Shown here: positions 1-64,000 of the stretch, in pieces
Numbering within the stretch: the first letter of the stretch is position 1
How the letters are laid out: each line of letters opens with the position of its first letter
Source of the DNA: an uncultured Bacteroidales bacterium
Lineage (GTDB): Bacteria; Bacteroidota; Bacteroidia; Bacteroidales; Paludibacteraceae
Direction of reading: 5' to 3'
Length of the DNA: 64,000 bases
Assembly (NCBI GenBank): GCA_902798015.1
Contig: CADBVL010000001.1
Location: 49,213-113,212, forward strand
Position numbers and translations under genes: made by a program
Notes under the pieces: generated by a model
The model's database searches: none
Told to the model about the DNA's origin: nothing
The model's input: only the letters and a program-made list of their open reading frames with translations

Positions 1-1767
1 GGATCTATCGCCGAACTCTTCGCGGAAATAGAGAAGTCCGTGAAGGCCGGTTTCATGAAAGAGAATCCCTGGCCGAAACATAAAGTGGGAGATTATTCCA
101 AAGCCAACTATGATCCTTCCGTCATCGATCTTCACCGCCCGTACGTGGACTCGATCATTCTCGTTTCGCCGTCCGGCAAGCCTATGAAGCGCGAACTCGA
201 TCTCATCGACGTATGGTTCGATTCGGGCGCGATGCCGTATGCGCAGAACCACTATCCGTTCGAGAACGCAGATCTACCGCGTACTGCGGACTTCATCTCC
301 GAAGGAGTGGACCAGACACGTGGATGGTTCTTTACCTTGCATGCTATTCACACCATGATTGAAGGTACTGTGGCCTACAAAAATGTCATCTCCAACGGCC
401 TTGTGCTTGATAAGAACGGCAACAAGATGTCCAAACGTCTCGGCAATGCCGTAGATCCTTTCGGTGCACTCAATACCTACGGCGCCGATGCCGTACGCTG
501 GTACATGCTGACGAACTCCAGCCCGTGGGAGAACCTCAAATTTGACCCCGAAGGGGTGGATGAAGTGCGCCGTAAATTCTTCGGCACGCTCTATAACACC
601 TATGGTTTCTTTGCCCTCTATGCGAACGTTGACGGATGGGAGCCGAGCAAATCAGCAATTAGCAATCAGCAATCAGAAATTGATAAGTGGATCCTCTCGA
701 AGCTCAACTCCCTCATCCATGAGGTAACAGAAGCGTACGAAGCATACGAACCGACCAAAGCCGGACGGGCTATCTCGGATTTCGTGCAGGACGATCTCTC
801 CAACTGGTACGTGCGCCTCAACCGCAAGCGTTTCTGGGGAGGTGAGATGAACGCGGACAAACAGGCGGCTTACGACACGCTCTATACATGTCTCAAGACC
901 GTAGCGCAACTCATGGCGCCGAACGCACCGTTCTATGCAGACCGTCTCTACCGTGACCTTACGGGTGAAACGGTTCACCTCAGCACATGGCCCAAAGCCG
1001 ATGAGGCGCTCATCAACAAGACTCTTGAGCGTCAGATGTTCCTCGCGCAACAAGCGACTTCCACCATCCTCTCGCTCCGCAAACGCGCCGAGAAGAACGT
1101 GCGTCAGCCGCTCCAAAAAGCCGTTATACCTACGCCGGATCAAGAGACAACCGATGCGCTCCTCCACGTTGCCGACCTTATCAAATCGGAGGTCAACGTC
1201 AAAGAACTCGTCATCGTTCCTGCAGAGCAATCGGAGATCCGTCTCGTCAAGAAGATTAAACCGAACTTCAAGGTCCTTGGTAAGAAAGTCGGCGCGAACA
1301 TGAAAGCCCTCGCTGCCGCTATCAATGCCATGTCCCAAGACGACATCGCGAAGATGGAAACCGAAGGTTCTTTCAACTTTCAACTTTCAACTTTCAACTT
1401 CACGATAGTGCCGGAGGATGTGGAAATTTTGACGGAAGACATGCCGGGATGGCTCGTAGCCAATAACGGTATTCTGACTATCGCTCTCGATATCGAACTG
1501 ACGGACGAACTCATAGAAGAAGGTATTGCGCGTGAACTCATCAATCGCATCCAGAACCTCCGTAAGTCTTCCGGCCTGGAGATCACCGACCGCATCGAGA
1601 TCGAACTCGAGGACCGTCTGGAGATTCACAACGCGGTGCTCCACTGCAGCGATTATATCGCTTCGCAAGTACTGGCTACGGCAATCAACCTTCAGCCTTC
1701 AGTGGCAAGCAATCAGCAACTCGAGATGGATGGTTACAATGTAAATATTCAAATCAAAAAAGCATAA
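1..1767 (+). CDS. ileS: Isoleucyl-tRNA synthetase, C-terminal part (5' truncated by window edge)
   Basis: Charges tRNA-Ile with isoleucine in the cytoplasm. The frame is open from base 1, so the true start lies outside the window; about 588 residues are visible. The class I signature KMSKR is encoded at 424-438, followed by the anticodon-binding helical domain (YNTYGFFALYA, then DKWILSKLN) and the long C-terminal region typical of the large Bacteroidota enzyme. Oddly, three short tandem arrays lie inside the coding sequence: heptamers around 646-683 (encoding SAISNQQSEI), four TTTCAAC units near 1373-1400 (encoding FNFQLSTFNF), and a short copy near 1707-1721. They fall at places expected to be linkers and keep the frame open. 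A lipoprotein gene follows 2 bp after the stop. Confidence 0.97.
   Translation, partial: GSIAELFAEIEKSVKAGFMKENPWPKHKVGDYSKANYDPSVIDLHRPYVDSIILVSPSGKPMKRELDLIDVWFDSGAMPYAQNHYPFENADLPRTADFISEGVDQTRGWFFTLHAIHTMIEGTVAYKNVISNGLVLDKNGNKMSKRLGNAVDPFGALNTYGADAVRWYMLTNSSPWENLKFDPEGVDEVRRKFFGTLYNTYGFFALYANVDGWEPSKSAISNQQSEIDKWILSKLNSLIHEVTEAYEAYEPTKAGRAISDFVQDDLSNWYVRLNRKRFWGGEMNADKQAAYDTLYTCLKTVAQLMAPNAPFYADRLYRDLTGETVHLSTWPKADEALINKTLERQMFLAQQATSTILSLRKRAEKNVRQPLQKAVIPTPDQETTDALLHVADLIKSEVNVKELVIVPAEQSEIRLVKKIKPNFKVLGKKVGANMKALAAAINAMSQDDIAKMETEGSFNFQLSTFNFTIVPEDVEILTEDMPGWLVANNGILTIALDIELTDELIEEGIARELINRIQNLRKSSGLEITDRIEIELEDRLEIHNAVLHCSDYIASQVLATAINLQPSVASNQQLEMDGYNVNIQIKKA
646..683 (+). repeat. 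Heptamer tandem array inside ileS
   Basis: Four to five 7-bp units of the form ATCAGCA/ATTAGCA/ATCAGAA. They are read through in frame by ileS as a low-complexity linker. This belongs to the window-wide set of period-7 arrays whose unit sequence differs between sites. Confidence 0.8.
1373..1401 (+). repeat. TTTCAAC x4 tandem array inside ileS
   Basis: Four uninterrupted TTTCAAC heptamers, translated as a Phe/Asn/Gln/Ser/Thr-rich stretch in IleRS. Twenty-eight bases is not a multiple of three, so the inserted peptide reads the unit in successive frames. Confidence 0.85.
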
Positions 1768-1769
1768 GT

Positions 1770-2261
1770 ATGAAGAACGAAGTTAATCGTGCCCAAGATG
1801 GGCAAAGAAAAACTTTCTTTCCCCTTGTGGCTAAGAAATATTTTCGATTAGTACTGATGGCCCTTGTGAGCATCGCGTTCATCGGATGCGATATGTTCAA
1901 CAAGAAAACCGACTACAACTTAAGTGATTTGCAGGGGAAATGGTGTAAAGATGGAGTACATGAGTACCGTGTCTTCTCTACTGACCCGGCCCTACGATCC
2001 GGTTACCTTTGGGGCTGGGAATGGAATGAAGACGAGGATGTGCATGAAAGTGACCTGGTTCCGCAGGGGGACGGCTGGTTCATGTATCGATTGGACAGCG
2101 ATGAACTGCTGGAGATTCATCAAACAGACTATGGCTGGGCAGAAATCCCGCAGGAGTATGTCATCACAGGGCTGACAAGTAAGAAGATGACGTACTACAA
2201 AAAAGGTTATTCCAGCGAGAAACAAAGTTTCACCAAACAACCGAAGGAACCGAACGAATGA
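1770..2261 (+). CDS. Small putative lipoprotein, unknown function
   Basis: A 163-residue protein with no family I recognise. A basic start is followed by a hydrophobic stretch (KKYFRLVLMALVSIAFIGC), and the Cys fits a lipoprotein signal, although Phe at -3 is not ideal. The mature part is Trp/Tyr/Asp-rich and hydrophilic, compatible with a small beta-sheet domain in the periplasm or on the inner face of the outer membrane. The ATG at 1770 lies 2 bp after the ileS stop; an internal ATG at 1857 would give a shorter signal peptide. The last bases overlap the next gene as ATGA, indicating translational coupling with the AsmA-like gene. Confidence 0.75.
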   Translation: MKNEVNRAQDGQRKTFFPLVAKKYFRLVLMALVSIAFIGCDMFNKKTDYNLSDLQGKWCKDGVHEYRVFSTDPALRSGYLWGWEWNEDEDVHESDLVPQGDGWFMYRLDSDELLEIHQTDYGWAEIPQEYVITGLTSKKMTYYKKGYSSEKQSFTKQPKEPNE

Positions 2262-5200
2262 AACGTGCATTGATTATCACCGGTATCACGCTGGGTTCCT
2301 TGTTGCTGGTACTTATTGCGGCAGTGCTCATCGTGATATACGTAGTTTTCACTCCTTCCCGATTGACACCTATCGCGCGACAGGCAGCGGCGGAGTATAT
2401 CACCTGCGAGCACGAGATAGGAGAGGTGGATCTCACGTTCTTCTCTACCTTCCCGCGTTTTGGCTTGCGTGCCGACGGGTTGCTGTTGATCAATCCCAAA
2501 GCCGGCAGTCAGAACGATACGGTCGTGTCTGCCCCGCGATTCACAGTTACGGTGAACCTCATGGAGTTTCTGAACAACAAAAATCTGGTCATTCATGAGG
2601 CGATATTGGATGATGCATCGGTGAATTTCTTCATCGCTCCGGACGGAACGACGAACCTCACGGATGTCTTCGTTACTTCACCGGACACCACCGATACCAC
2701 CGCTTTCTCCTTGCCTTTCGATGAGCTGCGCGTAGATGGTCTGCATATCAAAGCACGCGCCATCACGTTCGTCGATGCCAAGGATACTATCGATGCCTCG
2801 CTGGGCATCACCGAACTGAGTGCGAAAGCGGAGAGTTGGGACGACATGCTTATCGCTTTGGAGGCCAACAATGTATGTGCAAACCTCAAAGGAGATACCT
2901 ACGCCGACAGCCTCCATGTGGAATTAATCGCACCTCTGGCGATGAATCTTGATGAAATGCATTTCGAGATGGATGGCGCCAGACTTGCGGTAAACGATTT
3001 TAACTTGAGACTCGAAGGAGAAGCGACCATCGGAGACAGCATTGCCTTGGATGCCAAAATAGAGACTGATAAATGGCAGATAAAGCCCCTTCTGGCACTT
3101 GTGCCGGAGAAATTCACCAAGTCGCTCTCGGACCTCGATGTAGATGGTACGGTTCAACTGGAAGCAACAGCACAAGGCTATTATGCCGATTCCGTCATGC
3201 CGCATATTCAGGCGCATCTTATCTTGAAAGACGGCGAAGGTAAATACAAACCGCTGCCGTACGACTTGCGTGATATGAGACTGGATGCCGAGGCAGACTT
3301 GCGAATGAATAAAGGCGAGCAGTCCAACGTGACGATTCGCACGCTCGAGGCGAAGACCAAGAAAAGTGCATTAGCAGCCAAGGGTACAGTGGAAGACCTC
3401 TTGGGCGACATGCTGATGGATCTGCATCTGACGCTTGACGCAAACCTGCCGGATTTTGCGTATTTCTACCCGGAGAAAATGACCCTTGCCGGTCGCGCGA
3501 AGGGAAAAGCCGATGCGCGGATACGTCTGGATGATCTCACGGCTATGCGTTTGGACAAAGGACGTATAGACGCGGACCTCAATCTGTCGGATATCCGCTA
3601 TGCGACGGATAGCATGGAGGCAGAACTGCCGATGACGCATGCCCGCATTCAGATGCCGAATCCGCAACCTTCCAAACCCACTCTCAAATGGGCACGTGTC
3701 GATCTGGAGACCGATAAAGTGGATTTCACAATGGCAATGCCATTGACCGCAGCTCTCAAAGCGTCTGCAATCCAACTGGAGACGGGTAACGTGCTTTCCG
3801 ACAATCCTGTCCTCTATGCCGCTGTAGGGTTACAGTCTGACCGACCGATAGAGGTAGAGATGGATTCGATGGGTGGAACGATAGACGCGCCGAATCTGAA
3901 AGCATACGTAGAGTACAACACCAAGTCCGAGACAGGTTTGGAGAAGGCGCAGGCGGATATCAGTTTCGATGGTCTTGACGGATTCTTCAAGGATATCAAA
4001 GCTGACCTGAAAGCATCTCAATTGAGCGCAACCATGAATGCCGGTAAGTCGCTGAAAGCCAAACTCAGCACACGCGCACTCAATGCACAAATGGGAGAGG
4101 AATTGTTTGCGAAGACAGGTGATTTGGCATTGGATGCCTCCGCTCGCTATAACAGCAAGGGTGAAAACGCACTCCTCAAATGGAATCCGCGTCTGAAGAT
4201 CAACCTCAAGAACGGCGAATTGAATATGCCGGAACGTCTGCCGGAACCGGTATATATACCCTCTATCGAATTCAGTTATTCGAATCGGGAGATGAATATA
4301 GCTGACGCACGGGTCGAGTTGGGCAATTCGGACCTGAAGCTCAAAGGAAATGTACGCAATATCGGCAAATGGTTCCGCCATAAAGCGATTCTGGAGGGAC
4401 AACTCGATATCGTGTCCGACCACTGCGATGCGAACCAACTGCTGGCGTGGTTCAGTGCCGACGAGGGCAGTGAGGAGCAATCTAACAGTCCGAAGGACGA
4501 TCAAACAGCGGAGCGGTCTGACAGCGACAGCGGTCTTAAAGATCCTTTCCTCGTTCCTGGTGATGTGGACCTGGCGCTCAACACACATATGCGCGAGGTA
4601 GAGATCTTCAATCAGGTGGCGAAAGACTTGAAAGGCGGATTGTATGTAAAGGACGGCAAACTGATTCTCGATGAGATGGGCTTTGTATGCCGTGCTGCCA
4701 AACTTCAACTCACGGCGATTTATCGTACGCCGCGTAAGAACCACCTCTATCTAGGCTTTGACTACCACATGATAGACATCGATATAGACGAACTGCTGAC
4801 GATGATTCCGAACCTCGAGCAGATGGTTCCGATGCTCAGCTCTTTCAAGGGCGCAGCGCAGTTCCATCTGGCAGCGGAGACGTATCTCACCAGCCAGTAC
4901 CAGCCGAAGATCAGTACCCTCCGCGGCGCGGCTTCGCTTACCGGTAAAGACCTCGTAGTCATGGATAGCAAGACCTTCTCGAAGATAAGCAAACTGCTGC
5001 TCTTCAAGAAGAAGACGGAGAATAAGATCGATTCAATCAATGCCGAACTGACTGTTTATAAGGACCAGATTGACGTCTATCCGCTCTGCGTGCAGATGGA
5101 TAACTACATGGTGGCTCTCGGTGGACGGCATAAGACGGACATGACCTTCGACTACGATATCAATGTCCTCAGCCCGATCTACCTCGGCGTGCATGTAGGA

Positions 5201-5350
5201 GGAAACATGGACGACTTGAAGATCAAACTGGCGAAATGTAAGTACGCCAAGGACTTCAAGCCGCACTGGTATCAGAAAGCCGATACGCAGTCACTGGAAC
5301 TCCGTAAGTTGATCAAGCAATCGATGGAGAAGAACGTACGTATTCAATAA
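2258..5350 (+). CDS. AsmA-family membrane-anchored protein (large)
   Basis: A 1,030-residue protein. Residues about 4-30 form one N-terminal membrane anchor (ALIITGITLGSLLLVLIAAV), followed by the AsmA-type start FTPSRLTPIARQAAAEYI. The remainder is long, beta-rich and of alternating polarity. The end has an AsmA-like C-terminal region (LTGKDLVVMDSKTFSKISKL). AsmA-family proteins span the periplasm and are linked to lipid transport and outer-membrane integrity; that role is inferred here from family resemblance. The start overlaps the preceding lipoprotein stop by 4 bp. A low-complexity Glu/Ser/Asp/Lys stretch (EGSEEQSNSPKDDQ) near residue 735 looks like a linker. Confidence 0.85.
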   Translation: MKRALIITGITLGSLLLVLIAAVLIVIYVVFTPSRLTPIARQAAAEYITCEHEIGEVDLTFFSTFPRFGLRADGLLLINPKAGSQNDTVVSAPRFTVTVNLMEFLNNKNLVIHEAILDDASVNFFIAPDGTTNLTDVFVTSPDTTDTTAFSLPFDELRVDGLHIKARAITFVDAKDTIDASLGITELSAKAESWDDMLIALEANNVCANLKGDTYADSLHVELIAPLAMNLDEMHFEMDGARLAVNDFNLRLEGEATIGDSIALDAKIETDKWQIKPLLALVPEKFTKSLSDLDVDGTVQLEATAQGYYADSVMPHIQAHLILKDGEGKYKPLPYDLRDMRLDAEADLRMNKGEQSNVTIRTLEAKTKKSALAAKGTVEDLLGDMLMDLHLTLDANLPDFAYFYPEKMTLAGRAKGKADARIRLDDLTAMRLDKGRIDADLNLSDIRYATDSMEAELPMTHARIQMPNPQPSKPTLKWARVDLETDKVDFTMAMPLTAALKASAIQLETGNVLSDNPVLYAAVGLQSDRPIEVEMDSMGGTIDAPNLKAYVEYNTKSETGLEKAQADISFDGLDGFFKDIKADLKASQLSATMNAGKSLKAKLSTRALNAQMGEELFAKTGDLALDASARYNSKGENALLKWNPRLKINLKNGELNMPERLPEPVYIPSIEFSYSNREMNIADARVELGNSDLKLKGNVRNIGKWFRHKAILEGQLDIVSDHCDANQLLAWFSADEGSEEQSNSPKDDQTAERSDSDSGLKDPFLVPGDVDLALNTHMREVEIFNQVAKDLKGGLYVKDGKLILDEMGFVCRAAKLQLTAIYRTPRKNHLYLGFDYHMIDIDIDELLTMIPNLEQMVPMLSSFKGAAQFHLAAETYLTSQYQPKISTLRGAASLTGKDLVVMDSKTFSKISKLLLFKKKTENKIDSINAELTVYKDQIDVYPLCVQMDNYMVALGGRHKTDMTFDYDINVLSPIYLGVHVGGNMDDLKIKLAKCKYAKDFKPHWYQKADTQSLELRKLIKQSMEKNVRIQ

Positions 5351-5372
5351 TCCCCAAAATAACAAATTACAA

Positions 5373-7502
5373 ATGACACACAACAAATTATTCCTTTTAG
5401 GAATTGCTGCTATGACATTATTGGCTTGCAACCACCCCCAATCCAACCCGTTGTTGGATCAGCCGAACACCCCGTTTGGTGTACCGGCGTTTGATCAAGT
5501 GAAAATCGAGCATTACCTGCCTGCTTTTGAAGAAGCAATCAAGCAGAACAAAGCGGAGGTCGATGCCATAGTGAATAACGAAGCCGAGCCGACGTTCGAA
5601 AACACTATCGTGGCGCTCGACCGTTCCGGTCTGCTCTTGGATCGCGTAGTAGGCGTTTTCTTCAATGTCCTTGAGGCGGATGGCAACGATGAGATGAATG
5701 AGATTGCAGAGAAAGTGAGTCCGATGCTGAGCGAACTGAGCGACGGTATCATCCTGAATGACAAACTGTTCCAGCGTGTGAAGTTCGTCTATGAGCAGCG
5801 TGATCAATTGGGGCTCAATCCCGAGCAGATGCGTCTGCTGACGGAGACCTACAAGAACTTTGCGGATAACGGTGCGAACCTGCCGGAGGACAAGAAAGAG
5901 CGTCTCAAAGAGATCAATCAGGAACTCGGACTGCTCTCTCTTAAGTTCGGCAACAACGTGGTAGCAGAGACCAATTCCTGCCAGCGTTTCATCACCGACG
6001 AGGCGGAATTGGCGGGGCTGCCGGAGAGTGCCAAAGCCGCTGCTGCAGAGGAAGCGGAGGCAGCCGGCCATCCGGGAGAATGGCTCTTTACACCCAAACG
6101 TACCTCTTTCACGCCAGTGCTCCAGTACTGCGAGAACCGCGAACTGCGCAAACAGCTCCTTATGGACTATACCACCCGCGCAAACCACGATAACGAGTTT
6201 GATAACAAAGCCGTCATCATCCGCGAGATGGAATTGCGTATCGAGCGCGCCAACTTGTTCGGTTATGACAACCCTGCCGACTATATCCTCGCGGACTGCA
6301 TGGCGAAGAACCATCAGACCGTGGACGCTTTCCTTCAATCCGTTTGGGCTCCCTCGTTAGAGGCTGCCAAGCGTGAGGCTGCGGCTTTGCAGGAAGTGAT
6401 GGATGCAGAGAAAATGGCGCAAGACCCGCATACTGATGATCAGGTGTTGCTCCAACCCTGGGACTGGTGGTTCTATGCAGAGAAACTGCGTAAGGCGAAA
6501 TATGACCTCGACGAAGAGGAGATCAAGCCCTATTTCGAACTCTCCAACGTCCGCAAAGGAGCGTTCGGCGTAGCTACCAAGCTGTATGGTCTCCAATTTG
6601 AGAAATTAGAAGATATGCCGGTGTATAACCCCGAAGTGGAGGTCTTTAAGGTCACCGAAGCGGACGGCTCGCTGGTAGGTATTCTATACACCGATTATTT
6701 CCCGCGTGCGGGTAAGCGTCCGGGTGCATGGATGAACCAGATCCTGCCGCAGTATATCGATGCGGAAGGGGTAGATCATCGCCCGGTAGTTATCAATGTG
6801 GGTAACTTTAACAAACCGACCGCAGGCAATCCATCCCTTCTCTCGATGGATGACGTAGAGACTCTCTTCCATGAGTTCGGCCACGCGCTGCACGGGCTGC
6901 TATCCAAAGCGCATTACAAATCGCTCAGCGGTACGAATACTCCTCGCGACTTCGTGGAACTGCCTTCGCAGTTTATGGAGAACTATGCATACGAACCGGA
7001 AGTGCTCAAGACCTATGCCTTCCATTATCAGACGGGCGAGGTGATTCCGGATGAGTTGATAGAGAAAATCAATGCGGCGGGTAAGTTCAACCAGGGTTTT
7101 GTGACGACAGAACTGCTCTCTGCCTCTATCCTCGATATGGATTTCCATGAGTTGACGACTGCGGAAGGCCTCGATGTCAATGCTTTTGAGAAACAGAGCA
7201 TGGAGAAGATGGGTATGATTGATGAGATCATTGTGCGTTATCGTCCGACGTTCTACAATCATATCTTCACTACGGGTTATGAGGCCGGGTATTACAGTTA
7301 TACTTGGGCTGCGGTGCTGGATGCAGACGCATTTGCGGCGTTCAAGGAGACAGGAAACCTCTTCGATGCCCAGACTGCCGCTCGTTTCCGTCACTTGCTG
7401 GAGCAAGGCGGTACGCGCGATGCGCAGGAATTGTATCTGGAGTTCCGTGGCAAAGAGGCAGATCCCAAAAATCTGCTGCGCCGCAAAGGATTCATTGACT
7501 GA
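5373..7502 (+). CDS. dcp: M3-family zinc oligopeptidase / peptidyl-dipeptidase (Dcp-like), lipoprotein
   Basis: Cuts short peptides in the cell envelope. The zinc motif HEFGH is at residues 500-504, within the family pattern TLFHEFGHALHG, with the third Glu ligand expected roughly 25 residues later. The full length of 709 residues matches bacterial Dcp/M3A enzymes. The N-terminus MTHNKLFLLGIAAMTLLAC is a lipoprotein signal, so the enzyme is probably tethered in the periplasm rather than cytoplasmic like E. coli Dcp. It starts 22 bp after the AsmA-like gene and is probably in the same transcription unit. Whether it acts as a dipeptidyl carboxypeptidase or an oligopeptidase cannot be decided from sequence alone. 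Confidence 0.92.
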   Translation: MTHNKLFLLGIAAMTLLACNHPQSNPLLDQPNTPFGVPAFDQVKIEHYLPAFEEAIKQNKAEVDAIVNNEAEPTFENTIVALDRSGLLLDRVVGVFFNVLEADGNDEMNEIAEKVSPMLSELSDGIILNDKLFQRVKFVYEQRDQLGLNPEQMRLLTETYKNFADNGANLPEDKKERLKEINQELGLLSLKFGNNVVAETNSCQRFITDEAELAGLPESAKAAAAEEAEAAGHPGEWLFTPKRTSFTPVLQYCENRELRKQLLMDYTTRANHDNEFDNKAVIIREMELRIERANLFGYDNPADYILADCMAKNHQTVDAFLQSVWAPSLEAAKREAAALQEVMDAEKMAQDPHTDDQVLLQPWDWWFYAEKLRKAKYDLDEEEIKPYFELSNVRKGAFGVATKLYGLQFEKLEDMPVYNPEVEVFKVTEADGSLVGILYTDYFPRAGKRPGAWMNQILPQYIDAEGVDHRPVVINVGNFNKPTAGNPSLLSMDDVETLFHEFGHALHGLLSKAHYKSLSGTNTPRDFVELPSQFMENYAYEPEVLKTYAFHYQTGEVIPDELIEKINAAGKFNQGFVTTELLSASILDMDFHELTTAEGLDVNAFEKQSMEKMGMIDEIIVRYRPTFYNHIFTTGYEAGYYSYTWAAVLDADAFAAFKETGNLFDAQTAARFRHLLEQGGTRDAQELYLEFRGKEADPKNLLRRKGFID

Positions 7503-7530
7503 TCTCTAATTTCTAATTTCTGATCTCTGT
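7503..7530 (+). repeat. Heptamer tandem array at gene junction
   Basis: Four 7-bp units (TGATCTC, TAATTTC, TAATTTC, TGATCTC) fill the whole gap between dcp and the next gene. The array runs into the GTG start codon of that gene at 7529. Confidence 0.8.
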
Positions 7531-8050
7531 GAAACGTAGCACTCAAACACTTCTATACCATCTGTTGCCGGCAGTCTTTTGGCTGCTGGCAATAGGCGGT
7601 AGCTTGGTTCCTGCGTTGCCTTCTCTAAACACTATACTCTCAACACTCAACTACTATAGCGGCTATTGGGTTGCCGCCATAGTATTAATTGTTATCCTCT
7701 TTATCGGGCGTATCAAGCGCCATGCTGCGTCCGTAGAGGAGTGCTTCGGGATGGCGCTGCTCTTAGGCATCGCTTCCTATTGGTTGCCTACGGTGGTTTT
7801 TCTGACGATACCCGTGTGGGCATATCTCATCTACCAAAATCTTTTTAGCGGTCGTTCGTTTCTGGCTACGTTCCTGGGCTATGCCGTGGTAGCTATATGG
7901 GCTGCTGTATTCATCTTTTTCGGATGGATAGCAAACCCTTGGGCGCACTTCTTTGCATTAGAAAACGCCCTCGGGTGGATACCCTTGGGCGCTATCTTGC
8001 TCGCGTGGCTCGGCTCTACCATCGTACGACAAACCCTGCGTGTACGTTGA
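7529..8050 (+). CDS. Hypothetical multi-pass membrane protein
   Basis: A 173-residue protein with about five hydrophobic segments, for example LLPAVFWLLAIGGSLVPAL, WVAAIVLIVILFIG, FLGYAVVAIWAAVFIFFG and LGAILLAWLGSTIV. I recognise no family. The only plausible start is the GTG at 7529, because the next Met is at residue 75 and would remove two membrane segments. That GTG lies at the edge of a heptamer array. The 3' end overlaps the end of the convergent TonB receptor gene by 35 bp, so the two genes share sequence at their tails. Confidence 0.7.
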   Translation: MKRSTQTLLYHLLPAVFWLLAIGGSLVPALPSLNTILSTLNYYSGYWVAAIVLIVILFIGRIKRHAASVEECFGMALLLGIASYWLPTVVFLTIPVWAYLIYQNLFSGRSFLATFLGYAVVAIWAAVFIFFGWIANPWAHFFALENALGWIPLGAILLAWLGSTIVRQTLRVR

Positions 8051-10234
8051 TGCCCGCTTGGGCGTAGTACCACGGCCAGCAGGCTTTCCCGTTTTGAAAA
8101 TAGGAACAGTCGCTACCACCATTCGAAGCATATTTGGCATCGAATATATTGTTGATCTGGCATAAAAGTTTGATATCCGGCGCACTATTCTTGCCCATAC
8201 ACCATTTTTTTACCGGCAGCGCGTACTCCAAATGCACATTAGTCGTCGTATAGGCTTTCAACGCCGCGGTCTCGTTTTGGGTGTTATCCAAGTACTGTTT
8301 GCCGGTTACATTGGTCTGAACCGTTCCTACAAACCCTGCGTAATCAAAGGTAAAGAGGCTCATTGCCGTAATCGTCGGCGAGAAGGCGATGGTGGTCTCT
8401 TTGAAGAAAACGTCCTCTTCTCCTACCCATTCCCAGTTATCGTCATACCGGGTGATGGTCTCCGTATAGTTTAAGATCTTATTACGGGAGAGTACGAAAT
8501 TGCCTTCCCATCTAAACCAATTGGTGATTTTCACCCCTGCCATCAATTCCATACCCATTCGGTACGAGTCTTTCACATTTGTGGTACTCTGTTTGCCCAC
8601 GTCGTTCACCCGTCCCGTGAGTACCAACTGGTTGTCGTAATCCATGAAATACAGGTTCACTCCTATATTAAACCGCTGGTGCGCGTACGTGTAGCCTAAT
8701 TCGTAATCGTACAGGCGCTCCGCCTCCGGCATCTTACCGATATAGGTTTTCGTTGACGGATCATAGATAATATTCTCCGTGTAGTTTGCACGACTGGGTT
8801 CACGGTTTGCTATTGCAAAGGAACCCGACAAGAGGTGTCCTCTGTTCTGGTATGTCAGTCCGGCCTTGGGGTTGAAGAAATGAAAATCTTTGGCAAACGG
8901 CAGTTCGGTCATGCTGTCATCGCTCACGCCTTGCATGGTGTAGCGGATAAACCGGTACTGCAGGTCGGCGTAGAGCGCCAGTTTCTCCTGTGCTTTGTTG
9001 ATGACCCTCCAGTTGACTTTCGCGTACGTGTTGAAATCCCATTTGTTCGCGCTGTTGCGGTAGTACTCGTAGTGGAAAGGCAGCGCCGTTGCTGAAGGCG
9101 TCTTTAGATAATCCAGGACACCCCAGTGGGCACCGATATAATCGTTGGCTGCGGCGCCGAACTGTGCATCGACCTGTTCGGAAATATACTTGGCGGACAC
9201 CACCGCTCCGGCAAAATGGTTCTCCAACCATTTCTGGTAAAAGCCGTAACTCTTACCGCTGTCGGCTAATCCCCAGTAACTGTATTTCTTCTTTTTGTAC
9301 TGCTCGTAATCGCCCTTGCCGTGGGTGTAGTGCAGGGTGGCGTTAAGGCTCCATTGAGGCGTGAAACGGTGCGTTACTGCCAGTTGCGCGTTCTGCTGGG
9401 CGTACATGTCCCAGTTGAGCGAATCGGCAGGGTTATACCGTCTATCGGCGCCGTTGATGCCGTAGGCGGTCTCGTAATCGCCGTCTTCTCGTTACCGCCG
9501 AAGATACGACCGACCACCTGCGTCTTGGTACCATACCAGCCGAAATCGCCGTAGTAACTGAGCAGATCGCTGTTGGAGTGGTACAGGAAGCCGTCGGAAT
9601 TGACTTTGCTGAACCGTGCGTTCGCTACCCATCGTCCGGGCAGCACCACATGCGCACTCGCCATTTCGCGGAAGGTGTTGTACATACCGCCGTTGAAAGA
9701 CAGCATGAATGAGGACTTGTCCTCTGAAAGATGACGGCTGACGACTGATGGTTCGTCCGTCCGCATATTCAGGCTCGCGCCGAAAGAAGCCGAACCGTTG
9801 GTACTCGTTCCCACACCGCGCTGGATGTCGATGGAGCTGAGACTCGAACTCATATCCGTCATGTTGACCCAGAAAACGGTCTGGCTCTCGCCGTCGTTGA
9901 GCGGCACGTCATTGATGGTCATGTTGATACGCGTGTGGTCTGTACCGCGTACGCGGAAATAGGTGTACCCCACGCCCAGACCGTCATCGCTCGTCACCTG
10001 CAATCCCGGCGTCGTGCTCAACAGGTACGGCAGGTTCTGACCCGTGTTCTCGCGGTTCAACTCCTCGTTCCGGACCACGGTGTTAGACAGCGTCGTCTGT
10101 TGCACGCGCTTAGCCGTTACCTCTACTTCCTGAATCTGGAAATCACTTGCGGACAGTGTGTCCGCATTTTCCTGCGCACTCATTTGCGCAGATGCAACGA
10201 GCGCGAAAGCGCTCACAAAGAGAATTTTTTTCAT
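8016..10234 (-). pseudogene. TonB-dependent outer-membrane receptor with one frameshift, TPP-riboswitch controlled
   Basis: An outer-membrane receptor split into two frames. The first part (down to about 9480) has a signal peptide (MKKILFVSAFALVASAQMSA), a TonB-box-like stretch and a plug domain (TTPGLQVTSDDGLGVGYTYF, then VRGTDHTRINMTINDVPLND). The second part carries the beta-barrel, ending in the aromatic-terminated strand HAGFVVRW. After GGNEKTA the first frame turns into Pro/Thr-rich nonsense, while the other frame continues AYGINGADRRYNPAD. Together they give about 740 residues, normal for the family. The start at 10234 (MKKIL) is preferred over the ATG at 10249, which lies inside the riboswitch. 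The riboswitch suggests the substrate is thiamin or a precursor. The shift may be a sequencing error or a real loss. Confidence 0.85.
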
Positions 10235-10239
10235 TTTCT

Positions 10240-10325
10240 TTAGCAGCATTACCTGCCCAAGTTCAACGGGTGTAATCTCAGCCCAAAGCTTGCTTCCCTA
10301 GGGTCCCCAACGTAAACCAGCGTTA
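10240..10325 (-). ncRNA. TPP (THI-box) riboswitch
   Basis: On the minus strand the segment carries the conserved thiamin-pyrophosphate aptamer elements in order: GGGGACC, a P3 helix of CCC/GGG plus AAGC/GCUU, the core GGGCUGAGAUUACACCCG, then GAACUUGGGCAGG, and the P5 hairpin GCAG-GUAAUG-CUGC. A short UUUA/UAAA helix can close P1. The aptamer ends about 5 bases before the ATG of the TonB receptor at 10234, with the likely ribosome-binding region inside or next to P1. Control is therefore most simply translational: TPP binding would hide the start. Confidence 0.92.
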
Positions 10326-10336
10326 GCGTTTGCGGT

Positions 10337-10419
10337 GGGGAGAGCGTAGGGCATTACGTAGCGCCATTGAGCGACGTTGTCGCGAGTCGCGCGAGTAATA
10401 GCACAAGCGATAGCTCCCC
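10337..10419 (-). other. Long nested inverted repeat upstream of the TPP riboswitch
   Basis: Between the small barrel gene and the riboswitch, a segment of about 83 bases can fold as nested stems on the minus strand: outer GGGGAG with CTCCCC, middle ATTAC with GTAAT, inner GCGAC with GTCGC. It is rich in GC and CpG-like steps compared with its AT-rich flanks. It has no coding capacity. It could be part of the riboswitch leader, the terminator region of the upstream gene, or a REP-like repeat; the sequence alone does not decide. Confidence 0.5.
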
Positions 10420-10448
10420 GAATGATTAAATAATGTTAAATGTCTCTG

Positions 10449-11210
10449 CTAAAATCGGTAGCAGAAACTAATAAACCATCCCCATTCCACCATGTGGCGG
10501 TTGTCTAACCCTCGCGGGCGGGCAAGGTTGTTCAATCCGAAGTCATATCCGGCTTGCAGACGATAGCGGTCCCATTCCAAACCTCCGCCGAGGCCCCATT
10601 GGATGTTCGCGCGGATGAGTTCATCGGCAAAGCGGTCGTACGGACTCGTCGGAACGCCGTTGGTCTCCAGCCATGTCTGCGCTGCGGTGCTCAAGTGCGT
10701 CTGCAGATAGTCGTATTCAGCCAGACCGATATGTAACTGCGGACCGGTGTAGAAGAACATACGTAACTGTTTCCACAGCGTGATCGTGTAGTAAGCGCGC
10801 ACAGGGATAGTCAGATTGTGCTCCAGCACGCGATGGGTGATATACTCCGTTTGTGTCGTCTGCGGATTCATGCTGCGCCAGTGTTGCTCGTTCTTGCCGT
10901 ACGTCAGCGTGTACAGCAGACCTGTCTGCAGACTGAAATGATACGGCAGCAGGAAATCGAATGTGGCACCTACACGTACGCCGTGCAGGAACATATCCGG
11001 ATAACTCAGGTTCCGCGTGCGCTGTTGATGCTGGGCATAGCCCACCTCCAGACGATACTCCACGCCGAACTTATAACTCTCTTCCCGTTGTTTGGCTGTG
11101 GGATCGAAGAAGGTGTTATCCTCTATCTGCATCGCCGGCTTGCGCACGTCATCCGCGTACGCACTCACGCCAACCGCACAAATCAATAGTATAAATAGAA
11201 TTCTCTTCAT
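10449..11210 (-). CDS. Outer-membrane beta-barrel protein, unknown function
   Basis: A 253-residue protein with a clear signal peptide (MKRILFILLICAVGVSAYA). The mature chain has amphipathic beta strands ending in aromatics (YRLEVGYAQH, GVRVGATFDFLLPYHFSLQT, MFFYTGPQLHIG, YRLQAGYDFGLNN) and a final strand WGWFISFCYRF ending in Phe, as expected for BAM-inserted barrels. The size suggests 8-10 strands and resembles the porin/PorT-like barrels common in Bacteroidota. It follows the M13 peptidase gene on the same strand across a tandem array of 8-bp units that ends about 8 bases before its ATG. Confidence 0.8.
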   Translation of the reverse strand: MKRILFILLICAVGVSAYADDVRKPAMQIEDNTFFDPTAKQREESYKFGVEYRLEVGYAQHQQRTRNLSYPDMFLHGVRVGATFDFLLPYHFSLQTGLLYTLTYGKNEQHWRSMNPQTTQTEYITHRVLEHNLTIPVRAYYTITLWKQLRMFFYTGPQLHIGLAEYDYLQTHLSTAAQTWLETNGVPTSPYDRFADELIRANIQWGLGGGLEWDRYRLQAGYDFGLNNLARPRGLDNRHMVEWGWFISFCYRF

Positions 11211-11217
11211 CCTAACT

Positions 11218-11262
11218 AACCACTAATCCACTAATCCGCTAATCCACTAATCCACTAATCCC
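11218..11262 (-). repeat. Tandem array of 8-bp units before a barrel gene
   Basis: On the minus strand, about five units of GGATTAGT/GGATTAGC fill the gap between the M13 peptidase stop and the start of the barrel gene. Here the period is 8 rather than the 7 seen at most other sites. Confidence 0.85.
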
Positions 11263-13284
11263 TTACCAAATGGACACTCGCTCTTCAGGAGCGATATACA
11301 GCGGACTCTCCGGAGTGACGTTCCATGCCTCGTACCATGCGCCGATCTGCGGCAGTGCGCCGTTGACACGCCAGCGGCCCAGGGAGTGAGGATCGCTCTT
11401 CGTGCGGTTCAGTATCTCTTCCGGACGGATATTGCCTGCCCATACATTAGCGTAGGCCAGGAAGAAACGCTGCTGCGGCGTGAAGCCGTCGCGGGTCTGC
11501 AGGCGCTCTGCTTCCGGCTTGGACTCCTCGTTGAGCGTGAACGCTAAGAACGATACTTGCAGGCCGCCGTGGTCGGCGATGTTCTCGCCGAGTGTAAATG
11601 CACCGTTGGCGTGTACGCCTGGAGCGACCTCGATCTTGTTGAACGCCTCTTCCATCACTTTCGTGCGGGCGTCAAAAGCAGCTTTGTCTTCGGCTGTCCA
11701 CCAGTTGACCATGTTGCCGTCTTTGTCGAACTGGCAACCCTGATCGTCGAATCCGTGGGTCATCTCATGACCGATCACTACGCCGATAGCGCCGTAATTG
11801 AACGCATCGTCGGCATTCATATCGAAGAACGGGTACTGCAGAATACCGGCAGGGAAGCATATCTCGTTGCTCGAGGGGTTATAGTATGCATTGACGGTTT
11901 GCGGCGTCATATACCATTTCTTCTTGTCCACCGGCTTGCCGAGGAAACTCAGGCTGTAGTCCAGTTCAAAACGCGCTGCGCGCTGAAGGTTGGCGTAGTA
12001 GGTGTCTTCGGCATTGATATCCAGTTTGCTGTAGTCGCGCCATTCGTCCGGATAACCGATCTTGATGGTCATCGCGTTCAGCTTCTCCAACGCTTTGTCT
12101 TTCGTCTCGCGGGACATCCATGCTAAGTTCTCGATACGGATACCGAGGGCTTTCTGCAGGTTCTTCACGAGCGCTAACATACGCTCTTTGTTCTCCTCGG
12201 GGAAGTATTTCTTTACGTACATCTGACCTACTGCCTCGCCGAGCGTACCGTTCACGGTTCCTACCGCGCGTTTCCATAGCGGACTCGGCTCTTCCTTACC
12301 GGACAGCACACGACCGTAGAAATCGAACGAAGCATTGTAGATCTCCGTCGTCAGGTACGAAGCCGCACCATCGATAACCTGCCAGGTGAACAGGGTCTTC
12401 AGGTCCTCAAGCGGTTCCTCGTCCAGCATACGGCCGGCTTCCTGCAGATGGGGGATCTGTCCGATAGAGAGGCTGTCGAGATCATGGATACCGGCTGCCT
12501 CGAAATAGACTTTCCAATCTACTTGCGGAACGAGTTGCTGCAACTCATCCACGCTCATCTTATTATAGTTCGCCTGCGGGTCGCGCAACTCTACGTTGCT
12601 GTATGCAGCCTTCGCCAGACGCGTCTCAAGACGCAAAACCGTCTGCGCTTTGTCGGCTGCGTTCTCAAATCCGAAGAGACCGAACAGTTTCTCTACGTAT
12701 GCCACGTATGCATCGCGAATCTTCTTGGTTTGCTCGTCTTCATCGAGGTAATATTCTTTCTCGCCCAAAGCGAATCCGGCTTGGTATTCGTTGAGAATAT
12801 TCATCGAACTGTTCATCGCGTCAGCATCGACATACATCGCCCAGAGTTGGAAATCCATCGCTCCGCCGAGCACCTTGCTCAACTCCGAACGGGTGCCGAT
12901 TCCTTCGATTTCATCGAGGATTTTTTGAACAGGGGCGATACCTTCCGCATCGCGGCGTGCAGTATCCATAGCGAGGTTGTACATGTCGCCGATCTTCTGC
13001 GCTACCGAACCCTGCGTATGGTGCTCGGCTGCCAGGTCCTGAATCAAACCGTTCACTTGCTCGAGGTTCTGCAATCCGAGTTTGTCGAACGATCCGAAAC
13101 GGCTGTATTCCGGCGTCAGAGGGTTGTTAGCCATCCATCCGCCACAGGCGAATTGATAGAAGTCATTTTGCGCAACGGCAGTGGTATCCAAGTTGTTGAG
13201 ATCGATACCCGTCGTCTGTTCTTTGTTAGTACAAGCTGTTGTCATCATTGCAATCGCTGCAAGCGTAAAAATAATTTTTTTCAT
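11263..13284 (-). CDS. pepO: M13-family zinc metallopeptidase (neprilysin/PepO type), lipoprotein
   Basis: Endopeptidase of the neprilysin family acting on peptides in the envelope. The zinc motif HEMTH starts at residue 506 (VIGHEMTHGFDDQG), and the partner motif ENIADHGGL lies about 60 residues later, carrying the third Glu ligand. The conserved NAYYNPSSNEICFPAGILQ precedes the zinc site. At 673 residues it has the normal family length. MKKIIFTLAAIAMMTTAC is a lipoprotein signal with Cys at 18. The promoter is visible at 13305-13335 on the minus strand (TACCTTTG and TTG 20 bp apart), so it is transcribed away from the giant-protein gene. The barrel gene downstream is probably co-transcribed. 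Confidence 0.93.
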   Translation of the reverse strand: MKKIIFTLAAIAMMTTACTNKEQTTGIDLNNLDTTAVAQNDFYQFACGGWMANNPLTPEYSRFGSFDKLGLQNLEQVNGLIQDLAAEHHTQGSVAQKIGDMYNLAMDTARRDAEGIAPVQKILDEIEGIGTRSELSKVLGGAMDFQLWAMYVDADAMNSSMNILNEYQAGFALGEKEYYLDEDEQTKKIRDAYVAYVEKLFGLFGFENAADKAQTVLRLETRLAKAAYSNVELRDPQANYNKMSVDELQQLVPQVDWKVYFEAAGIHDLDSLSIGQIPHLQEAGRMLDEEPLEDLKTLFTWQVIDGAASYLTTEIYNASFDFYGRVLSGKEEPSPLWKRAVGTVNGTLGEAVGQMYVKKYFPEENKERMLALVKNLQKALGIRIENLAWMSRETKDKALEKLNAMTIKIGYPDEWRDYSKLDINAEDTYYANLQRAARFELDYSLSFLGKPVDKKKWYMTPQTVNAYYNPSSNEICFPAGILQYPFFDMNADDAFNYGAIGVVIGHEMTHGFDDQGCQFDKDGNMVNWWTAEDKAAFDARTKVMEEAFNKIEVAPGVHANGAFTLGENIADHGGLQVSFLAFTLNEESKPEAERLQTRDGFTPQQRFFLAYANVWAGNIRPEEILNRTKSDPHSLGRWRVNGALPQIGAWYEAWNVTPESPLYIAPEERVSIW

Positions 13285-13304
13285 ATGAGCACATTTTTGC
13301 GGTG

Positions 13305-13335
13305 CAAAGGTACGACAAATTTTTTAAATTTGCAA
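13305..13335 (-). promoter_or_regulatory. Promoter of the M13 peptidase gene
   Basis: On the minus strand, TTG (13335-13333) and TACCTTTG (13312-13305) are separated by exactly 20 bases, matching the Bacteroidota -33/-7 pattern. Transcription would begin about 10-20 bases before the ATG at 13284. Confidence 0.8.
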
Positions 13336-13346
13336 GATTAATCCAT

Positions 13347-13386
13347 TTTTTGCAAAGTCAAGATGGCAATTGGGCATAATTTTTGC
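13347..13386. repeat. Intergenic element copy 1 (similar to 57454-57487)
   Basis: The stretch TTTTGCAAAGTC, then ATGGCAA and GCATAATT, is nearly the same as a stretch downstream of trmD. It lies between two divergent promoters. It has no coding capacity, and its role is unknown. Confidence 0.5.
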
Positions 13387-13404
13387 TTTTTATACAATAA
13401 AATG

Positions 13405-13435
13405 TTGCTCAATTCAAAAAAAAGCAGTACCTTTG
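13405..13435 (+). promoter_or_regulatory. Promoter of the 2,094-residue repeat protein
   Basis: TTG at 13405-13407 and TACCTTTG at 13428-13435, spaced 20 bp. The transcript begins with a GC-rich leader. Confidence 0.85.
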
Positions 13436-13510
13436 CGCCGCTTTTTGTCGGCGCACGAGTGCCTATGTGCGCGAGAAAGCGAAACGAACGTATATTTAAA
13501 ATCAAAAAAT
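13435..13510 (+). promoter_or_regulatory. GC-rich 5' leader with hairpin, shared with 26917-26980
   Basis: The leader opens with the hairpin GCGCCG-CTTTTTGT-CGGCGC (13435-13454). It continues with GCAC...GTGC and CGCGAGAAAG before the ATG. The first 27 bases from the -7 box match the leader at 26910-26936 except at one position. Its placement at the very 5' end of the RNA suggests a stability or control element. Confidence 0.65.
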
Positions 13511-16500
13511 ATGAGAAAGTATTTCTTAAGTTTAACAATGGTGCTTCTCGGTTTGTTAGCCGGTGTTAGCACCATGCGGGCAGTCAACATGTCGGGCATG
13601 ACGGATGATGAGGCTCTTACGATGGCGTTCTGGGCGCGCATGACGGCAAAACCGGCTACTACCACCCTCGGTAGCGGTTTGGTTTTCGTGAGCGAGGATG
13701 AACATGCGGTAGAACCTACGGATGAAGATTATGCCTCAACGTACAGTGCAGAAGGATGGAGCGATATCTATTTGGCTTCCAGTCTGATTAGCGCTACGGT
13801 GGATTTCAAAGTGTACGCCAAGGCGGATGATGGTTCGTATTTCACCGGTTGGTCATTTACCGATGGTTATACGGATTTAGGTGTTGGAAACGGAGAATAT
13901 GTGGCGGTCAAAGTGAATCCTTCCCCTAAAAAAGGCAAAGCCAATATACTGGATTATACAGTCTATGCGGCGTTTGAGCAGGTGAAGTTGAAGTCCTATG
14001 CGGTTGCCGGTGAAAAGACGATGACTCCGGAAAATCCGACTTGTACGCAAACCGTTACTTTCCGCGCTGAGACGCCGAGTTTCTGGGCGCTGAGTTCGGC
14101 GGATGACGTGAAGCACTTTAAGTTGCCGGTAATTACCAGAAAGGCAGGCACCTTTGGTACTTGGAGCACCAGTATTGATGAGTCGAACTACGCGGACAAT
14201 ATCTCTTTCTACGGAGAATATGCCGAGATCCGAGTGCCTGTTACGTTTACTGCTCCGAACGGCAATGCGGCGGAGTATGGCGCAGAGTTGGTATTGGAGA
14301 CCTATGCCGGCGTGAAGATGAAGGTCTATCTCTCTGCTCGTACGACGGGCGGAGAAGGACAAGCTATTCGTTATGATAAAGACGGGGTCGAAGTGGGCCG
14401 CGGAGATCTGACGGCTATGATTGCAGCCGCAGCGGCGACCGATGTGGTGAAACTGAACGGCGACTATGCTTCGCCGGTGACGATCAATAAGAATCTCACT
14501 TTTAGCCTCAACGGCTATACGCTGAGCAATACGCTGACGGTTAGCGGCGGTAACGTGACGATTGCCTATAGCGCTTTCGGCGGTTCGGCTAATGCGCTGA
14601 ACGTGACGGGCGGTAAGGCGATCCTGAATGGCGGTACGTTCGGTACACTCACTATCGGAGCGAATGCTACGGTAGAGCAGAATGGCGCTACGATTACCGG
14701 TGCGGCAACGAATAATGGTACGCTCACCACAACGGATGGTGTTTTCCAATCCGGATTGACTTCTACCAAGACGTTGATTGCTAGCGGCGGTACGTTTAAT
14801 GGAGCAACTGCCATCCAGGTAACCGGCGGTACTGCGGCTATCAAGCGCGGTACAATTGCCGGTACGCAATATGGAGTGTTGACCAATGGCGGTTCGGCTA
14901 CGATAGAGAAACTGGCGGTTATCACCGGCGGTACGAAAGCGCTGAATAATGTAAGCGGTGCGCTGACGGTGAATAATGGTAAGTTCCCTAATCCGAACAA
15001 ATTCGCCAATGGCGAGATTACCTTCAAATCTGCGTATTTTGGAGACGATGCAGCGGCTATCGCTTCCACGTATGAGAAGCAGCAATGGCGCAATACAGCC
15101 GGACCGGAGTTCCGCGACGGATATGTATTCTTTGTGGGCGACCAGGCTGCGGCGCAAGCATCGAATATCAGCGTATGTCGTATAGGTCGTACTTCCTATG
15201 CTTCGCTGGACGATGCGCTTTCGTATGCAAACAACCACCTCTCCGAAGAAGTGATTATCATCATGGAGAATGACTATACGCTCAAGGCGGGCTATTATAC
15301 CATCCCGGCGAATGCTACGTTGATAGTGCCGATGAGTGATGAGCAGGAGACGGCTAATCCTGTAGTGCCGCGCGAGACGAATCTGGGCTCTACGCCGAAA
15401 TCCTTCCGTCGTTTGACGTTGGAGTCCGGCGTGAACATGACTGTGCTCGGTACGGTGGAAGTCACCGGTATGCAGCATGGTTCAGGCGAGCAGATGGGTG
15501 TGCCGGGAGGCAACTACGGTCATCTAATTCTGAAGCCGGGCAGCCATGTTACGTTGAGCAGCGGTTCCGTACTCCGCGCATGGGGATTCGTTACCGGCGA
15601 CGGAACGCAGGATGCAGAAGGCAACTACCTCTCCGGTGAGATCGATGCACGCCGTGGTGCTACGGTACGCGAGATGTTCCAGATGGGCGACTGGAAAGGT
15701 GGAGATATCTCCTTCTCAATGGCGATGGAGATCCCCGGTCAACTCCCCGTATGGCGTGACTTGACCCACCTCTTCCCTGTATATACCTATTTTATCCAGA
15801 ATATCGAATCGCCGGTGAAATATCATCCGGGTTCGGCGCTTATCTGCGCTACTTCGGTTAACGTATCGGGTTCCATCAATGCCTATGCGAATGATATCAA
15901 GGTGGTAGGCAAGGACGGCGAAGCGGCTATGTTCCTCATGGATGAGATGGCAGATGCGGAAAACACATGGGTACGCAAATACTATGACGCGAAAAAAGAC
16001 CAGCAGGTATATGAGGTCAATAGTGGTGCGAAACTCGGTTCCGTAGTGATTGATCTCGGTGAAGTACCGGGTGCTATGTTTGGAGCTCCCACTTCTCTGA
16101 AATTGATGTTGGATTCCCGTAGCTTTGTGCTTCCGTTGACGTCTAACTTCAAGATTCATCTCCTCACCGGTTATATGGAGTTCACCCAAAGTACCTCCTG
16201 TCTGCCGGGAATGGAGGTAGAGGTGAATAAAGAATCCGAAGTGGCGCTCGTGAACGACCATACACCGGGTGTAGCGCAGGGTGCACTCTATCTATACGAT
16301 GCGGACCAATGGAGTTTCCAGAATAGCCAGGCTAAAGGTTATGTCGGCAATTCCGGTAAGTTCGGCGCAATCGTGCGCTATTCGGCTACGCTGGATAGAC
16401 AACCGACGGTTCGTGATATCAGTTCGCCGGCTGCTATCGGAGATGCCAAACTGATTGTACATGGTACTTTCCGTTCCGGCGAAGACTGTTCGGTTTATAC

Positions 16501-19500
16501 CTCGTGGTCGAAAGATATGTCCACGTTGGGCCTGGATCCGAACGGCACTGGTGGCGCATCTATCATTTCTACTAACGAGGATGCCGGTACCTTTATCTTC
16601 GATGCCGATGCACCTGCTTTCGATGGTTTGGAGATGAATCCGAGTACAGGCAAGCCCTCTCACATTGGGACTTCCGTTTTGGTGAACTATGACCATAATG
16701 ATTATGGCATGGGGTCACAGTATCCTATTACTATCAACACGGTATTAGGCTCTTCGGCGCGTGTCTATGGTTTTGAACTCTGTACGCCGGCCAAGCTGAA
16801 GAATGCTGACGGCACGTTTGTGGAGACAGACGGTACGTTGGCAGGTACATCTTACTGCTATATCGATGACCAATGGACGACGATGCAGGTAGCGGAAGAT
16901 CCGTGCTTCATGAAGGAAATCGTAGGTGGTCAAACAACCTATTATGCAAAACCGGCCGAGTACGTGGCTGTCAATGCTACATGGGATGGCGCGCAGATGG
17001 TAGGCAATGCCGATCATACCTTCAGCGACAAGGATGGTGCCGGTCGTCTCTTTATTTTGATGGCGGACGATTGTCAATGGTGGGAAGTAGAGAAGAAAGA
17101 CAACCTCTACCATTGTATCCATCCGAACAACGACACCTATTACTATTGGGACGAAGATGAGGAGAAATGGATGGAGCAGCGCTTTACTATCACCTGGCTC
17201 AATTGGGATGGTACGGAGATCAAATCCTATACCTATGATCCGAATACCGGTGAACCGGAAGAAGTGGAGTATAGCGTGACCTATGGAACGCAGGCGGAAT
17301 ATCTTGGTAATAACCCGACGCGCGAACCGAATGTGGACTATACCTATGATTTCACGGGTTGGGCTCCGGCGCTCGGTAAGGTGACTTCCAATGTGACGTA
17401 CACCGCTACCTATCGCGAGCAACCGCGTAAATATACGATTATCTTCATCAATGAAGGTGGCGATGAGATAGAGCGTCATCTGTTGACGCATAACGAGCTG
17501 CCGGTTTGCGAGAATGCACCGACACGTACGGGTTACACGCTCCAATGGGAACCGGCTCTGGCTGCCGTTACAGGCGATGCTACGTATCGCGCTACATGGC
17601 TCGAGGTGCCGCCTACGGAGTATGAGATCCGTTTCGTCGATTATGACGGTACGGAGCTGCAGAGCGAACCTGTAGAGGTGGGCGAACTGCCGGAATACAA
17701 TGGTGCAGAACCTGTCAAGAAACAGACCGATTATACTTCTAATAAGGAGTTTTCGTATATCTTCGATCATTGGTCGCCGACAGTAACACGTGTTACCCAA
17801 GCGATGACCTATACCGCGGTGTATCGCGAAGAGGCGAAGACCTATACGGTAACCTTCAAGAACGAAGATAACTCTGTTATCGAGACCCGCTCTTACCACT
17901 ATGGCGAGACGCCTGTCTGCACGAATCCGCCGACCAAACCCAATACGGCGGAGTGGACCTATCAGTTGACTTGGACGCCGCAGATTCAGACCGTGATGGC
18001 AGATGCAGAGTATAAAGCCGATTTCGAGACGCTTAAGCAAAAGAATAAATATGCAGTGACGCTGCAATGCAGTCCTGCCGGCGCAGCCGTGCTGTCCGGT
18101 GGTGGTCTGTATGAATATAATGCTTCCGCTACGGCTGTAACTGTTACCGCAACGCCGAACGAGGGCTATAACTTCCTCGGCTGGAGTGATAGTCAAGGTG
18201 GACTGAATACTACGCGTCAGATAGCTGTTACGGCAGATATCAATCTGGTAGCTAATTTCGAATGCCCGACATGCGATCAGGTAGCTATCAACTGGCGTAA
18301 CTATGATGGCTCGTTGCTGAAAACGGTCAACCAGGCAAAGGGAACGGCTACCACCTATACCGGCGCCACGCCGGAGCGTGCTGCTACGTCAGCCGAGACC
18401 TATACCTTCGATGGTTGGTCCATAGTTCAGGGTGGTGAGCGTGTATATAAGAACGGTATGACGCCGAAGGCAGCCGAGGGAGGAGCTACGTATTATGCTC
18501 ACTTTGCTGCAACGCCAATCCCGAGTCTGGAGGTAGCCAGCGGCGAAACGATGGTACTTAGCGCTCCGGTTGAGTATCAGAACCTCGTCCTGACCTCTGA
18601 TGGTATTCATTCCGCTCAGTTGTTGGGAGAGAACTTCTTGACCTTGACGGGAGAAGCATACTTCGATTTCGCGGCCAATGCCAAGGCGCGTCAGTGGTAT
18701 GCAGTAGCTGTTCCATGGCAAGTGGATGCAGCTTCAGGTATCTATGTCAACGGACGTCAGATGCGCTTAGGCAGCGAGTTTGATGTGCTGAAGTATGATG
18801 GTGCTCGTCGAGCTTCTACCGGCGTGAACAAGTCATGGGATCGCCTTGCTAATGGTGACAAGATGATTCCGGGACGTTTGTATATGATTGCCTTCGTTGC
18901 CGATGCACCGGTAATCCGCTTTAAGGCCGAGGATAAGGATCATCTATTGAATACCGCTACCTCGGTTTCCGCTTATGCATCGGCTATTGCTACGGATGCT
19001 AACTGGAATGGCGTAGCTAACCCGGCGCTCTTCCATGCGTACGTTAACACAGGCGCTACGCTTGGTCAGGTATATAATTCCAATACCGATAGTTATTCGC
19101 CGGTACTGATGAGTAGCACCAAGTTCGTTGTAGGCCAGGCGCTCTTCGTGCAAGCTCCTGCTGATAAAGATATTACCGTTTCCTACGGAGGTGGCTATGC
19201 TGCGGCTCCGCGCCGTCGTGCGAAAGCTGAGGCTTCCACCAATGCAAACTATGAGGTACATATCGCGCCGGCTAACAAGGAATATACAGACAAGGTATTT
19301 GTCCAAACCGACGAAGAGAAGAATCCGGATGTATATACCGTCAATCTGGATCTTACCAAGATGGGTGTCAGCACAAAGGTAGCGCAGATGTGGATTGAGC
19401 GCTATAATACGAAACTCTGTCTGAATACCATGGCGCCGGTAGAAGGCCAAGCGGATTATCCGCTGGGTATCTTCGCACCGGAAGCAGGAGAATATTCTAT

Positions 19501-19795
19501 CGGTATCGTGCGTACGGCAACCGAGCAGGCGGCAGACCTCTATCTGACGCTGGACGGCGAGATTATCTGGAACCTCACTAAGAACGCTTATACGGCTCAA
19601 TTGGAGGCTGGTACCACGGCCCGTTATGGTCTGCGTACGATTGCGAAATCTCCGCAAATCACCACCGGTATCGAAGAGACCTTGGTGGGTGGCGAAGGCA
19701 AAGAAATCAAGGCCGTTAAAGTGCTGATTAACGATCACGTTTATATCCTTCGTGATGGCAAACTCTATACCATTACCGGATCGCTTGTACGCTGA
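13511..19795 (+). CDS. Giant secreted repeat protein (beta-helix plus InlB/Flg_new-type repeats)
   Basis: A 2,094-residue exported protein. The signal peptide is MRKYFLSLTMVLLGLLAGVS, and the start at 13511 is chosen for it; upstream in-frame codons lie in the leader. About residues 300-500 are short Gly/Thr-rich beta-helix-like repeats (VTGGKAILNGGTFGTLTIG). About 560-1050 form a module shared with the 27.4 kb giant. About 1225-1665 hold at least five InlB B/Listeria-Bacteroides-type repeats (FTITWLNWDGTEI, then YTFDGWS). About 1670-2094 form a C-terminal region, also shared, ending in the tail KVLINDHVYILRDGKLYTI. The likely location is the cell surface, by T9SS or a related route. Function, binding partner and any enzyme activity are unknown; I see no catalytic motif. 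Confidence 0.85.
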   Translation: MRKYFLSLTMVLLGLLAGVSTMRAVNMSGMTDDEALTMAFWARMTAKPATTTLGSGLVFVSEDEHAVEPTDEDYASTYSAEGWSDIYLASSLISATVDFKVYAKADDGSYFTGWSFTDGYTDLGVGNGEYVAVKVNPSPKKGKANILDYTVYAAFEQVKLKSYAVAGEKTMTPENPTCTQTVTFRAETPSFWALSSADDVKHFKLPVITRKAGTFGTWSTSIDESNYADNISFYGEYAEIRVPVTFTAPNGNAAEYGAELVLETYAGVKMKVYLSARTTGGEGQAIRYDKDGVEVGRGDLTAMIAAAAATDVVKLNGDYASPVTINKNLTFSLNGYTLSNTLTVSGGNVTIAYSAFGGSANALNVTGGKAILNGGTFGTLTIGANATVEQNGATITGAATNNGTLTTTDGVFQSGLTSTKTLIASGGTFNGATAIQVTGGTAAIKRGTIAGTQYGVLTNGGSATIEKLAVITGGTKALNNVSGALTVNNGKFPNPNKFANGEITFKSAYFGDDAAAIASTYEKQQWRNTAGPEFRDGYVFFVGDQAAAQASNISVCRIGRTSYASLDDALSYANNHLSEEVIIIMENDYTLKAGYYTIPANATLIVPMSDEQETANPVVPRETNLGSTPKSFRRLTLESGVNMTVLGTVEVTGMQHGSGEQMGVPGGNYGHLILKPGSHVTLSSGSVLRAWGFVTGDGTQDAEGNYLSGEIDARRGATVREMFQMGDWKGGDISFSMAMEIPGQLPVWRDLTHLFPVYTYFIQNIESPVKYHPGSALICATSVNVSGSINAYANDIKVVGKDGEAAMFLMDEMADAENTWVRKYYDAKKDQQVYEVNSGAKLGSVVIDLGEVPGAMFGAPTSLKLMLDSRSFVLPLTSNFKIHLLTGYMEFTQSTSCLPGMEVEVNKESEVALVNDHTPGVAQGALYLYDADQWSFQNSQAKGYVGNSGKFGAIVRYSATLDRQPTVRDISSPAAIGDAKLIVHGTFRSGEDCSVYTSWSKDMSTLGLDPNGTGGASIISTNEDAGTFIFDADAPAFDGLEMNPSTGKPSHIGTSVLVNYDHNDYGMGSQYPITINTVLGSSARVYGFELCTPAKLKNADGTFVETDGTLAGTSYCYIDDQWTTMQVAEDPCFMKEIVGGQTTYYAKPAEYVAVNATWDGAQMVGNADHTFSDKDGAGRLFILMADDCQWWEVEKKDNLYHCIHPNNDTYYYWDEDEEKWMEQRFTITWLNWDGTEIKSYTYDPNTGEPEEVEYSVTYGTQAEYLGNNPTREPNVDYTYDFTGWAPALGKVTSNVTYTATYREQPRKYTIIFINEGGDEIERHLLTHNELPVCENAPTRTGYTLQWEPALAAVTGDATYRATWLEVPPTEYEIRFVDYDGTELQSEPVEVGELPEYNGAEPVKKQTDYTSNKEFSYIFDHWSPTVTRVTQAMTYTAVYREEAKTYTVTFKNEDNSVIETRSYHYGETPVCTNPPTKPNTAEWTYQLTWTPQIQTVMADAEYKADFETLKQKNKYAVTLQCSPAGAAVLSGGGLYEYNASATAVTVTATPNEGYNFLGWSDSQGGLNTTRQIAVTADINLVANFECPTCDQVAINWRNYDGSLLKTVNQAKGTATTYTGATPERAATSAETYTFDGWSIVQGGERVYKNGMTPKAAEGGATYYAHFAATPIPSLEVASGETMVLSAPVEYQNLVLTSDGIHSAQLLGENFLTLTGEAYFDFAANAKARQWYAVAVPWQVDAASGIYVNGRQMRLGSEFDVLKYDGARRASTGVNKSWDRLANGDKMIPGRLYMIAFVADAPVIRFKAEDKDHLLNTATSVSAYASAIATDANWNGVANPALFHAYVNTGATLGQVYNSNTDSYSPVLMSSTKFVVGQALFVQAPADKDITVSYGGGYAAAPRRRAKAEASTNANYEVHIAPANKEYTDKVFVQTDEEKNPDVYTVNLDLTKMGVSTKVAQMWIERYNTKLCLNTMAPVEGQADYPLGIFAPEAGEYSIGIVRTATEQAADLYLTLDGEIIWNLTKNAYTAQLEAGTTARYGLRTIAKSPQITTGIEETLVGGEGKEIKAVKVLINDHVYILRDGKLYTITGSLVR

Positions 19796-19829
19796 TAACT
19801 GAAACAGACAATTGAAAACTCATAATAAT

Positions 19830-19955
19830 ATGAAAAAGATATATATTGCTCCTCAGGTAGAGGAAATGCCTTTAGAGCCGCAGAACGTCATTATGACCAG
19901 CATACCGGATCCGTTCGCTCCGGCTCCCCGTCGCCGCGGTGACGTGATTGAATAA
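19830..19955 (+). CDS. Small 41-residue ORF after the giant gene
   Basis: The ATG at 19830 lies 34 bp after the giant gene and the frame closes with TAA just before a strong terminator, so it sits inside the transcript. It begins MKKIYIAPQVEEMPLEPQNV and ends in a Pro/Arg-rich tail (FAPAPRRRGDVIE). Short proteins starting MKK-Y-I-x-P are common in Bacteroidales and have no assigned role. The APAPRRR motif resembles AAPRRRAKAE in the upstream giant. It could be a genuine small protein or a peptide signal. Confidence 0.6.
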   Translation: MKKIYIAPQVEEMPLEPQNVIMTSIPDPFAPAPRRRGDVIE

Positions 19956-19957
19956 TC

Positions 19958-20002
19958 GCAAAAAAATCTCATATGCCGCCGCGCATATGGGATTTTTTGC
20001 AC
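19958..20002 (+). terminator. Rho-independent terminator (bidirectional-looking)
   Basis: The stem AATCTCATATGC with GCATATGGGATT, flanked by an A-run and a T-run, follows directly after the 41-residue ORF. Confidence 0.85.
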
Positions 20003-20003
20003 T

Positions 20004-20876
20004 ATGCTTATGATATCTACTCTTGGTTATATTACATGGAATGTCTCTCCCTTCATATATGAGGGCGAACACTTTGCTATCGGCTGGTATGGAACGGTAG
20101 TGACCTTGGCCATCATGGTGGTCTATCTGTTCCAATATTTGATTTATCGCAAAGAGAAATTACCTCGCAGTTATGTGGATGTAGTGTTTATCGCCTGTAC
20201 TATTCTAGGTACGCTGTTCTGCCATATGTTCCATTGCTGGTTCTACGACTGGTATGATATTGATGGTGTGTTGCATAATCCGACTTTTGAACATCCTCTG
20301 GAATGGTTGAATATAGGACACGGCATGGCAAGCCATGGAGTGGATTTCGGCATGTGGCTTGGGGCGTGGATAGTAGCTGGTAAGTTATTCAATTGCAGTA
20401 CATGGTGGGTGATGGATAGGATGATAGTCAGCCGCTTGGCATTCCATGCTATATCCCGATTGTCGAATATTTTCAATTCGGAGATATACGGCAATCCTAC
20501 GGATCTTCCATGGGGTATGCTGTTTGTCAATAACGGAGATACATTACCATGCCATCCAACTGCCTTGTATGAATCGGTTTTGGCAATAATAGCTATCGGA
20601 ATATGGTGGTGTCTCTATAATTACACCAATGCATCTAAGCGTCTTGGTCTATTGACAGGTATTTCCGCTTTGATGATGTGGGTTCCTCGTTTCTTTATTG
20701 AATATCTTAAACCTGTACAGCGTGAATTCGAAGAGGCATTCGTCCTCAATATGGGGCAGATGCTAAGCATTCCGTATATTCTTATTGGTTTAGCCTTAAT
20801 CGTATATTCGGTACATACGACCACTCCGGCTACTCCTCCGGCGATCTATCGAGATGGCAAATCTAAACGGACATAG
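20004..20876 (+). CDS. lgt: Prolipoprotein diacylglyceryl transferase
   Basis: Transfers diacylglycerol to the lipobox Cys of prelipoproteins in the inner membrane. This 290-residue multi-pass protein shows the Lgt pattern: HGVDFGMWLGAW, then RLSNIFNSEIYGNPTDLPWG, LPCHPTALYES, RFFIEYLKP and NMGQMLSIPYILIG. The usual Arg in the RHP segment is Cys here (LPCHPT), and the usual RxGNFxN is RLSNIFN, so this may be a divergent copy. The ATG at 20004 follows the terminator; the ATG at 20010 is also possible. Its end overlaps the next gene by 23 bp. No promoter is obvious in the tight gap, so its transcription start is unclear. Confidence 0.85.
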   Translation: MLMISTLGYITWNVSPFIYEGEHFAIGWYGTVVTLAIMVVYLFQYLIYRKEKLPRSYVDVVFIACTILGTLFCHMFHCWFYDWYDIDGVLHNPTFEHPLEWLNIGHGMASHGVDFGMWLGAWIVAGKLFNCSTWWVMDRMIVSRLAFHAISRLSNIFNSEIYGNPTDLPWGMLFVNNGDTLPCHPTALYESVLAIIAIGIWWCLYNYTNASKRLGLLTGISALMMWVPRFFIEYLKPVQREFEEAFVLNMGQMLSIPYILIGLALIVYSVHTTTPATPPAIYRDGKSKRT

Positions 20877-22428
20877 TAGAGAAATCGCATTATGGGTAAC
20901 ATTGGCGGGTATGCTAATGCTACCTTCGGTTTGCCATGCGTATTGGTTTTCAATAGAAGCGATTCCCTTTTTGTTGACAGGTTTCGTCGTTTCCGTTACG
21001 CTTGCTGCTATTATTCTATGCTCGCCATGGCGTTGGATGCGATGGGGACTGTTTACGTTGTTGTTCGTAGGGCTACTTTTCGAATTAGCCCATATGCTTG
21101 TTTATGGCGGCGATGTGTCCTCTGCAGGCTATATCCGTTCGCTCTTCATGACAACGCCATATGAAGCGGAAGGCGCTCTCGGCCGGATAATCATGCAGCA
21201 TATCGCGTTTATAGTGGTCGTAGCGGTAGCTTACATACTGCTTTCTGTTCAAATTTTTATTACCTTTCCTGTATGCAGCCTTTCTAGATGGTTACTGGCT
21301 GGGGCTGTGGTGCTTTTTGTGCTTCAACTCTGCTTTGCTCCATCATCTCTTATTAATCGACCACCGTTAAATACATACGTGCAGATGGCAGAGGCTTTGC
21401 ACCAGCGAAATGAACGTAACCGTATGCTAGCGCAAACGCCTCCGTTTACTTATTCTGCTTATCGCGCGCAAGAGAAAAATGAAAAAGAAATATATCTTTT
21501 GATTATTGATGAATCGTTACGGTACGATCATGTGTCTTTTTCCAAGGAGGACTACCGCATTACAATGCCGAGAATGGGCAAATTACCAAACCTTGTTTGC
21601 TTCTCGAATTATTATACCACCGGTGTTTTTACTATGTACGCGATACCGATGCTCGTTACACGTGCCACTCCTCAGACCTTTTCGCTTAATTATACTGAGT
21701 ATGGAGTACAACAGGCTTTTTCTGAAGTGGGATTTAAGACAATATGGTTGACTAATGAAGCGCAGCTGGTCAGTGATGGCGTCAGTGATTATGTAGCAAA
21801 CGGGACAGAGATAGTTAGGGTGAAAAAAGATATGGATATGTCGTCGGCGCTTGATTCTCTTTGTAGAACGGCAGACAAACTCTTTGTGATCTTGCACCTG
21901 TGGGGGAATCACCAGTTCTATCTAAATACGAGTGCCGCCACTTCTCGCTATTATCCGGATATCACTACAACGCGTGACGTACATGGTGAGCAAATGTATA
22001 ATAATTCTTACGATAATGCCATACTCTATACAGATTCTTTGCTATTAGCCGTGACCGATGTGCTACGGTCGCAACATAGTATAGCGCAATGGATTTTTAC
22101 CTCTGATCACGGCGAGGGACCTATAGGACGTAATGGCGGTGCACATGGCTATATGCGGCCTACCTCTGGCGAATACCATGTCCCGTTAATGATTTGGTAT
22201 AGTGATGAATATGCTGCCGCTTTCCCCGAAAAAGTGGCAAATATGTGCTGCCATAAAGATTCTCCTCTCTGTGCGGACCATGTCTTCTGGTCCGTATTAG
22301 ATATGGCAGGAATACGCATTGATAGCACTCTGCAGCAGGATGGTATGACTATCTTTGGAGATACGCTTCTCCCTCACCAGCGTACGCTCCTCCTTCCGGA
22401 TGGTAAATCCGTCATGAACTTGGACTAA
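20854..22428 (+). CDS. Phosphoethanolamine transferase-like sulfatase-fold membrane enzyme (EptA/CptA type)
   Basis: A 524-residue protein with about five N-terminal membrane segments (residues 10-170) and a periplasmic alkaline-phosphatase/sulfatase-fold domain. The motifs fit the EptA/CptA family: IIDESLRYDH (nucleophile position Ser221 where Thr is usual), HLWGNH, TSDHGE (metal ligands) and GEYHVPLMIW. Such enzymes add phosphoethanolamine to lipid A or other surface glycans; the exact acceptor cannot be told. The Ser in place of Thr is unusual and might indicate altered chemistry. The start overlaps lgt by 23 bp, so the two are translationally linked. A terminator follows at 22449. Confidence 0.85.
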   Translation: MANLNGHSREIALWVTLAGMLMLPSVCHAYWFSIEAIPFLLTGFVVSVTLAAIILCSPWRWMRWGLFTLLFVGLLFELAHMLVYGGDVSSAGYIRSLFMTTPYEAEGALGRIIMQHIAFIVVVAVAYILLSVQIFITFPVCSLSRWLLAGAVVLFVLQLCFAPSSLINRPPLNTYVQMAEALHQRNERNRMLAQTPPFTYSAYRAQEKNEKEIYLLIIDESLRYDHVSFSKEDYRITMPRMGKLPNLVCFSNYYTTGVFTMYAIPMLVTRATPQTFSLNYTEYGVQQAFSEVGFKTIWLTNEAQLVSDGVSDYVANGTEIVRVKKDMDMSSALDSLCRTADKLFVILHLWGNHQFYLNTSAATSRYYPDITTTRDVHGEQMYNNSYDNAILYTDSLLLAVTDVLRSQHSIAQWIFTSDHGEGPIGRNGGAHGYMRPTSGEYHVPLMIWYSDEYAAAFPEKVANMCCHKDSPLCADHVFWSVLDMAGIRIDSTLQQDGMTIFGDTLLPHQRTLLLPDGKSVMNLD

Positions 22429-22448
22429 TCCCCACAACCCTATACACC

Positions 22449-22481
22449 AAAAAAAATCGCAGCAAAATGCGATTTTTTTTC
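22449..22481 (+). terminator. Rho-independent terminator after the EptA-like gene
   Basis: The stem AAAATCGC/GCGATTTT, loop AGCAAAAT, is followed by a T-run. It separates the lgt/EptA unit from the accessory genes. Confidence 0.85.
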
Positions 22482-22490
22482 GTCCAATCC

Positions 22491-22521
22491 TTGCATATTC
22501 CAAACCTTTGTAGTAATTTTG
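22491..22521 (+). promoter_or_regulatory. Promoter of the ATPase_2-type gene
   Basis: TTG at 22491-22493 and TAATTTTG at 22514-22521, 20 bp apart, Bacteroidota type. Confidence 0.75.
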
Positions 22522-22571
22522 CGGCGAATTTCAATTTTATTACTTTATAATAATCATAAAATAATAAAAAT

Positions 22572-23702
22572 ATGAAGACTGTGGATAATCCTTTTGTAAT
22601 CAGTGGGTACGAGAGCGCGCATTACTTCTGTGATCGTGGTGCGGAGACCGAACAACTTCGTCATGAGATAGCGAACGGCAATAACGTAGCGTTGATTGCA
22701 ACGCGCCGTATGGGTAAGAGTGGTTTAATAGAGCATTATTTCTCGCAATCGGAAATACAGGCCCGGTACTATACGTTTTTCATTGATATATACGATACCA
22801 AATCGCTTCGTGAGTTGGTGCGAAAATTGAGCCGTGAAATTCTAATTCGTCTGAAACCCTTTGGCATGCGTGCTATGGAACGTTTTTGGCAGACTATGCG
22901 TTCTATCCAATCTGGAATGAGTTTTTCTCCGATGGGCGAACCGACGTTCATGGTGCAAATAGGCGACATCAAGGAGCCGGAAGCGACTTTGGAGGAGATC
23001 TTTCGATATCTGGAATTAGCAGATAAGCCATGCATCGTTGCAATAGACGAGTTCCAGCAGATTGGTAAGTTCCCGGAGAAAAATATCGAAGCTACCCTCC
23101 GTACCTATGTGCAACGTTGTCATAATGCGCAGTTTATCTTCTCCGGTAGTCAACGCCACACAATGAGCACGATGTTTACCAGTGCCTCGCGACCGTTCTA
23201 CCAGAGCGTGTCACTCATGCATATCGGAAGCATCGATATGAATACGTACGATGCGTTTGCCAAAGCATTGTTCGCGGAGGGGAATCGCACCTTGGCGGAC
23301 GGCGTGACGGAATCTGTTTATGCCCTTAGCCGCGGTGTGACATGGTACACACAAAAACTCTTCAATGTGCTCTACGGCTTTACAAAAGAAGGTGAAACGT
23401 GTGAGGTTGAGCAAGTCGAAGATGCCTTGGATTATATCCTGAAGACTCAGTCTTATGTATACGAAGAAACCATTTCTCGCTTACCGGAGAAACAGACGAT
23501 GACGCTTGTCGCTTTAGCCAAGAGTGGGCCGACAAAGAGCATTACTTCTGCAGCATATGTGGAGAAATATAGCCTTCAAACTCCGAGTACTGTCCAGTCT
23601 GCTATGAAGGGCCTATTAGAAAAAGATTTTGTGACGTTGGAGAAAGGAATCTATTCTGTTTGTGATATCTTTATGGACTATTGGATCCAGCGAATGTATT
23701 AA
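22572..23702 (+). CDS. ATPase_2-type P-loop ATPase (archaeal-like STAND-related)
   Basis: A 376-residue ATPase of the type that is very common and multi-copy in Bacteroidales. The Walker A motif is ATRRMGKSGLI near residue 45, and Walker B is PCIVAIDEFQQ. The sensor-like segment is FIFSGSQRHTMSTMF. The opening NPFVISGYESAHYFCDR matches the group. The C-terminal part resembles a winged-helix domain (SAAYVEKYSLQTPSTVQSAM). Roles for this family are not established; association with mobile or defence-like islands is suggested by its neighbours only. It has its own promoter and is followed 7 bp later by an orphan gene, probably in one unit. Confidence 0.8.
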   Translation: MKTVDNPFVISGYESAHYFCDRGAETEQLRHEIANGNNVALIATRRMGKSGLIEHYFSQSEIQARYYTFFIDIYDTKSLRELVRKLSREILIRLKPFGMRAMERFWQTMRSIQSGMSFSPMGEPTFMVQIGDIKEPEATLEEIFRYLELADKPCIVAIDEFQQIGKFPEKNIEATLRTYVQRCHNAQFIFSGSQRHTMSTMFTSASRPFYQSVSLMHIGSIDMNTYDAFAKALFAEGNRTLADGVTESVYALSRGVTWYTQKLFNVLYGFTKEGETCEVEQVEDALDYILKTQSYVYEETISRLPEKQTMTLVALAKSGPTKSITSAAYVEKYSLQTPSTVQSAMKGLLEKDFVTLEKGIYSVCDIFMDYWIQRMY

Positions 23703-23709
23703 GATTGCC

Positions 23710-24801
23710 ATGCATCTGTTAGATAACTATATCATCTCCCCTTCTGCGCGCTATGAATCGCATCGGCTGATTTATGCGGGGGAGGGGCAGCCGATTGAAT
23801 TGACCGGCATGCTCGCTGCGGCTGTCTTAGCGGCGTTGCTGGTGGATACACCCGAAGGGGACAAACGCGGGATAGCGATAGATGATAACGCGCAGCGTGA
23901 GCAGTTCTTTCTCCGCTACGAGCGCGAGGTAAGGCGCGAAAACGGCGGATTGTTTACAACCGAAGTGGAATCGCTTTGCCAGAACTATATGGAATTGGCC
24001 GGATCGGATGAATTGCTGTTCTCCATCTGTGGCAATGACCGGCTGTATGACTTGGCGATAGGGTTGATGATGGACTATATGCGCCGTCTCGTGCGGGAGC
24101 AAGTAGAGGCACAGATATATGAGGCGGTGCCATGGAGAACTCCTTTCGCGCAATGGCTCTTCGATGCGGGATTTGTGGAGACTCGTCGCCAACGTTTGCT
24201 ATCCATCAATTGGAGAGATCCGGCTGAGGTATATGCCTTTTCTCAGCAACTGAAAAATCCCGATGAAATCGAGAGAATTGAGCCTGTTTTTGTTTTTGAT
24301 GGACTCAGTGCCGAACAGGTGTTGAATGGTTATTGGGAGTGGTTGTGGAGCGAGGCGCAAAAGGTAGCCAACCTCTATCCGGACGACAAAGTGCAGCTGG
24401 CGAAAATTAAACAACTCATCCGTGAGAACGAAACCGATTTCGAATTCCTCAAACCCGAGATGAAGAACTTTACGCAGCCGCAGATCAACCTCTTCCGTCA
24501 ATGGATGAGTCTTTGGAAGGATTTTGTGGAGAAGAAGATCGGTCTGGCGCCTGCAGAGGGTAAAAAAAAAGACCTCAGACAGGAGATTTTTTTAGATGAC
24601 ATAACGCCTGTTCCGCCTGAGCGCAATTATGTGAAGGTATGCGAGTATATCTTGGACCGGTGCAGATATGATGCGGAATTCAAAAAATATTTCCGAGCGC
24701 ATAAATTGACAGAAATGTGCCGGCAGCTAACCTTCCTCTTCGGTTGGTATGTCGATGATAACGCACTCGGGAAACGAATGCGGAGCAAAGCAAAAAAGTG
24801 A
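23710..24801 (+). CDS. Hypothetical protein, unknown
   Basis: A 363-residue soluble, mostly helical and charged protein (LYDLAIGLMMDYMRRLVREQ, then KFVEKKIGLAP-like segments). I recognise no motif or family. The start at 23710 (MHLLDNYIISPSARYES) is chosen over an upstream Met inside the ATPase gene. A nine-base A-run near 24564, in codons for GKKKDLRQE, is a possible slippage site. Its stop codon lies in the stem of the terminator that ends the unit. The tight coupling to the ATPase suggests a functional pair, but nothing more can be said. Confidence 0.65.
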   Translation: MHLLDNYIISPSARYESHRLIYAGEGQPIELTGMLAAAVLAALLVDTPEGDKRGIAIDDNAQREQFFLRYEREVRRENGGLFTTEVESLCQNYMELAGSDELLFSICGNDRLYDLAIGLMMDYMRRLVREQVEAQIYEAVPWRTPFAQWLFDAGFVETRRQRLLSINWRDPAEVYAFSQQLKNPDEIERIEPVFVFDGLSAEQVLNGYWEWLWSEAQKVANLYPDDKVQLAKIKQLIRENETDFEFLKPEMKNFTQPQINLFRQWMSLWKDFVEKKIGLAPAEGKKKDLRQEIFLDDITPVPPERNYVKVCEYILDRCRYDAEFKKYFRAHKLTEMCRQLTFLFGWYVDDNALGKRMRSKAKK

Positions 24802-24824
24802 CGTCACCCGACGTCCTTTTTTTT
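24792..24824 (+). terminator. Terminator overlapping the stop codon of the orphan gene
   Basis: The inverted repeat GACGTC-ACCC-GACGTC is flanked by an A-run and an eight-base T-run. The stem begins within the last codons of the preceding gene. Confidence 0.75.
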
Positions 24825-24855
24825 ATGCGTCCTTTTTAAAGGATGTTTTTTGTCG

Positions 24856-24863
24856 TAACTTTG
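24856..24863 (+). promoter_or_regulatory. -7 box of the DUF3987 gene
   Basis: TAACTTTG lies 66 bp before the ATG at 24929. The -33 region carries TTT rather than TTG, so it may be weaker. Confidence 0.6.
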
Positions 24864-24928
24864 CAGCAGATTTCAAAAAAATCACGTCGCGTAAGCGGCC
24901 ATTATTAACACGTAAACCATTTAACATT

Positions 24929-26188
24929 ATGAATGAAATTCAAAACCTGAATCAAGAGGAGCAGGCTAACCTCCGCATCGTGGAAAACATGGATGCAAAC
25001 AACCTGCCTCAACTACTCCAATCCGTCCTCTCGCTCGCGCAGTCGCCTGCTGAGAAGGACATGCTGTTGCTCTCTGCGCTTACTGCCTGCGGAAGTGTGA
25101 TGCCGAATCTGTATTTCAAGTACGGCATCGGCGCCAAACGCTATTATCCGAACCTCCAGCTCTTTATCGTCGGTTCGGCTGCCTGCGGCAAGGGTATCGC
25201 GAACCTCGCGCTTGAGCTGGTCAAACCTATCCATGAGCAGTCGCCGCTCATCATCCCGGGTGATGCCACCTATCCGGCGTTCTATCAGACGCTCGCTCGC
25301 CAGCACGGACGCGGATATATCCACGAGTCCGAGGGTTCGGTCATTACGGATATCTGGCGTTCATCTACGGCGAATTACAACACCGCTCTTCGTAAAGCTG
25401 CGGAACATGAGCCTATCAGTCGTGCCCGTTGTCGCGAAGCGTCTATCATTGAACGCCCGCAAGTGTCGATGGTTCTCACAGGTACCTTTAGCCAGTATCA
25501 CGCGCTTGTGCCGAGTATCGAGAATGGTTATTTCAGCCGCCTGCTGACGCTAATCGTGGAGGACCACCAGGCTTTCTCGTCGCGCTATGTGCAGCCGTCC
25601 GAGAACTCCGACGCCGTCATCAAGACCGCCGCTGAGCAACTCTACCGTCTCTACGAGCAACTCCTCTTTGCGCATCCGCGCGAGTTCCGATTAACATCCG
25701 AGCAATGCGCGCGCTTGGGTCAACACCTCGAGACGGCGTATCCGACCCTCATCCGCATGCTTGGCGAAGAGTTCCACTCCGTCGTTCTCCGTATGGCTGT
25801 CCATATCGAGCGCATCGCAATGATACTTTCCGCGCTCCGCCTTCGCGAAGAAAAATCTCCAATGTCCAATGTCCAATGTCCAATAATTTGTTCCGATGCG
25901 GATTATCAGATAGCGGAGATGATAGGGAACAAATTGATCCTCCACATGGCCCAAGCCTACCAACTCGTCAAAGGCACGCATCAGATATCGCTGCCCACCG
26001 TCAAACCCCTTGACCAAAAGGCCATCCTCCTCTCCCTTCTTCCGGATGAGTTTGAATCCAAAATCCTTGTCGCCGAAGCACAAAGTCAAGGCATCAGCCG
26101 TCGCACGGCTATCCGCTGGAGTGATGAATGGCAGGCAGTTGGATTGATACAAAAAATCAAGTATGGGACCTATAAAAAAATCGCATGA
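24929..26188 (+). CDS. DUF3987-family protein
   Basis: A 419-residue protein resembling the DUF3987 group found in Bacteroidota accessory and mobile regions, near primase or VirE-like genes. The pattern LSALTACGSVMPNLYFKYG, then RYYPNLQLFIVGSAACGKG, shows a Walker-A-like GSAACGKG, suggesting a P-loop ATPase of the helicase/primase type. Activity is not established. A four-unit TCCAATG array at 25858-25885 is translated in frame as SPMSNVQCPI inside the gene, like the arrays in ileS. The ATG at 24929 is used because the longer frame begins inside the preceding gene. The stop sits in a second repeat region. Confidence 0.78.
   Translation: MNEIQNLNQEEQANLRIVENMDANNLPQLLQSVLSLAQSPAEKDMLLLSALTACGSVMPNLYFKYGIGAKRYYPNLQLFIVGSAACGKGIANLALELVKPIHEQSPLIIPGDATYPAFYQTLARQHGRGYIHESEGSVITDIWRSSTANYNTALRKAAEHEPISRARCREASIIERPQVSMVLTGTFSQYHALVPSIENGYFSRLLTLIVEDHQAFSSRYVQPSENSDAVIKTAAEQLYRLYEQLLFAHPREFRLTSEQCARLGQHLETAYPTLIRMLGEEFHSVVLRMAVHIERIAMILSALRLREEKSPMSNVQCPIICSDADYQIAEMIGNKLILHMAQAYQLVKGTHQISLPTVKPLDQKAILLSLLPDEFESKILVAEAQSQGISRRTAIRWSDEWQAVGLIQKIKYGTYKKIA
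25858..25885 (+). repeat. TCCAATG x4 array inside the DUF3987 gene
   Basis: Four 7-bp units, the last TCCAATA, read through in frame at a likely loop between two helical segments. Confidence 0.85.
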
Positions 26189-26250
26189 CACAGTTGGCAC
26201 TCTTGACACTCTTCGCCTAAACTGTGCCAACTGTGTCAAGAGTGCCATGC
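26184..26250. repeat. Paired inverted repeats with ABA'B' order
   Basis: CACAGTTGGCAC (A) and GGCACTCTTGACAC (B) are followed, after a short spacer, by GTGCCAACTGTG (A') and GTGTCAAGAGTGCC (B'). A and B overlap, and so do A' and B', so the two stems exclude each other or form a pseudoknot. The same stretch can also be read as degenerate 9-bp tandem units. It begins at the stop codon of the DUF3987 gene. Confidence 0.75.
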
Positions 26251-26357
26251 AAATTTTTCTTTGTCAATTTCAGGCGAATAGTATTCGCCGCCGAACGCAA
26301 TCTTTAGTTATTCCTTATATATTGTTTAATCATTGTTTAATTATTACCCTTACTAAC

Positions 26358-26741
26358 ATGGCGAAATTTACTACCAGCAACGGGATCGACTGTATCACCG
26401 GAGCACTCAAAAAAACAACCGAACAGGGAGTGAACCATATCACGGTCACTAAGAAAAAACACTTCCATGACCCGCTCACCGGCGAAGAGACCGGTATAGG
26501 TCCCAATGAAATCTTTATCCAAAACAAACGGGATTATGACGAGCATCCTCTCACGCCCGGCGAAAAGGCCCAACGAGGCAATTGGCAACAAGCCTGTCGA
26601 GATGCCCAACTTATCATCCGCGACAAATCCCATCCTCGTTTTATGGAACTCTATAACCGCTGGAGAGCACAACTCTCCGACCCCGAACCGTACAAACAAT
26701 TCGCTCCCTTTGTCCGCGCTGTTCTGGTCCATGAATCGTGA
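26358..26741 (+). CDS. Hypothetical 127-residue protein
   Basis: A basic, soluble protein I cannot place (MAKFTTSNGIDCITGALKKT, then GNWQQACRDAQLIIRDKSHP). The ATG at 26358 follows an AT-rich gap; the longer frame starts inside the DUF3987 gene and is rejected. It is followed by a clear terminator. The neighbourhood (a DUF3987 gene upstream, a rhuM remnant downstream) is typical of a decayed or small mobile island. Confidence 0.65.
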   Translation: MAKFTTSNGIDCITGALKKTTEQGVNHITVTKKKHFHDPLTGEETGIGPNEIFIQNKRDYDEHPLTPGEKAQRGNWQQACRDAQLIIRDKSHPRFMELYNRWRAQLSDPEPYKQFAPFVRAVLVHES

Positions 26742-26759
26742 GTACATCACCCATAACAT

Positions 26760-26790
26760 AAAAAATCGCTTCACACGAGGCGATTTTTTA
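26760..26790 (+). terminator. Rho-independent terminator
   Basis: The stem AAAAATCGC/GCGATTTTT, loop TTCACACGAG, is followed by a T-run, downstream of the 127-residue ORF. Confidence 0.85.
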
Positions 26791-26886
26791 TGCACTCATA
26801 GATATGTTCAATGTTTCGTATGGTGTGTATTTTGTTAACTATAGATAGCAAAATATGAATATTTTGTCTTTTTCTATGCGTTTAGT

Positions 26887-26917
26887 TTGTTCATGTGAAA
26901 AAAAAACCGTACCTTTG
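26887..26917 (+). promoter_or_regulatory. Promoter upstream of the rhuM remnant and the 3,365-residue giant
   Basis: TTG at 26887-26889 and TACCTTTG at 26910-26917, 20 bp apart. No other promoter is evident before the giant gene at 27415. Confidence 0.8.
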
Positions 26918-26980
26918 CGCCGCTTTCTGTCGGCGCATGTGCGAGTACGCATATATACGCGAGAGAGATAAAAGAAAGAA
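26917..26980 (+). promoter_or_regulatory. GC-rich 5' leader with hairpin, shared with 13435-13510
   Basis: The leader carries hairpin GCGCCG-CTTTCTGT-CGGCGC at 26917-26936, then a TGCG...CGCATA stretch and CGCGAGAGAG. It is nearly the same as the leader of the other giant gene. Confidence 0.65.
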
Positions 26981-27387
26981 ATGGCAAAAGATATAGCATT
27001 CATATTGTACAACACTCCCGAGCATTCGGAGAAGGTACAGGTCGTCGTCCGGGAGGAAACTCTCTGGATGACGCAGAAGGCTATGGCTGAGCTGTTTGGA
27101 GTGCAAGTTCCGGCGATTAGCAAGCACTTGAAGAATATCTTTGAGTCAGGAGAATTGCAGGAAAGCACGACGGTTTCCAAAATGGAAATAGTCGTAAATC
27201 GAGGCTTCCGCGGAGAAGTTACCGAAGAAACTCTTTTTTACAACCTCGATGCGATCATCTCTGTGGGCTATCGTGTGAACTCTGTTCAGGCTACCCGTTT
27301 CCGCCAGTGATGTTCAATAAGACACAACTAATCGAATCAGACTTCGATAAAGAAGTAAAGCAGTTATTAGAAAATAGCGATAAATAA
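26981..27387 (+). pseudogene. RhuM/virulence-type protein remnant with internal deletion
   Basis: The first 109 residues match the N-terminal half of the RhuM family (YNTPEHSEKVQVVVREETLW, LWMTQKAMAELFGVQVPAIS, then YNLDAIISVGYRVNS), which normally exceeds 300 residues. The frame stops at 27310. A 25-residue ORF (27310-27387, MFNKTQLIESDFDKEVKQLL) matches what I recall of the far C-terminus of the same family. The middle, about 200 residues, appears to have been deleted. RhuM proteins are Fic-associated or toxin-like accessory proteins of unclear function. The remnant sits between the giant gene and its promoter, which suggests insertion followed by decay. Confidence 0.75.
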
Positions 27388-27414
27388 CGACGAACATTTA
27401 AGATACAAAACAAT

Positions 27415-30400
27415 ATGAGTAAGAAGATTTTGAATTTAAGTAGTGCAAAACTTACGGCCATTTCTGTTGGTCTGTTGCTGGCTGTGTTCTGCACAATCGG
27501 TATGTCCTTCCGCCCCGTCTATGACGAGAATGAGGCGGAGGAGATAGTCATGTCCGGCCCGAGAAGGAGTCACTGGAAAAAAGATGATGGATGTGGCGGA
27601 TATGACTATTATAACAAAACGGACTATGCCCGGACCGTTGCGCAGTCCATGAATGTGGCATACGGGACAGTGGAAATCACTGCAAAAGCCAAAGGTTCCG
27701 ACCCTGTTACAGCCGCAGACGGTAGTCAGTCGTACGTGGATTGGGATACCGGATTAGGCACCTCAGAAACCACGGGCCAACGAAATGATCTAGAGGTTAT
27801 CCATACCAACACCTTCACTTTTACGGCAGCTCCTACTGATCCGGAAGAGTATCGATTTGTGGGTTGGTATAGCGATGCCGGAGGAAATACGCAGGTTTCT
27901 AAAGATAATCCTTGGGAGGATGTAGAAGTAAAATTCCCGGACCAAGCAGGATTTACAAGTTATAAATCCAACTCTGGAGTGACTACATATGAAGGTTCTA
28001 CCCGCTATACTGTAACCTACTATGCTAAGTTTGCCCAGATTCCCGCAATCAACGTGACGTTCTTAGCGGCATCAACACCGGCGAAAGATAAAGGCTCATA
28101 TACCGTTGTAGGTAAAGGGGTGAATAGCACAATCACTACTTCCAATCAGGTTATACCGGTGAAGAGCATTACGTTAACTGCCACACCTTCTGAAGCGACG
28201 GAGTTTCTTAACTGGTATAAGTTAGGCGCAGGAGATGAGAAAATAATTCTTTCTACGGAGAATCCGTTCACGACATCCTTTACGGAGAAGACTACCGTAG
28301 GCGTAGAATGGCGTGAATTGGAAAAGAATCTCACCATCGTTTTTAAAGCAGTGGAGAAAGATGAGTCTGGCGTTAGAAAAGGAAGTTACACCGTTGATGG
28401 CGTAACTGTTTCTGCAACGGACTATGAGCATTTTACCGGAGATACGTATAGATATTCTCCTACACTGGTAGCAACTCCGGCAACGGGTTATAGTTTTAAA
28501 GGATGGTATGTCAAAGAAGCAGGAGTAAAACGCTATCTTAGTACAGATGCTACTTGGACGCCGACGATAACGGAAGAACTGACGATATACGCAGACTTTG
28601 TGTTTACAGCATATCCTGCGGAATCGTTGGCTCAATTCAAGGTGGGTTCTACATACTATGACGATCTCAATGCCGCCAATACAGCGGCAAAGAGTGCCAG
28701 CAAAAAAGTGATTATCTGTACCCGTGACGGTTATCTGCTGCCGGGTAATTATACCATATCAAGCGGTGTATCCCTGCTTATCCCCTATAGCACAGCGGAG
28801 ACGGTACAAACAGAACCTGCCGTAGTAGATAAACCATCACCTGCTCCCCTGCCAAATGCGTATCGTACCTTGACGATGTTGGATGGAGCGGATATCACTT
28901 GTGAAGGAACCATATGTGTGGGAGGTCAGATCATATCGCATCAGGGAGGCAATGCAACTGCTTATCCAGCCGGAGACCTTGGCGTAATCAACATGGCAAA
29001 TGGTGGACATATTGAGTTGAAATCAGGCGCTACTTTATATGCTTGGGGTTTTATCAAGGGGCAAGACAAAGACCAGGGAAACAACACGACAGGAGTAGGA
29101 ACGATTACTGCCAATAATGGATCTACCGTATGGGAGGATATCCCATTTGGAGATTTTCGTGGCGGTTCCCAACTTGCGGCGGGTAATGAGTGTGCGGACG
29201 ACTATCGGTGGTTCCCTTTCCAAAGTTATACTATCCAAAACATAGAAGTTCCTCTGACAATCAAATATGGAGCGAGTGAAAAAGTATTTGCTGTGTTGTA
29301 TATACCTACAATGGATTTGGGAACTCAAAAAACAAAACCGACATTGATAGCAAATAGCGATGCGTTATTCCTATTGAAAGATAGTAAATCAGGAGTGCGT
29401 AAATGGTATGACCCGACTACAGATTTAGTTTGCTACGAGTTATCTGGTACGGCTCAATTGGATCAGTTAATAGTATCTGTTAATGTCGGAATTACCGTAA
29501 CAGTTAAATCAAGTGACTTTGATCTACCGATTTGCGGCAATATGCATATAATTCTCACTAACTGCAATATGACCCTGTCCAAACCGATGACCATGCATGC
29601 GGGTTCTGTTATAGAAATAAAGCCGGACGCTACGGTTACCATCGCATCCAATCTGCATGTGTTCGACTTGGATCAGTTTGATATGTTTGCAAATAGTAAA
29701 TATTATTTACCATTCAATAATTTTACAAGTCATAAATACCGGGGGACGGGGACTACAAAAGAATATATTAATGATGCCAGACTAATTGTAGATGGTACGC
29801 TCAAAGTAACGGGTGGAATATATACCACTGCTAATGGAGCCAATATAATGGGAAATGGCGGAGGTAAGGTAATTTTCCAAAGTGCTTTGCCGGGAGAGAA
29901 AAATATATGGTTCTTAAAAGGAGGATCCAATGGAACACAAGCCGGAGGAACCCACTATCACTATGATGGTATTTTTGGTAAAGGGGCAGCAGATATATAC
30001 TTCACGCCATACGCCGTCAATGCCGCTAACCTTTGTAATGAAGATGGTTCCTATACGAAGTCTCTTGCCAATAAGACTTTCCACAACGTCCATGGTCGTT
30101 GGTTTGTTGACGGCAAGCAAAACGAACAATCCGACCATACGCACGCTTTCACCTATATGGCTTCTGGCAATAGCGGAACGGATGTCAATACCCCGGCTGT
30201 TTATTCTCATGACCGTACAGGTCTGGAACCCCGTATGAAATGGTTCAATGTGAGCGAAGACGGATGTGCCGACTGGTGGGTGGATGGTAACAGCCGTCTC
30301 TATAACTGGTCAAAGTTCTCCGACTGGCACCAGTTTATCCCCACAGAGGTTACAGATATGTACGGTTGCTCAAACGGCTCGCTCTATAACAAAATCAGTT

Positions 30401-33400
30401 GTACCGTATGGGAAGAATTAGGCGGTACGGATGAAAACTGTCTTTATACTATTGGTGGCGTTAAGAAGGCGCTTGTAGGTACCAGCTTTATCGAGATGGA
30501 GCCTAATGCAGATGATGCAGCTTATCATAGAACAGGAGCGGCTACGGAGTACTACATCAGTTTCGACGGTTGTATATGGCATTCGGCTACACGTATCGAA
30601 GGAGAGAGAAAGGCTTATACGGTAGAGGAACAGCAATTCATATGGTTTGAGAATAACTGGTTGAATGTGACGCGCGAAGCCCCGTTCTTCTATTCTACCG
30701 ACGAACTGAATGTGAAGACCTACTATGAGTATATAGGTAGTGAGTGGGTGATAGCGGAGCCGTACGTGCGTGTGACAACAAGCGATCCAACGCAAACGCG
30801 TAGCCTCTTGACATTCTACGAGGCAGTAGCAGTAGCTAACCAATATAAAAACCCAACGATTACGATTCTGCGTGATATACCTACCGGTTCAGAATCTGCA
30901 GTATATACAGCAGCGAATACTACGTGTACGTTGGATTTGAATGGACACAAGGTAACGAGTGTATGCCAATATATGCTCAATATAAACGCCGCGGGCTCAA
31001 CTTTCATTATAAAGGATAAAACGTCCGATAAGAAAGGAGAACTCCGTGCCTGTCCGGAAGGCGGAAATGCTCGTACGATAGGATACCAAGTAACAAAAGG
31101 CACACTTAAATTAGAATCGGGCAAGATGTATTCGACGAATACGACCACAAGAACAGGTAGTACCGCAGAAACATTTACGTCGGCGACTAATACGGGTGTT
31201 GTGGTGAAGGCAAATGCGGTATTCACGGTGACCGGTGGTACGGTAGAAAGCGAGGATGAACATCAGCCCTATGCCGTCAAAGTTGAAACGAACGGCACAA
31301 TGAATTTGTCCGGAACAGGAGAGATAAAGGCGCATGCGACCACATGGTATTCCACACGTGGAGTAAGTCTTGAGTATGGAAATCTGAACATGTCCGGAGG
31401 TTCAATCCTTTCTTCTGCTATAGGAGCGAGCACCGTATATGGAGTTTTCGTGGGTGCCTCTGCTTCATGGAATGCAGCGAAAAGCACATCTAGTTCTTCC
31501 TATGGCACACTAACTCTTACAGGAGGAACCATTACTGCTAGGACACCAAAGGATGCCCGCGGGGTGCAAGTGTCTGGCGCGGCTGATGTAACAGGTGATT
31601 ATAATGAAAGCCCTATTAATCAAACTGTAAAGCTTCGTGAATATGGAAGGTGCAATATATCCGGCGGATCAATTAATGCAGAGGCAACGACAAGTACAAC
31701 CGCCTTTGGTATATTATCATATGGAACGACATCTATTACAGGTGGCAACATCACAGCAAACGTGCTAACATCAAGTCAAAGTACAGCTTATGGAGTGCGG
31801 GTAGATGGAGGTGTAACTACGATAAACGGAAGCGCAAATATAGTAGCAAATGCGCCTACGGTAGCTTATGGAGTTTTAGTCCAAGGCGTGGTAGATGGTA
31901 ATAGAGGATGGTGCCATTATGGAGAATTGAATATAAAGGGTGGTACCATCACAGCAAACACCACGAATAAGACCAAGGCATATGGATTATATGTAACCGC
32001 AACCACCAAGAACCTAGCGAATACGAACTCATATAGTGTGTTTAATGGCAATTATGCGGCACATGGAACAGCAATTATTACAGGTGGTCACTTCTACGCA
32101 AATGCAAGAACCACGACAGCGATAGGAATAGATGTAGAAGGTACAAAAACGCTGAATGAAGCCAGTGCAACTCCGGTTTGTACCATCAATGGTGGTTATT
32201 ACAAGATGACCGGAACAGGAGATCTGTTAGGATGTAATACTGCTGCACTCCCCGCTAACTTCCAAATTAATGGAGGATACTACAGTCATGAGGGTAATCT
32301 GGAGGGCTATGCTGTATCACCGAAGCATGTAGTCACATTGCCTTCTTCTGATCCGAATCGACCTGATTACGAATATAAAGTGGCTGAGGCTTATACGATT
32401 ACATTCAAGAGTGAGAATGGCGAAACAACTCTCCAGTCTTCCTATCAAGAAAAAGGAACCACTCCGGAATATAATGGAGAACCCCAGACGAAACCCAGTT
32501 CGACAACTACATCTTACGTATTTGATGGTTGGTCATCTTCTATTGGAGGCTCTTTAGTTTCGCCGCTGACATCCGTAACCTCTTCGGGAGGAACCTATTA
32601 TGCTCACTTCAACGAAACAACGCTGAAGTACATGGTTACGCTGGATGCTAAGACAAACGGCGGTAATGAAGAAGCACAGGTAATCTATGTAGAGCCGAGT
32701 GCTGCTGTGGGCACATTGCCTACCGCCACCAAAACCGGTTATACACAAACAGGTTGGTATACAGCCGCATCGGGTGGTACGAAGTTAGAAACGACTACGT
32801 CTATTACTGCGGATGGTACATATTATGCGCAGTTTGGTATCAACTCGCATACGTTGACATGGAATCTAGCGGGCGGAACGGTTAAGACAGCTGGTACCGG
32901 TGCGGCAGCTAGTGCAACGGGCTCGCCGAGTAGCTCGGTTAACTATAATGCAACGATTACCGCTCCGGTTGTAACCAAGACCGGATATACCTTCGCTAAT
33001 TGGGGCGTTCCTTATCCTGCCTCTAAGATGCCGGATAATGATTTGAGTTATACTGCACATTGGAATCCTGCGACCAACACCAAGTATTACGTAAAGCACT
33101 ATCAGCAGAATATCAATGATGATGGTTACACCTTGGCGGATACAGAAACAAAGACCGGAACAACGGACGCAACGGTTACTCCGGATCGTAAGAGTTACGA
33201 TGGATTCTTAACGCCGGATCCGCAGTCGTTGACAATTGGTGCGGCGGGGACGAGTTCGCTGACCTATAATTACGACCGCGTTGTATATACTATTAAGTGG
33301 AACGCGTACGCGAACGGAGGTACGTGCTCCGCACCGAATACCAACATACGTCACGGTAAGACCTTAGGTACTATGCCGGAAGCTACACCGAACTCTGCAG

Positions 33401-36400
33401 GTCTGGTATTTGGCGGCTGGTATACTGCTGCAGACGGTGGTACAAGAATTACAGAGAGTACACCGATCCTTCAGAACTATGGTACGCTCTATGCGCACTT
33501 TGTACCGACCTATACCGTTACATGGAAGAATTACGATGAAAGTGTGCTGGCGACTATAGAGTTGCCATACGATGCGATACCTTCTTATGGCAGCAATCCG
33601 ACTCCTACGCGTGCGACTGATGAGGATTATGGCTATACATTCGACGGCTGGTCCGCTACGAATGGTGGTACCATAGTAGAGGAACCGCTTCCTGCTATCT
33701 TCGGTAACAAGACATACTACGCACACTATAGCACGACCCCAACTGTGGCAAGTGTGAAAGTGGGTAGTACAACTACGTATTATACCACAATTGATGCGGC
33801 GTTTGCCTTTGCGAATGAACAAACGGCTAACATGACCATCAAACTATTGAAGAATACGACAGCCGCTGCTTCCTTGGTATATTCCGCAGTTTATAATTGC
33901 ACCTTGGATTTGAATAATCGTACGCTTTCAGGTGCAATCAATAAATTGATAGAAATCAACGCTACCGGCAAAACCTTTACTATTGATGATAGCAGTGTTG
34001 CTAAGGGAGGAAAGATAAGCACAACACTAAGTACCAATGCTCGTTTGAATTGCGTATACCTTACGGCAGGTACACTTATATTAGAAAAAGGTTATATCTA
34101 TTCGAGTAATCCGCATACATATTCCACGGCATCTGGTAATAAAAATTCGGCGGCAACTGGCGTATATGTGGTTAATGGTAACACATTCACGATGGATGGC
34201 GGAAAAGTAGAAAGTGAATCCCAATACGCTTCCTATGCGATAGTAGGTAAGAATGGCACATCCACCATCACCATTAATGGAGGAGAAATATATGGCCATA
34301 CCACAAAATCCACCACGTCTGCCGGAATCTATACAGAGGCTAAAGGATTAACGGTTAATGGCGGAAATATCAAAGCTCAATCGTTTACAACTACTGCGCG
34401 AGGTATCTATATTTACGGAGGAACCGGAACGATTAACGGCGGAACTGTCGAGGCGGTAATTGATACGGTCGGCGGCTCCGGAACCACAACAGCATATGGT
34501 ATAGCAGTAGGTTATAAGAACACCTCATACAAGGGAACTCTAACCATCCCATCTACATCGACGGTAGTAGTTAAAGTTGTGGCCAACACGAATACCGCAG
34601 GAGGTGTCGTAGCCGGTGGCGGAACGGTAAGCAATAAAATTCAGGGCGGAACATACTATGTTCGCACCAAAACAGGAAAATCGGCATATGGCGTTAGCTT
34701 GCAAGGAACGACGACTCTATCCGGCGGAACGTTTAGAGTAAATGCAGCAACAACGGATGCATATGGTATTTTGTGTCAACGTGCAACGACGACAGTATCC
34801 GGCAATCCTAATTTTATTGTGCATGCGAATACAACGACTGCGATAGGAATCGTAGCCAATGGTTACATTCCTGCCAAAGGAGGAACCACGTATGGCGGTA
34901 CCGTTAACGTTGGCGGCGGTACATTTACTGTTTCGACAGGTTCCGGCAATACCGCATATGGTGCTTTAGCACAGCGAACGGGCAAATCTATTTATTCAAC
35001 AACGAATGATAGTGTCCCCAAGAACTATGCCAATGCTGGAACAATTACTATTACCGGTGGGGAGTTTGATGTGACGACTTATGCAAGTAATAGTTATGCG
35101 GTATTCTGCAATTCTGCAACTACTCAAAAAGCAAATACAAGCTATGATGCCGTTACTGCGACACCGAAGTTGACGGTCAGTGGAGGACGGTTTGTAATGT
35201 ATTCGGATAATGGCGCAAACACTACTTGTTATGCTGCAAATACGGCGGCAAAGGCAACGAACTTCCTTATTCAAGGAGGTTGGTATAGTACCAAGCGAAC
35301 CGACGCATCTTCGACTTCGAATCTTGAAGACAAATATACTGCTCCGGGGAAGGCTAGTTGTACATACTATACGATGGAGACCACAAGTGTGGATAAGGCA
35401 AGTGTGGGAACTGCATACAACTACAAAGTAGCGGAGGGATACCAGATTACGTTCAATAACTACGATGGTACGCAGTTACAGCAGTCGTATCAACAGAAGA
35501 ATACCACTGCGGTTTACGATGGTGCAACTCCAGAAAGACCGGAGGATGCAAGTTATACCTATGCATTTGCAGGCTGGAGTCCGGCATTGGCTTCTGTTAC
35601 CGCTGCGGCTACCTATACCGCAACGTATGCCAGCACGCCGCGTACGTATGATATCACACTTAATACGAACGGCGGTACCATCAATGCAGGTAATGTAGAG
35701 CATTACACGGTAGGCACGGGTGCAACGCTGCCTACGAATGTAACGAAGTCCGGCTTTACCTTCGGCGGTTGGTTTGATAACGACGGATTAACCGGTGATG
35801 CAGTAACTACTATCTCCACTACTGCAACCGGTAATAAAGAGTACTGGGCAAAGTGGACGGCAAGCATTGCTGACCGTGAACTGGATATCGTGGATTGGAC
35901 AAGCAATTCGATTACCATCAATGTGACGAACCTCAAAGCGGTAGGAGGAACAAATAAGAATAACTGGAAGATTCGTGTAAACGGCACTGACTACACCAGA
36001 ACCAGTCCGGAGTGTAGTACACAGTCACGTACGTTGACGATCTCAGGTTTGTCGCTTACGCCGAACGATAACCTGCTTATCCAACTGAAGAATGACGCGG
36101 ACGTTATAGAGAGCCAGCATTACTATAAGATTCCGCAGATTTATACTGCGAATGCTACGCTGGATGATACTGATGCAGAGAGTGTAGTCTATGTCTATGG
36201 CGGTAAGTTGACGATCTCCGGCGATGCCACTCTGGCTGCACTCTACGTATGTCCGGGTGCGGAAGTGGAGGTAACCGACGGTACGCTGACTGTGGGTAAA
36301 CTCGTGCTTCGTACCAAGCCATGGGCTACGGTTGCTATCAGCGGAAATGTATCTGCAGCGAACGTTTACTACACACGTATCGCTCCGGATGGTTCGAGTG

Positions 36401-37512
36401 AATATCCGACTGGACAGTACTATCAGTTCGGTCTGCCGTACGAGTGTGATATCGACGATGTTCTCTTGTCGGATGGCACGACGCCTGCTTATAACACAAC
36501 TTGGATACTGAAGAGCTATAACGAGGAGAGACGTGCAGAGAGCGGTACATCAACCAATAACTGGGATGCGCTTGCTGCTGATGCTACAATCGAAGCAGGT
36601 AGAGGATACGAGATGTTCTCCAGCTATAAATACTATCGCGAGTATTACTTCCCTGTTATCCCGACGGATAACACCTCTGTAGCGGTAACACGCCATGGCA
36701 AAGACAAGAATAATTCCGGATGGAATATCGTCTGCTCGCCGCTGATGAGTATCTATCAAAATGAATCGGATCCGGTAACAGGACTCAAGGTAAGCTGGTT
36801 GCTGGCAGACGGATCCTATGACCAAGAGTGGCCTGAAACGATTTGGCCGGCTCTGCCCTTCTCCTATCAAGCATCAGCAACCGGGTATCTGGATTTCAGC
36901 ACCAATGATCTCAATCAGGCTGTTTCCGCTCCGCGCCGTGCGGCTTATAAAGAGAACATCCAAACCGAGTGGCTCCATTTGGATGTAAAGGACGGAAACG
37001 GAGTAGGTGATCATACCAGTGTCTTTGTGCATCCAGACCGCTTCGAAGCTACCTATCAGACCGGTATCGACGTGGCAAAGCAATCGTTTACTGCTTCACG
37101 CGCGTTAATATATAGTTCGCATGCGTACGGAGAGATGGCGTTCGCCGGCGTAGCAGATGTGCTGCTGGAGAATGGTGTTGCCCTAACGGTATATAGTCCG
37201 AAAGAGCAAGAGCTGACCATCTCCATGCGCGACAACGAATGGCTCGACCGCATGGCCTATGTATGGCTCATCGATAACGAGACCGGCGCGCAGATAGACC
37301 TGCTTGACTCGGATTATACTTTCGAAGCCGCTGCCGGTACGACGACCGGAAGATTCATCCTCATGGGACGATTCTTCGCGCCGCAGATTGCTACGGATAT
37401 AGATCAGGCCGAAGGCGAACAGGCGAAGCCGAAGAAACTGATCATCAGGGATAAGTTGTATATCCTGATTAACGACCAGTTGTATGACGGAACAGGTAAA
37501 ATGGTAAAATAA
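27415..37512 (+). CDS. Giant 3,365-residue surface protein (duplicated beta-helices plus InlB/Flg_new-type repeats)
   Basis: The N-terminal hydrophobic segment (AKLTAISVGLLLAVFCTIG, residues 11-29) suits a signal peptide or anchor. Further modules: InlB-like/MucBP-like repeats to about residue 400; about 405-880 the module shared with the 13.5 kb giant; about 1115-1640 and 2110-2650 two homologous Gly/Thr/Ser-rich beta-helix arrays; about 1655-2105 and 2670-2830 InlB/Flg_new-type repeats (YTFDGWSATNGG, then TYYAHYS); about 2905-3365 a C-terminal region shared with the other giant, ending KKLIIRDKLYILINDQLYDG. No catalytic motif was seen. An extended, modular surface adhesin or sheath protein is inferred. 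It heads a run of exported proteins and shares their orientation. Confidence 0.85.
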   Translation: MSKKILNLSSAKLTAISVGLLLAVFCTIGMSFRPVYDENEAEEIVMSGPRRSHWKKDDGCGGYDYYNKTDYARTVAQSMNVAYGTVEITAKAKGSDPVTAADGSQSYVDWDTGLGTSETTGQRNDLEVIHTNTFTFTAAPTDPEEYRFVGWYSDAGGNTQVSKDNPWEDVEVKFPDQAGFTSYKSNSGVTTYEGSTRYTVTYYAKFAQIPAINVTFLAASTPAKDKGSYTVVGKGVNSTITTSNQVIPVKSITLTATPSEATEFLNWYKLGAGDEKIILSTENPFTTSFTEKTTVGVEWRELEKNLTIVFKAVEKDESGVRKGSYTVDGVTVSATDYEHFTGDTYRYSPTLVATPATGYSFKGWYVKEAGVKRYLSTDATWTPTITEELTIYADFVFTAYPAESLAQFKVGSTYYDDLNAANTAAKSASKKVIICTRDGYLLPGNYTISSGVSLLIPYSTAETVQTEPAVVDKPSPAPLPNAYRTLTMLDGADITCEGTICVGGQIISHQGGNATAYPAGDLGVINMANGGHIELKSGATLYAWGFIKGQDKDQGNNTTGVGTITANNGSTVWEDIPFGDFRGGSQLAAGNECADDYRWFPFQSYTIQNIEVPLTIKYGASEKVFAVLYIPTMDLGTQKTKPTLIANSDALFLLKDSKSGVRKWYDPTTDLVCYELSGTAQLDQLIVSVNVGITVTVKSSDFDLPICGNMHIILTNCNMTLSKPMTMHAGSVIEIKPDATVTIASNLHVFDLDQFDMFANSKYYLPFNNFTSHKYRGTGTTKEYINDARLIVDGTLKVTGGIYTTANGANIMGNGGGKVIFQSALPGEKNIWFLKGGSNGTQAGGTHYHYDGIFGKGAADIYFTPYAVNAANLCNEDGSYTKSLANKTFHNVHGRWFVDGKQNEQSDHTHAFTYMASGNSGTDVNTPAVYSHDRTGLEPRMKWFNVSEDGCADWWVDGNSRLYNWSKFSDWHQFIPTEVTDMYGCSNGSLYNKISCTVWEELGGTDENCLYTIGGVKKALVGTSFIEMEPNADDAAYHRTGAATEYYISFDGCIWHSATRIEGERKAYTVEEQQFIWFENNWLNVTREAPFFYSTDELNVKTYYEYIGSEWVIAEPYVRVTTSDPTQTRSLLTFYEAVAVANQYKNPTITILRDIPTGSESAVYTAANTTCTLDLNGHKVTSVCQYMLNINAAGSTFIIKDKTSDKKGELRACPEGGNARTIGYQVTKGTLKLESGKMYSTNTTTRTGSTAETFTSATNTGVVVKANAVFTVTGGTVESEDEHQPYAVKVETNGTMNLSGTGEIKAHATTWYSTRGVSLEYGNLNMSGGSILSSAIGASTVYGVFVGASASWNAAKSTSSSSYGTLTLTGGTITARTPKDARGVQVSGAADVTGDYNESPINQTVKLREYGRCNISGGSINAEATTSTTAFGILSYGTTSITGGNITANVLTSSQSTAYGVRVDGGVTTINGSANIVANAPTVAYGVLVQGVVDGNRGWCHYGELNIKGGTITANTTNKTKAYGLYVTATTKNLANTNSYSVFNGNYAAHGTAIITGGHFYANARTTTAIGIDVEGTKTLNEASATPVCTINGGYYKMTGTGDLLGCNTAALPANFQINGGYYSHEGNLEGYAVSPKHVVTLPSSDPNRPDYEYKVAEAYTITFKSENGETTLQSSYQEKGTTPEYNGEPQTKPSSTTTSYVFDGWSSSIGGSLVSPLTSVTSSGGTYYAHFNETTLKYMVTLDAKTNGGNEEAQVIYVEPSAAVGTLPTATKTGYTQTGWYTAASGGTKLETTTSITADGTYYAQFGINSHTLTWNLAGGTVKTAGTGAAASATGSPSSSVNYNATITAPVVTKTGYTFANWGVPYPASKMPDNDLSYTAHWNPATNTKYYVKHYQQNINDDGYTLADTETKTGTTDATVTPDRKSYDGFLTPDPQSLTIGAAGTSSLTYNYDRVVYTIKWNAYANGGTCSAPNTNIRHGKTLGTMPEATPNSAGLVFGGWYTAADGGTRITESTPILQNYGTLYAHFVPTYTVTWKNYDESVLATIELPYDAIPSYGSNPTPTRATDEDYGYTFDGWSATNGGTIVEEPLPAIFGNKTYYAHYSTTPTVASVKVGSTTTYYTTIDAAFAFANEQTANMTIKLLKNTTAAASLVYSAVYNCTLDLNNRTLSGAINKLIEINATGKTFTIDDSSVAKGGKISTTLSTNARLNCVYLTAGTLILEKGYIYSSNPHTYSTASGNKNSAATGVYVVNGNTFTMDGGKVESESQYASYAIVGKNGTSTITINGGEIYGHTTKSTTSAGIYTEAKGLTVNGGNIKAQSFTTTARGIYIYGGTGTINGGTVEAVIDTVGGSGTTTAYGIAVGYKNTSYKGTLTIPSTSTVVVKVVANTNTAGGVVAGGGTVSNKIQGGTYYVRTKTGKSAYGVSLQGTTTLSGGTFRVNAATTDAYGILCQRATTTVSGNPNFIVHANTTTAIGIVANGYIPAKGGTTYGGTVNVGGGTFTVSTGSGNTAYGALAQRTGKSIYSTTNDSVPKNYANAGTITITGGEFDVTTYASNSYAVFCNSATTQKANTSYDAVTATPKLTVSGGRFVMYSDNGANTTCYAANTAAKATNFLIQGGWYSTKRTDASSTSNLEDKYTAPGKASCTYYTMETTSVDKASVGTAYNYKVAEGYQITFNNYDGTQLQQSYQQKNTTAVYDGATPERPEDASYTYAFAGWSPALASVTAAATYTATYASTPRTYDITLNTNGGTINAGNVEHYTVGTGATLPTNVTKSGFTFGGWFDNDGLTGDAVTTISTTATGNKEYWAKWTASIADRELDIVDWTSNSITINVTNLKAVGGTNKNNWKIRVNGTDYTRTSPECSTQSRTLTISGLSLTPNDNLLIQLKNDADVIESQHYYKIPQIYTANATLDDTDAESVVYVYGGKLTISGDATLAALYVCPGAEVEVTDGTLTVGKLVLRTKPWATVAISGNVSAANVYYTRIAPDGSSEYPTGQYYQFGLPYECDIDDVLLSDGTTPAYNTTWILKSYNEERRAESGTSTNNWDALAADATIEAGRGYEMFSSYKYYREYYFPVIPTDNTSVAVTRHGKDKNNSGWNIVCSPLMSIYQNESDPVTGLKVSWLLADGSYDQEWPETIWPALPFSYQASATGYLDFSTNDLNQAVSAPRRAAYKENIQTEWLHLDVKDGNGVGDHTSVFVHPDRFEATYQTGIDVAKQSFTASRALIYSSHAYGEMAFAGVADVLLENGVALTVYSPKEQELTISMRDNEWLDRMAYVWLIDNETGAQIDLLDSDYTFEAAAGTTTGRFILMGRFFAPQIATDIDQAEGEQAKPKKLIIRDKLYILINDQLYDGTGKMVK

Positions 37513-37560
37513 GGTATTAGTTTGTTTAAACAACCTGTGAAGGTTGGAAATTTAAGGATA

Positions 37561-38388
37561 ATGAAAAAAAGATTTAACACTCCTCGCGGAGGGATGGTTG
37601 CTGCTCTGTGCGCGGCGCTGACTGCCTTGTGGCTGACTGCCGTGTACGGAACGTACGAAGAGAATAAGCGAGAGAAATACGATGTCCACATCACGCCGGG
37701 TGCGGTTAGTTATGGAACCCACTCCTCGGCTACTGTACCCGTAGTGATGACGACGACGCGATACACAAGCAGTGTGCCGATGGTGAGTGGCAACGCGGTG
37801 CGCAGTTATGCGCACTATGGCCACGCTTCCATGCCGTCATCGACATCGTCAGGAAAAGGACTGTATGCCACTTCTTCGGCTACGGTGCATACCGTAGGTT
37901 CCGGAGGAGGAGCAAGTGGAGGGGGAGTTGCCACTTCATCAGGCGCATCCTCTTCACGCGGCATCAGGTATGGAGGCGGAGCTGTTGCATCTGTCGCTAT
38001 GCCGGTACTGGCGGTAAATAGCTCCATGATGGCTGCTCCCGTTGTTGCAACAGAGCCGTCCATGCCCAGAGCTATCGGACCAAGACGCGCAAAACCGACA
38101 GAGCCCGGAGCGGACGGAGAATGGTCCGATGCCGGAGCAGGAGATGGAAAGTGGTATCGCTGGGATGATTGGGCTGGAGAATGGGTGACTCCGGAAGTGG
38201 GAGATACGCGTATTGAAGGCGGTGTTACCTATGAATGGAATGGTACAAAATGGGATCCTGTCGGTGATCAAGGCGATCCGACCAATCCGCAACCCCTCGG
38301 TGCAACGCCATGGCTGCTGATAGCGCTCCTCGCATGTGCGTACGCGCTATATAAATACTATACACAAGTATATAATAAATCTAAATAA
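37561..38388 (+). CDS. Exported Ser/Gly-rich protein with N- and C-terminal membrane segments
   Basis: A 275-residue protein, family not recognised. The start at 37561 (MKKRFNTPRGG) gives an N-terminal hydrophobic segment MVAALCAALTALWLTAVYG. The middle is Ser/Gly/Val/Met-rich and low complexity (SGGGASGGGVATSSGASSSR). A Trp-rich patch follows (GKWYRWDDWAGEWVTPEVGD, then VTYEWNGTKWDPVG), and a C-terminal hydrophobic segment WLLIALLACAYALYKYY ends the chain. It may be a short surface tether or linker protein anchored at both ends. It lies 48 bp after the giant and 9 bp before the next gene, consistent with one operon. Confidence 0.75.
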   Translation: MKKRFNTPRGGMVAALCAALTALWLTAVYGTYEENKREKYDVHITPGAVSYGTHSSATVPVVMTTTRYTSSVPMVSGNAVRSYAHYGHASMPSSTSSGKGLYATSSATVHTVGSGGGASGGGVATSSGASSSRGIRYGGGAVASVAMPVLAVNSSMMAAPVVATEPSMPRAIGPRRAKPTEPGADGEWSDAGAGDGKWYRWDDWAGEWVTPEVGDTRIEGGVTYEWNGTKWDPVGDQGDPTNPQPLGATPWLLIALLACAYALYKYYTQVYNKSK

Positions 38389-38397
38389 GCATATACT

Positions 38398-40263
38398 ATG
38401 AGAAAAGCAATGCTTTTGACGCTGATGGCCCTGATGACGGCTGCGACGCTCTTTGCGCAACAGGACGGACGTACCTGCTCGCGCGCTATCCCGATGGAGA
38501 AAGATCCGGATAAGCCGTTCACGTATACCGTCTCATCCGCTTCACCTACTTCTCCGAAGGAGGTGTGGTTCTCGGCCATGACGTTTGATCTGCCGCTATC
38601 CGTTTATTTCGCGCCGGAAGGTGAACCGACTCCTCCAGCACCGGACGTAGAGATGGACTTCAGCTGTATATCCGGATACTACGAGAACGAGATCCTCTGT
38701 AGCCTCTTCTGCAAGACGGGAGGAAACAGCGGTATCGACATGAAAATGCCATATAAAGCGGTGCTGGAGAGCAAGACGCTGGACGACGGGAAGTTTGTCT
38801 ATTATATCCAATTGGGAGAACGCTACCGTAACCTCCTTCTGCAAATGGGTATCTCGGAAAACCTGAAAGTGGTAGTACGCGTAGTGTTCAAGTCCGCCGG
38901 AGTGCTCAAGCTGGCGCCGGATGATTTCTTTACCAACTGTATGGATAATGCGAAGTTTATCCAGGCCGGCGATACCGTCCAAGTAAAAGGCAAAGACAAA
39001 GACCGTCATGTGACCGTGCCTTACGTACAATGGCAGGAGGATACGATTGTCTATTCATGGACCGGTACGAAACCCTGCAAACTGGTAGTGGCCGCCACCG
39101 ATTGCGAATTCGACCCGACAGTCGATATAGCGAAACCGGAATTTGTGCAATTCAAAGAAATAGCACCGGGCGGGTCGCTCAAAGCCCGCGCGGAAGATAT
39201 CTACGAATGGGTACATAATAAAGAATTCCCGCCGCAAGCCGGTATGTATTTTGCGAAGTTCTATAGCGAGGCGGAAGGCGTGATGAAGATCACCAAAGCC
39301 CCGCAGGCGGCGCCGGAAGGAGGAGCTACCCTCATGCGCTTCGGTAACTCCTATGCGCTGGATGCTAACTCGCAAGCTATATATGCCATCCCGCGCTCTT
39401 GGAACGTAGATATCATCTTCTCTACGCCCACGGCGCATCTGTTCACGATGCAGTTCTCCACAACCGCTACGTTTGGCGAGGCGGATATATTAGCCACCTA
39501 TCCCTATTCGGCTACGAAGAACGGCAGATGGCTCGGTATTATGGGAAGCGAGATGGAGACGCTCTGGAAAAATATCCCGGCAAGCCGGCATTATATGTAT
39601 GTCCGCTTTATCTGTACCGAAGCCACTTCTATTACCGCCGACCGATGGGCTATCTCGGAATGCTATGAGAAAACAGCGAAATTTACCGTGCAGCCCGAAC
39701 AAACCATTACAGTCAAAAGGACATCTGCCGAAGTCTATCGGTTCTCCTATCCGCAATGGAAGGGAGGAGATATGACGATTAATTTTGCCATAAATTCGGA
39801 CTGCGAGGTATATATTGCTGACACATGCGGTATGACGCGCACCAAGAAAGATGCACCGTATTGGCTGAAATACAAGGAGATTGTCAAAAGCTCAAAGCCG
39901 CTGGTAATAGAAGCCGGGGAAATAGAATCATGGAAGGATCGTATCGATGAAGAAGGCTGTTTCTATGGCTTATTCTATACAACCGCAAGCAGCACCACCC
40001 GTAACCTCACCTTCACAACCAATGCGCCGGAGGAGAAAGACCCTGTCTATCCGGCAGCAACGATAGTAGTAGCATGCGACGACGAAAAAAAGCCTTTCGT
40101 TCAGGTGAACGAAGTGCAAACGATTACCATCAAAAATGAGGCAGGATCGGTAGTAAAAACTATTCCGGATGCGCAACCGGAAACCAAGTATTCCCTCTCC
40201 GAATTGCCCGCCGGAAAATACACATTAGTTGGACAAACGGAAGAAATAGTTGTAAATTTGTAG
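38398..40263 (+). CDS. Exported protein with degenerate T9SS type A-like tail
   Basis: A 621-residue protein with signal peptide MRKAMLLTLMALMTAATLFA. Repeated beta-rich units occur, each with a pattern like TVQVKGKDKDRHVTVPYVQW and AKFTVQPEQTITVKRTSAEV, related to the repeats of the 1,670-residue protein. The C-terminus (TITIKNEAGSVVKTIPDAQP, then LSELPAGKYTLVGQTEEIVV) has the outline of a T9SS type A sorting domain. A surface location is inferred. No catalytic motif is visible. It is the last gene before a new promoter at 40291. Confidence 0.75.
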   Translation: MRKAMLLTLMALMTAATLFAQQDGRTCSRAIPMEKDPDKPFTYTVSSASPTSPKEVWFSAMTFDLPLSVYFAPEGEPTPPAPDVEMDFSCISGYYENEILCSLFCKTGGNSGIDMKMPYKAVLESKTLDDGKFVYYIQLGERYRNLLLQMGISENLKVVVRVVFKSAGVLKLAPDDFFTNCMDNAKFIQAGDTVQVKGKDKDRHVTVPYVQWQEDTIVYSWTGTKPCKLVVAATDCEFDPTVDIAKPEFVQFKEIAPGGSLKARAEDIYEWVHNKEFPPQAGMYFAKFYSEAEGVMKITKAPQAAPEGGATLMRFGNSYALDANSQAIYAIPRSWNVDIIFSTPTAHLFTMQFSTTATFGEADILATYPYSATKNGRWLGIMGSEMETLWKNIPASRHYMYVRFICTEATSITADRWAISECYEKTAKFTVQPEQTITVKRTSAEVYRFSYPQWKGGDMTINFAINSDCEVYIADTCGMTRTKKDAPYWLKYKEIVKSSKPLVIEAGEIESWKDRIDEEGCFYGLFYTTASSTTRNLTFTTNAPEEKDPVYPAATIVVACDDEKKPFVQVNEVQTITIKNEAGSVVKTIPDAQPETKYSLSELPAGKYTLVGQTEEIVVNL

Positions 40264-40290
40264 AAAAATCGACAAAAAACAACAAAATAT

Positions 40291-40321
40291 TTGTGTAATT
40301 GAAAACTTTTTATTATCTTTG
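40291..40321 (+). promoter_or_regulatory. Promoter of the second part of the surface cluster
   Basis: TTG at 40291-40293 and TATCTTTG at 40314-40321, spaced 20 bp. The following leader begins GCGCCC and has the weak arms CGCGTATATGCG and GCACGTGTAC. Confidence 0.75.
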
Positions 40322-40362
40322 CGCCCTGAATATTCGCGTATATGCGTAATGCACGTGTACAT

Positions 40363-41544
40363 ATGAGATTTTGCTTGCCGCTCATCGGCTTGTTGATGCT
40401 GTGTATGGGGGTGTCTGCTGCCGTTACGGAGAAAGCCGGAACGACGATAGCCAATGCCCCGTATATCACGGACACCATGCTGTTGGAGGTCCAGAGCGGC
40501 GCGAACTATATCCGTATTGAGCCCAAGCGTCTGCTGGCGACGGTGAAGTATCTGCCGGATGCGCCATTCGGTCCTATCCCTGCGGCGTTGCTGATGGGTG
40601 ATACATTGCCGGCACAGACGTATTTTGAAGACTGCTTGATGGGATGGATTTGGACGATCCCGGAGAGCGAGACGACGGCGTTGGTGGAAATTGTGGCTCA
40701 TGAACCTGCGCTGATTAAGGCCTGCCCGATGATACAGACTATCGAAGAGCGTATTGCCGAGACGGCATGCGACAGCTTTGTTTATGAGGGCACCAAATAT
40801 ACGGAGAGCGGTGAATACATCGTGAAGACGGAGAAATTGCCGTCCGGAGACAAGCAGGTGACGATCCTCGATCTTAAGATCAATCATACGAAGTATGAAG
40901 AGGAGACAGCGTCACAATGCTTCTCTTATACCGGTCCGTCCGGGAAGGTCTATCGCGAGAGCGGAGACTATATGGATACGGTGCCGATGGGCAATGGATG
41001 CAACCGCATCACGACGCTGCATCTGACGATTAAGACCGACGAGTGCTACGATGCCGATACGGTATTCTTCTGTACCGGATTCAATACCATCCATGACGAG
41101 GTGATTAGCGAGGGATATCTCCGTCGCTATCGTCCGTATGTGTTCCAGTCGCCTTCGGAATGGGATTATATGGAGGGTGTGATCCTGGCCGGAGAGCATG
41201 ACCGTACGTTGCTGGATCTGAAGCGCGCCGAGACCAATCTCTATGACCACTATGTGAAAGAGTTGACGCCGATCACCTCCATCCGATGGAGTGTGCAGTA
41301 TGACGGTCAAGGCCAATATGTGCCTCTGACGGTGTCGAACGAGCCGCAATGGGTAGCGACCGGTCATGTGGCGGTACAGATCTATTTCCTCTGCGGCGAG
41401 ATGTATGATACCGAATTCCCTACCGATATTGACCTGCTGCCGACGGATGTCGTTCCGACCAAGCGATTGGAGAACGGCCGCGTGGTGATTATCCGTAGCG
41501 GTGCGAAATACGATATGTTAGGAACCAAAATAACCGGCCGATAA
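40363..41544 (+). CDS. Exported protein with short shared C-terminal tail (unknown)
   Basis: A 393-residue protein with signal peptide MRFCLPLIGLLMLCMGVSA; the start at 40363 is preferred because the upstream in-frame ATG at 40342 lies close to the expected transcription start. Two repeats carry Cys pairs and the pattern ACDSFVYEGTKYTESGEYIV, then SQCFSYTGPSGKVYRESGDY, resembling the gliding-motility/adhesin-like domains of Bacteroidota. The chain ends KRLENGRVVIIRSGAKYDML, the short tail shared with the giants. Function unknown; likely surface or periplasmic. Confidence 0.75.
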   Translation: MRFCLPLIGLLMLCMGVSAAVTEKAGTTIANAPYITDTMLLEVQSGANYIRIEPKRLLATVKYLPDAPFGPIPAALLMGDTLPAQTYFEDCLMGWIWTIPESETTALVEIVAHEPALIKACPMIQTIEERIAETACDSFVYEGTKYTESGEYIVKTEKLPSGDKQVTILDLKINHTKYEEETASQCFSYTGPSGKVYRESGDYMDTVPMGNGCNRITTLHLTIKTDECYDADTVFFCTGFNTIHDEVISEGYLRRYRPYVFQSPSEWDYMEGVILAGEHDRTLLDLKRAETNLYDHYVKELTPITSIRWSVQYDGQGQYVPLTVSNEPQWVATGHVAVQIYFLCGEMYDTEFPTDIDLLPTDVVPTKRLENGRVVIIRSGAKYDMLGTKITGR

Positions 41545-41548
41545 GACA

Positions 41549-42835
41549 ATGCGAACTGCCAAATGGATCATAGGATTGCTGCTCTTGCTCCCGCTCAATG
41601 CGATGGCGCAAGCAACGTCATGCGCGGACGACGAGTTCTGGAAGATATACAAGGACTCGCTGCCCAAGACGTACTGCGAGTGCACCTATAATACGACGCC
41701 GTTTGCCTTCCCGATTGATACGGTATTGACGGAACCGGTATGGTTCTCGGCTACGATGAATGATATCAAGCAGGGAATCTCGGCTTACTGGTTCTCGGAG
41801 GACTCCGTAGTGATGGATGTCTATGCGTTCTGCATCAGCCATCGTCCCGCCTTCTCGATGATCGTGGCGCCGAACCGTATGTATGAGATGCCGGTGGAGG
41901 AAATCAATAAGCGACTGAGCGAACTGCCCGGTAGCGCGGAATATCTCAAGAACCTTGAGCCGCGGATGCATGTCTATACGGTCCATGGAGGGGTAGGTCA
42001 TGTATATTGCTATCCGTACAACCAGGGCCCGCACTCGACTTGTGAGAAGGCGCTGGAGCTGCGCTCATGGATGACCTATGTATGCGAGGAGACGGAGAAT
42101 GTATATCGTCTGCCGGCAAACAAGATCCCTGCGAAAGGCAAAGCCTTTCTGCGCTGGATCCATAAGCCTGAGCATTCGAATCTTAAGTGTAAGCCGGCTG
42201 ACATCCGTCTGGCCTTGGATAGTTGTGATGGACAAGAAGTAGGTCGTACCACGCTGACCGATTCGCTGCATGTATATGTATTCGATTCCGCTATGTTGGT
42301 AGATGCACGCAGCGCCGGAAGAGATGTATGGGTACATGTGTCGCATGAAGAGGGTATAGTCGGTCGCTTATGCTACTATGCTAATCCGAAATATGCGGAA
42401 GGAGCGTCCGATATCAATGAGTCGACCTGTTTAGGTAAGACGCTGACCGTCAACGGACGCGAGTATGCTTCGGATACCTCGTTTATCGAAGGCGTATATG
42501 TAGATCGCGATACATTATTGACGCAACATGTGACGCTCGTCTTTACGGAGCCGACGCCGATATACGACACCGTACTGGTTGACCCGAAAGACTTGAAACG
42601 GGGCGTAGTACATAACCTCACGGGGGCGGTGCTGTTCAACTACGGCGATACGACGATTGATGTAGTGGTGCCGAACCAATGTACCAAGCGCTATCAGGTG
42701 ACGGTGAAGGATCCTACCCCCGTGGAGAATGTGGATGCGGAGCAGAAAGGCGCACGCAAACAGATACAGAATGGAAGAATAATCATCTTTGTTGATGAGC
42801 GAAAATACAATATCGTAGGACAACAAATTGATTAG
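41549..42835 (+). CDS. Exported protein with short shared C-terminal tail (unknown)
   Basis: A 428-residue protein with signal peptide MRTAKWIIGLLLLLPLNAMA. The mature chain is Cys-rich (CADDEFWKIYKDSLPKTYCE, then CEKALELRSW and STCLGKTLTVNGREY) and beta-rich. It ends KQIQNGRIIIFVDERKYNIV, aligning with the tails of its neighbour and both giants. It starts 4 bp after the previous gene, so the two are coupled. No enzyme motif was found. The segment STCLGKTLTVNGREYASDTS resembles the Cys-containing repeat of the preceding protein. Confidence 0.75.
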   Translation: MRTAKWIIGLLLLLPLNAMAQATSCADDEFWKIYKDSLPKTYCECTYNTTPFAFPIDTVLTEPVWFSATMNDIKQGISAYWFSEDSVVMDVYAFCISHRPAFSMIVAPNRMYEMPVEEINKRLSELPGSAEYLKNLEPRMHVYTVHGGVGHVYCYPYNQGPHSTCEKALELRSWMTYVCEETENVYRLPANKIPAKGKAFLRWIHKPEHSNLKCKPADIRLALDSCDGQEVGRTTLTDSLHVYVFDSAMLVDARSAGRDVWVHVSHEEGIVGRLCYYANPKYAEGASDINESTCLGKTLTVNGREYASDTSFIEGVYVDRDTLLTQHVTLVFTEPTPIYDTVLVDPKDLKRGVVHNLTGAVLFNYGDTTIDVVVPNQCTKRYQVTVKDPTPVENVDAEQKGARKQIQNGRIIIFVDERKYNIVGQQID

Positions 42836-42888
42836 AAATCAAATAACAACTAATTAACTCTATTTATTAACTAACAACAATCAATCAC

Positions 42889-45800
42889 ATGAAGAAGTTT
42901 TTCTTACTTATCATGGCGTCGATGATGACCGTCTTTATGATGGCCGCTGGAACAGGCGATGGTAGTACCAAAGCCAATGCCATTGAATTTGATTGGGACA
43001 AGGGGATTACGCATGACGGAGGAACACTCTGGTATCGCGTGGATCTGGCACCGCTGTACGACGAGGAGAACCCCTCGTTGACGCTGTACCTGACCAACCC
43101 GAGTAATGAAGTTGGCACGTCTGTCGATGTCAGCATGCAGGCTACCGTAGCCGGTCAGTCGGAGTCGAAAGACTACACGATTGCTGCACGTCAGTACAAG
43201 ACTTACACGGCCAATGCTTCGATGCTGGTTCGCATGAAACAGACGGAGATCTTCTTGACCCTTACCTCAAATGGTAAAATCAAACTGAGCGCTAAGGTGT
43301 TTGAATCCGCAGATCTGGATGAGACCTGTAAAGATGCTCGTGTGTTGAAGTGGAACACGGTAACCACGCAGAACCCGATGTATTCGGCATGGTGGAAAGT
43401 GGATCTCACGCCGGTGAAGAATGCAACCAAGAAGGATGCAAAGATCACGTTGACCAACACCGGTTCGAAGACCGTGAACCTGAAGATTGGTCAGTCGCTC
43501 GACTGCCCGTCGTCCGGTTTGACCAAGCGTGAGTTCCAACTTGCTCCGGGTAAATCCGTTGAGGACACCATTCCGCAAGCAATGATCAAGAGCGTTCAAC
43601 CCGATGAACTCTATTTCGGCGTTGAGAACGTAGAATCGCAGGTAAGCCTATTGGTAGAGCTGGTTGACCAACCCGCTGAGCCGATTATCCCTGCTACCGC
43701 TGCGTTTGAGCCGCTGCACGTAACCGACACCTTCGTTATCGCTGCAGGCAAGCACTACTATCAGATCAGCGTAGCTGAGATGCGCGACACCGCGAAGTAT
43801 GAGCCGGAGTTCACCTATCGTAACTTAGGCGCAGTAGATGCAAAAGTATCGGTGAAGATGGCGTTCGAAGTACCGGCTTTCGGTACCAGCAACACGGAGT
43901 ATGAGTTGGCTGCTAACGGTGGCGAAGAGATTGTGGTTTACAAGAAGAACATGCTCGAGGGTTTGAGCGAAGACATCAAGTTCATCTACCTGCTCACCGA
44001 GTGCGACCAAGACATTAACTTCTACGGCCGTTTCAAACACGTACGTGAGGGTAAGGCTTGTAAGACCAATATCGACTTTAACTGGGAGACCGGTCATACA
44101 CAAGAGGCTCGTACCACGCAGTGGTATGCGATCAATGTAACGGACGCTCGTGATAACCTCAAAGACATTGTGGTTCACCTGCTCAACCAAGGTACAGCTT
44201 CGGCTACGGTAAAGGCTTCGATGGCATTCTCCTGCCCGTATATCGATGTACAGGAGATTACCCGTACAATCGCTGCGGACGGTAAGGAAGTATCCCGCCG
44301 TCTCGGCTACTCGACCTATGCAATGTTGTCCGATACTGTTTGGATTGGTTTGGAAACCAGCCAGGATATTAAATTCTGGGCTACCACGGTACCTGCTCAG
44401 ACCAAAGAGCCGGATGAGGCTTGTTTGAACGCAGTAGAATTCAACTGGAAGGACGGCGTACTGCAGAATGCTGAAGATACCGTTTGGTATAAGATTGGTA
44501 TGGACTCGGTGAAGACGCTGAAGAACTTCCCGACGGTATTCGTGCAGAACCTCAGCAGCACCAACGCTGTGAACATCACGGCTGAGTTGTCGCTGGAGTG
44601 CCCGGATTCAATTGAGAATGAGTCCCGCAAACTGACGATTGCTGCTAACGGCTCGTACAGCAAGCAGCTCTCGCGTAATATGTTTGAGAATATCTCGCAA
44701 GACACCATCTATCTGCGCATCATCACGACGGAGCAAATCAAGGTTCAGATCCGTCTGACCGAAGAGGCAGAAGGTGCAAGCTGCTCGTCTGCTATTCCGT
44801 TCAACTGGGTTAGCGGCAATACGCAGAAGGCGAATGAGGATCTCTGGTATGTAGTTGACCTGCGCCAAGTAATGCAGGATGGCAATGACCTGAAACTGCA
44901 CTTGGAGAACCGCGACAACGAGCAATGCAAGGGTGTGATCCAATTGTCATATGGTTGCCCGGTTGATGAAGCACCGTCTATCCAGGACTTCACGCTGGCT
45001 GGTAAAGCTACGAAGACTGTTACCATTGAGAACAGCGCATTGGATATGCTTTCTGACAGTGTTATCTATGTGAACCTGCAAGGAACGACCGGACTCCGCT
45101 TCTGGGCTGACACGCTCGAAGTTGAGCCGTTTGACCCCATCTCCGGCGAAGGTATCACTCTCACTGAGTTGAAGTGGGATGAGCTCTATGAGCAGAAGAC
45201 CGATACCGCATGGTATATCATCCCGCAATCGGAGATCGAAAAGGTTCGCAATATGGAAGAGAAGAAGAAACCGGTTGCACATCTGATTAACCTCGGTGCT
45301 GCGAATACGATCAAGGTTGAGGCTGCGTTTGCCTTCCCGATCACGAAGAAGATGATGACCAAGAGCCAGGCGGTCAAGGCTAATCAACACTTCACCGACA
45401 CGATTCCTGCCGGTACGTTTGACCAATTGCTGAAGAAAGACTCGGTTATCATTCGCATCACCCGTCCGGTTGGTTCGGCTGACTTCCAGTTCAAGGCAGA
45501 GCTTGTGAAAGCATTTAGCGGTAATGACCGTAAAGATGCACTCCCTGTTCGTCTGGGCGAGCGCCTGACGCAATCTCCGAATACCATCATATGGTATAAG
45601 GTGAAGACGGCTGATCTGAAGAAAGACAAAGACCTCTACAACAAGAAACTTTGGGTTTCCGCTAAGAACGCTGGTGCAGGTGACGCTAAGGTTACCGTAC
45701 ATGTTTACGAAGGTCTGAATTCTCAAACGGATATGTTTGAGGAGTACGGTCTGGGTGATTACAGAGAGCGTACGATCAAGAAAGGCCAGGGCAAGTCGCA

Positions 45801-47901
45801 TAACGTACCCGCACAAGCTATTTACGCTGTAGGCGATGTAGAACTCTACATCCAGGTTCAAACGACTGACTCGCTCGTATTCGAGACCAAGTTCGTCGGC
45901 GAGTACGCAGCTCAAGCCGTTGATCCTGAGCAGGCTAAGGCTAAATTGGTTGTACCGAACGTAGACTACGTGATTCCGGGCGACAACCAAGCTCACTGGT
46001 ATCAGGTATGTATCCCGTATATCCGTAACAACTACAAATATGTACACGCAAGCACGCTGGTATATGAGTTGGACGGTACGGCTACTATCGAGGCTACCGC
46101 TACGCTGCAAGACGAGATGGATTGCGCTATGCCGGTTCGCAAACGTACGATCAATAAGAGCAACAAGCACTATAAAGGCGAGAAACTGCTGAGTGACCTG
46201 TTGGCGAAGGGTATCAAGAAAGCTGTTAAACATGACTTTGATATCACTTCGTTCCAAGAGCAGTTCATCGACAGCATGCTGCATCGCTATGTAACGGCTG
46301 ATTCGATTACGGCATATGTACGCATCAAGAGTGATAGAGCGATTAAGGTTCGTTTGAACATGCCGCAAACAACCGGTGACGACTGCCTCAACGCAATGTC
46401 GTTCGACTGGGAGCATGGTAATGTCAATCCGAAAGATCAACATACCTGGTATGTAGTTGCACTGGATACCACGGCATTGTATCAGGAGAACAAGAGTCTG
46501 CGTCTCCATGTGGACAACTGGTCTGATACGGCTTCTGTCGATGCAACGGCTACGCTCTACTTCCAATGTGGCGGTGAGCCAGTAGCGCCGACAATTAGCA
46601 AGACGATCCCTGCCGGCGACAGCCTGAAGAAAGATATCTCTATCGACTTCATCAAGGCTTCCAGCCCGCAACTGATGTTCATCGAGTTCAACTCGACACA
46701 GACAACGCATATCTGGATCGAGAAGGTAGATGTAAAACGCGACACCGTTGAGGTGGATACCACGTTCTATGTATGTAAGGGCGCTACCGTTTTAGGTAAG
46801 GTCATCGACCTAGATACTGACTGGAACGACACGGTTCGTGATATCAAGGACGAAGAGAAACTCGCGTTGTACGACTCGATTACTTATATCCATGCGATCG
46901 TTCTCCGCGAGCCGAAGGTATATGACTTCTCGTCTCAGGTGAACATCAAGCGCAATGCACCGCTCGACCTTACTGCTGCTGACACTTGGGTGAAAGCTCA
47001 GTATGCTGCCGATGACACCAAACTGATTCAGAATGTAACGGATATCAAATGGCAATACGCTGTATACAGCAATCCTACCTACATCGATATCGACCTGGCA
47101 AATCCGCCTACGCTGGCTGCCGAGCGTATCAATGTGAAGTATATTGCTACTACAGAATGTGAGAATACGGTAGATACGCTGCATATGAATATTGCACGTG
47201 ATACCTTGGAGAAAGATACCTGTAACTTCTTCTTCTGGGATGAGACAGACTCGCTCTATATCCTCCCGACGACTGCAAATCCTGACTCTGCTATCTATCC
47301 GGGTGGCGCAGCATGGGGTGACAGTATCATCTACCTCAGCCTCGCGTTGACCAATCCGGCAAATATGGATCTGCTCGCGATTGCAAAGTATGGCAACCGT
47401 CTGTTGCTCATCAACCGTTGGGACTTCGCTAAGAATGGCTTTGAGACTGAGCCGCTCTATACCACCGGTGGTGATGTAGTAGTTGAGTGGTTCAACGCTA
47501 ACGATCCGGAGCATCCGGTAGCAGAGGGCTATTCGTATAATAACGCAGATGGTAGTCCGCTCGTAGGCACCTTCTACGCGGTTATCACCGTTAAGGGCGA
47601 TGGTCCTTGCGGACTCTACGGTCGCACGATAGACCTCGTATGCGGTCCTGTAGCTGCCGGACTGGCTCCTGCTCTCGCTCCGAGCATTGCAATGCCGGGT
47701 GAGGATATCAAAGTCATCAACCTCGATCCGGAGAAAGAAACCATCATCCGTATCTTTACGACCGAGGGCCTGCTCCAGCATACGTACAACGTACGCGGAC
47801 AAGAGACCTTCACGATTAAGGCTGCGAATGATCACGGCTTCTACCTGGTAGAGCTGTTGAGCGGCGAAGAGAAGTCCACCTTACGTTATATCGTTAAATA
47901 A
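42889..47901 (+). CDS. 1,670-residue T9SS cargo protein with about ten tandem domains
   Basis: Signal peptide MKKFFLLIMASMMTVFMMAA. About ten tandem domains of roughly 115-150 residues follow, most opening with CxxAxxFxW-G and holding a WYxV/I motif (CLNAVEFNWKDG...VWYKIG, CSSAIPFNWVSG...LWYVVD, CLNAMSFDWEHG...TWYVVA). They resemble PPC-like (pre-peptidase C-terminal) beta-sandwiches. The C-terminus has a clear T9SS type A sorting domain: DIKVINLDPEKETIIRIFTT, then GFYLVELLSGEEKSTLRYIV. It should therefore be exported across the outer membrane and anchored or released at the surface. It precedes the barrel gene by 17 bp, suggesting a joint unit. Confidence 0.88.
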   Translation: MKKFFLLIMASMMTVFMMAAGTGDGSTKANAIEFDWDKGITHDGGTLWYRVDLAPLYDEENPSLTLYLTNPSNEVGTSVDVSMQATVAGQSESKDYTIAARQYKTYTANASMLVRMKQTEIFLTLTSNGKIKLSAKVFESADLDETCKDARVLKWNTVTTQNPMYSAWWKVDLTPVKNATKKDAKITLTNTGSKTVNLKIGQSLDCPSSGLTKREFQLAPGKSVEDTIPQAMIKSVQPDELYFGVENVESQVSLLVELVDQPAEPIIPATAAFEPLHVTDTFVIAAGKHYYQISVAEMRDTAKYEPEFTYRNLGAVDAKVSVKMAFEVPAFGTSNTEYELAANGGEEIVVYKKNMLEGLSEDIKFIYLLTECDQDINFYGRFKHVREGKACKTNIDFNWETGHTQEARTTQWYAINVTDARDNLKDIVVHLLNQGTASATVKASMAFSCPYIDVQEITRTIAADGKEVSRRLGYSTYAMLSDTVWIGLETSQDIKFWATTVPAQTKEPDEACLNAVEFNWKDGVLQNAEDTVWYKIGMDSVKTLKNFPTVFVQNLSSTNAVNITAELSLECPDSIENESRKLTIAANGSYSKQLSRNMFENISQDTIYLRIITTEQIKVQIRLTEEAEGASCSSAIPFNWVSGNTQKANEDLWYVVDLRQVMQDGNDLKLHLENRDNEQCKGVIQLSYGCPVDEAPSIQDFTLAGKATKTVTIENSALDMLSDSVIYVNLQGTTGLRFWADTLEVEPFDPISGEGITLTELKWDELYEQKTDTAWYIIPQSEIEKVRNMEEKKKPVAHLINLGAANTIKVEAAFAFPITKKMMTKSQAVKANQHFTDTIPAGTFDQLLKKDSVIIRITRPVGSADFQFKAELVKAFSGNDRKDALPVRLGERLTQSPNTIIWYKVKTADLKKDKDLYNKKLWVSAKNAGAGDAKVTVHVYEGLNSQTDMFEEYGLGDYRERTIKKGQGKSHNVPAQAIYAVGDVELYIQVQTTDSLVFETKFVGEYAAQAVDPEQAKAKLVVPNVDYVIPGDNQAHWYQVCIPYIRNNYKYVHASTLVYELDGTATIEATATLQDEMDCAMPVRKRTINKSNKHYKGEKLLSDLLAKGIKKAVKHDFDITSFQEQFIDSMLHRYVTADSITAYVRIKSDRAIKVRLNMPQTTGDDCLNAMSFDWEHGNVNPKDQHTWYVVALDTTALYQENKSLRLHVDNWSDTASVDATATLYFQCGGEPVAPTISKTIPAGDSLKKDISIDFIKASSPQLMFIEFNSTQTTHIWIEKVDVKRDTVEVDTTFYVCKGATVLGKVIDLDTDWNDTVRDIKDEEKLALYDSITYIHAIVLREPKVYDFSSQVNIKRNAPLDLTAADTWVKAQYAADDTKLIQNVTDIKWQYAVYSNPTYIDIDLANPPTLAAERINVKYIATTECENTVDTLHMNIARDTLEKDTCNFFFWDETDSLYILPTTANPDSAIYPGGAAWGDSIIYLSLALTNPANMDLLAIAKYGNRLLLINRWDFAKNGFETEPLYTTGGDVVVEWFNANDPEHPVAEGYSYNNADGSPLVGTFYAVITVKGDGPCGLYGRTIDLVCGPVAAGLAPALAPSIAMPGEDIKVINLDPEKETIIRIFTTEGLLQHTYNVRGQETFTIKAANDHGFYLVELLSGEEKSTLRYIVK

Positions 47902-47918
47902 GAATAGGAGGTAGCACA

Positions 47919-49384
47919 ATGAAAACTATTAAATCAATTTTAATTGCAGCCACCCTGATTTGTGCAACGGCCGTATCGGCACAAGAGGCACAACCGGCTC
48001 AGAAACATGAGTTTAAAGTGGCTATCGGCGACTCCGTGATGATTAAGCGTGAGTGCCAAAAGTACTGCACTGGTGAGAGACCTTCTGTTTGGGTATGGGA
48101 TAAAGTACATACGGTACGCCAATTGGGTACCAAGCGCTTCCCGGATGGCGTTCTGTTGATGAATATCTATTCGTGGATGTGCGAGGACTGCTTGATCCCG
48201 GTTAACGGTCAGGCTACTGAGAAAGCAGAGCAAGTACAGAAAGAGCACGCTGCGCAGAAAGAGGCTTATGAGCAGGCTGTGAAGGAAGGCAAAGATCCGA
48301 ACGCTGCTGCCGAAGAGGCTAAGGCCGCTGAGGAAGCGAAGGCCGCTGCCGCTGCCAAAGCTGCAGAAGAAGCAAAAGCCGCTGAGGAAGCTGCAGCTGC
48401 TGCTGCCGCTGCCAAGGCCGCTGAAGAGGCTAGAGCTGCAGAAGAAGCTGCTAAAGCAGAGGAAGCTAAGGCTGCCGAAGAGGAGAAAGCCGCTGAAGAG
48501 GCTAAACCTGCTGAAGAAGTAGAGCGCGTTATGGCTAAAGGTGACTCGATTCACTCGAAGCAGAATTTCCGTAACGGATATGACCGCTTTACCATCGGTG
48601 TTCGCGGCGGTGTGGCTTCGCAGTTGCACCAGGCTGTATCCGGTGTAGATGCGAAATGGGGTATCGGCGGTGACGCATTGCTCGATCTCCAATATGCACA
48701 CTACTGGACCAATGATGCACGTAAACTGGACCTCGGTCTTATCGTAGGCCTGAGTGTCGGTTATGCACAAGGTAGCTTCTCCGGTTCGGCTGACTCCACC
48801 TTCAACAAGGGTGATCTCCGCTATACCATCAATGCGCAACAGATCAAAGAGACGGACCATCAGGTTCAACTCGAGATCCCGTTGATGTTCTCCTTGATTC
48901 ATGACTGCGGTTTCTTCTTGAACGTAGGTCCGCGTTTCATGTTGCCGGTTTACACGCCGCTCAATCAGAGCATCAATAGCGCAACGGCTTCGATCACAGC
49001 GTACGATGCCGAGTCTGGCGTTACCCTCCAGGATAACGTGGTAACCGGTCAGTACGTAGGTCAGACTCCCCAGGGAGGCAACGACCTGCAATGGAAGATC
49101 AACATCATGCTTACTGCTGAACTCGGTTATGAGTTCCTGTTGAAGAGCGGTAACTCGCTGGGTCTGGGTGTATATGCTGACTACTGCGTATATAACTCCC
49201 GTTCGATCCGGCATTGCTGGATATCGCCAACCCGCCGAGTGCAGGTGGAACAGCGAACTTGGCAGTATTCTCTGCAACAGACACGTATGCAAGCCGTGTA
49301 GGTTACTTCGATGCCGGTATCAAGTTGGCTTACCACTTCAACTGGCCGAAGAAGAAAGCAGCACGCGAGGTTAAGTTGTTCTAA
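47919..49384 (+). CDS. Outer-membrane beta-barrel protein with Ala/Glu-rich linker (one frameshift near 49203)
   Basis: Signal peptide MKTIKSILIAATLICATAVS. A Cys-containing N-terminal domain (KRECQKYCTG, then MCEDCLIPVNG) leads into an Ala/Glu/Lys repeat helix at about residues 110-200, probably a coiled coil spanning the periplasm. A PorT/OmpX-like barrel follows (FTIGVRGGVASQLHQ, then FFLNVGPRFMLPVYTPLNQS). The first frame breaks after LGVYADYCVYNSR and ends at 49301. The other frame continues FDPALLDIANPPSAGGTANL to KKAAREVKLF at 49384, so one base (probably a T in CGTTTCGAT) appears missing. It may be a sequencing error. It probably anchors or partners the 1,670-residue protein, inferred from adjacency only. 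Confidence 0.8.
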
Positions 49385-49391
49385 TGCGCAT

Positions 49392-50063
49392 ATGACGATA
49401 CTATGTATCGAAACTAGTACATCGGTTTGTTCGGCCGCCATCTGCAAGGATGGCGAGCCGATAAACCAGTGTATCTGCCGTGAAGGTAGCAACCATGCCC
49501 GGTTGCTACCTCGCTATATAGAGGAATTGCTCTCGTTTGCACGGGAGCATGACCTCTCTATAGAGGCGGTTGCCCTTTCCGAAGGACCGGGAAGTTATAC
49601 CGGTTTACGGATAGGAACCAGTACAGCCAAGGGACTTTGTTACGGACTGGATATCCCGCTCATTCCTGTTCCTACCTTGGAGATTCTCTGCGAGTCCGCG
49701 CGCCAACAAGGAGCAAAGGGACATTTATGCCCGCTAATCGATGCCCGCCGTATGGAAGTCTATACGACGGACACAGAAGGAAAGGCCAGAGCCGTGGTAG
49801 TGGAAAATGAAGCAAGTCTGTATGATGGTGGAGAAGACGTGTACTACTTCGGAGACGGAGCAACCAAATGTCAGAAGGTTCTCACTCAACCCAACTGGCA
49901 TTATATACCCGATATCGTTCCGCAAGCGCAATATATGGGCGTGTTGGCGGAGCAAGCAATAACCGGTGACCAGCAAGTTAGCGGGCAACAGTTGGCATAC
50001 TACGAGCCTTATTATCTCAAAGAGTTCATTGCCGCGCAGAGTCACGTCAAAGGACTTGTGTAA
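49392..50063 (+). CDS. tsaB: tRNA threonylcarbamoyladenosine biosynthesis protein TsaB
   Basis: TsaB supports TsaD in making t6A37 on ANN-reading tRNAs. This 223-residue protein has the ASKHA-fold opening MTILCIETSTSVCSAAICKD, the conserved LSEGPGSYTGLRIGTSTAKG, and PLIDARRMEVYT, matching bacterial TsaB length and order. The start at 49392 fits the family; the longer frame runs into the barrel gene. It is 7 bp after the true barrel stop (49384), so a leaderless or coupled translation is likely. PorW/SprE follows. Confidence 0.93.
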   Translation: MTILCIETSTSVCSAAICKDGEPINQCICREGSNHARLLPRYIEELLSFAREHDLSIEAVALSEGPGSYTGLRIGTSTAKGLCYGLDIPLIPVPTLEILCESARQQGAKGHLCPLIDARRMEVYTTDTEGKARAVVVENEASLYDGGEDVYYFGDGATKCQKVLTQPNWHYIPDIVPQAQYMGVLAEQAITGDQQVSGQQLAYYEPYYLKEFIAAQSHVKGLV

Positions 50064-50092
50064 AAGTTTAGAGTTTAGTGTTTAGAGGGAAG
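50064..50092 (+). repeat. Heptamer array supplying the GTG start of the PorW-like gene
   Basis: Units AGTTTAG, AGTTTAG and TGTTTAG, then AGGGAAG. The GTG at 50078 falls inside the array. The same heptamer occurs, sense to the downstream gene, upstream of trmD, and again near 62677-62694. Confidence 0.85.
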
Positions 50093-52663
50093 TATATAGT
50101 ATTTTTTATTTCAGCATTAACCGTGCTGCTTTCCTCGTGCTCTACCCAGAAAAACACCTGGGCGACCCGTTCGTTCCATCAGACGAAGGTCAAATACAAC
50201 ATTCTGTATAATGGCAACCTCGCGTATGAAGAGGGCCTGAAAGCCATCCGTGATGCCAATACGGATGACTATACCCAAATCCTGAACCTGTACCCTGTTT
50301 CCAACCATAAAGCAGCTGAAACCAGCGCTTCGCAGATGGACAAAACCATCGAGAAGTGCCGTAAATGTATCAAGCTGCATTCTATCAAATCGAAACCGAA
50401 ACGCGACCCGAAAAAGGCGAGCGACCCCAAATATAAACTATGGCTCAAGTCCGAAGAGTTTAATGCCAATATGGGATTGGCATGGATTCGTTTGGGCGAA
50501 GCAGAGTTCCATAAAGGAGACTTTCTCGGAGCCGTAAGTACCTTCAATTATATCATTAACCATTATTCCAACGACGCAGACATGATTGCGCAGTGTCAGC
50601 TGTGGATTGCGCGTGCGTACGCCGAGATGGGATGGCAGTATGAGGCGGAAGACATGTTGCAGCGCGTCAACATCGATGCGCTTACCAAGAAGCATGCGCG
50701 TCTCTATTCGGCTGTGAAAGCCGATGTGCTGCTGAAGGGCGGACATTACCATGAGGCCATACCGTTTGTGAAAATCGCTATCCCGTACGAGAAACGCAAG
50801 ATATACCGTCCGCGCTTTGCGTATGTGTTAGGTCAGTTGTACGAGTTGGAAGGAAACAAACAGGAGGCAACCGATGCCTATAAGACCGTTGTGCGACTGG
50901 CGCCTCCTACAGAGATGGAATTCAATGCGCGCGTACGTATCGCTGAGTTAGGCGGCAAGAATGCCATCCGCCAACTGCGCTCTATGACCAAGCAATCCAA
51001 GTATCAAGACAAACTGGACCAGTTATACGGCGCGATGGGAAATATCTATCTGGCGCAGAAAGATACCACGAAAGCGTTAGAGATGTACGAGAAAGCTATC
51101 GCAGAGGCAACCCAAACAGGAACAGCCAAGGCGGCGGTACTCGTGCGCGCGGGTGATATATATTACGAGATGCGCGCGTATGAGAAAGCACAGCCGTGCT
51201 ACCGCGAAGCGATAACGATACTCTCAATGGAGAATCCAGAGTATGCGCGAATACAAAAGCGCTCGGAGGTACTTGACGAACTGGTATTGGCTTATAACCA
51301 AGTGCTACTGCAAGACTCGTTGCAAGCACTTAGCCGTAAGAGTGAAGAAGACCAGCGCGCTGTCGTTGACAAGATCATTGCCGACTTGATAGAATCAGAG
51401 AAAGCGGACTCTTTGAAACAAGAGCAGGAAGCGCGCGATATCGCCATTGGCAGAAAAGGTGGCGGACCGAGAAGCGTCAATACCGCCAATATGTTAGGCG
51501 GAGGCGGTCCGCAGAAAGCGGAGTGGTATTTCTATAATCCGCAGTTGATAAAACAGGGCCAGCAGGAATGGCGGCGCAGATGGGGCAACCGACCGCTGGA
51601 AGACAACTGGCGCCGGCAGAACAAACAAGTCGTATCCGTTTATCCCGAGGAGATGATGACAGAGGGAACGGATACCGTCGTTATGGCGATGGATTCTGTC
51701 TCGCGCCCTGCTCCGATAGAGACGGATAACCATAAACCCGAATATTACCTCCAGCAGATACCGCGAACGCCGCAAGATTTTGCTGCCAGCGACAGCTTAT
51801 GGCGCGAAGCGATGGTGGCGCTCTATTATATCTACCGGGACAAAGTGGAAGATGAGTTCCTGGCGGAAGAGACGCTGCGCAAACTGACGGAACGGTTTAG
51901 CGGTCATCCTTGTCTGGACGACATTGCCGAGGACCTGAAGTTGCGCGCTTTGCGAAATGATGAGGCGTATATCGCGAAGATGCGTCGTATGTTAGCCGAA
52001 CAAGACTCTCTCTATGCGGCTACCTATACAGCCTACTCCAAAGGTGAGTACGCACAAGTAAAAGCCAACAAACGCTATGCGCAGACCGAGTTCCCGCAAA
52101 GCAATCTCATGCCGCGTTTCCTCTTCCTCAATGCTGTCTCTGTAGCTCGTACCGAAGGACAGGCAGCCTTTATCAACGAATTGCAGGAATTGGTGAACCT
52201 TTATCCTACATCCGAACTGGGCTCTATGGCGAAGGATATGCTGGCTATGATGGGACAAGGTATGGAGAGCCAGACCGGCGGAGCGTCCGGCTCATTGGCC
52301 GACCGCCGTGGACAGATAGAAGAAGAAACACCGGAAGAGGTTACCGAGCAGCAGTGGAGCGATGACCGCAAGCAACCCAGTATCGTGCTGTTGCGTTTGC
52401 CGAAAGCGGACGAAGAGGCATTGAACGAACTGCTGTACGAAGTGGCTCTCTTTAACTTCTCGCAATTCCTTATCCGCGATTTCGATCTGCAGAAGATGCC
52501 GGTACTGGGTGAGGGGTGTGCGTTACGCGTAAGCGGTTTCGCTGACATGGATGAAGCGGAATGGTGGGTAGATATGATTCGGAAGAGTGCTGACATGCAG
52601 TCTGTGCTTGCCGGAGTGGAAATACAAGCATTGGCAGAAGTGAACCTGCCGCTGGTAAAATAA
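50078..52663 (+). CDS. porW: Type IX secretion TPR lipoprotein PorW/SprE
   Basis: PorW (SprE) is a lipoprotein with TPR repeats required for T9SS and gliding assembly in Bacteroidota. This 861-residue protein has a lipobox (IVFFISALTVLLSSC, Cys21), then a long TPR-type region (YNGNLAYEEGLKAIRD, GAVSTFNYIINHYSNDADMI, EATDAYKTVVRLAPP, LEMYEKAIAEATQTG). The second half is Glu/Gln-rich and includes YYLQQIPRTPQDFAASDSLW, as in SprE homologues. The only plausible start is the GTG at 50078, inside a heptamer array. Its presence implies the organism has T9SS, fitting the exported proteins nearby. Confidence 0.87.
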   Translation: MFRGKYIVFFISALTVLLSSCSTQKNTWATRSFHQTKVKYNILYNGNLAYEEGLKAIRDANTDDYTQILNLYPVSNHKAAETSASQMDKTIEKCRKCIKLHSIKSKPKRDPKKASDPKYKLWLKSEEFNANMGLAWIRLGEAEFHKGDFLGAVSTFNYIINHYSNDADMIAQCQLWIARAYAEMGWQYEAEDMLQRVNIDALTKKHARLYSAVKADVLLKGGHYHEAIPFVKIAIPYEKRKIYRPRFAYVLGQLYELEGNKQEATDAYKTVVRLAPPTEMEFNARVRIAELGGKNAIRQLRSMTKQSKYQDKLDQLYGAMGNIYLAQKDTTKALEMYEKAIAEATQTGTAKAAVLVRAGDIYYEMRAYEKAQPCYREAITILSMENPEYARIQKRSEVLDELVLAYNQVLLQDSLQALSRKSEEDQRAVVDKIIADLIESEKADSLKQEQEARDIAIGRKGGGPRSVNTANMLGGGGPQKAEWYFYNPQLIKQGQQEWRRRWGNRPLEDNWRRQNKQVVSVYPEEMMTEGTDTVVMAMDSVSRPAPIETDNHKPEYYLQQIPRTPQDFAASDSLWREAMVALYYIYRDKVEDEFLAEETLRKLTERFSGHPCLDDIAEDLKLRALRNDEAYIAKMRRMLAEQDSLYAATYTAYSKGEYAQVKANKRYAQTEFPQSNLMPRFLFLNAVSVARTEGQAAFINELQELVNLYPTSELGSMAKDMLAMMGQGMESQTGGASGSLADRRGQIEEETPEEVTEQQWSDDRKQPSIVLLRLPKADEEALNELLYEVALFNFSQFLIRDFDLQKMPVLGEGCALRVSGFADMDEAEWWVDMIRKSADMQSVLAGVEIQALAEVNLPLVK

Positions 52664-52685
52664 AAAAGAGGACCAAAGTCCTCTA
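52662..52685 (-). terminator. Terminator of the tRNA-Pro gene
   Basis: On the minus strand AGAGGAC-TTTG-GTCCTCT followed by a T-run, immediately downstream of the tRNA. It overlaps the end of the PorW-like gene on the other strand. Confidence 0.8.
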
Positions 52686-52688
52686 ATG

Positions 52689-52762
52689 TCGGGAAGACGT
52701 GATTCGAACACGCGACCTCCGGTCCCCCAGACCGTTGCGCTACCGGGCTGCGCCACTTCCCG
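52689..52762 (-). tRNA. tRNA-Pro, anticodon GGG
   Basis: A 74-nt cloverleaf on the minus strand. The acceptor CGGGAAG pairs with CTTCCCG, followed by discriminator A. The D arm is GGCGCAGCCCGGTAGCGC, and the T arm holds GTTCGAATC. The anticodon stem closes CGGT/ACCG around loop CTGGGGG, placing GGG at 34-36 with U33 and G37 as usual for tRNA-Pro. CCA is not encoded. Confidence 0.92.
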
Positions 52763-52783
52763 CCGTTTTTTCAAAAGCGGGTG

Positions 52784-52814
52784 CAAAATTACTACTTTTT
52801 TTTGAAATACGCAA
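52784..52814 (-). promoter_or_regulatory. Promoter of tRNA-Pro
   Basis: On the minus strand TTG (52814-52812) and TAATTTTG (52791-52784) are 20 bp apart, about 20 bp before the tRNA. The -33 element ends 5 bp before the miaB start on the other strand. Confidence 0.8.
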
Positions 52815-52819
52815 ATAAA

Positions 52820-54157
52820 ATGATAAAAAAATTCTATATAGAGACTTATGGCTGCCAAATGAACGTGGCGGACAGTGAGGTTGTAGCGGCTATTATGCAG
52901 ACAACCGATGCCGTTTTGACGGAGAAATGGGAAGAGGCGGATATCCTCTTGATCAATACCTGTTCGATTCGTGATAATGCTGAGCAAAAAGTAGAGGCAC
53001 GCCTGCGCGAACTGAAGGCACATCTCCATAATCGCAAATCCAATATCGGAAACAGGAATAAGATTATCGGAGTGATAGGCTGTATGGCGGAGCGCATGGG
53101 GCAGGAACTGATTCAGAACTACGGAGTGGACTTTGTGGCGGGACCGGATGCCTATCTTGATATCCCCAATCTGCTGGCGCAATGCGAACAAGGACATAAG
53201 GCAATGAATGTGGAACTGAGTACGACAGAGACATATCGCCAGATCATACCGGCCCGCATCGGTCGTTCCATCAGCGGTTTTGTATCCATCATGCGCGGTT
53301 GCAACAACTTCTGCTCCTATTGTGTGGTACCTTATACCCGCGGACGCGAACGGAGCCGCGATGTGGAATCGATATTAGGCGAAGTGCGCGATTTACAGGC
53401 GCGCGGTTACAAAGAGGTGACGCTCTTAGGCCAGAACGTCAATTCGTACCGCTATATGCGCGAGGATGGTACGGTAGTTGATTTCGCAGATCTGTTGGAG
53501 ATCGTAGCAGAGACAGTACCGGATATGCGTATCCGCTTCACGACGAGTCATCCGAAGGACATGAGTGACAAGACGCTTGAGGCAATCAGCCGGCACAAGA
53601 ATCTATGTAAATTTATCCACCTTGCGGTGCAATCCGGATCGAATCATATCCTCAAACTGATGAATCGCAAATATACGCGCGAGTGGTATTTAGAGCGCAT
53701 CGCGGCTATCCGCCGTATTCTGCCTACCGCCGCCATCAGCACGGATATCTTCTGCGGATTCCATGATGAGACGCTGGAGGATCATGCGCAGACCCTCAGT
53801 CTGATGCGGGAAGTAGGTTTTGACTCTGCTTTCATGTTCAAATACTCCGAGCGGCCGGGCACGTATGCACAGAAACATCTGCCGGATAATATCCCGGAGG
53901 AGGAGAAGGTGAGAAGACTCAATGAAATCATCGCGCTCCAGAACCAATTGTCGCTGGAGTCCAACCAACGCGAGATAGGAAAGACGGTCGAAGTACTGGT
54001 AGAAGGATTCTCCAAGCGCAGCCATGATGACATGTTCGGACGTACCGAACAATACAAGACAGTTGTCTTTCCCCGTACCGGTCAGAAGATAGGAGATTTC
54101 GTCAAAGTGACCATACGCGAAGCCTCTGCTGCTACATTACGGGGCGAAATAGTGTAA
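52820..54157 (+). CDS. miaB: tRNA-2-methylthio-N6-dimethylallyladenosine synthase MiaB
   Basis: A radical-SAM methylthiotransferase acting on i6A37 of tRNAs. At 445 residues it has normal length. The N-terminal cluster motif starts YIETYGCQMNVADSEVV. The radical-SAM cysteines are 161, 165 and 168 in RGCNNFCSYCVVPYTRGRER, and the N-terminal TIM-like domain ends in the TRAM domain (EVLVEGFSKRSHDDMFGRTE). The start at 52820 (MIKKFYIETYG) is preferred over the upstream in-frame ATG at 52781, which lies in the tRNA promoter. Divergent transcription from tRNA-Pro is compact here: the spacer is 57 bp. Confidence 0.96.
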   Translation: MIKKFYIETYGCQMNVADSEVVAAIMQTTDAVLTEKWEEADILLINTCSIRDNAEQKVEARLRELKAHLHNRKSNIGNRNKIIGVIGCMAERMGQELIQNYGVDFVAGPDAYLDIPNLLAQCEQGHKAMNVELSTTETYRQIIPARIGRSISGFVSIMRGCNNFCSYCVVPYTRGRERSRDVESILGEVRDLQARGYKEVTLLGQNVNSYRYMREDGTVVDFADLLEIVAETVPDMRIRFTTSHPKDMSDKTLEAISRHKNLCKFIHLAVQSGSNHILKLMNRKYTREWYLERIAAIRRILPTAAISTDIFCGFHDETLEDHAQTLSLMREVGFDSAFMFKYSERPGTYAQKHLPDNIPEEEKVRRLNEIIALQNQLSLESNQREIGKTVEVLVEGFSKRSHDDMFGRTEQYKTVVFPRTGQKIGDFVKVTIREASAATLRGEIV

Positions 54158-54192
54158 AAATAAAGAAAAATCGAATTTTTTTGTTTAAAAAT

Positions 54193-54223
54193 TTGGTCAT
54201 ATCAAATAAAAGCAGTACTTTTG
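54193..54223 (+). promoter_or_regulatory. Promoter of the leader RNA/small ORF/greA unit
   Basis: TTG at 54193-54195 and TACTTTTG at 54216-54223, spaced 20 bp. Confidence 0.85.
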
Positions 54224-54229
54224 CACTGA

Positions 54230-54304
54230 AAACAAATAAATTTTCATAGTTAAGGTTTAGGTTTAATGGCAATAGGAGGCTGTGAAGTTTCCTATTGTTT
54301 TTAA
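54230..54304 (+). ncRNA. Candidate leader/small RNA with terminator-like hairpin upstream of greA
   Basis: Starting about 7 bases after the -7 box, the transcript has a TTTTCATAGTTAAGGTTTAG stretch and a hairpin CAATAGGA...TCCTATTG followed by TTTTTA. The predicted length to the T-run is about 73 nt. A similar arrangement (TTTTCATGGT, TTAAGGTTAAG, hairpin, GTTTTTA) follows the promoter at 57390 on the other strand. The region has no ORF. It could be an attenuator for the downstream genes or a free small RNA. Confidence 0.5.
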
Positions 54305-54335
54305 ACAAAAACGAATTTATTGCGTTTTTAAGATA

Positions 54336-54368
54336 AAAAGAATAGCCTACAAAAGTCTATTGTTTTTA
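54336..54368 (+). terminator. Second hairpin with the same CTATTGTTTTTAAA ending
   Basis: AATAG...CTATT followed by GTTTTTAAA repeats the ending of the hairpin at 54273-54303. The tandem duplication before the 35-residue ORF suggests two successive attenuator-like hairpins. Confidence 0.45.
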
Positions 54369-54399
54369 AAACCCCGCGAGGCATATGCCTTATTTTTTT

Positions 54400-54507
54400 A
54401 TGACTGACGAAACGAAAAATACCGAAATACAGGTTCCGGATTTGACGGATACAGATGAAGTTCGCAAGGCAATTATTGCGAATGAGATACTCAATCGAAA
54501 ATACTAA
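54400..54507 (+). CDS. 35-residue ORF between leader and greA
   Basis: The ORF opens MTDETKNTEIQVPDLTDTDE and ends IIANEILNRKY, closing 11 bp before greA. The C-terminal segment VRKAIIANEILNRKY is the kind of helical motif I associate with short Bacteroidales proteins, but no role is known to me. Its fixed place between a regulated leader and greA, with an ATG directly after a T-run, suggests either a small protein or a leader peptide that couples to greA translation. It is acidic at the N-terminus and basic at the end. Confidence 0.55.
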   Translation: MTDETKNTEIQVPDLTDTDEVRKAIIANEILNRKY

Positions 54508-54518
54508 AACACAATATT

Positions 54519-54989
54519 ATGGCAGTAACGTACATGACCGAAGAAGGTCTGCAAAAATTGAAAGAGGAGCTCCAGTTCTTAGAGACTATTGAGCGCCCAC
54601 GTGTGATTGCCGCTATTGCGGAGGCACGTGAGAAAGGTGATTTGAGTGAGAACGCAGAGTATGATGCAGCGAAAGAGGAGCAAGGTGTCCTCGAGAGCAA
54701 GATTGCGCATATCAAAGCCAAACTGATGGATGCACGCGTGCTTAACACCGCGGATATAAAGACCGACGAGGTCCAAATCCTGACGCGTGTACGCGTTCGC
54801 GTGCGCAGCACCGGTAAGGAGAAAACCTATCAGTTGGTTACCGAAGGAGAGGCTAACTCGCTGGAAGGAAAGATTTCCGTGACGACTCCTATTGCGAAGG
54901 GGTTGATGGGTAAGCGAGTAGGAGACGTGGCGCAGGTACAGGTGCCCGCCGGACTGATGGAATACGAGATACTCGAGATTTCTCTCTAA
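54519..54989 (+). CDS. greA: Transcription elongation factor GreA
   Basis: Binds backtracked RNA polymerase and stimulates transcript cleavage. This 156-residue protein has the coiled-coil N-terminal domain (MTEEGLQKLKEELQFLETIE, then EAREKGDLSENAEYDAAKEE) with acidic tip residues, and the globular C-terminal domain (GKISVTTPIAKGLMGKRVGD). This is the usual length and order for the family. It follows a 35-residue ORF after 11 bp and precedes a HIT protein, probably in one transcription unit from 54193. Confidence 0.96.
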   Translation: MAVTYMTEEGLQKLKEELQFLETIERPRVIAAIAEAREKGDLSENAEYDAAKEEQGVLESKIAHIKAKLMDARVLNTADIKTDEVQILTRVRVRVRSTGKEKTYQLVTEGEANSLEGKISVTTPIAKGLMGKRVGDVAQVQVPAGLMEYEILEISL

Positions 54990-55000
54990 ATAGAACGGGT

Positions 55001-55408
55001 ATGACAATTTTTACGAGAATTATCAAAGGCGAGATCCCGAGTTACAAAGTAGCGGAGGACGATAAGAATTATGCGTTTCTGGATATCAATCCGCTGGTAA
55101 AAGGCCATACGCTGGTTGTCCCGAAGTTGTCGGAGCCGGAGAGCGACTATCTCTTTGACCTGGCGGATGACCAGTATACGAGCCTGATGCGCTTTGCCAA
55201 GAAAGTGGCTAAAGGCCTGAAGGCGGCTACGGGTTGTAAACGCGTAGGCGTAGCGGTGCTGGGCATGGAGGTGAATCATGTACACATCCACCTTATCCCG
55301 CTGAATTCGGAGAAAGATATGCTCTTCTCCAATCCCAAACTCAATCTGCCTGCAGAGGAGATGGCAATCATTGCCAACTCCATCGCAGAGGCAGTAGAGA
55401 AAAATTAA
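55001..55408 (+). CDS. HIT-family protein
   Basis: A nucleotide hydrolase/transferase of the histidine-triad superfamily, acting on purine nucleotide derivatives. This 135-residue protein has the triad VNHVHIHLIP with His at 93, 95 and 97, and the opening FTRIIKGEIPSYKVAEDD typical of the HINT/HIT group. Its physiological substrate is not known from sequence. The stop codon region overlaps the end of psuG on the opposite strand by 4 bp, so the two units converge without a gap. Confidence 0.93.
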   Translation: MTIFTRIIKGEIPSYKVAEDDKNYAFLDINPLVKGHTLVVPKLSEPESDYLFDLADDQYTSLMRFAKKVAKGLKAATGCKRVGVAVLGMEVNHVHIHLIPLNSEKDMLFSNPKLNLPAEEMAIIANSIAEAVEKN

Positions 55409-56313
55409 CACATTGCTGCGGCTGTCAAAGCTGCCAAACGGGCATTATTGAGAACCAATTGGATATTGGCATCCAAACTGTCCCCTCCGGTTAAGTCTTT
55501 GACCTTAGCAAGTAAGAATGGCGTGCATTGTTTACCATGTACGCCTTTTTTGTCGGCTTCACGGAGCGCTTGTTCGATAGCGGCATTGATCACGTCTGCC
55601 GGCATTGAGAACTGCTCGGGGATAGGATTGGTCACAAGCATGCCTCCCTTCAAACCGCAGTCCAACTTCGCCTTGAATGCAGCTGCCAACTCTTCCGGCG
55701 TATCAATGCGGTAGTCCACGCCGAAACCGCTGTGGCGCGTATAGAATGCCGGCAATTCGTCTGTACCATAGCCAATCACTGGTACGCCTTTGGTCTCCAG
55801 ATATTCGAGTGTGAGACCCAAGTCCAGGATCGACTTGGCGCCTGCGCATATCACCATCACCGGAGTCTGCGCCAGTTCTTCCAGGTCAGCAGAGATATCG
55901 AAGGTCTGCTGCGCACCGCGGTGTACGCCTCCGATACCTCCGGTAGCGAATACTTTGATGCCGGCCATTGCGGCGATCATCATCGTGGTAGTGACTGTCG
56001 TGGCTCCATCTTCCTTGCGCGCCAAAAGGACCGGTAAATCACGGCGCGAGGCCTTGATGACGGCTTGGCCTTTCTTACCCAGATACTCAATCTCCTCGTG
56101 CGTACATCCGGCTTTCAGTTTGCCACCGATGATGGCGATAGTGGCAGGTATGGCACCGTTGTCGCGGATAGTCTGTTCTACGCGCAGCGCCGTCTCTACA
56201 TTCTGCGGATACGGCATTCCGTGACTGATGATAGTGGACTCAAGGGCTACTACGGGTTTGCCCTCACGAAGTGCCTGTTGCACTTCTTCGGAAATAGAAA
56301 GATATTTATTCAT
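55405..56313 (-). CDS. psuG: Pseudouridine-5'-phosphate glycosidase
   Basis: Reversibly splits pseudouridine-5'-phosphate into uracil and ribose-5-phosphate. The 302-residue protein carries the family motifs ALESTIISHGMPYPQN, TVTTTMMIAAMAGIKVFATG, GGIGGVHRGA, and SADLEELAQTPVMVICAGAK with the catalytic Lys. The start is placed at 56313 (MNKYLSISEEV), one base after the psuK stop at 56315, giving a tightly coupled pair. The partner kinase upstream makes pseudouridine catabolism clear. HIT lies convergent on the other strand. Confidence 0.94.
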   Translation of the reverse strand: MNKYLSISEEVQQALREGKPVVALESTIISHGMPYPQNVETALRVEQTIRDNGAIPATIAIIGGKLKAGCTHEEIEYLGKKGQAVIKASRRDLPVLLARKEDGATTVTTTMMIAAMAGIKVFATGGIGGVHRGAQQTFDISADLEELAQTPVMVICAGAKSILDLGLTLEYLETKGVPVIGYGTDELPAFYTRHSGFGVDYRIDTPEELAAAFKAKLDCGLKGGMLVTNPIPEQFSMPADVINAAIEQALREADKKGVHGKQCTPFLLAKVKDLTGGDSLDANIQLVLNNARLAALTAAAMC

Positions 56314-56314
56314 A

Positions 56315-57211
56315 TTATAAAAGTATATTAGCAATATCAGGATTAACGGCCTTGGGGCTCATCAGTGTCGCCCGCGCCGCCATCAGTCCGTATTGGGCTG
56401 TCTGCGGGAAAGGAATCGATTTGGCCAGCGCGTAGATTACTCCGGCGAGGAACGCATCACCGGCGCCGGTAGTATTCACTATCTCGCCCGGCAGGGCGGG
56501 GAAGAGCCATTCTTCGGCCGCATTACGGCAATAGACGCCTTCGCCGCCCAAGGTGATATATACATGCGCTACTCCCATATCCAACAGCCGCTGTGCCGCC
56601 TCGGCATACGTAGCCGTTTGGGTCACCGCCAGAGCCTCTTTGAGGTTCAGCTTGAGGGTGTGGAGATAGGGTAATTTGCATTTACGCAAAGCATTAACGA
56701 CACGATGCGCTTTCGTGGTGCTGACGCCGTCAATGAAGAGCGGCGCGGTGCTGTTCTCCATCAGGTATCGGATGGCATCTTCGCTGATATTCGTGTCCGC
56801 CACGATATAATCGGAATGGTTGATTTCTCCGATACGTTTGGCTAACCACTCCGGTGTTATCTCGCGGATGGCTTCGGTATCCGCTACGGCTGCGATCATC
56901 TCGCCGCCGTGATTGTTGATACATAGATAGATACCACTGCGGAGCGGAGTAATCTTCTCGGAGAGATGGATGTCGATGTTCTGCTGCTTGCAGTAGTCGT
57001 GCAATAACCCGCCGAAGAGGTCTCCTCCAAAGATAGTAAGCAGTTGCGCCTTGGCTCCCAGCAGGGCTAAGTTATGCGCGATATTACGCGCTACACCTCC
57101 GTAACCAACCTCTATATGACCGGGATTGGAGTCGGCTGCAATAAATGCATCGGACAAGGTAGCCGATAAATCTACATTCGCGCCGCCGATAACAGAAATA
57201 CGTGTCTCCAT
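56315..57211 (-). CDS. psuK: PfkB-family kinase, probable pseudouridine kinase
   Basis: Phosphorylates pseudouridine (or a similar nucleoside) as the first step of its breakdown. This 298-residue PfkB/ribokinase protein has the opening RISVIGGANVDLSATLSDAF, the substrate region GYGGVARNIAHNLALLG, and the catalytic NTTGAGDAFLAGV near the C-terminus. Adjacency to psuG supports PsuK. The start at 57211 (METRISVIGG) fits better than an upstream Met in the 5' leader. The promoter at 57248-57278 lies 37 bp ahead, with a second promoter and hairpin farther out. Confidence 0.9.
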   Translation of the reverse strand: METRISVIGGANVDLSATLSDAFIAADSNPGHIEVGYGGVARNIAHNLALLGAKAQLLTIFGGDLFGGLLHDYCKQQNIDIHLSEKITPLRSGIYLCINNHGGEMIAAVADTEAIREITPEWLAKRIGEINHSDYIVADTNISEDAIRYLMENSTAPLFIDGVSTTKAHRVVNALRKCKLPYLHTLKLNLKEALAVTQTATYAEAAQRLLDMGVAHVYITLGGEGVYCRNAAEEWLFPALPGEIVNTTGAGDAFLAGVIYALAKSIPFPQTAQYGLMAARATLMSPKAVNPDIANILL

Positions 57212-57247
57212 GGTGTATCGTTTTAGAATGAAAAACCTTTGCGACTG

Positions 57248-57278
57248 CAAAGGTACTATAAAAAAATGATATATGCAA
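57248..57278 (-). promoter_or_regulatory. Promoter of psuK-psuG
   Basis: On the minus strand TTG (57278-57276) and TACCTTTG (57255-57248), spaced 20 bp. Confidence 0.85.
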
Positions 57279-57310
57279 GAGAAAACGTGCTTTTTCCCGG
57301 ACGGTAGGGC

Positions 57311-57384
57311 ATAAAAACAAAGAAGGTTGTCTCACGACAACCCAATCTTTTTACTTAACCTTAAATCTAATACCATGAAAAACA
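57311..57384 (-). ncRNA. Candidate small RNA with terminator hairpin upstream of psuK
   Basis: On the minus strand, from about 57384, a stretch of about 73 nt ends in a strong hairpin GGTTGTC-GTGA-GACAACC followed by TTCTTTGTTTTTA. The region has no ORF. The order promoter, TTTTCATGG, TTAAGGTTAAG, hairpin, T-rich tail is the same as at 54216-54304. It ends before the psuK promoter, so it may be an independent RNA or an attenuated leader. Confidence 0.55.
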
Positions 57385-57389
57385 CGATG

Positions 57390-57420
57390 CAAAAGTACTG
57401 CTTTTTTTCAAATCAGCCAA
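57390..57420 (-). promoter_or_regulatory. Promoter of the candidate small RNA
   Basis: On the minus strand TTG (57420-57418) and TACTTTTG (57397-57390), spaced 20 bp. The -7 box and flanks match 54211-54226 (AGCAGTACTTTTGCA). Confidence 0.8.
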
Positions 57421-57451
57421 ATAATTCGCAAAAAATATGTTATAAAACATA

Positions 57452-57487
57452 ATTTTGCAAAGTCTAAATTGCAAAATGCATAATTCG
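57452..57487. repeat. Intergenic element copy 2 with inverted repeat (similar to 13347-13386)
   Basis: ATTTTGCAA and TTGCAAAAT form an inverted repeat separated by eight bases. The stretch as a whole resembles the 13347 element (TTTTGCAAAGTC, then GCATAATT). It lies just downstream of trmD and could act as its terminator, although it has no T-run. Confidence 0.5.
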
Positions 57488-57504
57488 TAGCAGAATTGAA
57501 TATT

Positions 57505-58185
57505 TTATTCATCCTCCAGTAAATCCGGACGGCGTTCTTTTGTGTGCGCCAGCGACTGCTCGTACATCCATTCTTCAATCTTTGCCTGATGGCCGCTGAG
57601 CAGGATGTCCGGCACTTTCCATCCCTTGTATTCTGCGGGGCGGGTGTAGATACCGGCTTCCAGCAGTCCGTCCTGGAAAGAATCGTTGAGTGCGCTTTCT
57701 ACATCTCCAAGCGCTCCGGGCAGCAGACGAACGATAGCGTCGGTCATCATGGCTGCAGGCATCTCGCCGCCGGTAAGTACAAAATCGCCGATAGAGTATT
57801 CTTTCGTAATCAGATGATCACGAACGCGTTGGTCAACACCTTTATAATGTCCGCAAAGGATGATGATATTCTCTTTGAGGGAGAGGGTGTTGGCTGCTTT
57901 CTGATCAAATCGCTCTCCGTCCGGTGCGGTGAAGATGATCTCGTCATAGTGCCGTTCCGACTGCAGATGTGTGATGAGCCGGTCTATGGGTTCAATCTGC
58001 AGTACCATACCGGCGCTGAAGCCGAAAGCGTAATCATCAATCTTGCGGTGTTTATCCAGCGTCCAATCACGCAAGTTATGCACGTATATCTCGCAAAGAC
58101 CCTTTGTCTTCGCGCGCTGGATAATCGAGTGATTGAGTGGTGACTCCAATAACTCCGGACATGCGGAAATAATATCAATTCTCAT
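57505..58185 (-). CDS. trmD: tRNA (guanine-N1)-methyltransferase
   Basis: Makes m1G37 in tRNAs including tRNA-Pro. This 226-residue protein has the trefoil-knot SPOUT signatures [20 protein letters not shown], then [14 protein letters not shown] and [19 protein letters not shown]. Its length fits the family. The start ([13 protein letters not shown]) is preceded by a heptamer array (58190-58210). yidD and rnpA lie just upstream on the same strand, likely co-transcribed. Confidence 0.96.
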
Positions 58186-58189
58186 ATAC

Positions 58190-58210
58190 CTCTAAACACT
58201 AAACACTAAA
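58190..58210 (-). repeat. Heptamer array before trmD
   Basis: On the minus strand GTTTAGTGTTTAGTGTTTAG, then AGG, ends about 4 bases before the trmD ATG. It matches the array at the PorW start in unit and orientation. Confidence 0.85.
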
Positions 58211-58213
58211 CCA

Positions 58214-58459
58214 TTATGGTACCGGATCATAGCCGCTTCCGCCCCAGGGATGGCAGCGCAGGATGCGCTTGATGCCTAACCATCCTCCCTTGAAGATCCC
58301 GTACTTCAGCACGGCTTCTACCATATACTGGCTGCATGTAGGTGTGTAACGGCAGGAAGGCGGAGTGAGCGGAGAGATGAATATCCGGTAGAAATATACC
58401 GGAAGGAGGAAGGCTTTCCGCACGATTATTTTCCACTTATTTTCTTCAGGGCTTTGCAT
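58214..58459 (-). CDS. yidD: Membrane protein insertion efficiency factor YidD
   Basis: A small membrane-associated protein thought to help YidC-dependent insertion. This 81-residue protein has the family core [20 protein letters not shown], then [20 protein letters not shown] and [17 protein letters not shown] with conserved Cys. It overlaps the rnpA 3' end by 34 bp, a compact arrangement of the usual rnpA-yidD pair. Confidence 0.95.
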
Positions 58460-58767
58460 ACAGCTTTTTCGATGACGGCATAGGGTTGTTCTTCCTTATC
58501 CAAATAATTGAACGCAATGGTATAGTGCGCGTCTCCCACCAGGTCTTGGTGCAACCGGTACGCCTCGCGCATCAGTCGTCTCAGGTGATTACGTTGTACG
58601 GCATGCTTGAAGAGCGACTTGGGTGCCCATACCAATATCTTCGTGTCTCCGTCGGTCGGGGTCCAGGATACGCGTAAAGGCCACGCCACAAAGCGTTTGC
58701 TCTCGCGATAGAACTGCGCGATACGCATCTTACCGCATAGCTTGTTCTGTTTCGGAAAACGATACAC
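58426..58767 (-). CDS. rnpA: Ribonuclease P protein component
   Basis: Assists the RNase P RNA in removing tRNA 5' leaders. This 113-residue basic protein shows the family signature [20 protein letters not shown] with the RNR-like motif, preceded by the short [17 protein letters not shown] opening. yidD overlaps it downstream by 34 bp. hemD lies upstream by 6 bp. The linkage to hemD rather than to rpmH/dnaA follows the Bacteroidota pattern. Confidence 0.93.
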
Positions 58768-58773
58768 CGGTAC

Positions 58774-59520
58774 TTATTGATGGTTTTCCAAATAATCCGC
58801 GATAGCCATGGGTAACGAAGCGAAGGGTTTGCCTTGTCCGGCCTCAATATCTACGCGGAAGCCTTCGTCCTGCAGGGCGCGAATCGTTCCTTCGCCGAAG
58901 GCGGCGAGCAGCGTATCGCCTTGTTGCCACTCGGGGAAGTTCTCCTTAAGGGCTTTTGCACCGGCCGGTGTGAACAATGCAATCAAGTCGTAGTCGAAAG
59001 GCTTCTCTGCCGGCCAGGGAGTAGTCACGGTGCGGTACATGATGGCCGGTGTTACTTCGATACCGTTCTGCGCAAACATATTGATCTGGTCCTGCGTGTG
59101 GATATCCGAGACAACCATCATATATTTCTCGTTTGGCCGGCGGTGCATAGCGGGTAGCAGGTCTTCGAACCGGTTTCCGGTCTCAGGGAAGAATACTTTG
59201 CGCTTACGATACTGAATGTATTTCTGCAGGTACAAGCCTACCTGTTCGGAATTGCAGTAGTAATGCATCGTATCCGGTACATTCAGACGCATCTCTTCGC
59301 ACAAACGGAAATAATGCTCGATACCCAAGCGTGAATTCAAAATCACTGCTGTATAATCCAGCGGATTGATACGCTGCTGACGGAATTCGCGGGCTTCAAG
59401 ACCCTCAATATGAATGAACTGATAGAAATCACATTGAACGTCAAATTGGTCTTCCAGACGGGTGTACGGATTATGCTCCGTAGCCGGACGGGGTTGCGAA
59501 AATAGAATCTTTTGTATCAT
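58774..59520 (-). CDS. hemD: Uroporphyrinogen-III synthase
   Basis: Closes and inverts ring D in tetrapyrrole synthesis. This 248-residue protein is a divergent HemD-type two-domain fold; the opening MIQKILFSQPRPATEHNPYT, then AVILNSRLGIEHYFRLCEEM and LIALFTPAGAKALKENFPEW with AFGEGTIRALQDEGFRVDIE, matches Bacteroidota HemD. It overlaps the DUF4271 gene by 4 bp (ATGA). Confidence 0.88.
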   Translation of the reverse strand: MIQKILFSQPRPATEHNPYTRLEDQFDVQCDFYQFIHIEGLEAREFRQQRINPLDYTAVILNSRLGIEHYFRLCEEMRLNVPDTMHYYCNSEQVGLYLQKYIQYRKRKVFFPETGNRFEDLLPAMHRRPNEKYMMVVSDIHTQDQINMFAQNGIEVTPAIMYRTVTTPWPAEKPFDYDLIALFTPAGAKALKENFPEWQQGDTLLAAFGEGTIRALQDEGFRVDIEAGQGKPFASLPMAIADYLENHQ

Positions 59521-60170
59521 AGATAATTAATCGTTTTCGAAGAGAGATAGAGTAACAAACCCAAAGGTAAGAACTCCAGGGTACAAATATACAGTATGAA
59601 ATACAGAACGGCCAGCGGTGAGTTGACAAAATGCCGCGAGGCGCGGTAAATCCATAGTACAAAGAATAGAACCACTGTTGCACCCAGGACCCAACGGCTC
59701 GCTACGGTATTCCCGAACCGTAACAGCACCAGTACGCAGGGATAGAGAATGCACGAGGTAATGGTGATGATATTGGCATAATGCTCATACACCGGAGAGA
59801 ACCGGCGGGAGAGCATAAAAGTATAGTCTGTCAGTGCGTCACCGGCCATCTTTACAAGGGCGACGATGAAGATGATGCCGCATAAAGCGGCGAAGGTGCC
59901 GAACGTGAAACGTCCGCCGGAGTAGAGACTCAGGTAAATAGCGATGGCCAAGGTACCGACACGGAAGAGGGTAATCAGGAATTGGCTGAGGTAGTTGGTA
60001 GGAGCATCTTTGTACACGCGCTCTGTACGAACGCGCAATGAAGCACCGGTCTGGCTGATCACACCCGGTTGCATCAGTTCGCTGATGACGGCGCATAGCA
60101 TAAGGAACAGCATCGTCCAGCCGCACCAGGCCGCATTCAACGGAGTGAATATGTGCGCTACGCCTTCCAT
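59517..60170 (-). CDS. DUF4271 membrane protein
   Basis: A 217-residue protein with about six membrane segments (WTMLFLMLCAVISEL, ITLFRVGTLAIAIYLSLYSG, CGIIFIVALVKMAGDAL, WVLGATVVLFFVLWIYRASR, LAVLYFILYICTLEFLPLG). The placement before hemD and the segment pattern fit the DUF4271 family of Bacteroidota; its function is unknown. Its start overlaps the end of the U32 peptidase gene by 13 bp. Confidence 0.85.
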   Translation of the reverse strand: MEGVAHIFTPLNAAWCGWTMLFLMLCAVISELMQPGVISQTGASLRVRTERVYKDAPTNYLSQFLITLFRVGTLAIAIYLSLYSGGRFTFGTFAALCGIIFIVALVKMAGDALTDYTFMLSRRFSPVYEHYANIITITSCILYPCVLVLLRFGNTVASRWVLGATVVLFFVLWIYRASRHFVNSPLAVLYFILYICTLEFLPLGLLLYLSSKTINYL

Positions 60171-61423
60171 AGATAGAGTTTGTCTCCTCGATGAATCAGT
60201 TTATCGGTTTTGAGGGAGAAATACTCCCCTTTTGTTACGCGCTTGGCGGACTTGCCCGCTGCGTCACGCATTCCTTCCGCGCGACACTCATACACACCGG
60301 TTGTCTCGCCCGTAACCAGCAAATCAGCGCCTTCTTCTATCGCCTCGACGGCTTCCACCAGAAACTCCGCTACACTCAACTGCTTGAAGAAATTGGTGCA
60401 TTTGGCTGCATAGATCTTCGTGCGGGTCGCTTTATTGCCGTAGGTCCGGGTCCATTCGCCAAGGCGTTGCCCCTGATAATAACCATCCCAGAAACCGCGG
60501 TTAAAGACCTTGCTGAGGCGTTCGTCCCAGTCGGCTATCTTCGGTTCAATGACGGCATCGTTGCTGTATTCGCCGCGTTGCCATGCTTCCACCGCTTCGC
60601 GATAGCAGCGTACGACGGTATCAACATATTCGGCACCGCGTGCACGGCCTTCGATCTTCAGCACCCGCACACCGGCATCGAGCATCTTGTTGAGGAAATG
60701 AATGGTCTTCAGGTCCTTGGGCGACATGATATATTGGTTGTCGATGTCCAACTCAAGGTCAGAAGACTTGTCTTTGACGGTGTATCCGCGTCGGCATACC
60801 TGTACGCACGCGCCGCGGTTGGCGCTGAGACCGTAGTTATTCAGACTCAGATAACATTTCCCGCTTACGGCCATGCATAGCGCGCCATGACAGAACATCT
60901 CGATGCGTATCGGTTGACCGCTGCGGCCGCAGATATGTTGTTCCTGAATATCGCGGTAAATAGACGCCACCTGCTCCATATTCAACTCGCGGGCCAACAC
61001 GACCACATCAGCGAACTGCGCATAGAACTTCAGCGCCTCGGTGTTGGCGATATTGAGTTGGGTGGACAGGTGCACTTCCTGACCGATGCTATTGGCGTAT
61101 TGCATCACAGCGATGTCGCTGGCAATGATGGCATCTACTCCGACAGCGTGCGCATGGTCCACTATCTGACGCATCAGCGGCAGATCCTCGGGATACATCA
61201 CGGTATTTACCGTCAGGTAGGTCTTCACGCCCGCCTCGCGACAACGCGCCACGATGGTACTCATGTCTTCGGTAGTGAAGTTTACCGAACTGCGTGCACG
61301 CATGTTCAAGTGCTCAATGCCGAAATAGACACTCGTAGCACCGGCTTCTATCGCCGCTGCCAAACTCTCCCAGCACCCCACCGGCGCCATGATTTCAATA
61401 TTTGAGTGGTCAGTAGTCAGCAT
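60158..61423 (-). CDS. U32-family peptidase-like protein
   Basis: Members of the U32 group act in tRNA/rRNA hydroxylation, ubiquinone-type hydroxylation or collagen degradation; the role of this one is not fixed. The 421-residue protein has the family opening [20 protein letters not shown], the [14 protein letters not shown] segment, and the Cys motif [20 protein letters not shown], then [12 protein letters not shown], which likely binds a 4Fe-4S cluster. The start at 61423 lies in a heptamer array that also encodes the stop of asd, overlapping it by 7 bp. Confidence 0.9.
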
Positions 61424-61437
61424 TCAGTGGTCAGCAG
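61404..61437 (-). repeat. Heptamer array forming the asd/U32 stop-start overlap
   Basis: On the + strand the units are GTGGTCA, GTAGTCA, GCATTCA, GTGGTCA. On the minus strand it encodes the last residues of asd (LLTTEC) and the first of the U32 gene (MLTTDHS). Confidence 0.85.
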
Positions 61438-62421
61438 ATATTCTGCTATTTGCACGGCATTGAGCGCCGCGCCTTTGCGAATCTGGTCACTTACGCACCA
61501 GAAACTCAGCCCGTTATCGTTGGTCAGGTCTTTGCGGATACGTCCCACAAACACCTCGTCTTTGCCACTGAGGAACAGCGGCATAGGGTATATTTTTTTC
61601 TCCGGTTCGTCCATCAACACGCACCCTTTGGCGTGAGCAAAAGCTTCTTTGGCCTCTGCTACGCTGACAGGTCGTTCCGTCTCCACCCATATACTCTCGC
61701 TATGCGCACGGAGCGAAGGCACACGTACGCAGGTAGCACTCACTTTCACGTCCGAGTGCATGATCTTACGCGTCTCGTTATACATCTTCATCTCCTCTTT
61801 GGTGTAGCCGTTGTCGGTGAAGACGTCAATGTGCGGGATGAGGTTATAAGCCAATTGGTATGCGAATTTCTCTACGGTAGGTTGTTCGCCGTTTAGCACC
61901 TGACGGTATTGGTTCTCCAACTCTTTCATCGCCTGTGCGCCGGCGCCGGATGCTGCCTGGTAGGTAGAGACGTGCACGCGTGTGATATGACTCAGCGTTT
62001 CTATCGCCTGCAATGCCACCACCATCTGTATCGTTGTGCAGTTGGGGTTGGCGATGATGTTGCGCGGACGGTTGAGTGCATCGGATGCATTCACTTCGGG
62101 AACAACCAACGGCACATCCTCATCCATGCGGAAAGCGGACGAGTTATCAATCATGATGGCGCCGTAACGGGTGATATCCTCCGCGTACGCACGTGATACG
62201 CCTGCGCCCGCAGAAGTAAAAGCAATATCGACGCCTTTGAAAGCGTCGTCGTGTTGTAAAAGGCGAACCGTATGTTCTTTACCTTTGAAAAGATATGTCT
62301 TGCCGGCACTGCGTTCCGAACCGAATAAGCGGAGTTCGGAGACGGGGAATTGCCGCTGTTCAAGAACAGCGAGCAACTCCTGTCCGACGGCGCCAGAAGC
62401 GCCAACGATTGCAATTACCAT
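61417..62421 (-). CDS. asd: Aspartate-semialdehyde dehydrogenase
   Basis: Reduces aspartyl phosphate to aspartate semialdehyde in the lysine/threonine/methionine pathway. This 334-residue protein has [20 protein letters not shown] (NADP fold), the catalytic [17 protein letters not shown] and the closing segment [20 protein letters not shown]. The start at 62421 ([10 protein letters not shown]) is preferred to the in-frame ATG at 62427. The DUF2582 gene ends 2 bp upstream of the start. The last six residues come from a tandem array. Confidence 0.95.
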
Positions 62422-62423
62422 AA

Positions 62424-62618
62424 TCAAGCTAATGCAATGATGGTGTCAGCCTCTGCCTCAGTGAAGGTGATTTTGCCTTCGCGAGCGAGCCAACCAAGTG
62501 CCAAGAAAAGCTCCTCATTCTTCAGCTTCGTAGCTTTCTTGAGAGCCTTCAGACCCTGAGCACCATTCTGCAGGGCACCCCATACGAGGCCTGCATTCTC
62601 GCCAATTTTCGTAATCAT
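62424..62618 (-). CDS. DUF2582 winged-helix protein
   Basis: A 64-residue protein matching the DUF2582 winged-helix group ([20 protein letters not shown], then [20 protein letters not shown]). It is small, helix-rich and probably DNA-binding, with no known target. It precedes asd on the same strand, with the reading frames all but touching. Confidence 0.88.
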
Positions 62619-62676
62619 AATACCTTATTTTTTAGTGACTAATACAGGGACTTTTAAGGGAGTCCCCATTCCCTTA

Positions 62677-62694
62677 TTCTCTAAACACTAAACC
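62677..62694 (-). repeat. Short heptamer array after fabF
   Basis: On the minus strand GTTTAGTGTTTAGAG lies just beyond the fabF stop and upstream of the DUF2582 gene. It is the same unit as at the PorW and trmD starts. Confidence 0.75.
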
Positions 62695-62695
62695 T

Positions 62696-63955
62696 TCACT
62701 CTTCCCATTTCTTGAATACCAGACAAGCGTTGTGACCTCCGAAACCGAAGGTATTGCTCAACGCATATTTGATATCGCGTTTCTGCGCTTTGCCGAAGGT
62801 GAAGTTAATACGGTAGTCGATGTTCTCATCGATATCTTCCGGGTCGTGATTGATGGTGGGCGGAATGATACCGTCTTTGAGTGCCATCACACAAGCGATA
62901 GCTTCTACGGCACCGGTAGCGCCGATCAGATGACCGGTCATCGACTTGGTGGAGTCCAGGTTCATGTCATAGACATGATCGCCGAACACGCGCTGGATAG
63001 CCTTCACTTCCGTCACATCGCCGAGCGGGGTGGAAGTACCATGTGTGTTGATGAAATCCACCTGTTCGGGCTGCAATCCTGCATCGCGCAGCGCCAGACG
63101 CATTACTCGTTCCGCGCCTTTGCCTTCGGGGTCGGGTGCTGTCATGTGGTAAGCATCGGAGGTCATTCCTTCGCCGATGATCTCTGCGTATATCTTTGCT
63201 CCGCGCGCTTTGGCATGCTCGTAGTCCTCAAGAATGAGGCAAGCAGCACCTTCGCCTAACACGAATCCGTCGCGCGATTTCGAGAAAGGACGGCTGGCAG
63301 TCTCCGGGCTCTCGTTACGCGTAGAGAGGGCATGCAGCGAGTTGAAGCCGCCGATACCGGTATAGGTCACGTCTGCGTCGGCTCCGCCCGTCAGCAGTAC
63401 ATCTGCATGTCCCAGACGAATCTGGTCGAAGGCGGTTCCTACGGCGTGGGAGGATGAAGAGCAGGCGGTGGAAACCGAGAAACTCGGACCGCCGAGACCG
63501 AAACGGATGGATATATGTCCGGCTGCGATACTCGGGATAGCCTTCGGAATCATGAAGGGGTTAAAGCGCGGAACACCGTCGCCTTTGGCGAAATCGATGA
63601 TCTCTTCTTCGGTGGACTGCAAACCGCCCATACCGCTTCCCCAGATCACACCCACGCGGCTACGATCCTCTTTCTCGAGGTCCAGACCGCTGTCGCGCAA
63701 CGCTTCATCGGCTACGCATACGGAGAATTGCGAATAGCGGTCCATCTTACGCGCCTCTTTGCGGTCTATTACCGCCGTGGGGTCGAAATCTTTGACTTCG
63801 CCCGCAAAATGCGTCTTGAAAAGACTCGCATCGAACGATGTGATCAATGCGATACCATTCTTACCGGCCACTAAGGCTTGCCACGTCTCAGGAGCGGAAT
63901 TACCAACAGGTGTCAACGCCCCGAGACCCGTTATTACTACGCGTCGTAATTGCAT
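62696..63955 (-). CDS. fabF: 3-oxoacyl-ACP synthase II
   Basis: Condenses malonyl-ACP with growing acyl-ACP in fatty-acid elongation. This 419-residue protein has VVITGLGALTPVGNSAPETW, the active-site Cys165 in VSTACSSSSHAVGTAFDQ, and the His motifs NTHGTSTPLGD and FGFGGHNACLVF. In most FabF the Cys is followed by AT; here it is SS, a modest variation. The start at 63955 lies 45 bp from the window edge; acpP would be expected just beyond. The promoter is not visible. Confidence 0.95.
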   Translation of the reverse strand: MQLRRVVITGLGALTPVGNSAPETWQALVAGKNGIALITSFDASLFKTHFAGEVKDFDPTAVIDRKEARKMDRYSQFSVCVADEALRDSGLDLEKEDRSRVGVIWGSGMGGLQSTEEEIIDFAKGDGVPRFNPFMIPKAIPSIAAGHISIRFGLGGPSFSVSTACSSSSHAVGTAFDQIRLGHADVLLTGGADADVTYTGIGGFNSLHALSTRNESPETASRPFSKSRDGFVLGEGAACLILEDYEHAKARGAKIYAEIIGEGMTSDAYHMTAPDPEGKGAERVMRLALRDAGLQPEQVDFINTHGTSTPLGDVTEVKAIQRVFGDHVYDMNLDSTKSMTGHLIGATGAVEAIACVMALKDGIIPPTINHDPEDIDENIDYRINFTFGKAQKRDIKYALSNTFGFGGHNACLVFKKWEE

Positions 63956-64000
63956 CTGAATAGGATTGTATTATATAAAAGCATACGAGTTTACAGTATT

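Follow-up and report, generated by a model that had tools for sequence, protein, structure and literature searches.

The locus described here raises the question of whether a run of genes for exported proteins, lying just upstream of the T9SS gene porW, forms one surface-protein system, and by which signals its products would be sorted. The window, which is the whole 64,000-nucleotide stretch of an uncultured Paludibacteraceae genome that was analysed, contains seven plus-strand ORFs, A to G (3365, 288, 621, 400, 428, 1670 and 460 aa). As listed, they are separated by 9, 9, 78, 4, 53 and 17 bases, and all seven begin with an N-terminal hydrophobic segment. A sequence-only reading had described seven tightly spaced, same-direction genes of exported type followed shortly by PorW/SprE, and both points were borne out: TsaB, PorW/SprE and then MiaB lie 3' of G, and PorW scores 590 bits with NF052312 (cut-off 250). 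The same genome encodes T9SS machinery (SprA, PorU and PorW). We consider it probable (roughly 0.7) that this locus of one uncultured Paludibacteraceae genus is an operon for surface proteins that depend on the T9SS; we infer the surface location of the cluster proteins from their sorting signals. The features are as follows.

13370..19795, plus strand: M, an A-like stalk of 2141 aa upstream of A; short tail at 19709-19789
27415..37512, plus strand: A, 3365 aa; it has InlB B-type (Listeria-Bacteroides) repeats and stretches that look beta-helix-like by eye; short tail at 37426-37509
37561..38388, plus strand: B, a small protein with N-terminal and C-terminal hydrophobic segments that accompanies A-type stalks
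38398..40263, plus strand: C, a predicted exported protein of 621 aa, fused to D in 8 loci
40290..40321, plus strand: Bacteroidetes-type promoter-like site, 20 bases 5' of D
40342..41544, plus strand: D, 400 aa with 10 Cys; short tail at 41455-41532
41549..42835, plus strand: E, 428 aa with 12 Cys; short tail at 42749-42829
42889..47901, plus strand: F, 1670 aa, with ten tandem beta-sandwich domains and then a C-terminal region; T9SS tail of type A
47919..49384, plus strand: G, a predicted outer-membrane barrel of 8 strands that also has an Ala/Glu helix and a small N-terminal domain; the reading frame breaks near 49,209
49392..50063, plus strand: tsaB, a housekeeping gene (TIGR03725), start set from orthologues; apparently in a unit with porW
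50078..52663, plus strand: porW/sprE, encoding a T9SS core lipoprotein; apparently in the D-to-porW unit

Gene order and predicted transcription units

To assess how far this arrangement is shared, we compared 67 loci, largely from MAGs, recorded as uncultured Paludibacteraceae or Bacteroidales and in many cases of rumen or gut origin. Because all loci were found with F, those without F are uncounted, and because some loci and G-labelled entries come from the same genomes (for instance L131 and G011, or L115 and G033), overlapping loci are not independent. E, or a D-E fusion, lies directly upstream of F in 58 of the 61 loci with room, and in 58 of 60 F is followed immediately by G, at a median gap of 18. 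Further downstream, tsaB-porW follows in 39 of 56 loci and does not follow in the other 17, so linkage to porW is optional. The upstream part varies. Among 59 loci with room, 15 have A and B, 5 have A without B, 26 have an M-type stalk without B preceding C, and none of these was seen in 13. E-F-G is thus, from gene order, a conserved trio with D (or a C-D fusion) before it and tsaB-porW after it in many species, and an adhesin-like module (A and B or an M-type stalk, plus C) is predicted further upstream of D. That the seven genes travel together is therefore right in part only: scattering in close relatives was not seen for E and G, nor in the 39 loci for tsaB-porW, and it is the upstream genes that change.

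These neighbours could still be surface proteins that act independently, with G an unrelated OmpX-like protein. The variation of A, B, C and D between species fits such an arrangement, as does the absence of F from 28 of 61 genus genomes; its presence in only 33 also makes the unit an accessory one. However, gene order and spacing that recur in many species, with E-F-G in nearly every F locus, point to more than chance, and the fusions (C-D in 8 loci, D-E in one) support joint action. Independent action is accordingly improbable in our view, and we continue with the reading of a joint operon.

Joint production had been proposed from spacing and direction. Promoter-like sites, for which the expectation is 0.027 per scanned segment, suggest that this holds for D-E-F-G-tsaB-porW as one unit, but that A, B and usually C stand outside it. 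Of 32 loci, 26 have such a site close to where D starts, and none was found near the starts of G (0/61), tsaB (0/40), porW (0/40) or miaB (0/39). Separate sites were seen for E in 8 of 60 genes and for F in 7 of 71. The sites suggest at least two units in the cluster, although the start of A is scarcely covered in relatives.

Of the upstream proteins, B probably starts at 37,561, where its orthologues begin. In keeping with the proposed double anchoring, a second hydrophobic segment near the C-terminus, preceded by Pro-Leu-Gly-x-x-Pro-Trp, was found besides the N-terminal one. The idea that this segment is a PID-CTERM or exosortase signal was rejected because NCBIfam gave no such match at E up to 1. 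We also compared the other proteins with each other. D and F align with 99% hhalign probability over ~150 columns (the D repeats against a part near the C-terminus of F), and the value for D-E is too high because of the fused D-E protein of L088. For C, E and F the values were 69% (C-F), 21% (E-F) and 56% (C-E, a short end stretch only), and shared domains among these three are therefore not claimed.

Proteins F and G

F had been read as about ten PPC-like domains with a type A tail. The ten domains and the tail stand: a single domain is repeated ten times in tandem over residues 24-1284, nine of the copies being strong and one weak and split, and the tail covers approximately residues 1604-1670. 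The PPC assignment does not stand, as a Pfam search at E up to 1 found no PPC match. In a model of three of the domains these fold as beta-sandwiches, whose jelly-roll-like matches have low TM-scores, and a sequence search of solved structures found nothing matching the F domains. The window copy of the tail scores 12.5 bits with TIGR04183, below the cut-off of 23, while the type-A-looking tails of the F orthologues in L112, L115, L124 and L131 reach 30.5-35.6 bits; by these orthologues F is a predicted T9SS type A cargo. NF033708, for the type C CTD (ChiA), gave only 15 bits (cut-off 40) on the type A F tail of L115.

G had been called a barrel with an Ala/Glu coiled coil. The model (pLDDT 83, pTM 0.55) does contain eight long strands from 220 to 482, counted by hand, and G has an Ala/Glu helix, but the end of the 460-aa ORF is out of frame. 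Compared with the nearest relative, 19 bases are missing near 49,209, and the last beta-strand continues in another frame to 49,384. Copies in relatives are intact, and the broken frame may be an assembly error. Foldseek placed Pla/OmpT-type barrels first and OmpA and OmpX lower, and 12 of 40 G members match OMP_b-brl_2. No Pfam match to a PorP family or to the OmpA peptidoglycan-binding domain was obtained for the 40 members at E up to 0.1. Five sequence matches to solved structures, all at E 0.45-0.97, were taken as chance. The small N-terminal domain, analysed in L073, matches no Pfam family; a LysM-like identity was rejected, as Pfam gave no LysM match. OmpA consists of an 8-strand barrel and a periplasmic part. 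G likewise combines a modelled 8-strand barrel with an extra part, but in G that part lies N-terminal to the barrel, and the peptidoglycan-binding domain of OmpA is unmatched.

Whether G serves F as a cargo-specific outer-membrane dock, as PorP/SprF-like barrels do for type B cargo, is a possibility that we hold tentatively, at somewhat less than even odds. The resemblance lies in a large surface protein paired with an outer-membrane barrel (PMC10202324). The position of G right after F favours it, as does the distribution of G: among 198 Bacteroidales, its profile was matched beyond the barrel only by the own genome, and four others gave partial barrel matches. Yet signal and barrel are both of another type. 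F carries a type A and not a type B signal, and G, modelled with 8 strands, matches none of the PorP families whose barrels stand beside type B cargo genes.

A short C-terminal tail

The sequence-only reading had noted a tail common to two Cys-containing proteins. It is indeed present on D and E but is not confined to them, occurring also on A and M. This 28-residue C-terminal module was found in 3-106 copies in each of the 61 genus genomes, in 3 of 197 other Bacteroidales (1-2 copies each) and in 0 of 294 other Bacteroidia; these order and class samples hold 1-2 genomes for most families, and in them a part of the own genome's candidates was scored, 42 and 28 versus 67 matches in the genus scan. 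With those 67 short-tail matches (E up to 0.001), the own genome has 12 TIGR04183 matches (E up to 0.01). Across the 61 genomes, counts of short and type A tails showed no clear anticorrelation (Spearman -0.22, p 0.09).

We examined 41 distinct own-genome tails (38 places outside the window and 3 more in the same stretches, with weaker matches left out). All 41 end 0-7 residues before the stop. By our own heuristic, 29 of the 41 proteins have a signal-peptide-like start, 7 do not and 5 are cut by the stretch. An N-terminal signal peptide with a signal at the extreme C-terminus is the general pattern of T9SS cargo, to which these proteins are predicted to conform. Pfam matches over cut-off in 13 of 20 short-tail proteins include M4 and M6 peptidases, alpha-amylase, pectinesterase, pectate lyase, a nuclease-type domain and BspA-type LRR.

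A cleavage-like motif often precedes the tail. G[IVFLM][DEG][DENHRYQ] was found upstream in 28 of 41 cases versus 13 of 957 background windows, and the stricter [TQ]G[IVFLM][DEG] in 21 of 41 versus 10 of 957. All patterns were picked post hoc, after the sequences had been seen. The first one, T[GDSNAE][IVLM][DENSG], was weaker than the later ones (73/197 versus 119/2922 windows; 12/45 in own-genome rows, 10/61 in E and 0/7 in short-tailed F). A PT/GI-like site is thus predicted in most, not all, short tails, from patterns chosen in this way.

The short tail also changes places with type A signals in orthologues. With one ORF per locus, 51 of 60 F tails were type A, 7 short and 2 unclear, counts that lean on our type A HMM, which was built on the tails of 10 F proteins and one E protein. 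For E, 60 of 61 tails were short and one type A, to which G028 was added by eye. TIGR04183 was run on few tails: it backs the type A call for E of L131 (28.3 bits). Neither it nor PF18962 matched the short tails of A, D and E in the window, of F in L118 and L126 or of C in L115, and neither was found in 20 own-genome short-tail proteins (Pfam, E up to 0.01) or in 10 of these (NCBIfam, E up to 1). Body homology reaches close to the tail in F of G016 and in E of G028 and G011; in F of G012 the aligned body stops well before it (1432 of 1666). On a quick F tree, which has long-branch warnings that include L131 with G028, tail changes number one each for E and F. Two further changes, for C, are weak because C states were set by hand (L115 by eye; L114 and L124 via a second C copy next to E). 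The C end is type-A-like by eye, but the HMM leaves 42 of 53 C ends unclassified, and of the 10 short C ends 8 are C-D fusions in which the tail belongs to D.

Descent of the short tail from type A was considered and not retained: profile comparison gave only 7% probability and aligned the tail to a motif-B-like part rather than to the first-guessed D/E, so common descent of the two tails is not shown. This weak comparison, like the missing TIGR04183 and PF18962 matches in the tails scanned, is what one may expect if the short tail were a lineage-specific fold or assembly module, for instance a tag for polymerisation or surface retention, carried by proteins that are exported by another route. 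We regard that as unlikely, since the tail sits at the extreme C-terminus, alternates in E and F with T9SS signals of type A, often has the PT/GI-like motif upstream and is found on secreted-enzyme domains. We give about even odds to a fuller proposal: that the 28-residue tail is a distinct minimal T9SS signal, with a motif order unlike that of known CTDs, that it is the main export tag genus-wide and replaces type A in orthologues, and that some of its cargo is co-transcribed with PorW.

Relation to known signals and significance

In our literature search, the only short T9SS CTDs found described were those of Prevotella intermedia. They have 43-55 residues with motifs B, D and E and are cut at PT/GI, and most are predicted by earlier HMMs from P. 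gingivalis and T. forsythia CTDs (PMC11969387). The likenesses are a short C-terminal module on many exported proteins beside long CTDs in one genome, PT/GI cleavage, a Gly...Tyr-Ile motif and a basic end (PMC11969387). Compared by published description, the tail here differs in having a 28-residue core, ~40 residues from the cleavage-like site, unmatched by TIGR04183; by eye, its Tyr...Gly element comes after the Gly-x-x-Tyr-Ile element and not before it. We read it as a short T9SS signal akin to those of P. intermedia but different in sequence. The type A CTD (TIGR04183/PF18962), carried by F in most species, is more than twice as long, and in seven F orthologues the short tail replaces it.

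We propose the following mechanism. A, C, D, E and F would cross the inner membrane by Sec, and the T9SS would then read their C-terminal signals, F with a standard type A signal and A, D, E and M with the 28-residue tail, which would serve as a short CTD to the same end. At the Gly-Ile-Asp/Glu-type site, which precedes the tail by ~10-15 residues, PorU would cleave the protein and attach it to a surface sugar. F may then project outwards, its ten sandwich domains forming a rod that has G as its base in the outer membrane and E and D nearby. We are least certain about the E-F-G complex and about what G does. A transcript common with porW would couple the amount of these proteins made to that of a T9SS core part.

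Published results differ on what a T9SS signal requires: the 22 residues at the end of HBP35, with motifs D and E, can export GFP (PMC10202324), yet RgpB needs motif B (PMC11969387). The natural orthologue pairs in this genus, which differ mainly in the tail, would be ready-made tests. If the short-tail reading is right, TIGR04183 searches miss much of the T9SS cargo in the genus, and, given the 67 versus 12 matches in the own genome, the secretomes of such MAGs would be undercounted.

The gene cluster and its relatives

Seven genes, A to G, lie in one direction behind a second stalk gene, M, and the machinery gene PorW/SprE is found downstream of them. The short tail is a 28-residue C-terminal module shared by A, D, E and M.

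13370-19795: M, an A-like stalk of 2141 residues with InlB-type repeats and the short tail
27415-49384, + strand: A (stalk, 3365 residues), B (small protein), C (621 residues), D (400), E (428), F (1670) and G (barrel), with intergenic gaps of 4 to 78 bases
Downstream of G: TsaB, PorW/SprE and MiaB genes

Protein A carries eight stretches of the Listeria-Bacteroides repeat and, judged by eye, regions resembling a beta-helix. In B a hydrophobic segment lies close to either terminus, and D and E contain 10 and 12 cysteines, respectively. Residues 24-1284 of F consist of one domain present ten times (nine copies strong, one weak and split); a model of three domains (residues 386-750) gave beta-sandwiches (pLDDT 88.9, pTM 0.61), for which Foldseek returned jelly-roll-like domains at low TM-scores. 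In hhalign the D repeats match a segment close to the C-terminal end of F (99%). For G the model was built from the sequence of a relative (locus L073; pLDDT 83, pTM 0.55): a small domain at the N-terminus is followed by helices (98-178) and by a linker of low confidence, and residues 220-482 form a barrel of 8 strands. In the window copy the frame is broken near 49,209, and thus its 460-residue ORF is without the last strand.

At the C-terminal end of B (window 37522-38388) and its orthologues, Pro-(Leu/Val/Ile)-Gly-x-x-Pro-Trp is followed by a hydrophobic segment and then by residues that are mostly basic, an order that we take to resemble the tripartite sorting signals of exosortase-type systems; B had no NCBIfam match of that sorting-signal kind. 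Elsewhere in the window, a TonB-dependent receptor (8016-10249, - strand) appears to be divided between a plug ORF and a barrel ORF that overlap, which may reflect a frame break. Between the lgt/sulfatase genes and A lie an AAA ATPase, an unknown ORF and a DUF3987 protein (22572-26188). This set may be mobile, because relatives of the ATPase sit in other settings in three genomes (G006, G012 and G015).

Using F as query, we found 67 loci on genome contigs, in records named uncultured Bacteroidales or Paludibacteraceae, plus one Candidatus Colicola equi and one Alistipes sp. The rumen, other stomach parts or the gut of herbivores appears in many of the record titles, and the closest F relative is that of L073 (99% identity over 613 compared columns of F). 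Among 198 Bacteroidales genomes the F domain profile occurs in the source genome only, and within the genus it occurs in 33 of 61. C is present in 23 of 61 searched genomes (37 of the genus and 24 others), and all 23 belong to the genus.

Counted for each gene over the loci that extend far enough, E (or the single D-E fusion, in L088) is directly 5' of F in 58 of 61 loci, G is directly 3' of F in 58 of 60, and tsaB and porW follow downstream in 39 of 56. C is upstream of F in 47 of 59 loci and exclusively downstream in 6; D stands alone in 32 of 59 and is fused to C in eight (L074, L079, L084, L086, L101, L107, L111 and L116). The upstream region varies: in 59 loci we counted A with B (15), A without B (5), relatives of M without B (26) and no stalk seen (13). 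The M-type stalk precedes C in many relatives, taking the place of A and B.

The Bacteroidetes promoter consensus, TTTG-N17-23-TAnnTTTG, occurs five times in the window (0.88 expected; none of 100 shuffles reached five), and one site ends 20 bases upstream of D. Across loci, with a chance expectation of 0.027 per window near gene starts, the motif was found at D in 26/32, C in 9/54, E in 8/60 and F in 7/71, and never at G (0/61), tsaB (0/40), porW (0/40) or miaB (0/39). It precedes C in five of the eight C-D fusions, of which that in L086 starts too close to the locus end to be scored. At A and M starts we found 0/5, most A and M running beyond the locus ends. Because the motif is common at D and absent from G, tsaB and porW, D (or C-D) seems, on sequence grounds, to be the first gene of a unit that extends past G and tsaB as far as porW; A, B and most C would not belong to it.

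A short tail widespread in the genus

The tails of A, D and E roughly follow K-x-x-x-(N/D)-G-x-(L/I/V)-(Y/V)-I-x-R-x-G-x-x-Y-x-x-x-G-x-x-(V/I). A profile of 20 tails (A2) matched 67 places in the source genome (E up to 0.001) and all 61 genomes of the genus (3 to 106 places each). The tail was found once or twice each in 3 of 197 other Bacteroidales genomes (E up to 0.01), including one from the same family, and in none of 294 genomes of other Bacteroidia (E up to 0.001). Another Bacteroidales family, that of genome G144, has the tail in 6 of 13 genomes, on one or two proteins in each. The tail ends 7 residues short of the stop codon in L176 (from G144) and 10 residues short of it in L178 (from G104, of a further family).

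Within the source genome we collected 41 distinct tails (38 places outside the window and three more in the same stretches), all ending 0-7 residues before the stop. Their reading frames, some of which run off the stretch, span 49 to 3,318 residues; the start resembles a signal peptide in 29, is cut off in 5 and shows no such peptide in 7. Thirteen of 20 scanned short-tail proteins match a Pfam family above its cut-off, including M4 and M6 peptidases, alpha-amylase, pectinesterase, pectate lyase, the endonuclease/exonuclease/phosphatase domain, BspA-type LRR and InlB-type repeats.

A cleavage-like motif, G[IVFLM][DEG][DENHRYQ], lies at most 25 residues upstream of 28 of the 41 tails; of the windows taken from other parts of these proteins, 13 of 957 contain it. 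A stricter form, [TQ]G[IVFLM][DEG], gave 21/41 and 10/957. Both patterns were picked after an earlier one had been tried (73/197 versus 119/2922; own-genome rows 12/45). In P. intermedia, T9SS cargo is reported to be cut preferentially at PT/GI (PMC11969387).

Exchange between short and type A tails

Tail classes were counted with one ORF per locus, the HMM for type A, the standard T9SS C-terminal signal, being home-built and largely from F tails. On that basis, 51 of 60 F ends are type A, 7 are short and 2 unclear (5 further F are cut), and E ends in the short tail in 60 of 61 and in type A in one; by eye, E of genome G028 has a type A end. TIGR04183 exceeded its cut-off on four F tails and on E of L131, and did not match F of L118 and L126. 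A-type stalks (n = 19) end in the short tail (14), type A (3) or unclearly (2), and D ends in the short tail in 32 of 34.

On the F tree, a quick tree with a long-branch warning, a single change suffices for E and another for F, and two are required for C; C may have switched tail twice, on weaker evidence than E and F. The F body of G016 aligns with the window F up to residue 1627 of 1664, and the E bodies of G028 and G011 align with the window E as far as residues 386 (of 468) and 400 (of 475), respectively. These alignments run close to the tail, so that hardly anything but the tail differs there. The alignment of G012 F ends sooner, at 1432 of 1666.

In L131 (from G011) and G028, E, F and C all end type-A-like; these genomes hold 46 and 44 type A tails, respectively, and 10 short tails each. 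Over all 61 genomes, short and type A counts show at most a weak anticorrelation (Spearman -0.22, p 0.09).

Proposed secretion signals and possible function

TIGR04183 and PF18962 did not match the short tail in the proteins scanned. Profile comparison of the short tail with type A gave a probability of only 7% and so does not support descent from it. P. intermedia has short and long CTDs, and the authors call it the only species reported with both (PMC11969387). The present tail is shorter than the short CTD described there, and by eye its motif order seems to differ.

The source genome encodes the T9SS machinery parts SprA, PorU and PorW. The simplest account is a unit of T9SS surface proteins whose members carry two mutually replaceable signals. 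PorU would cut at the proposed site upstream of the short tail, and E, F and G would form one structure with G as the base of F. As for function, our guess, drawn from A's repeats and from how F is built, is adhesion, with plant fibre or other cells as the target.
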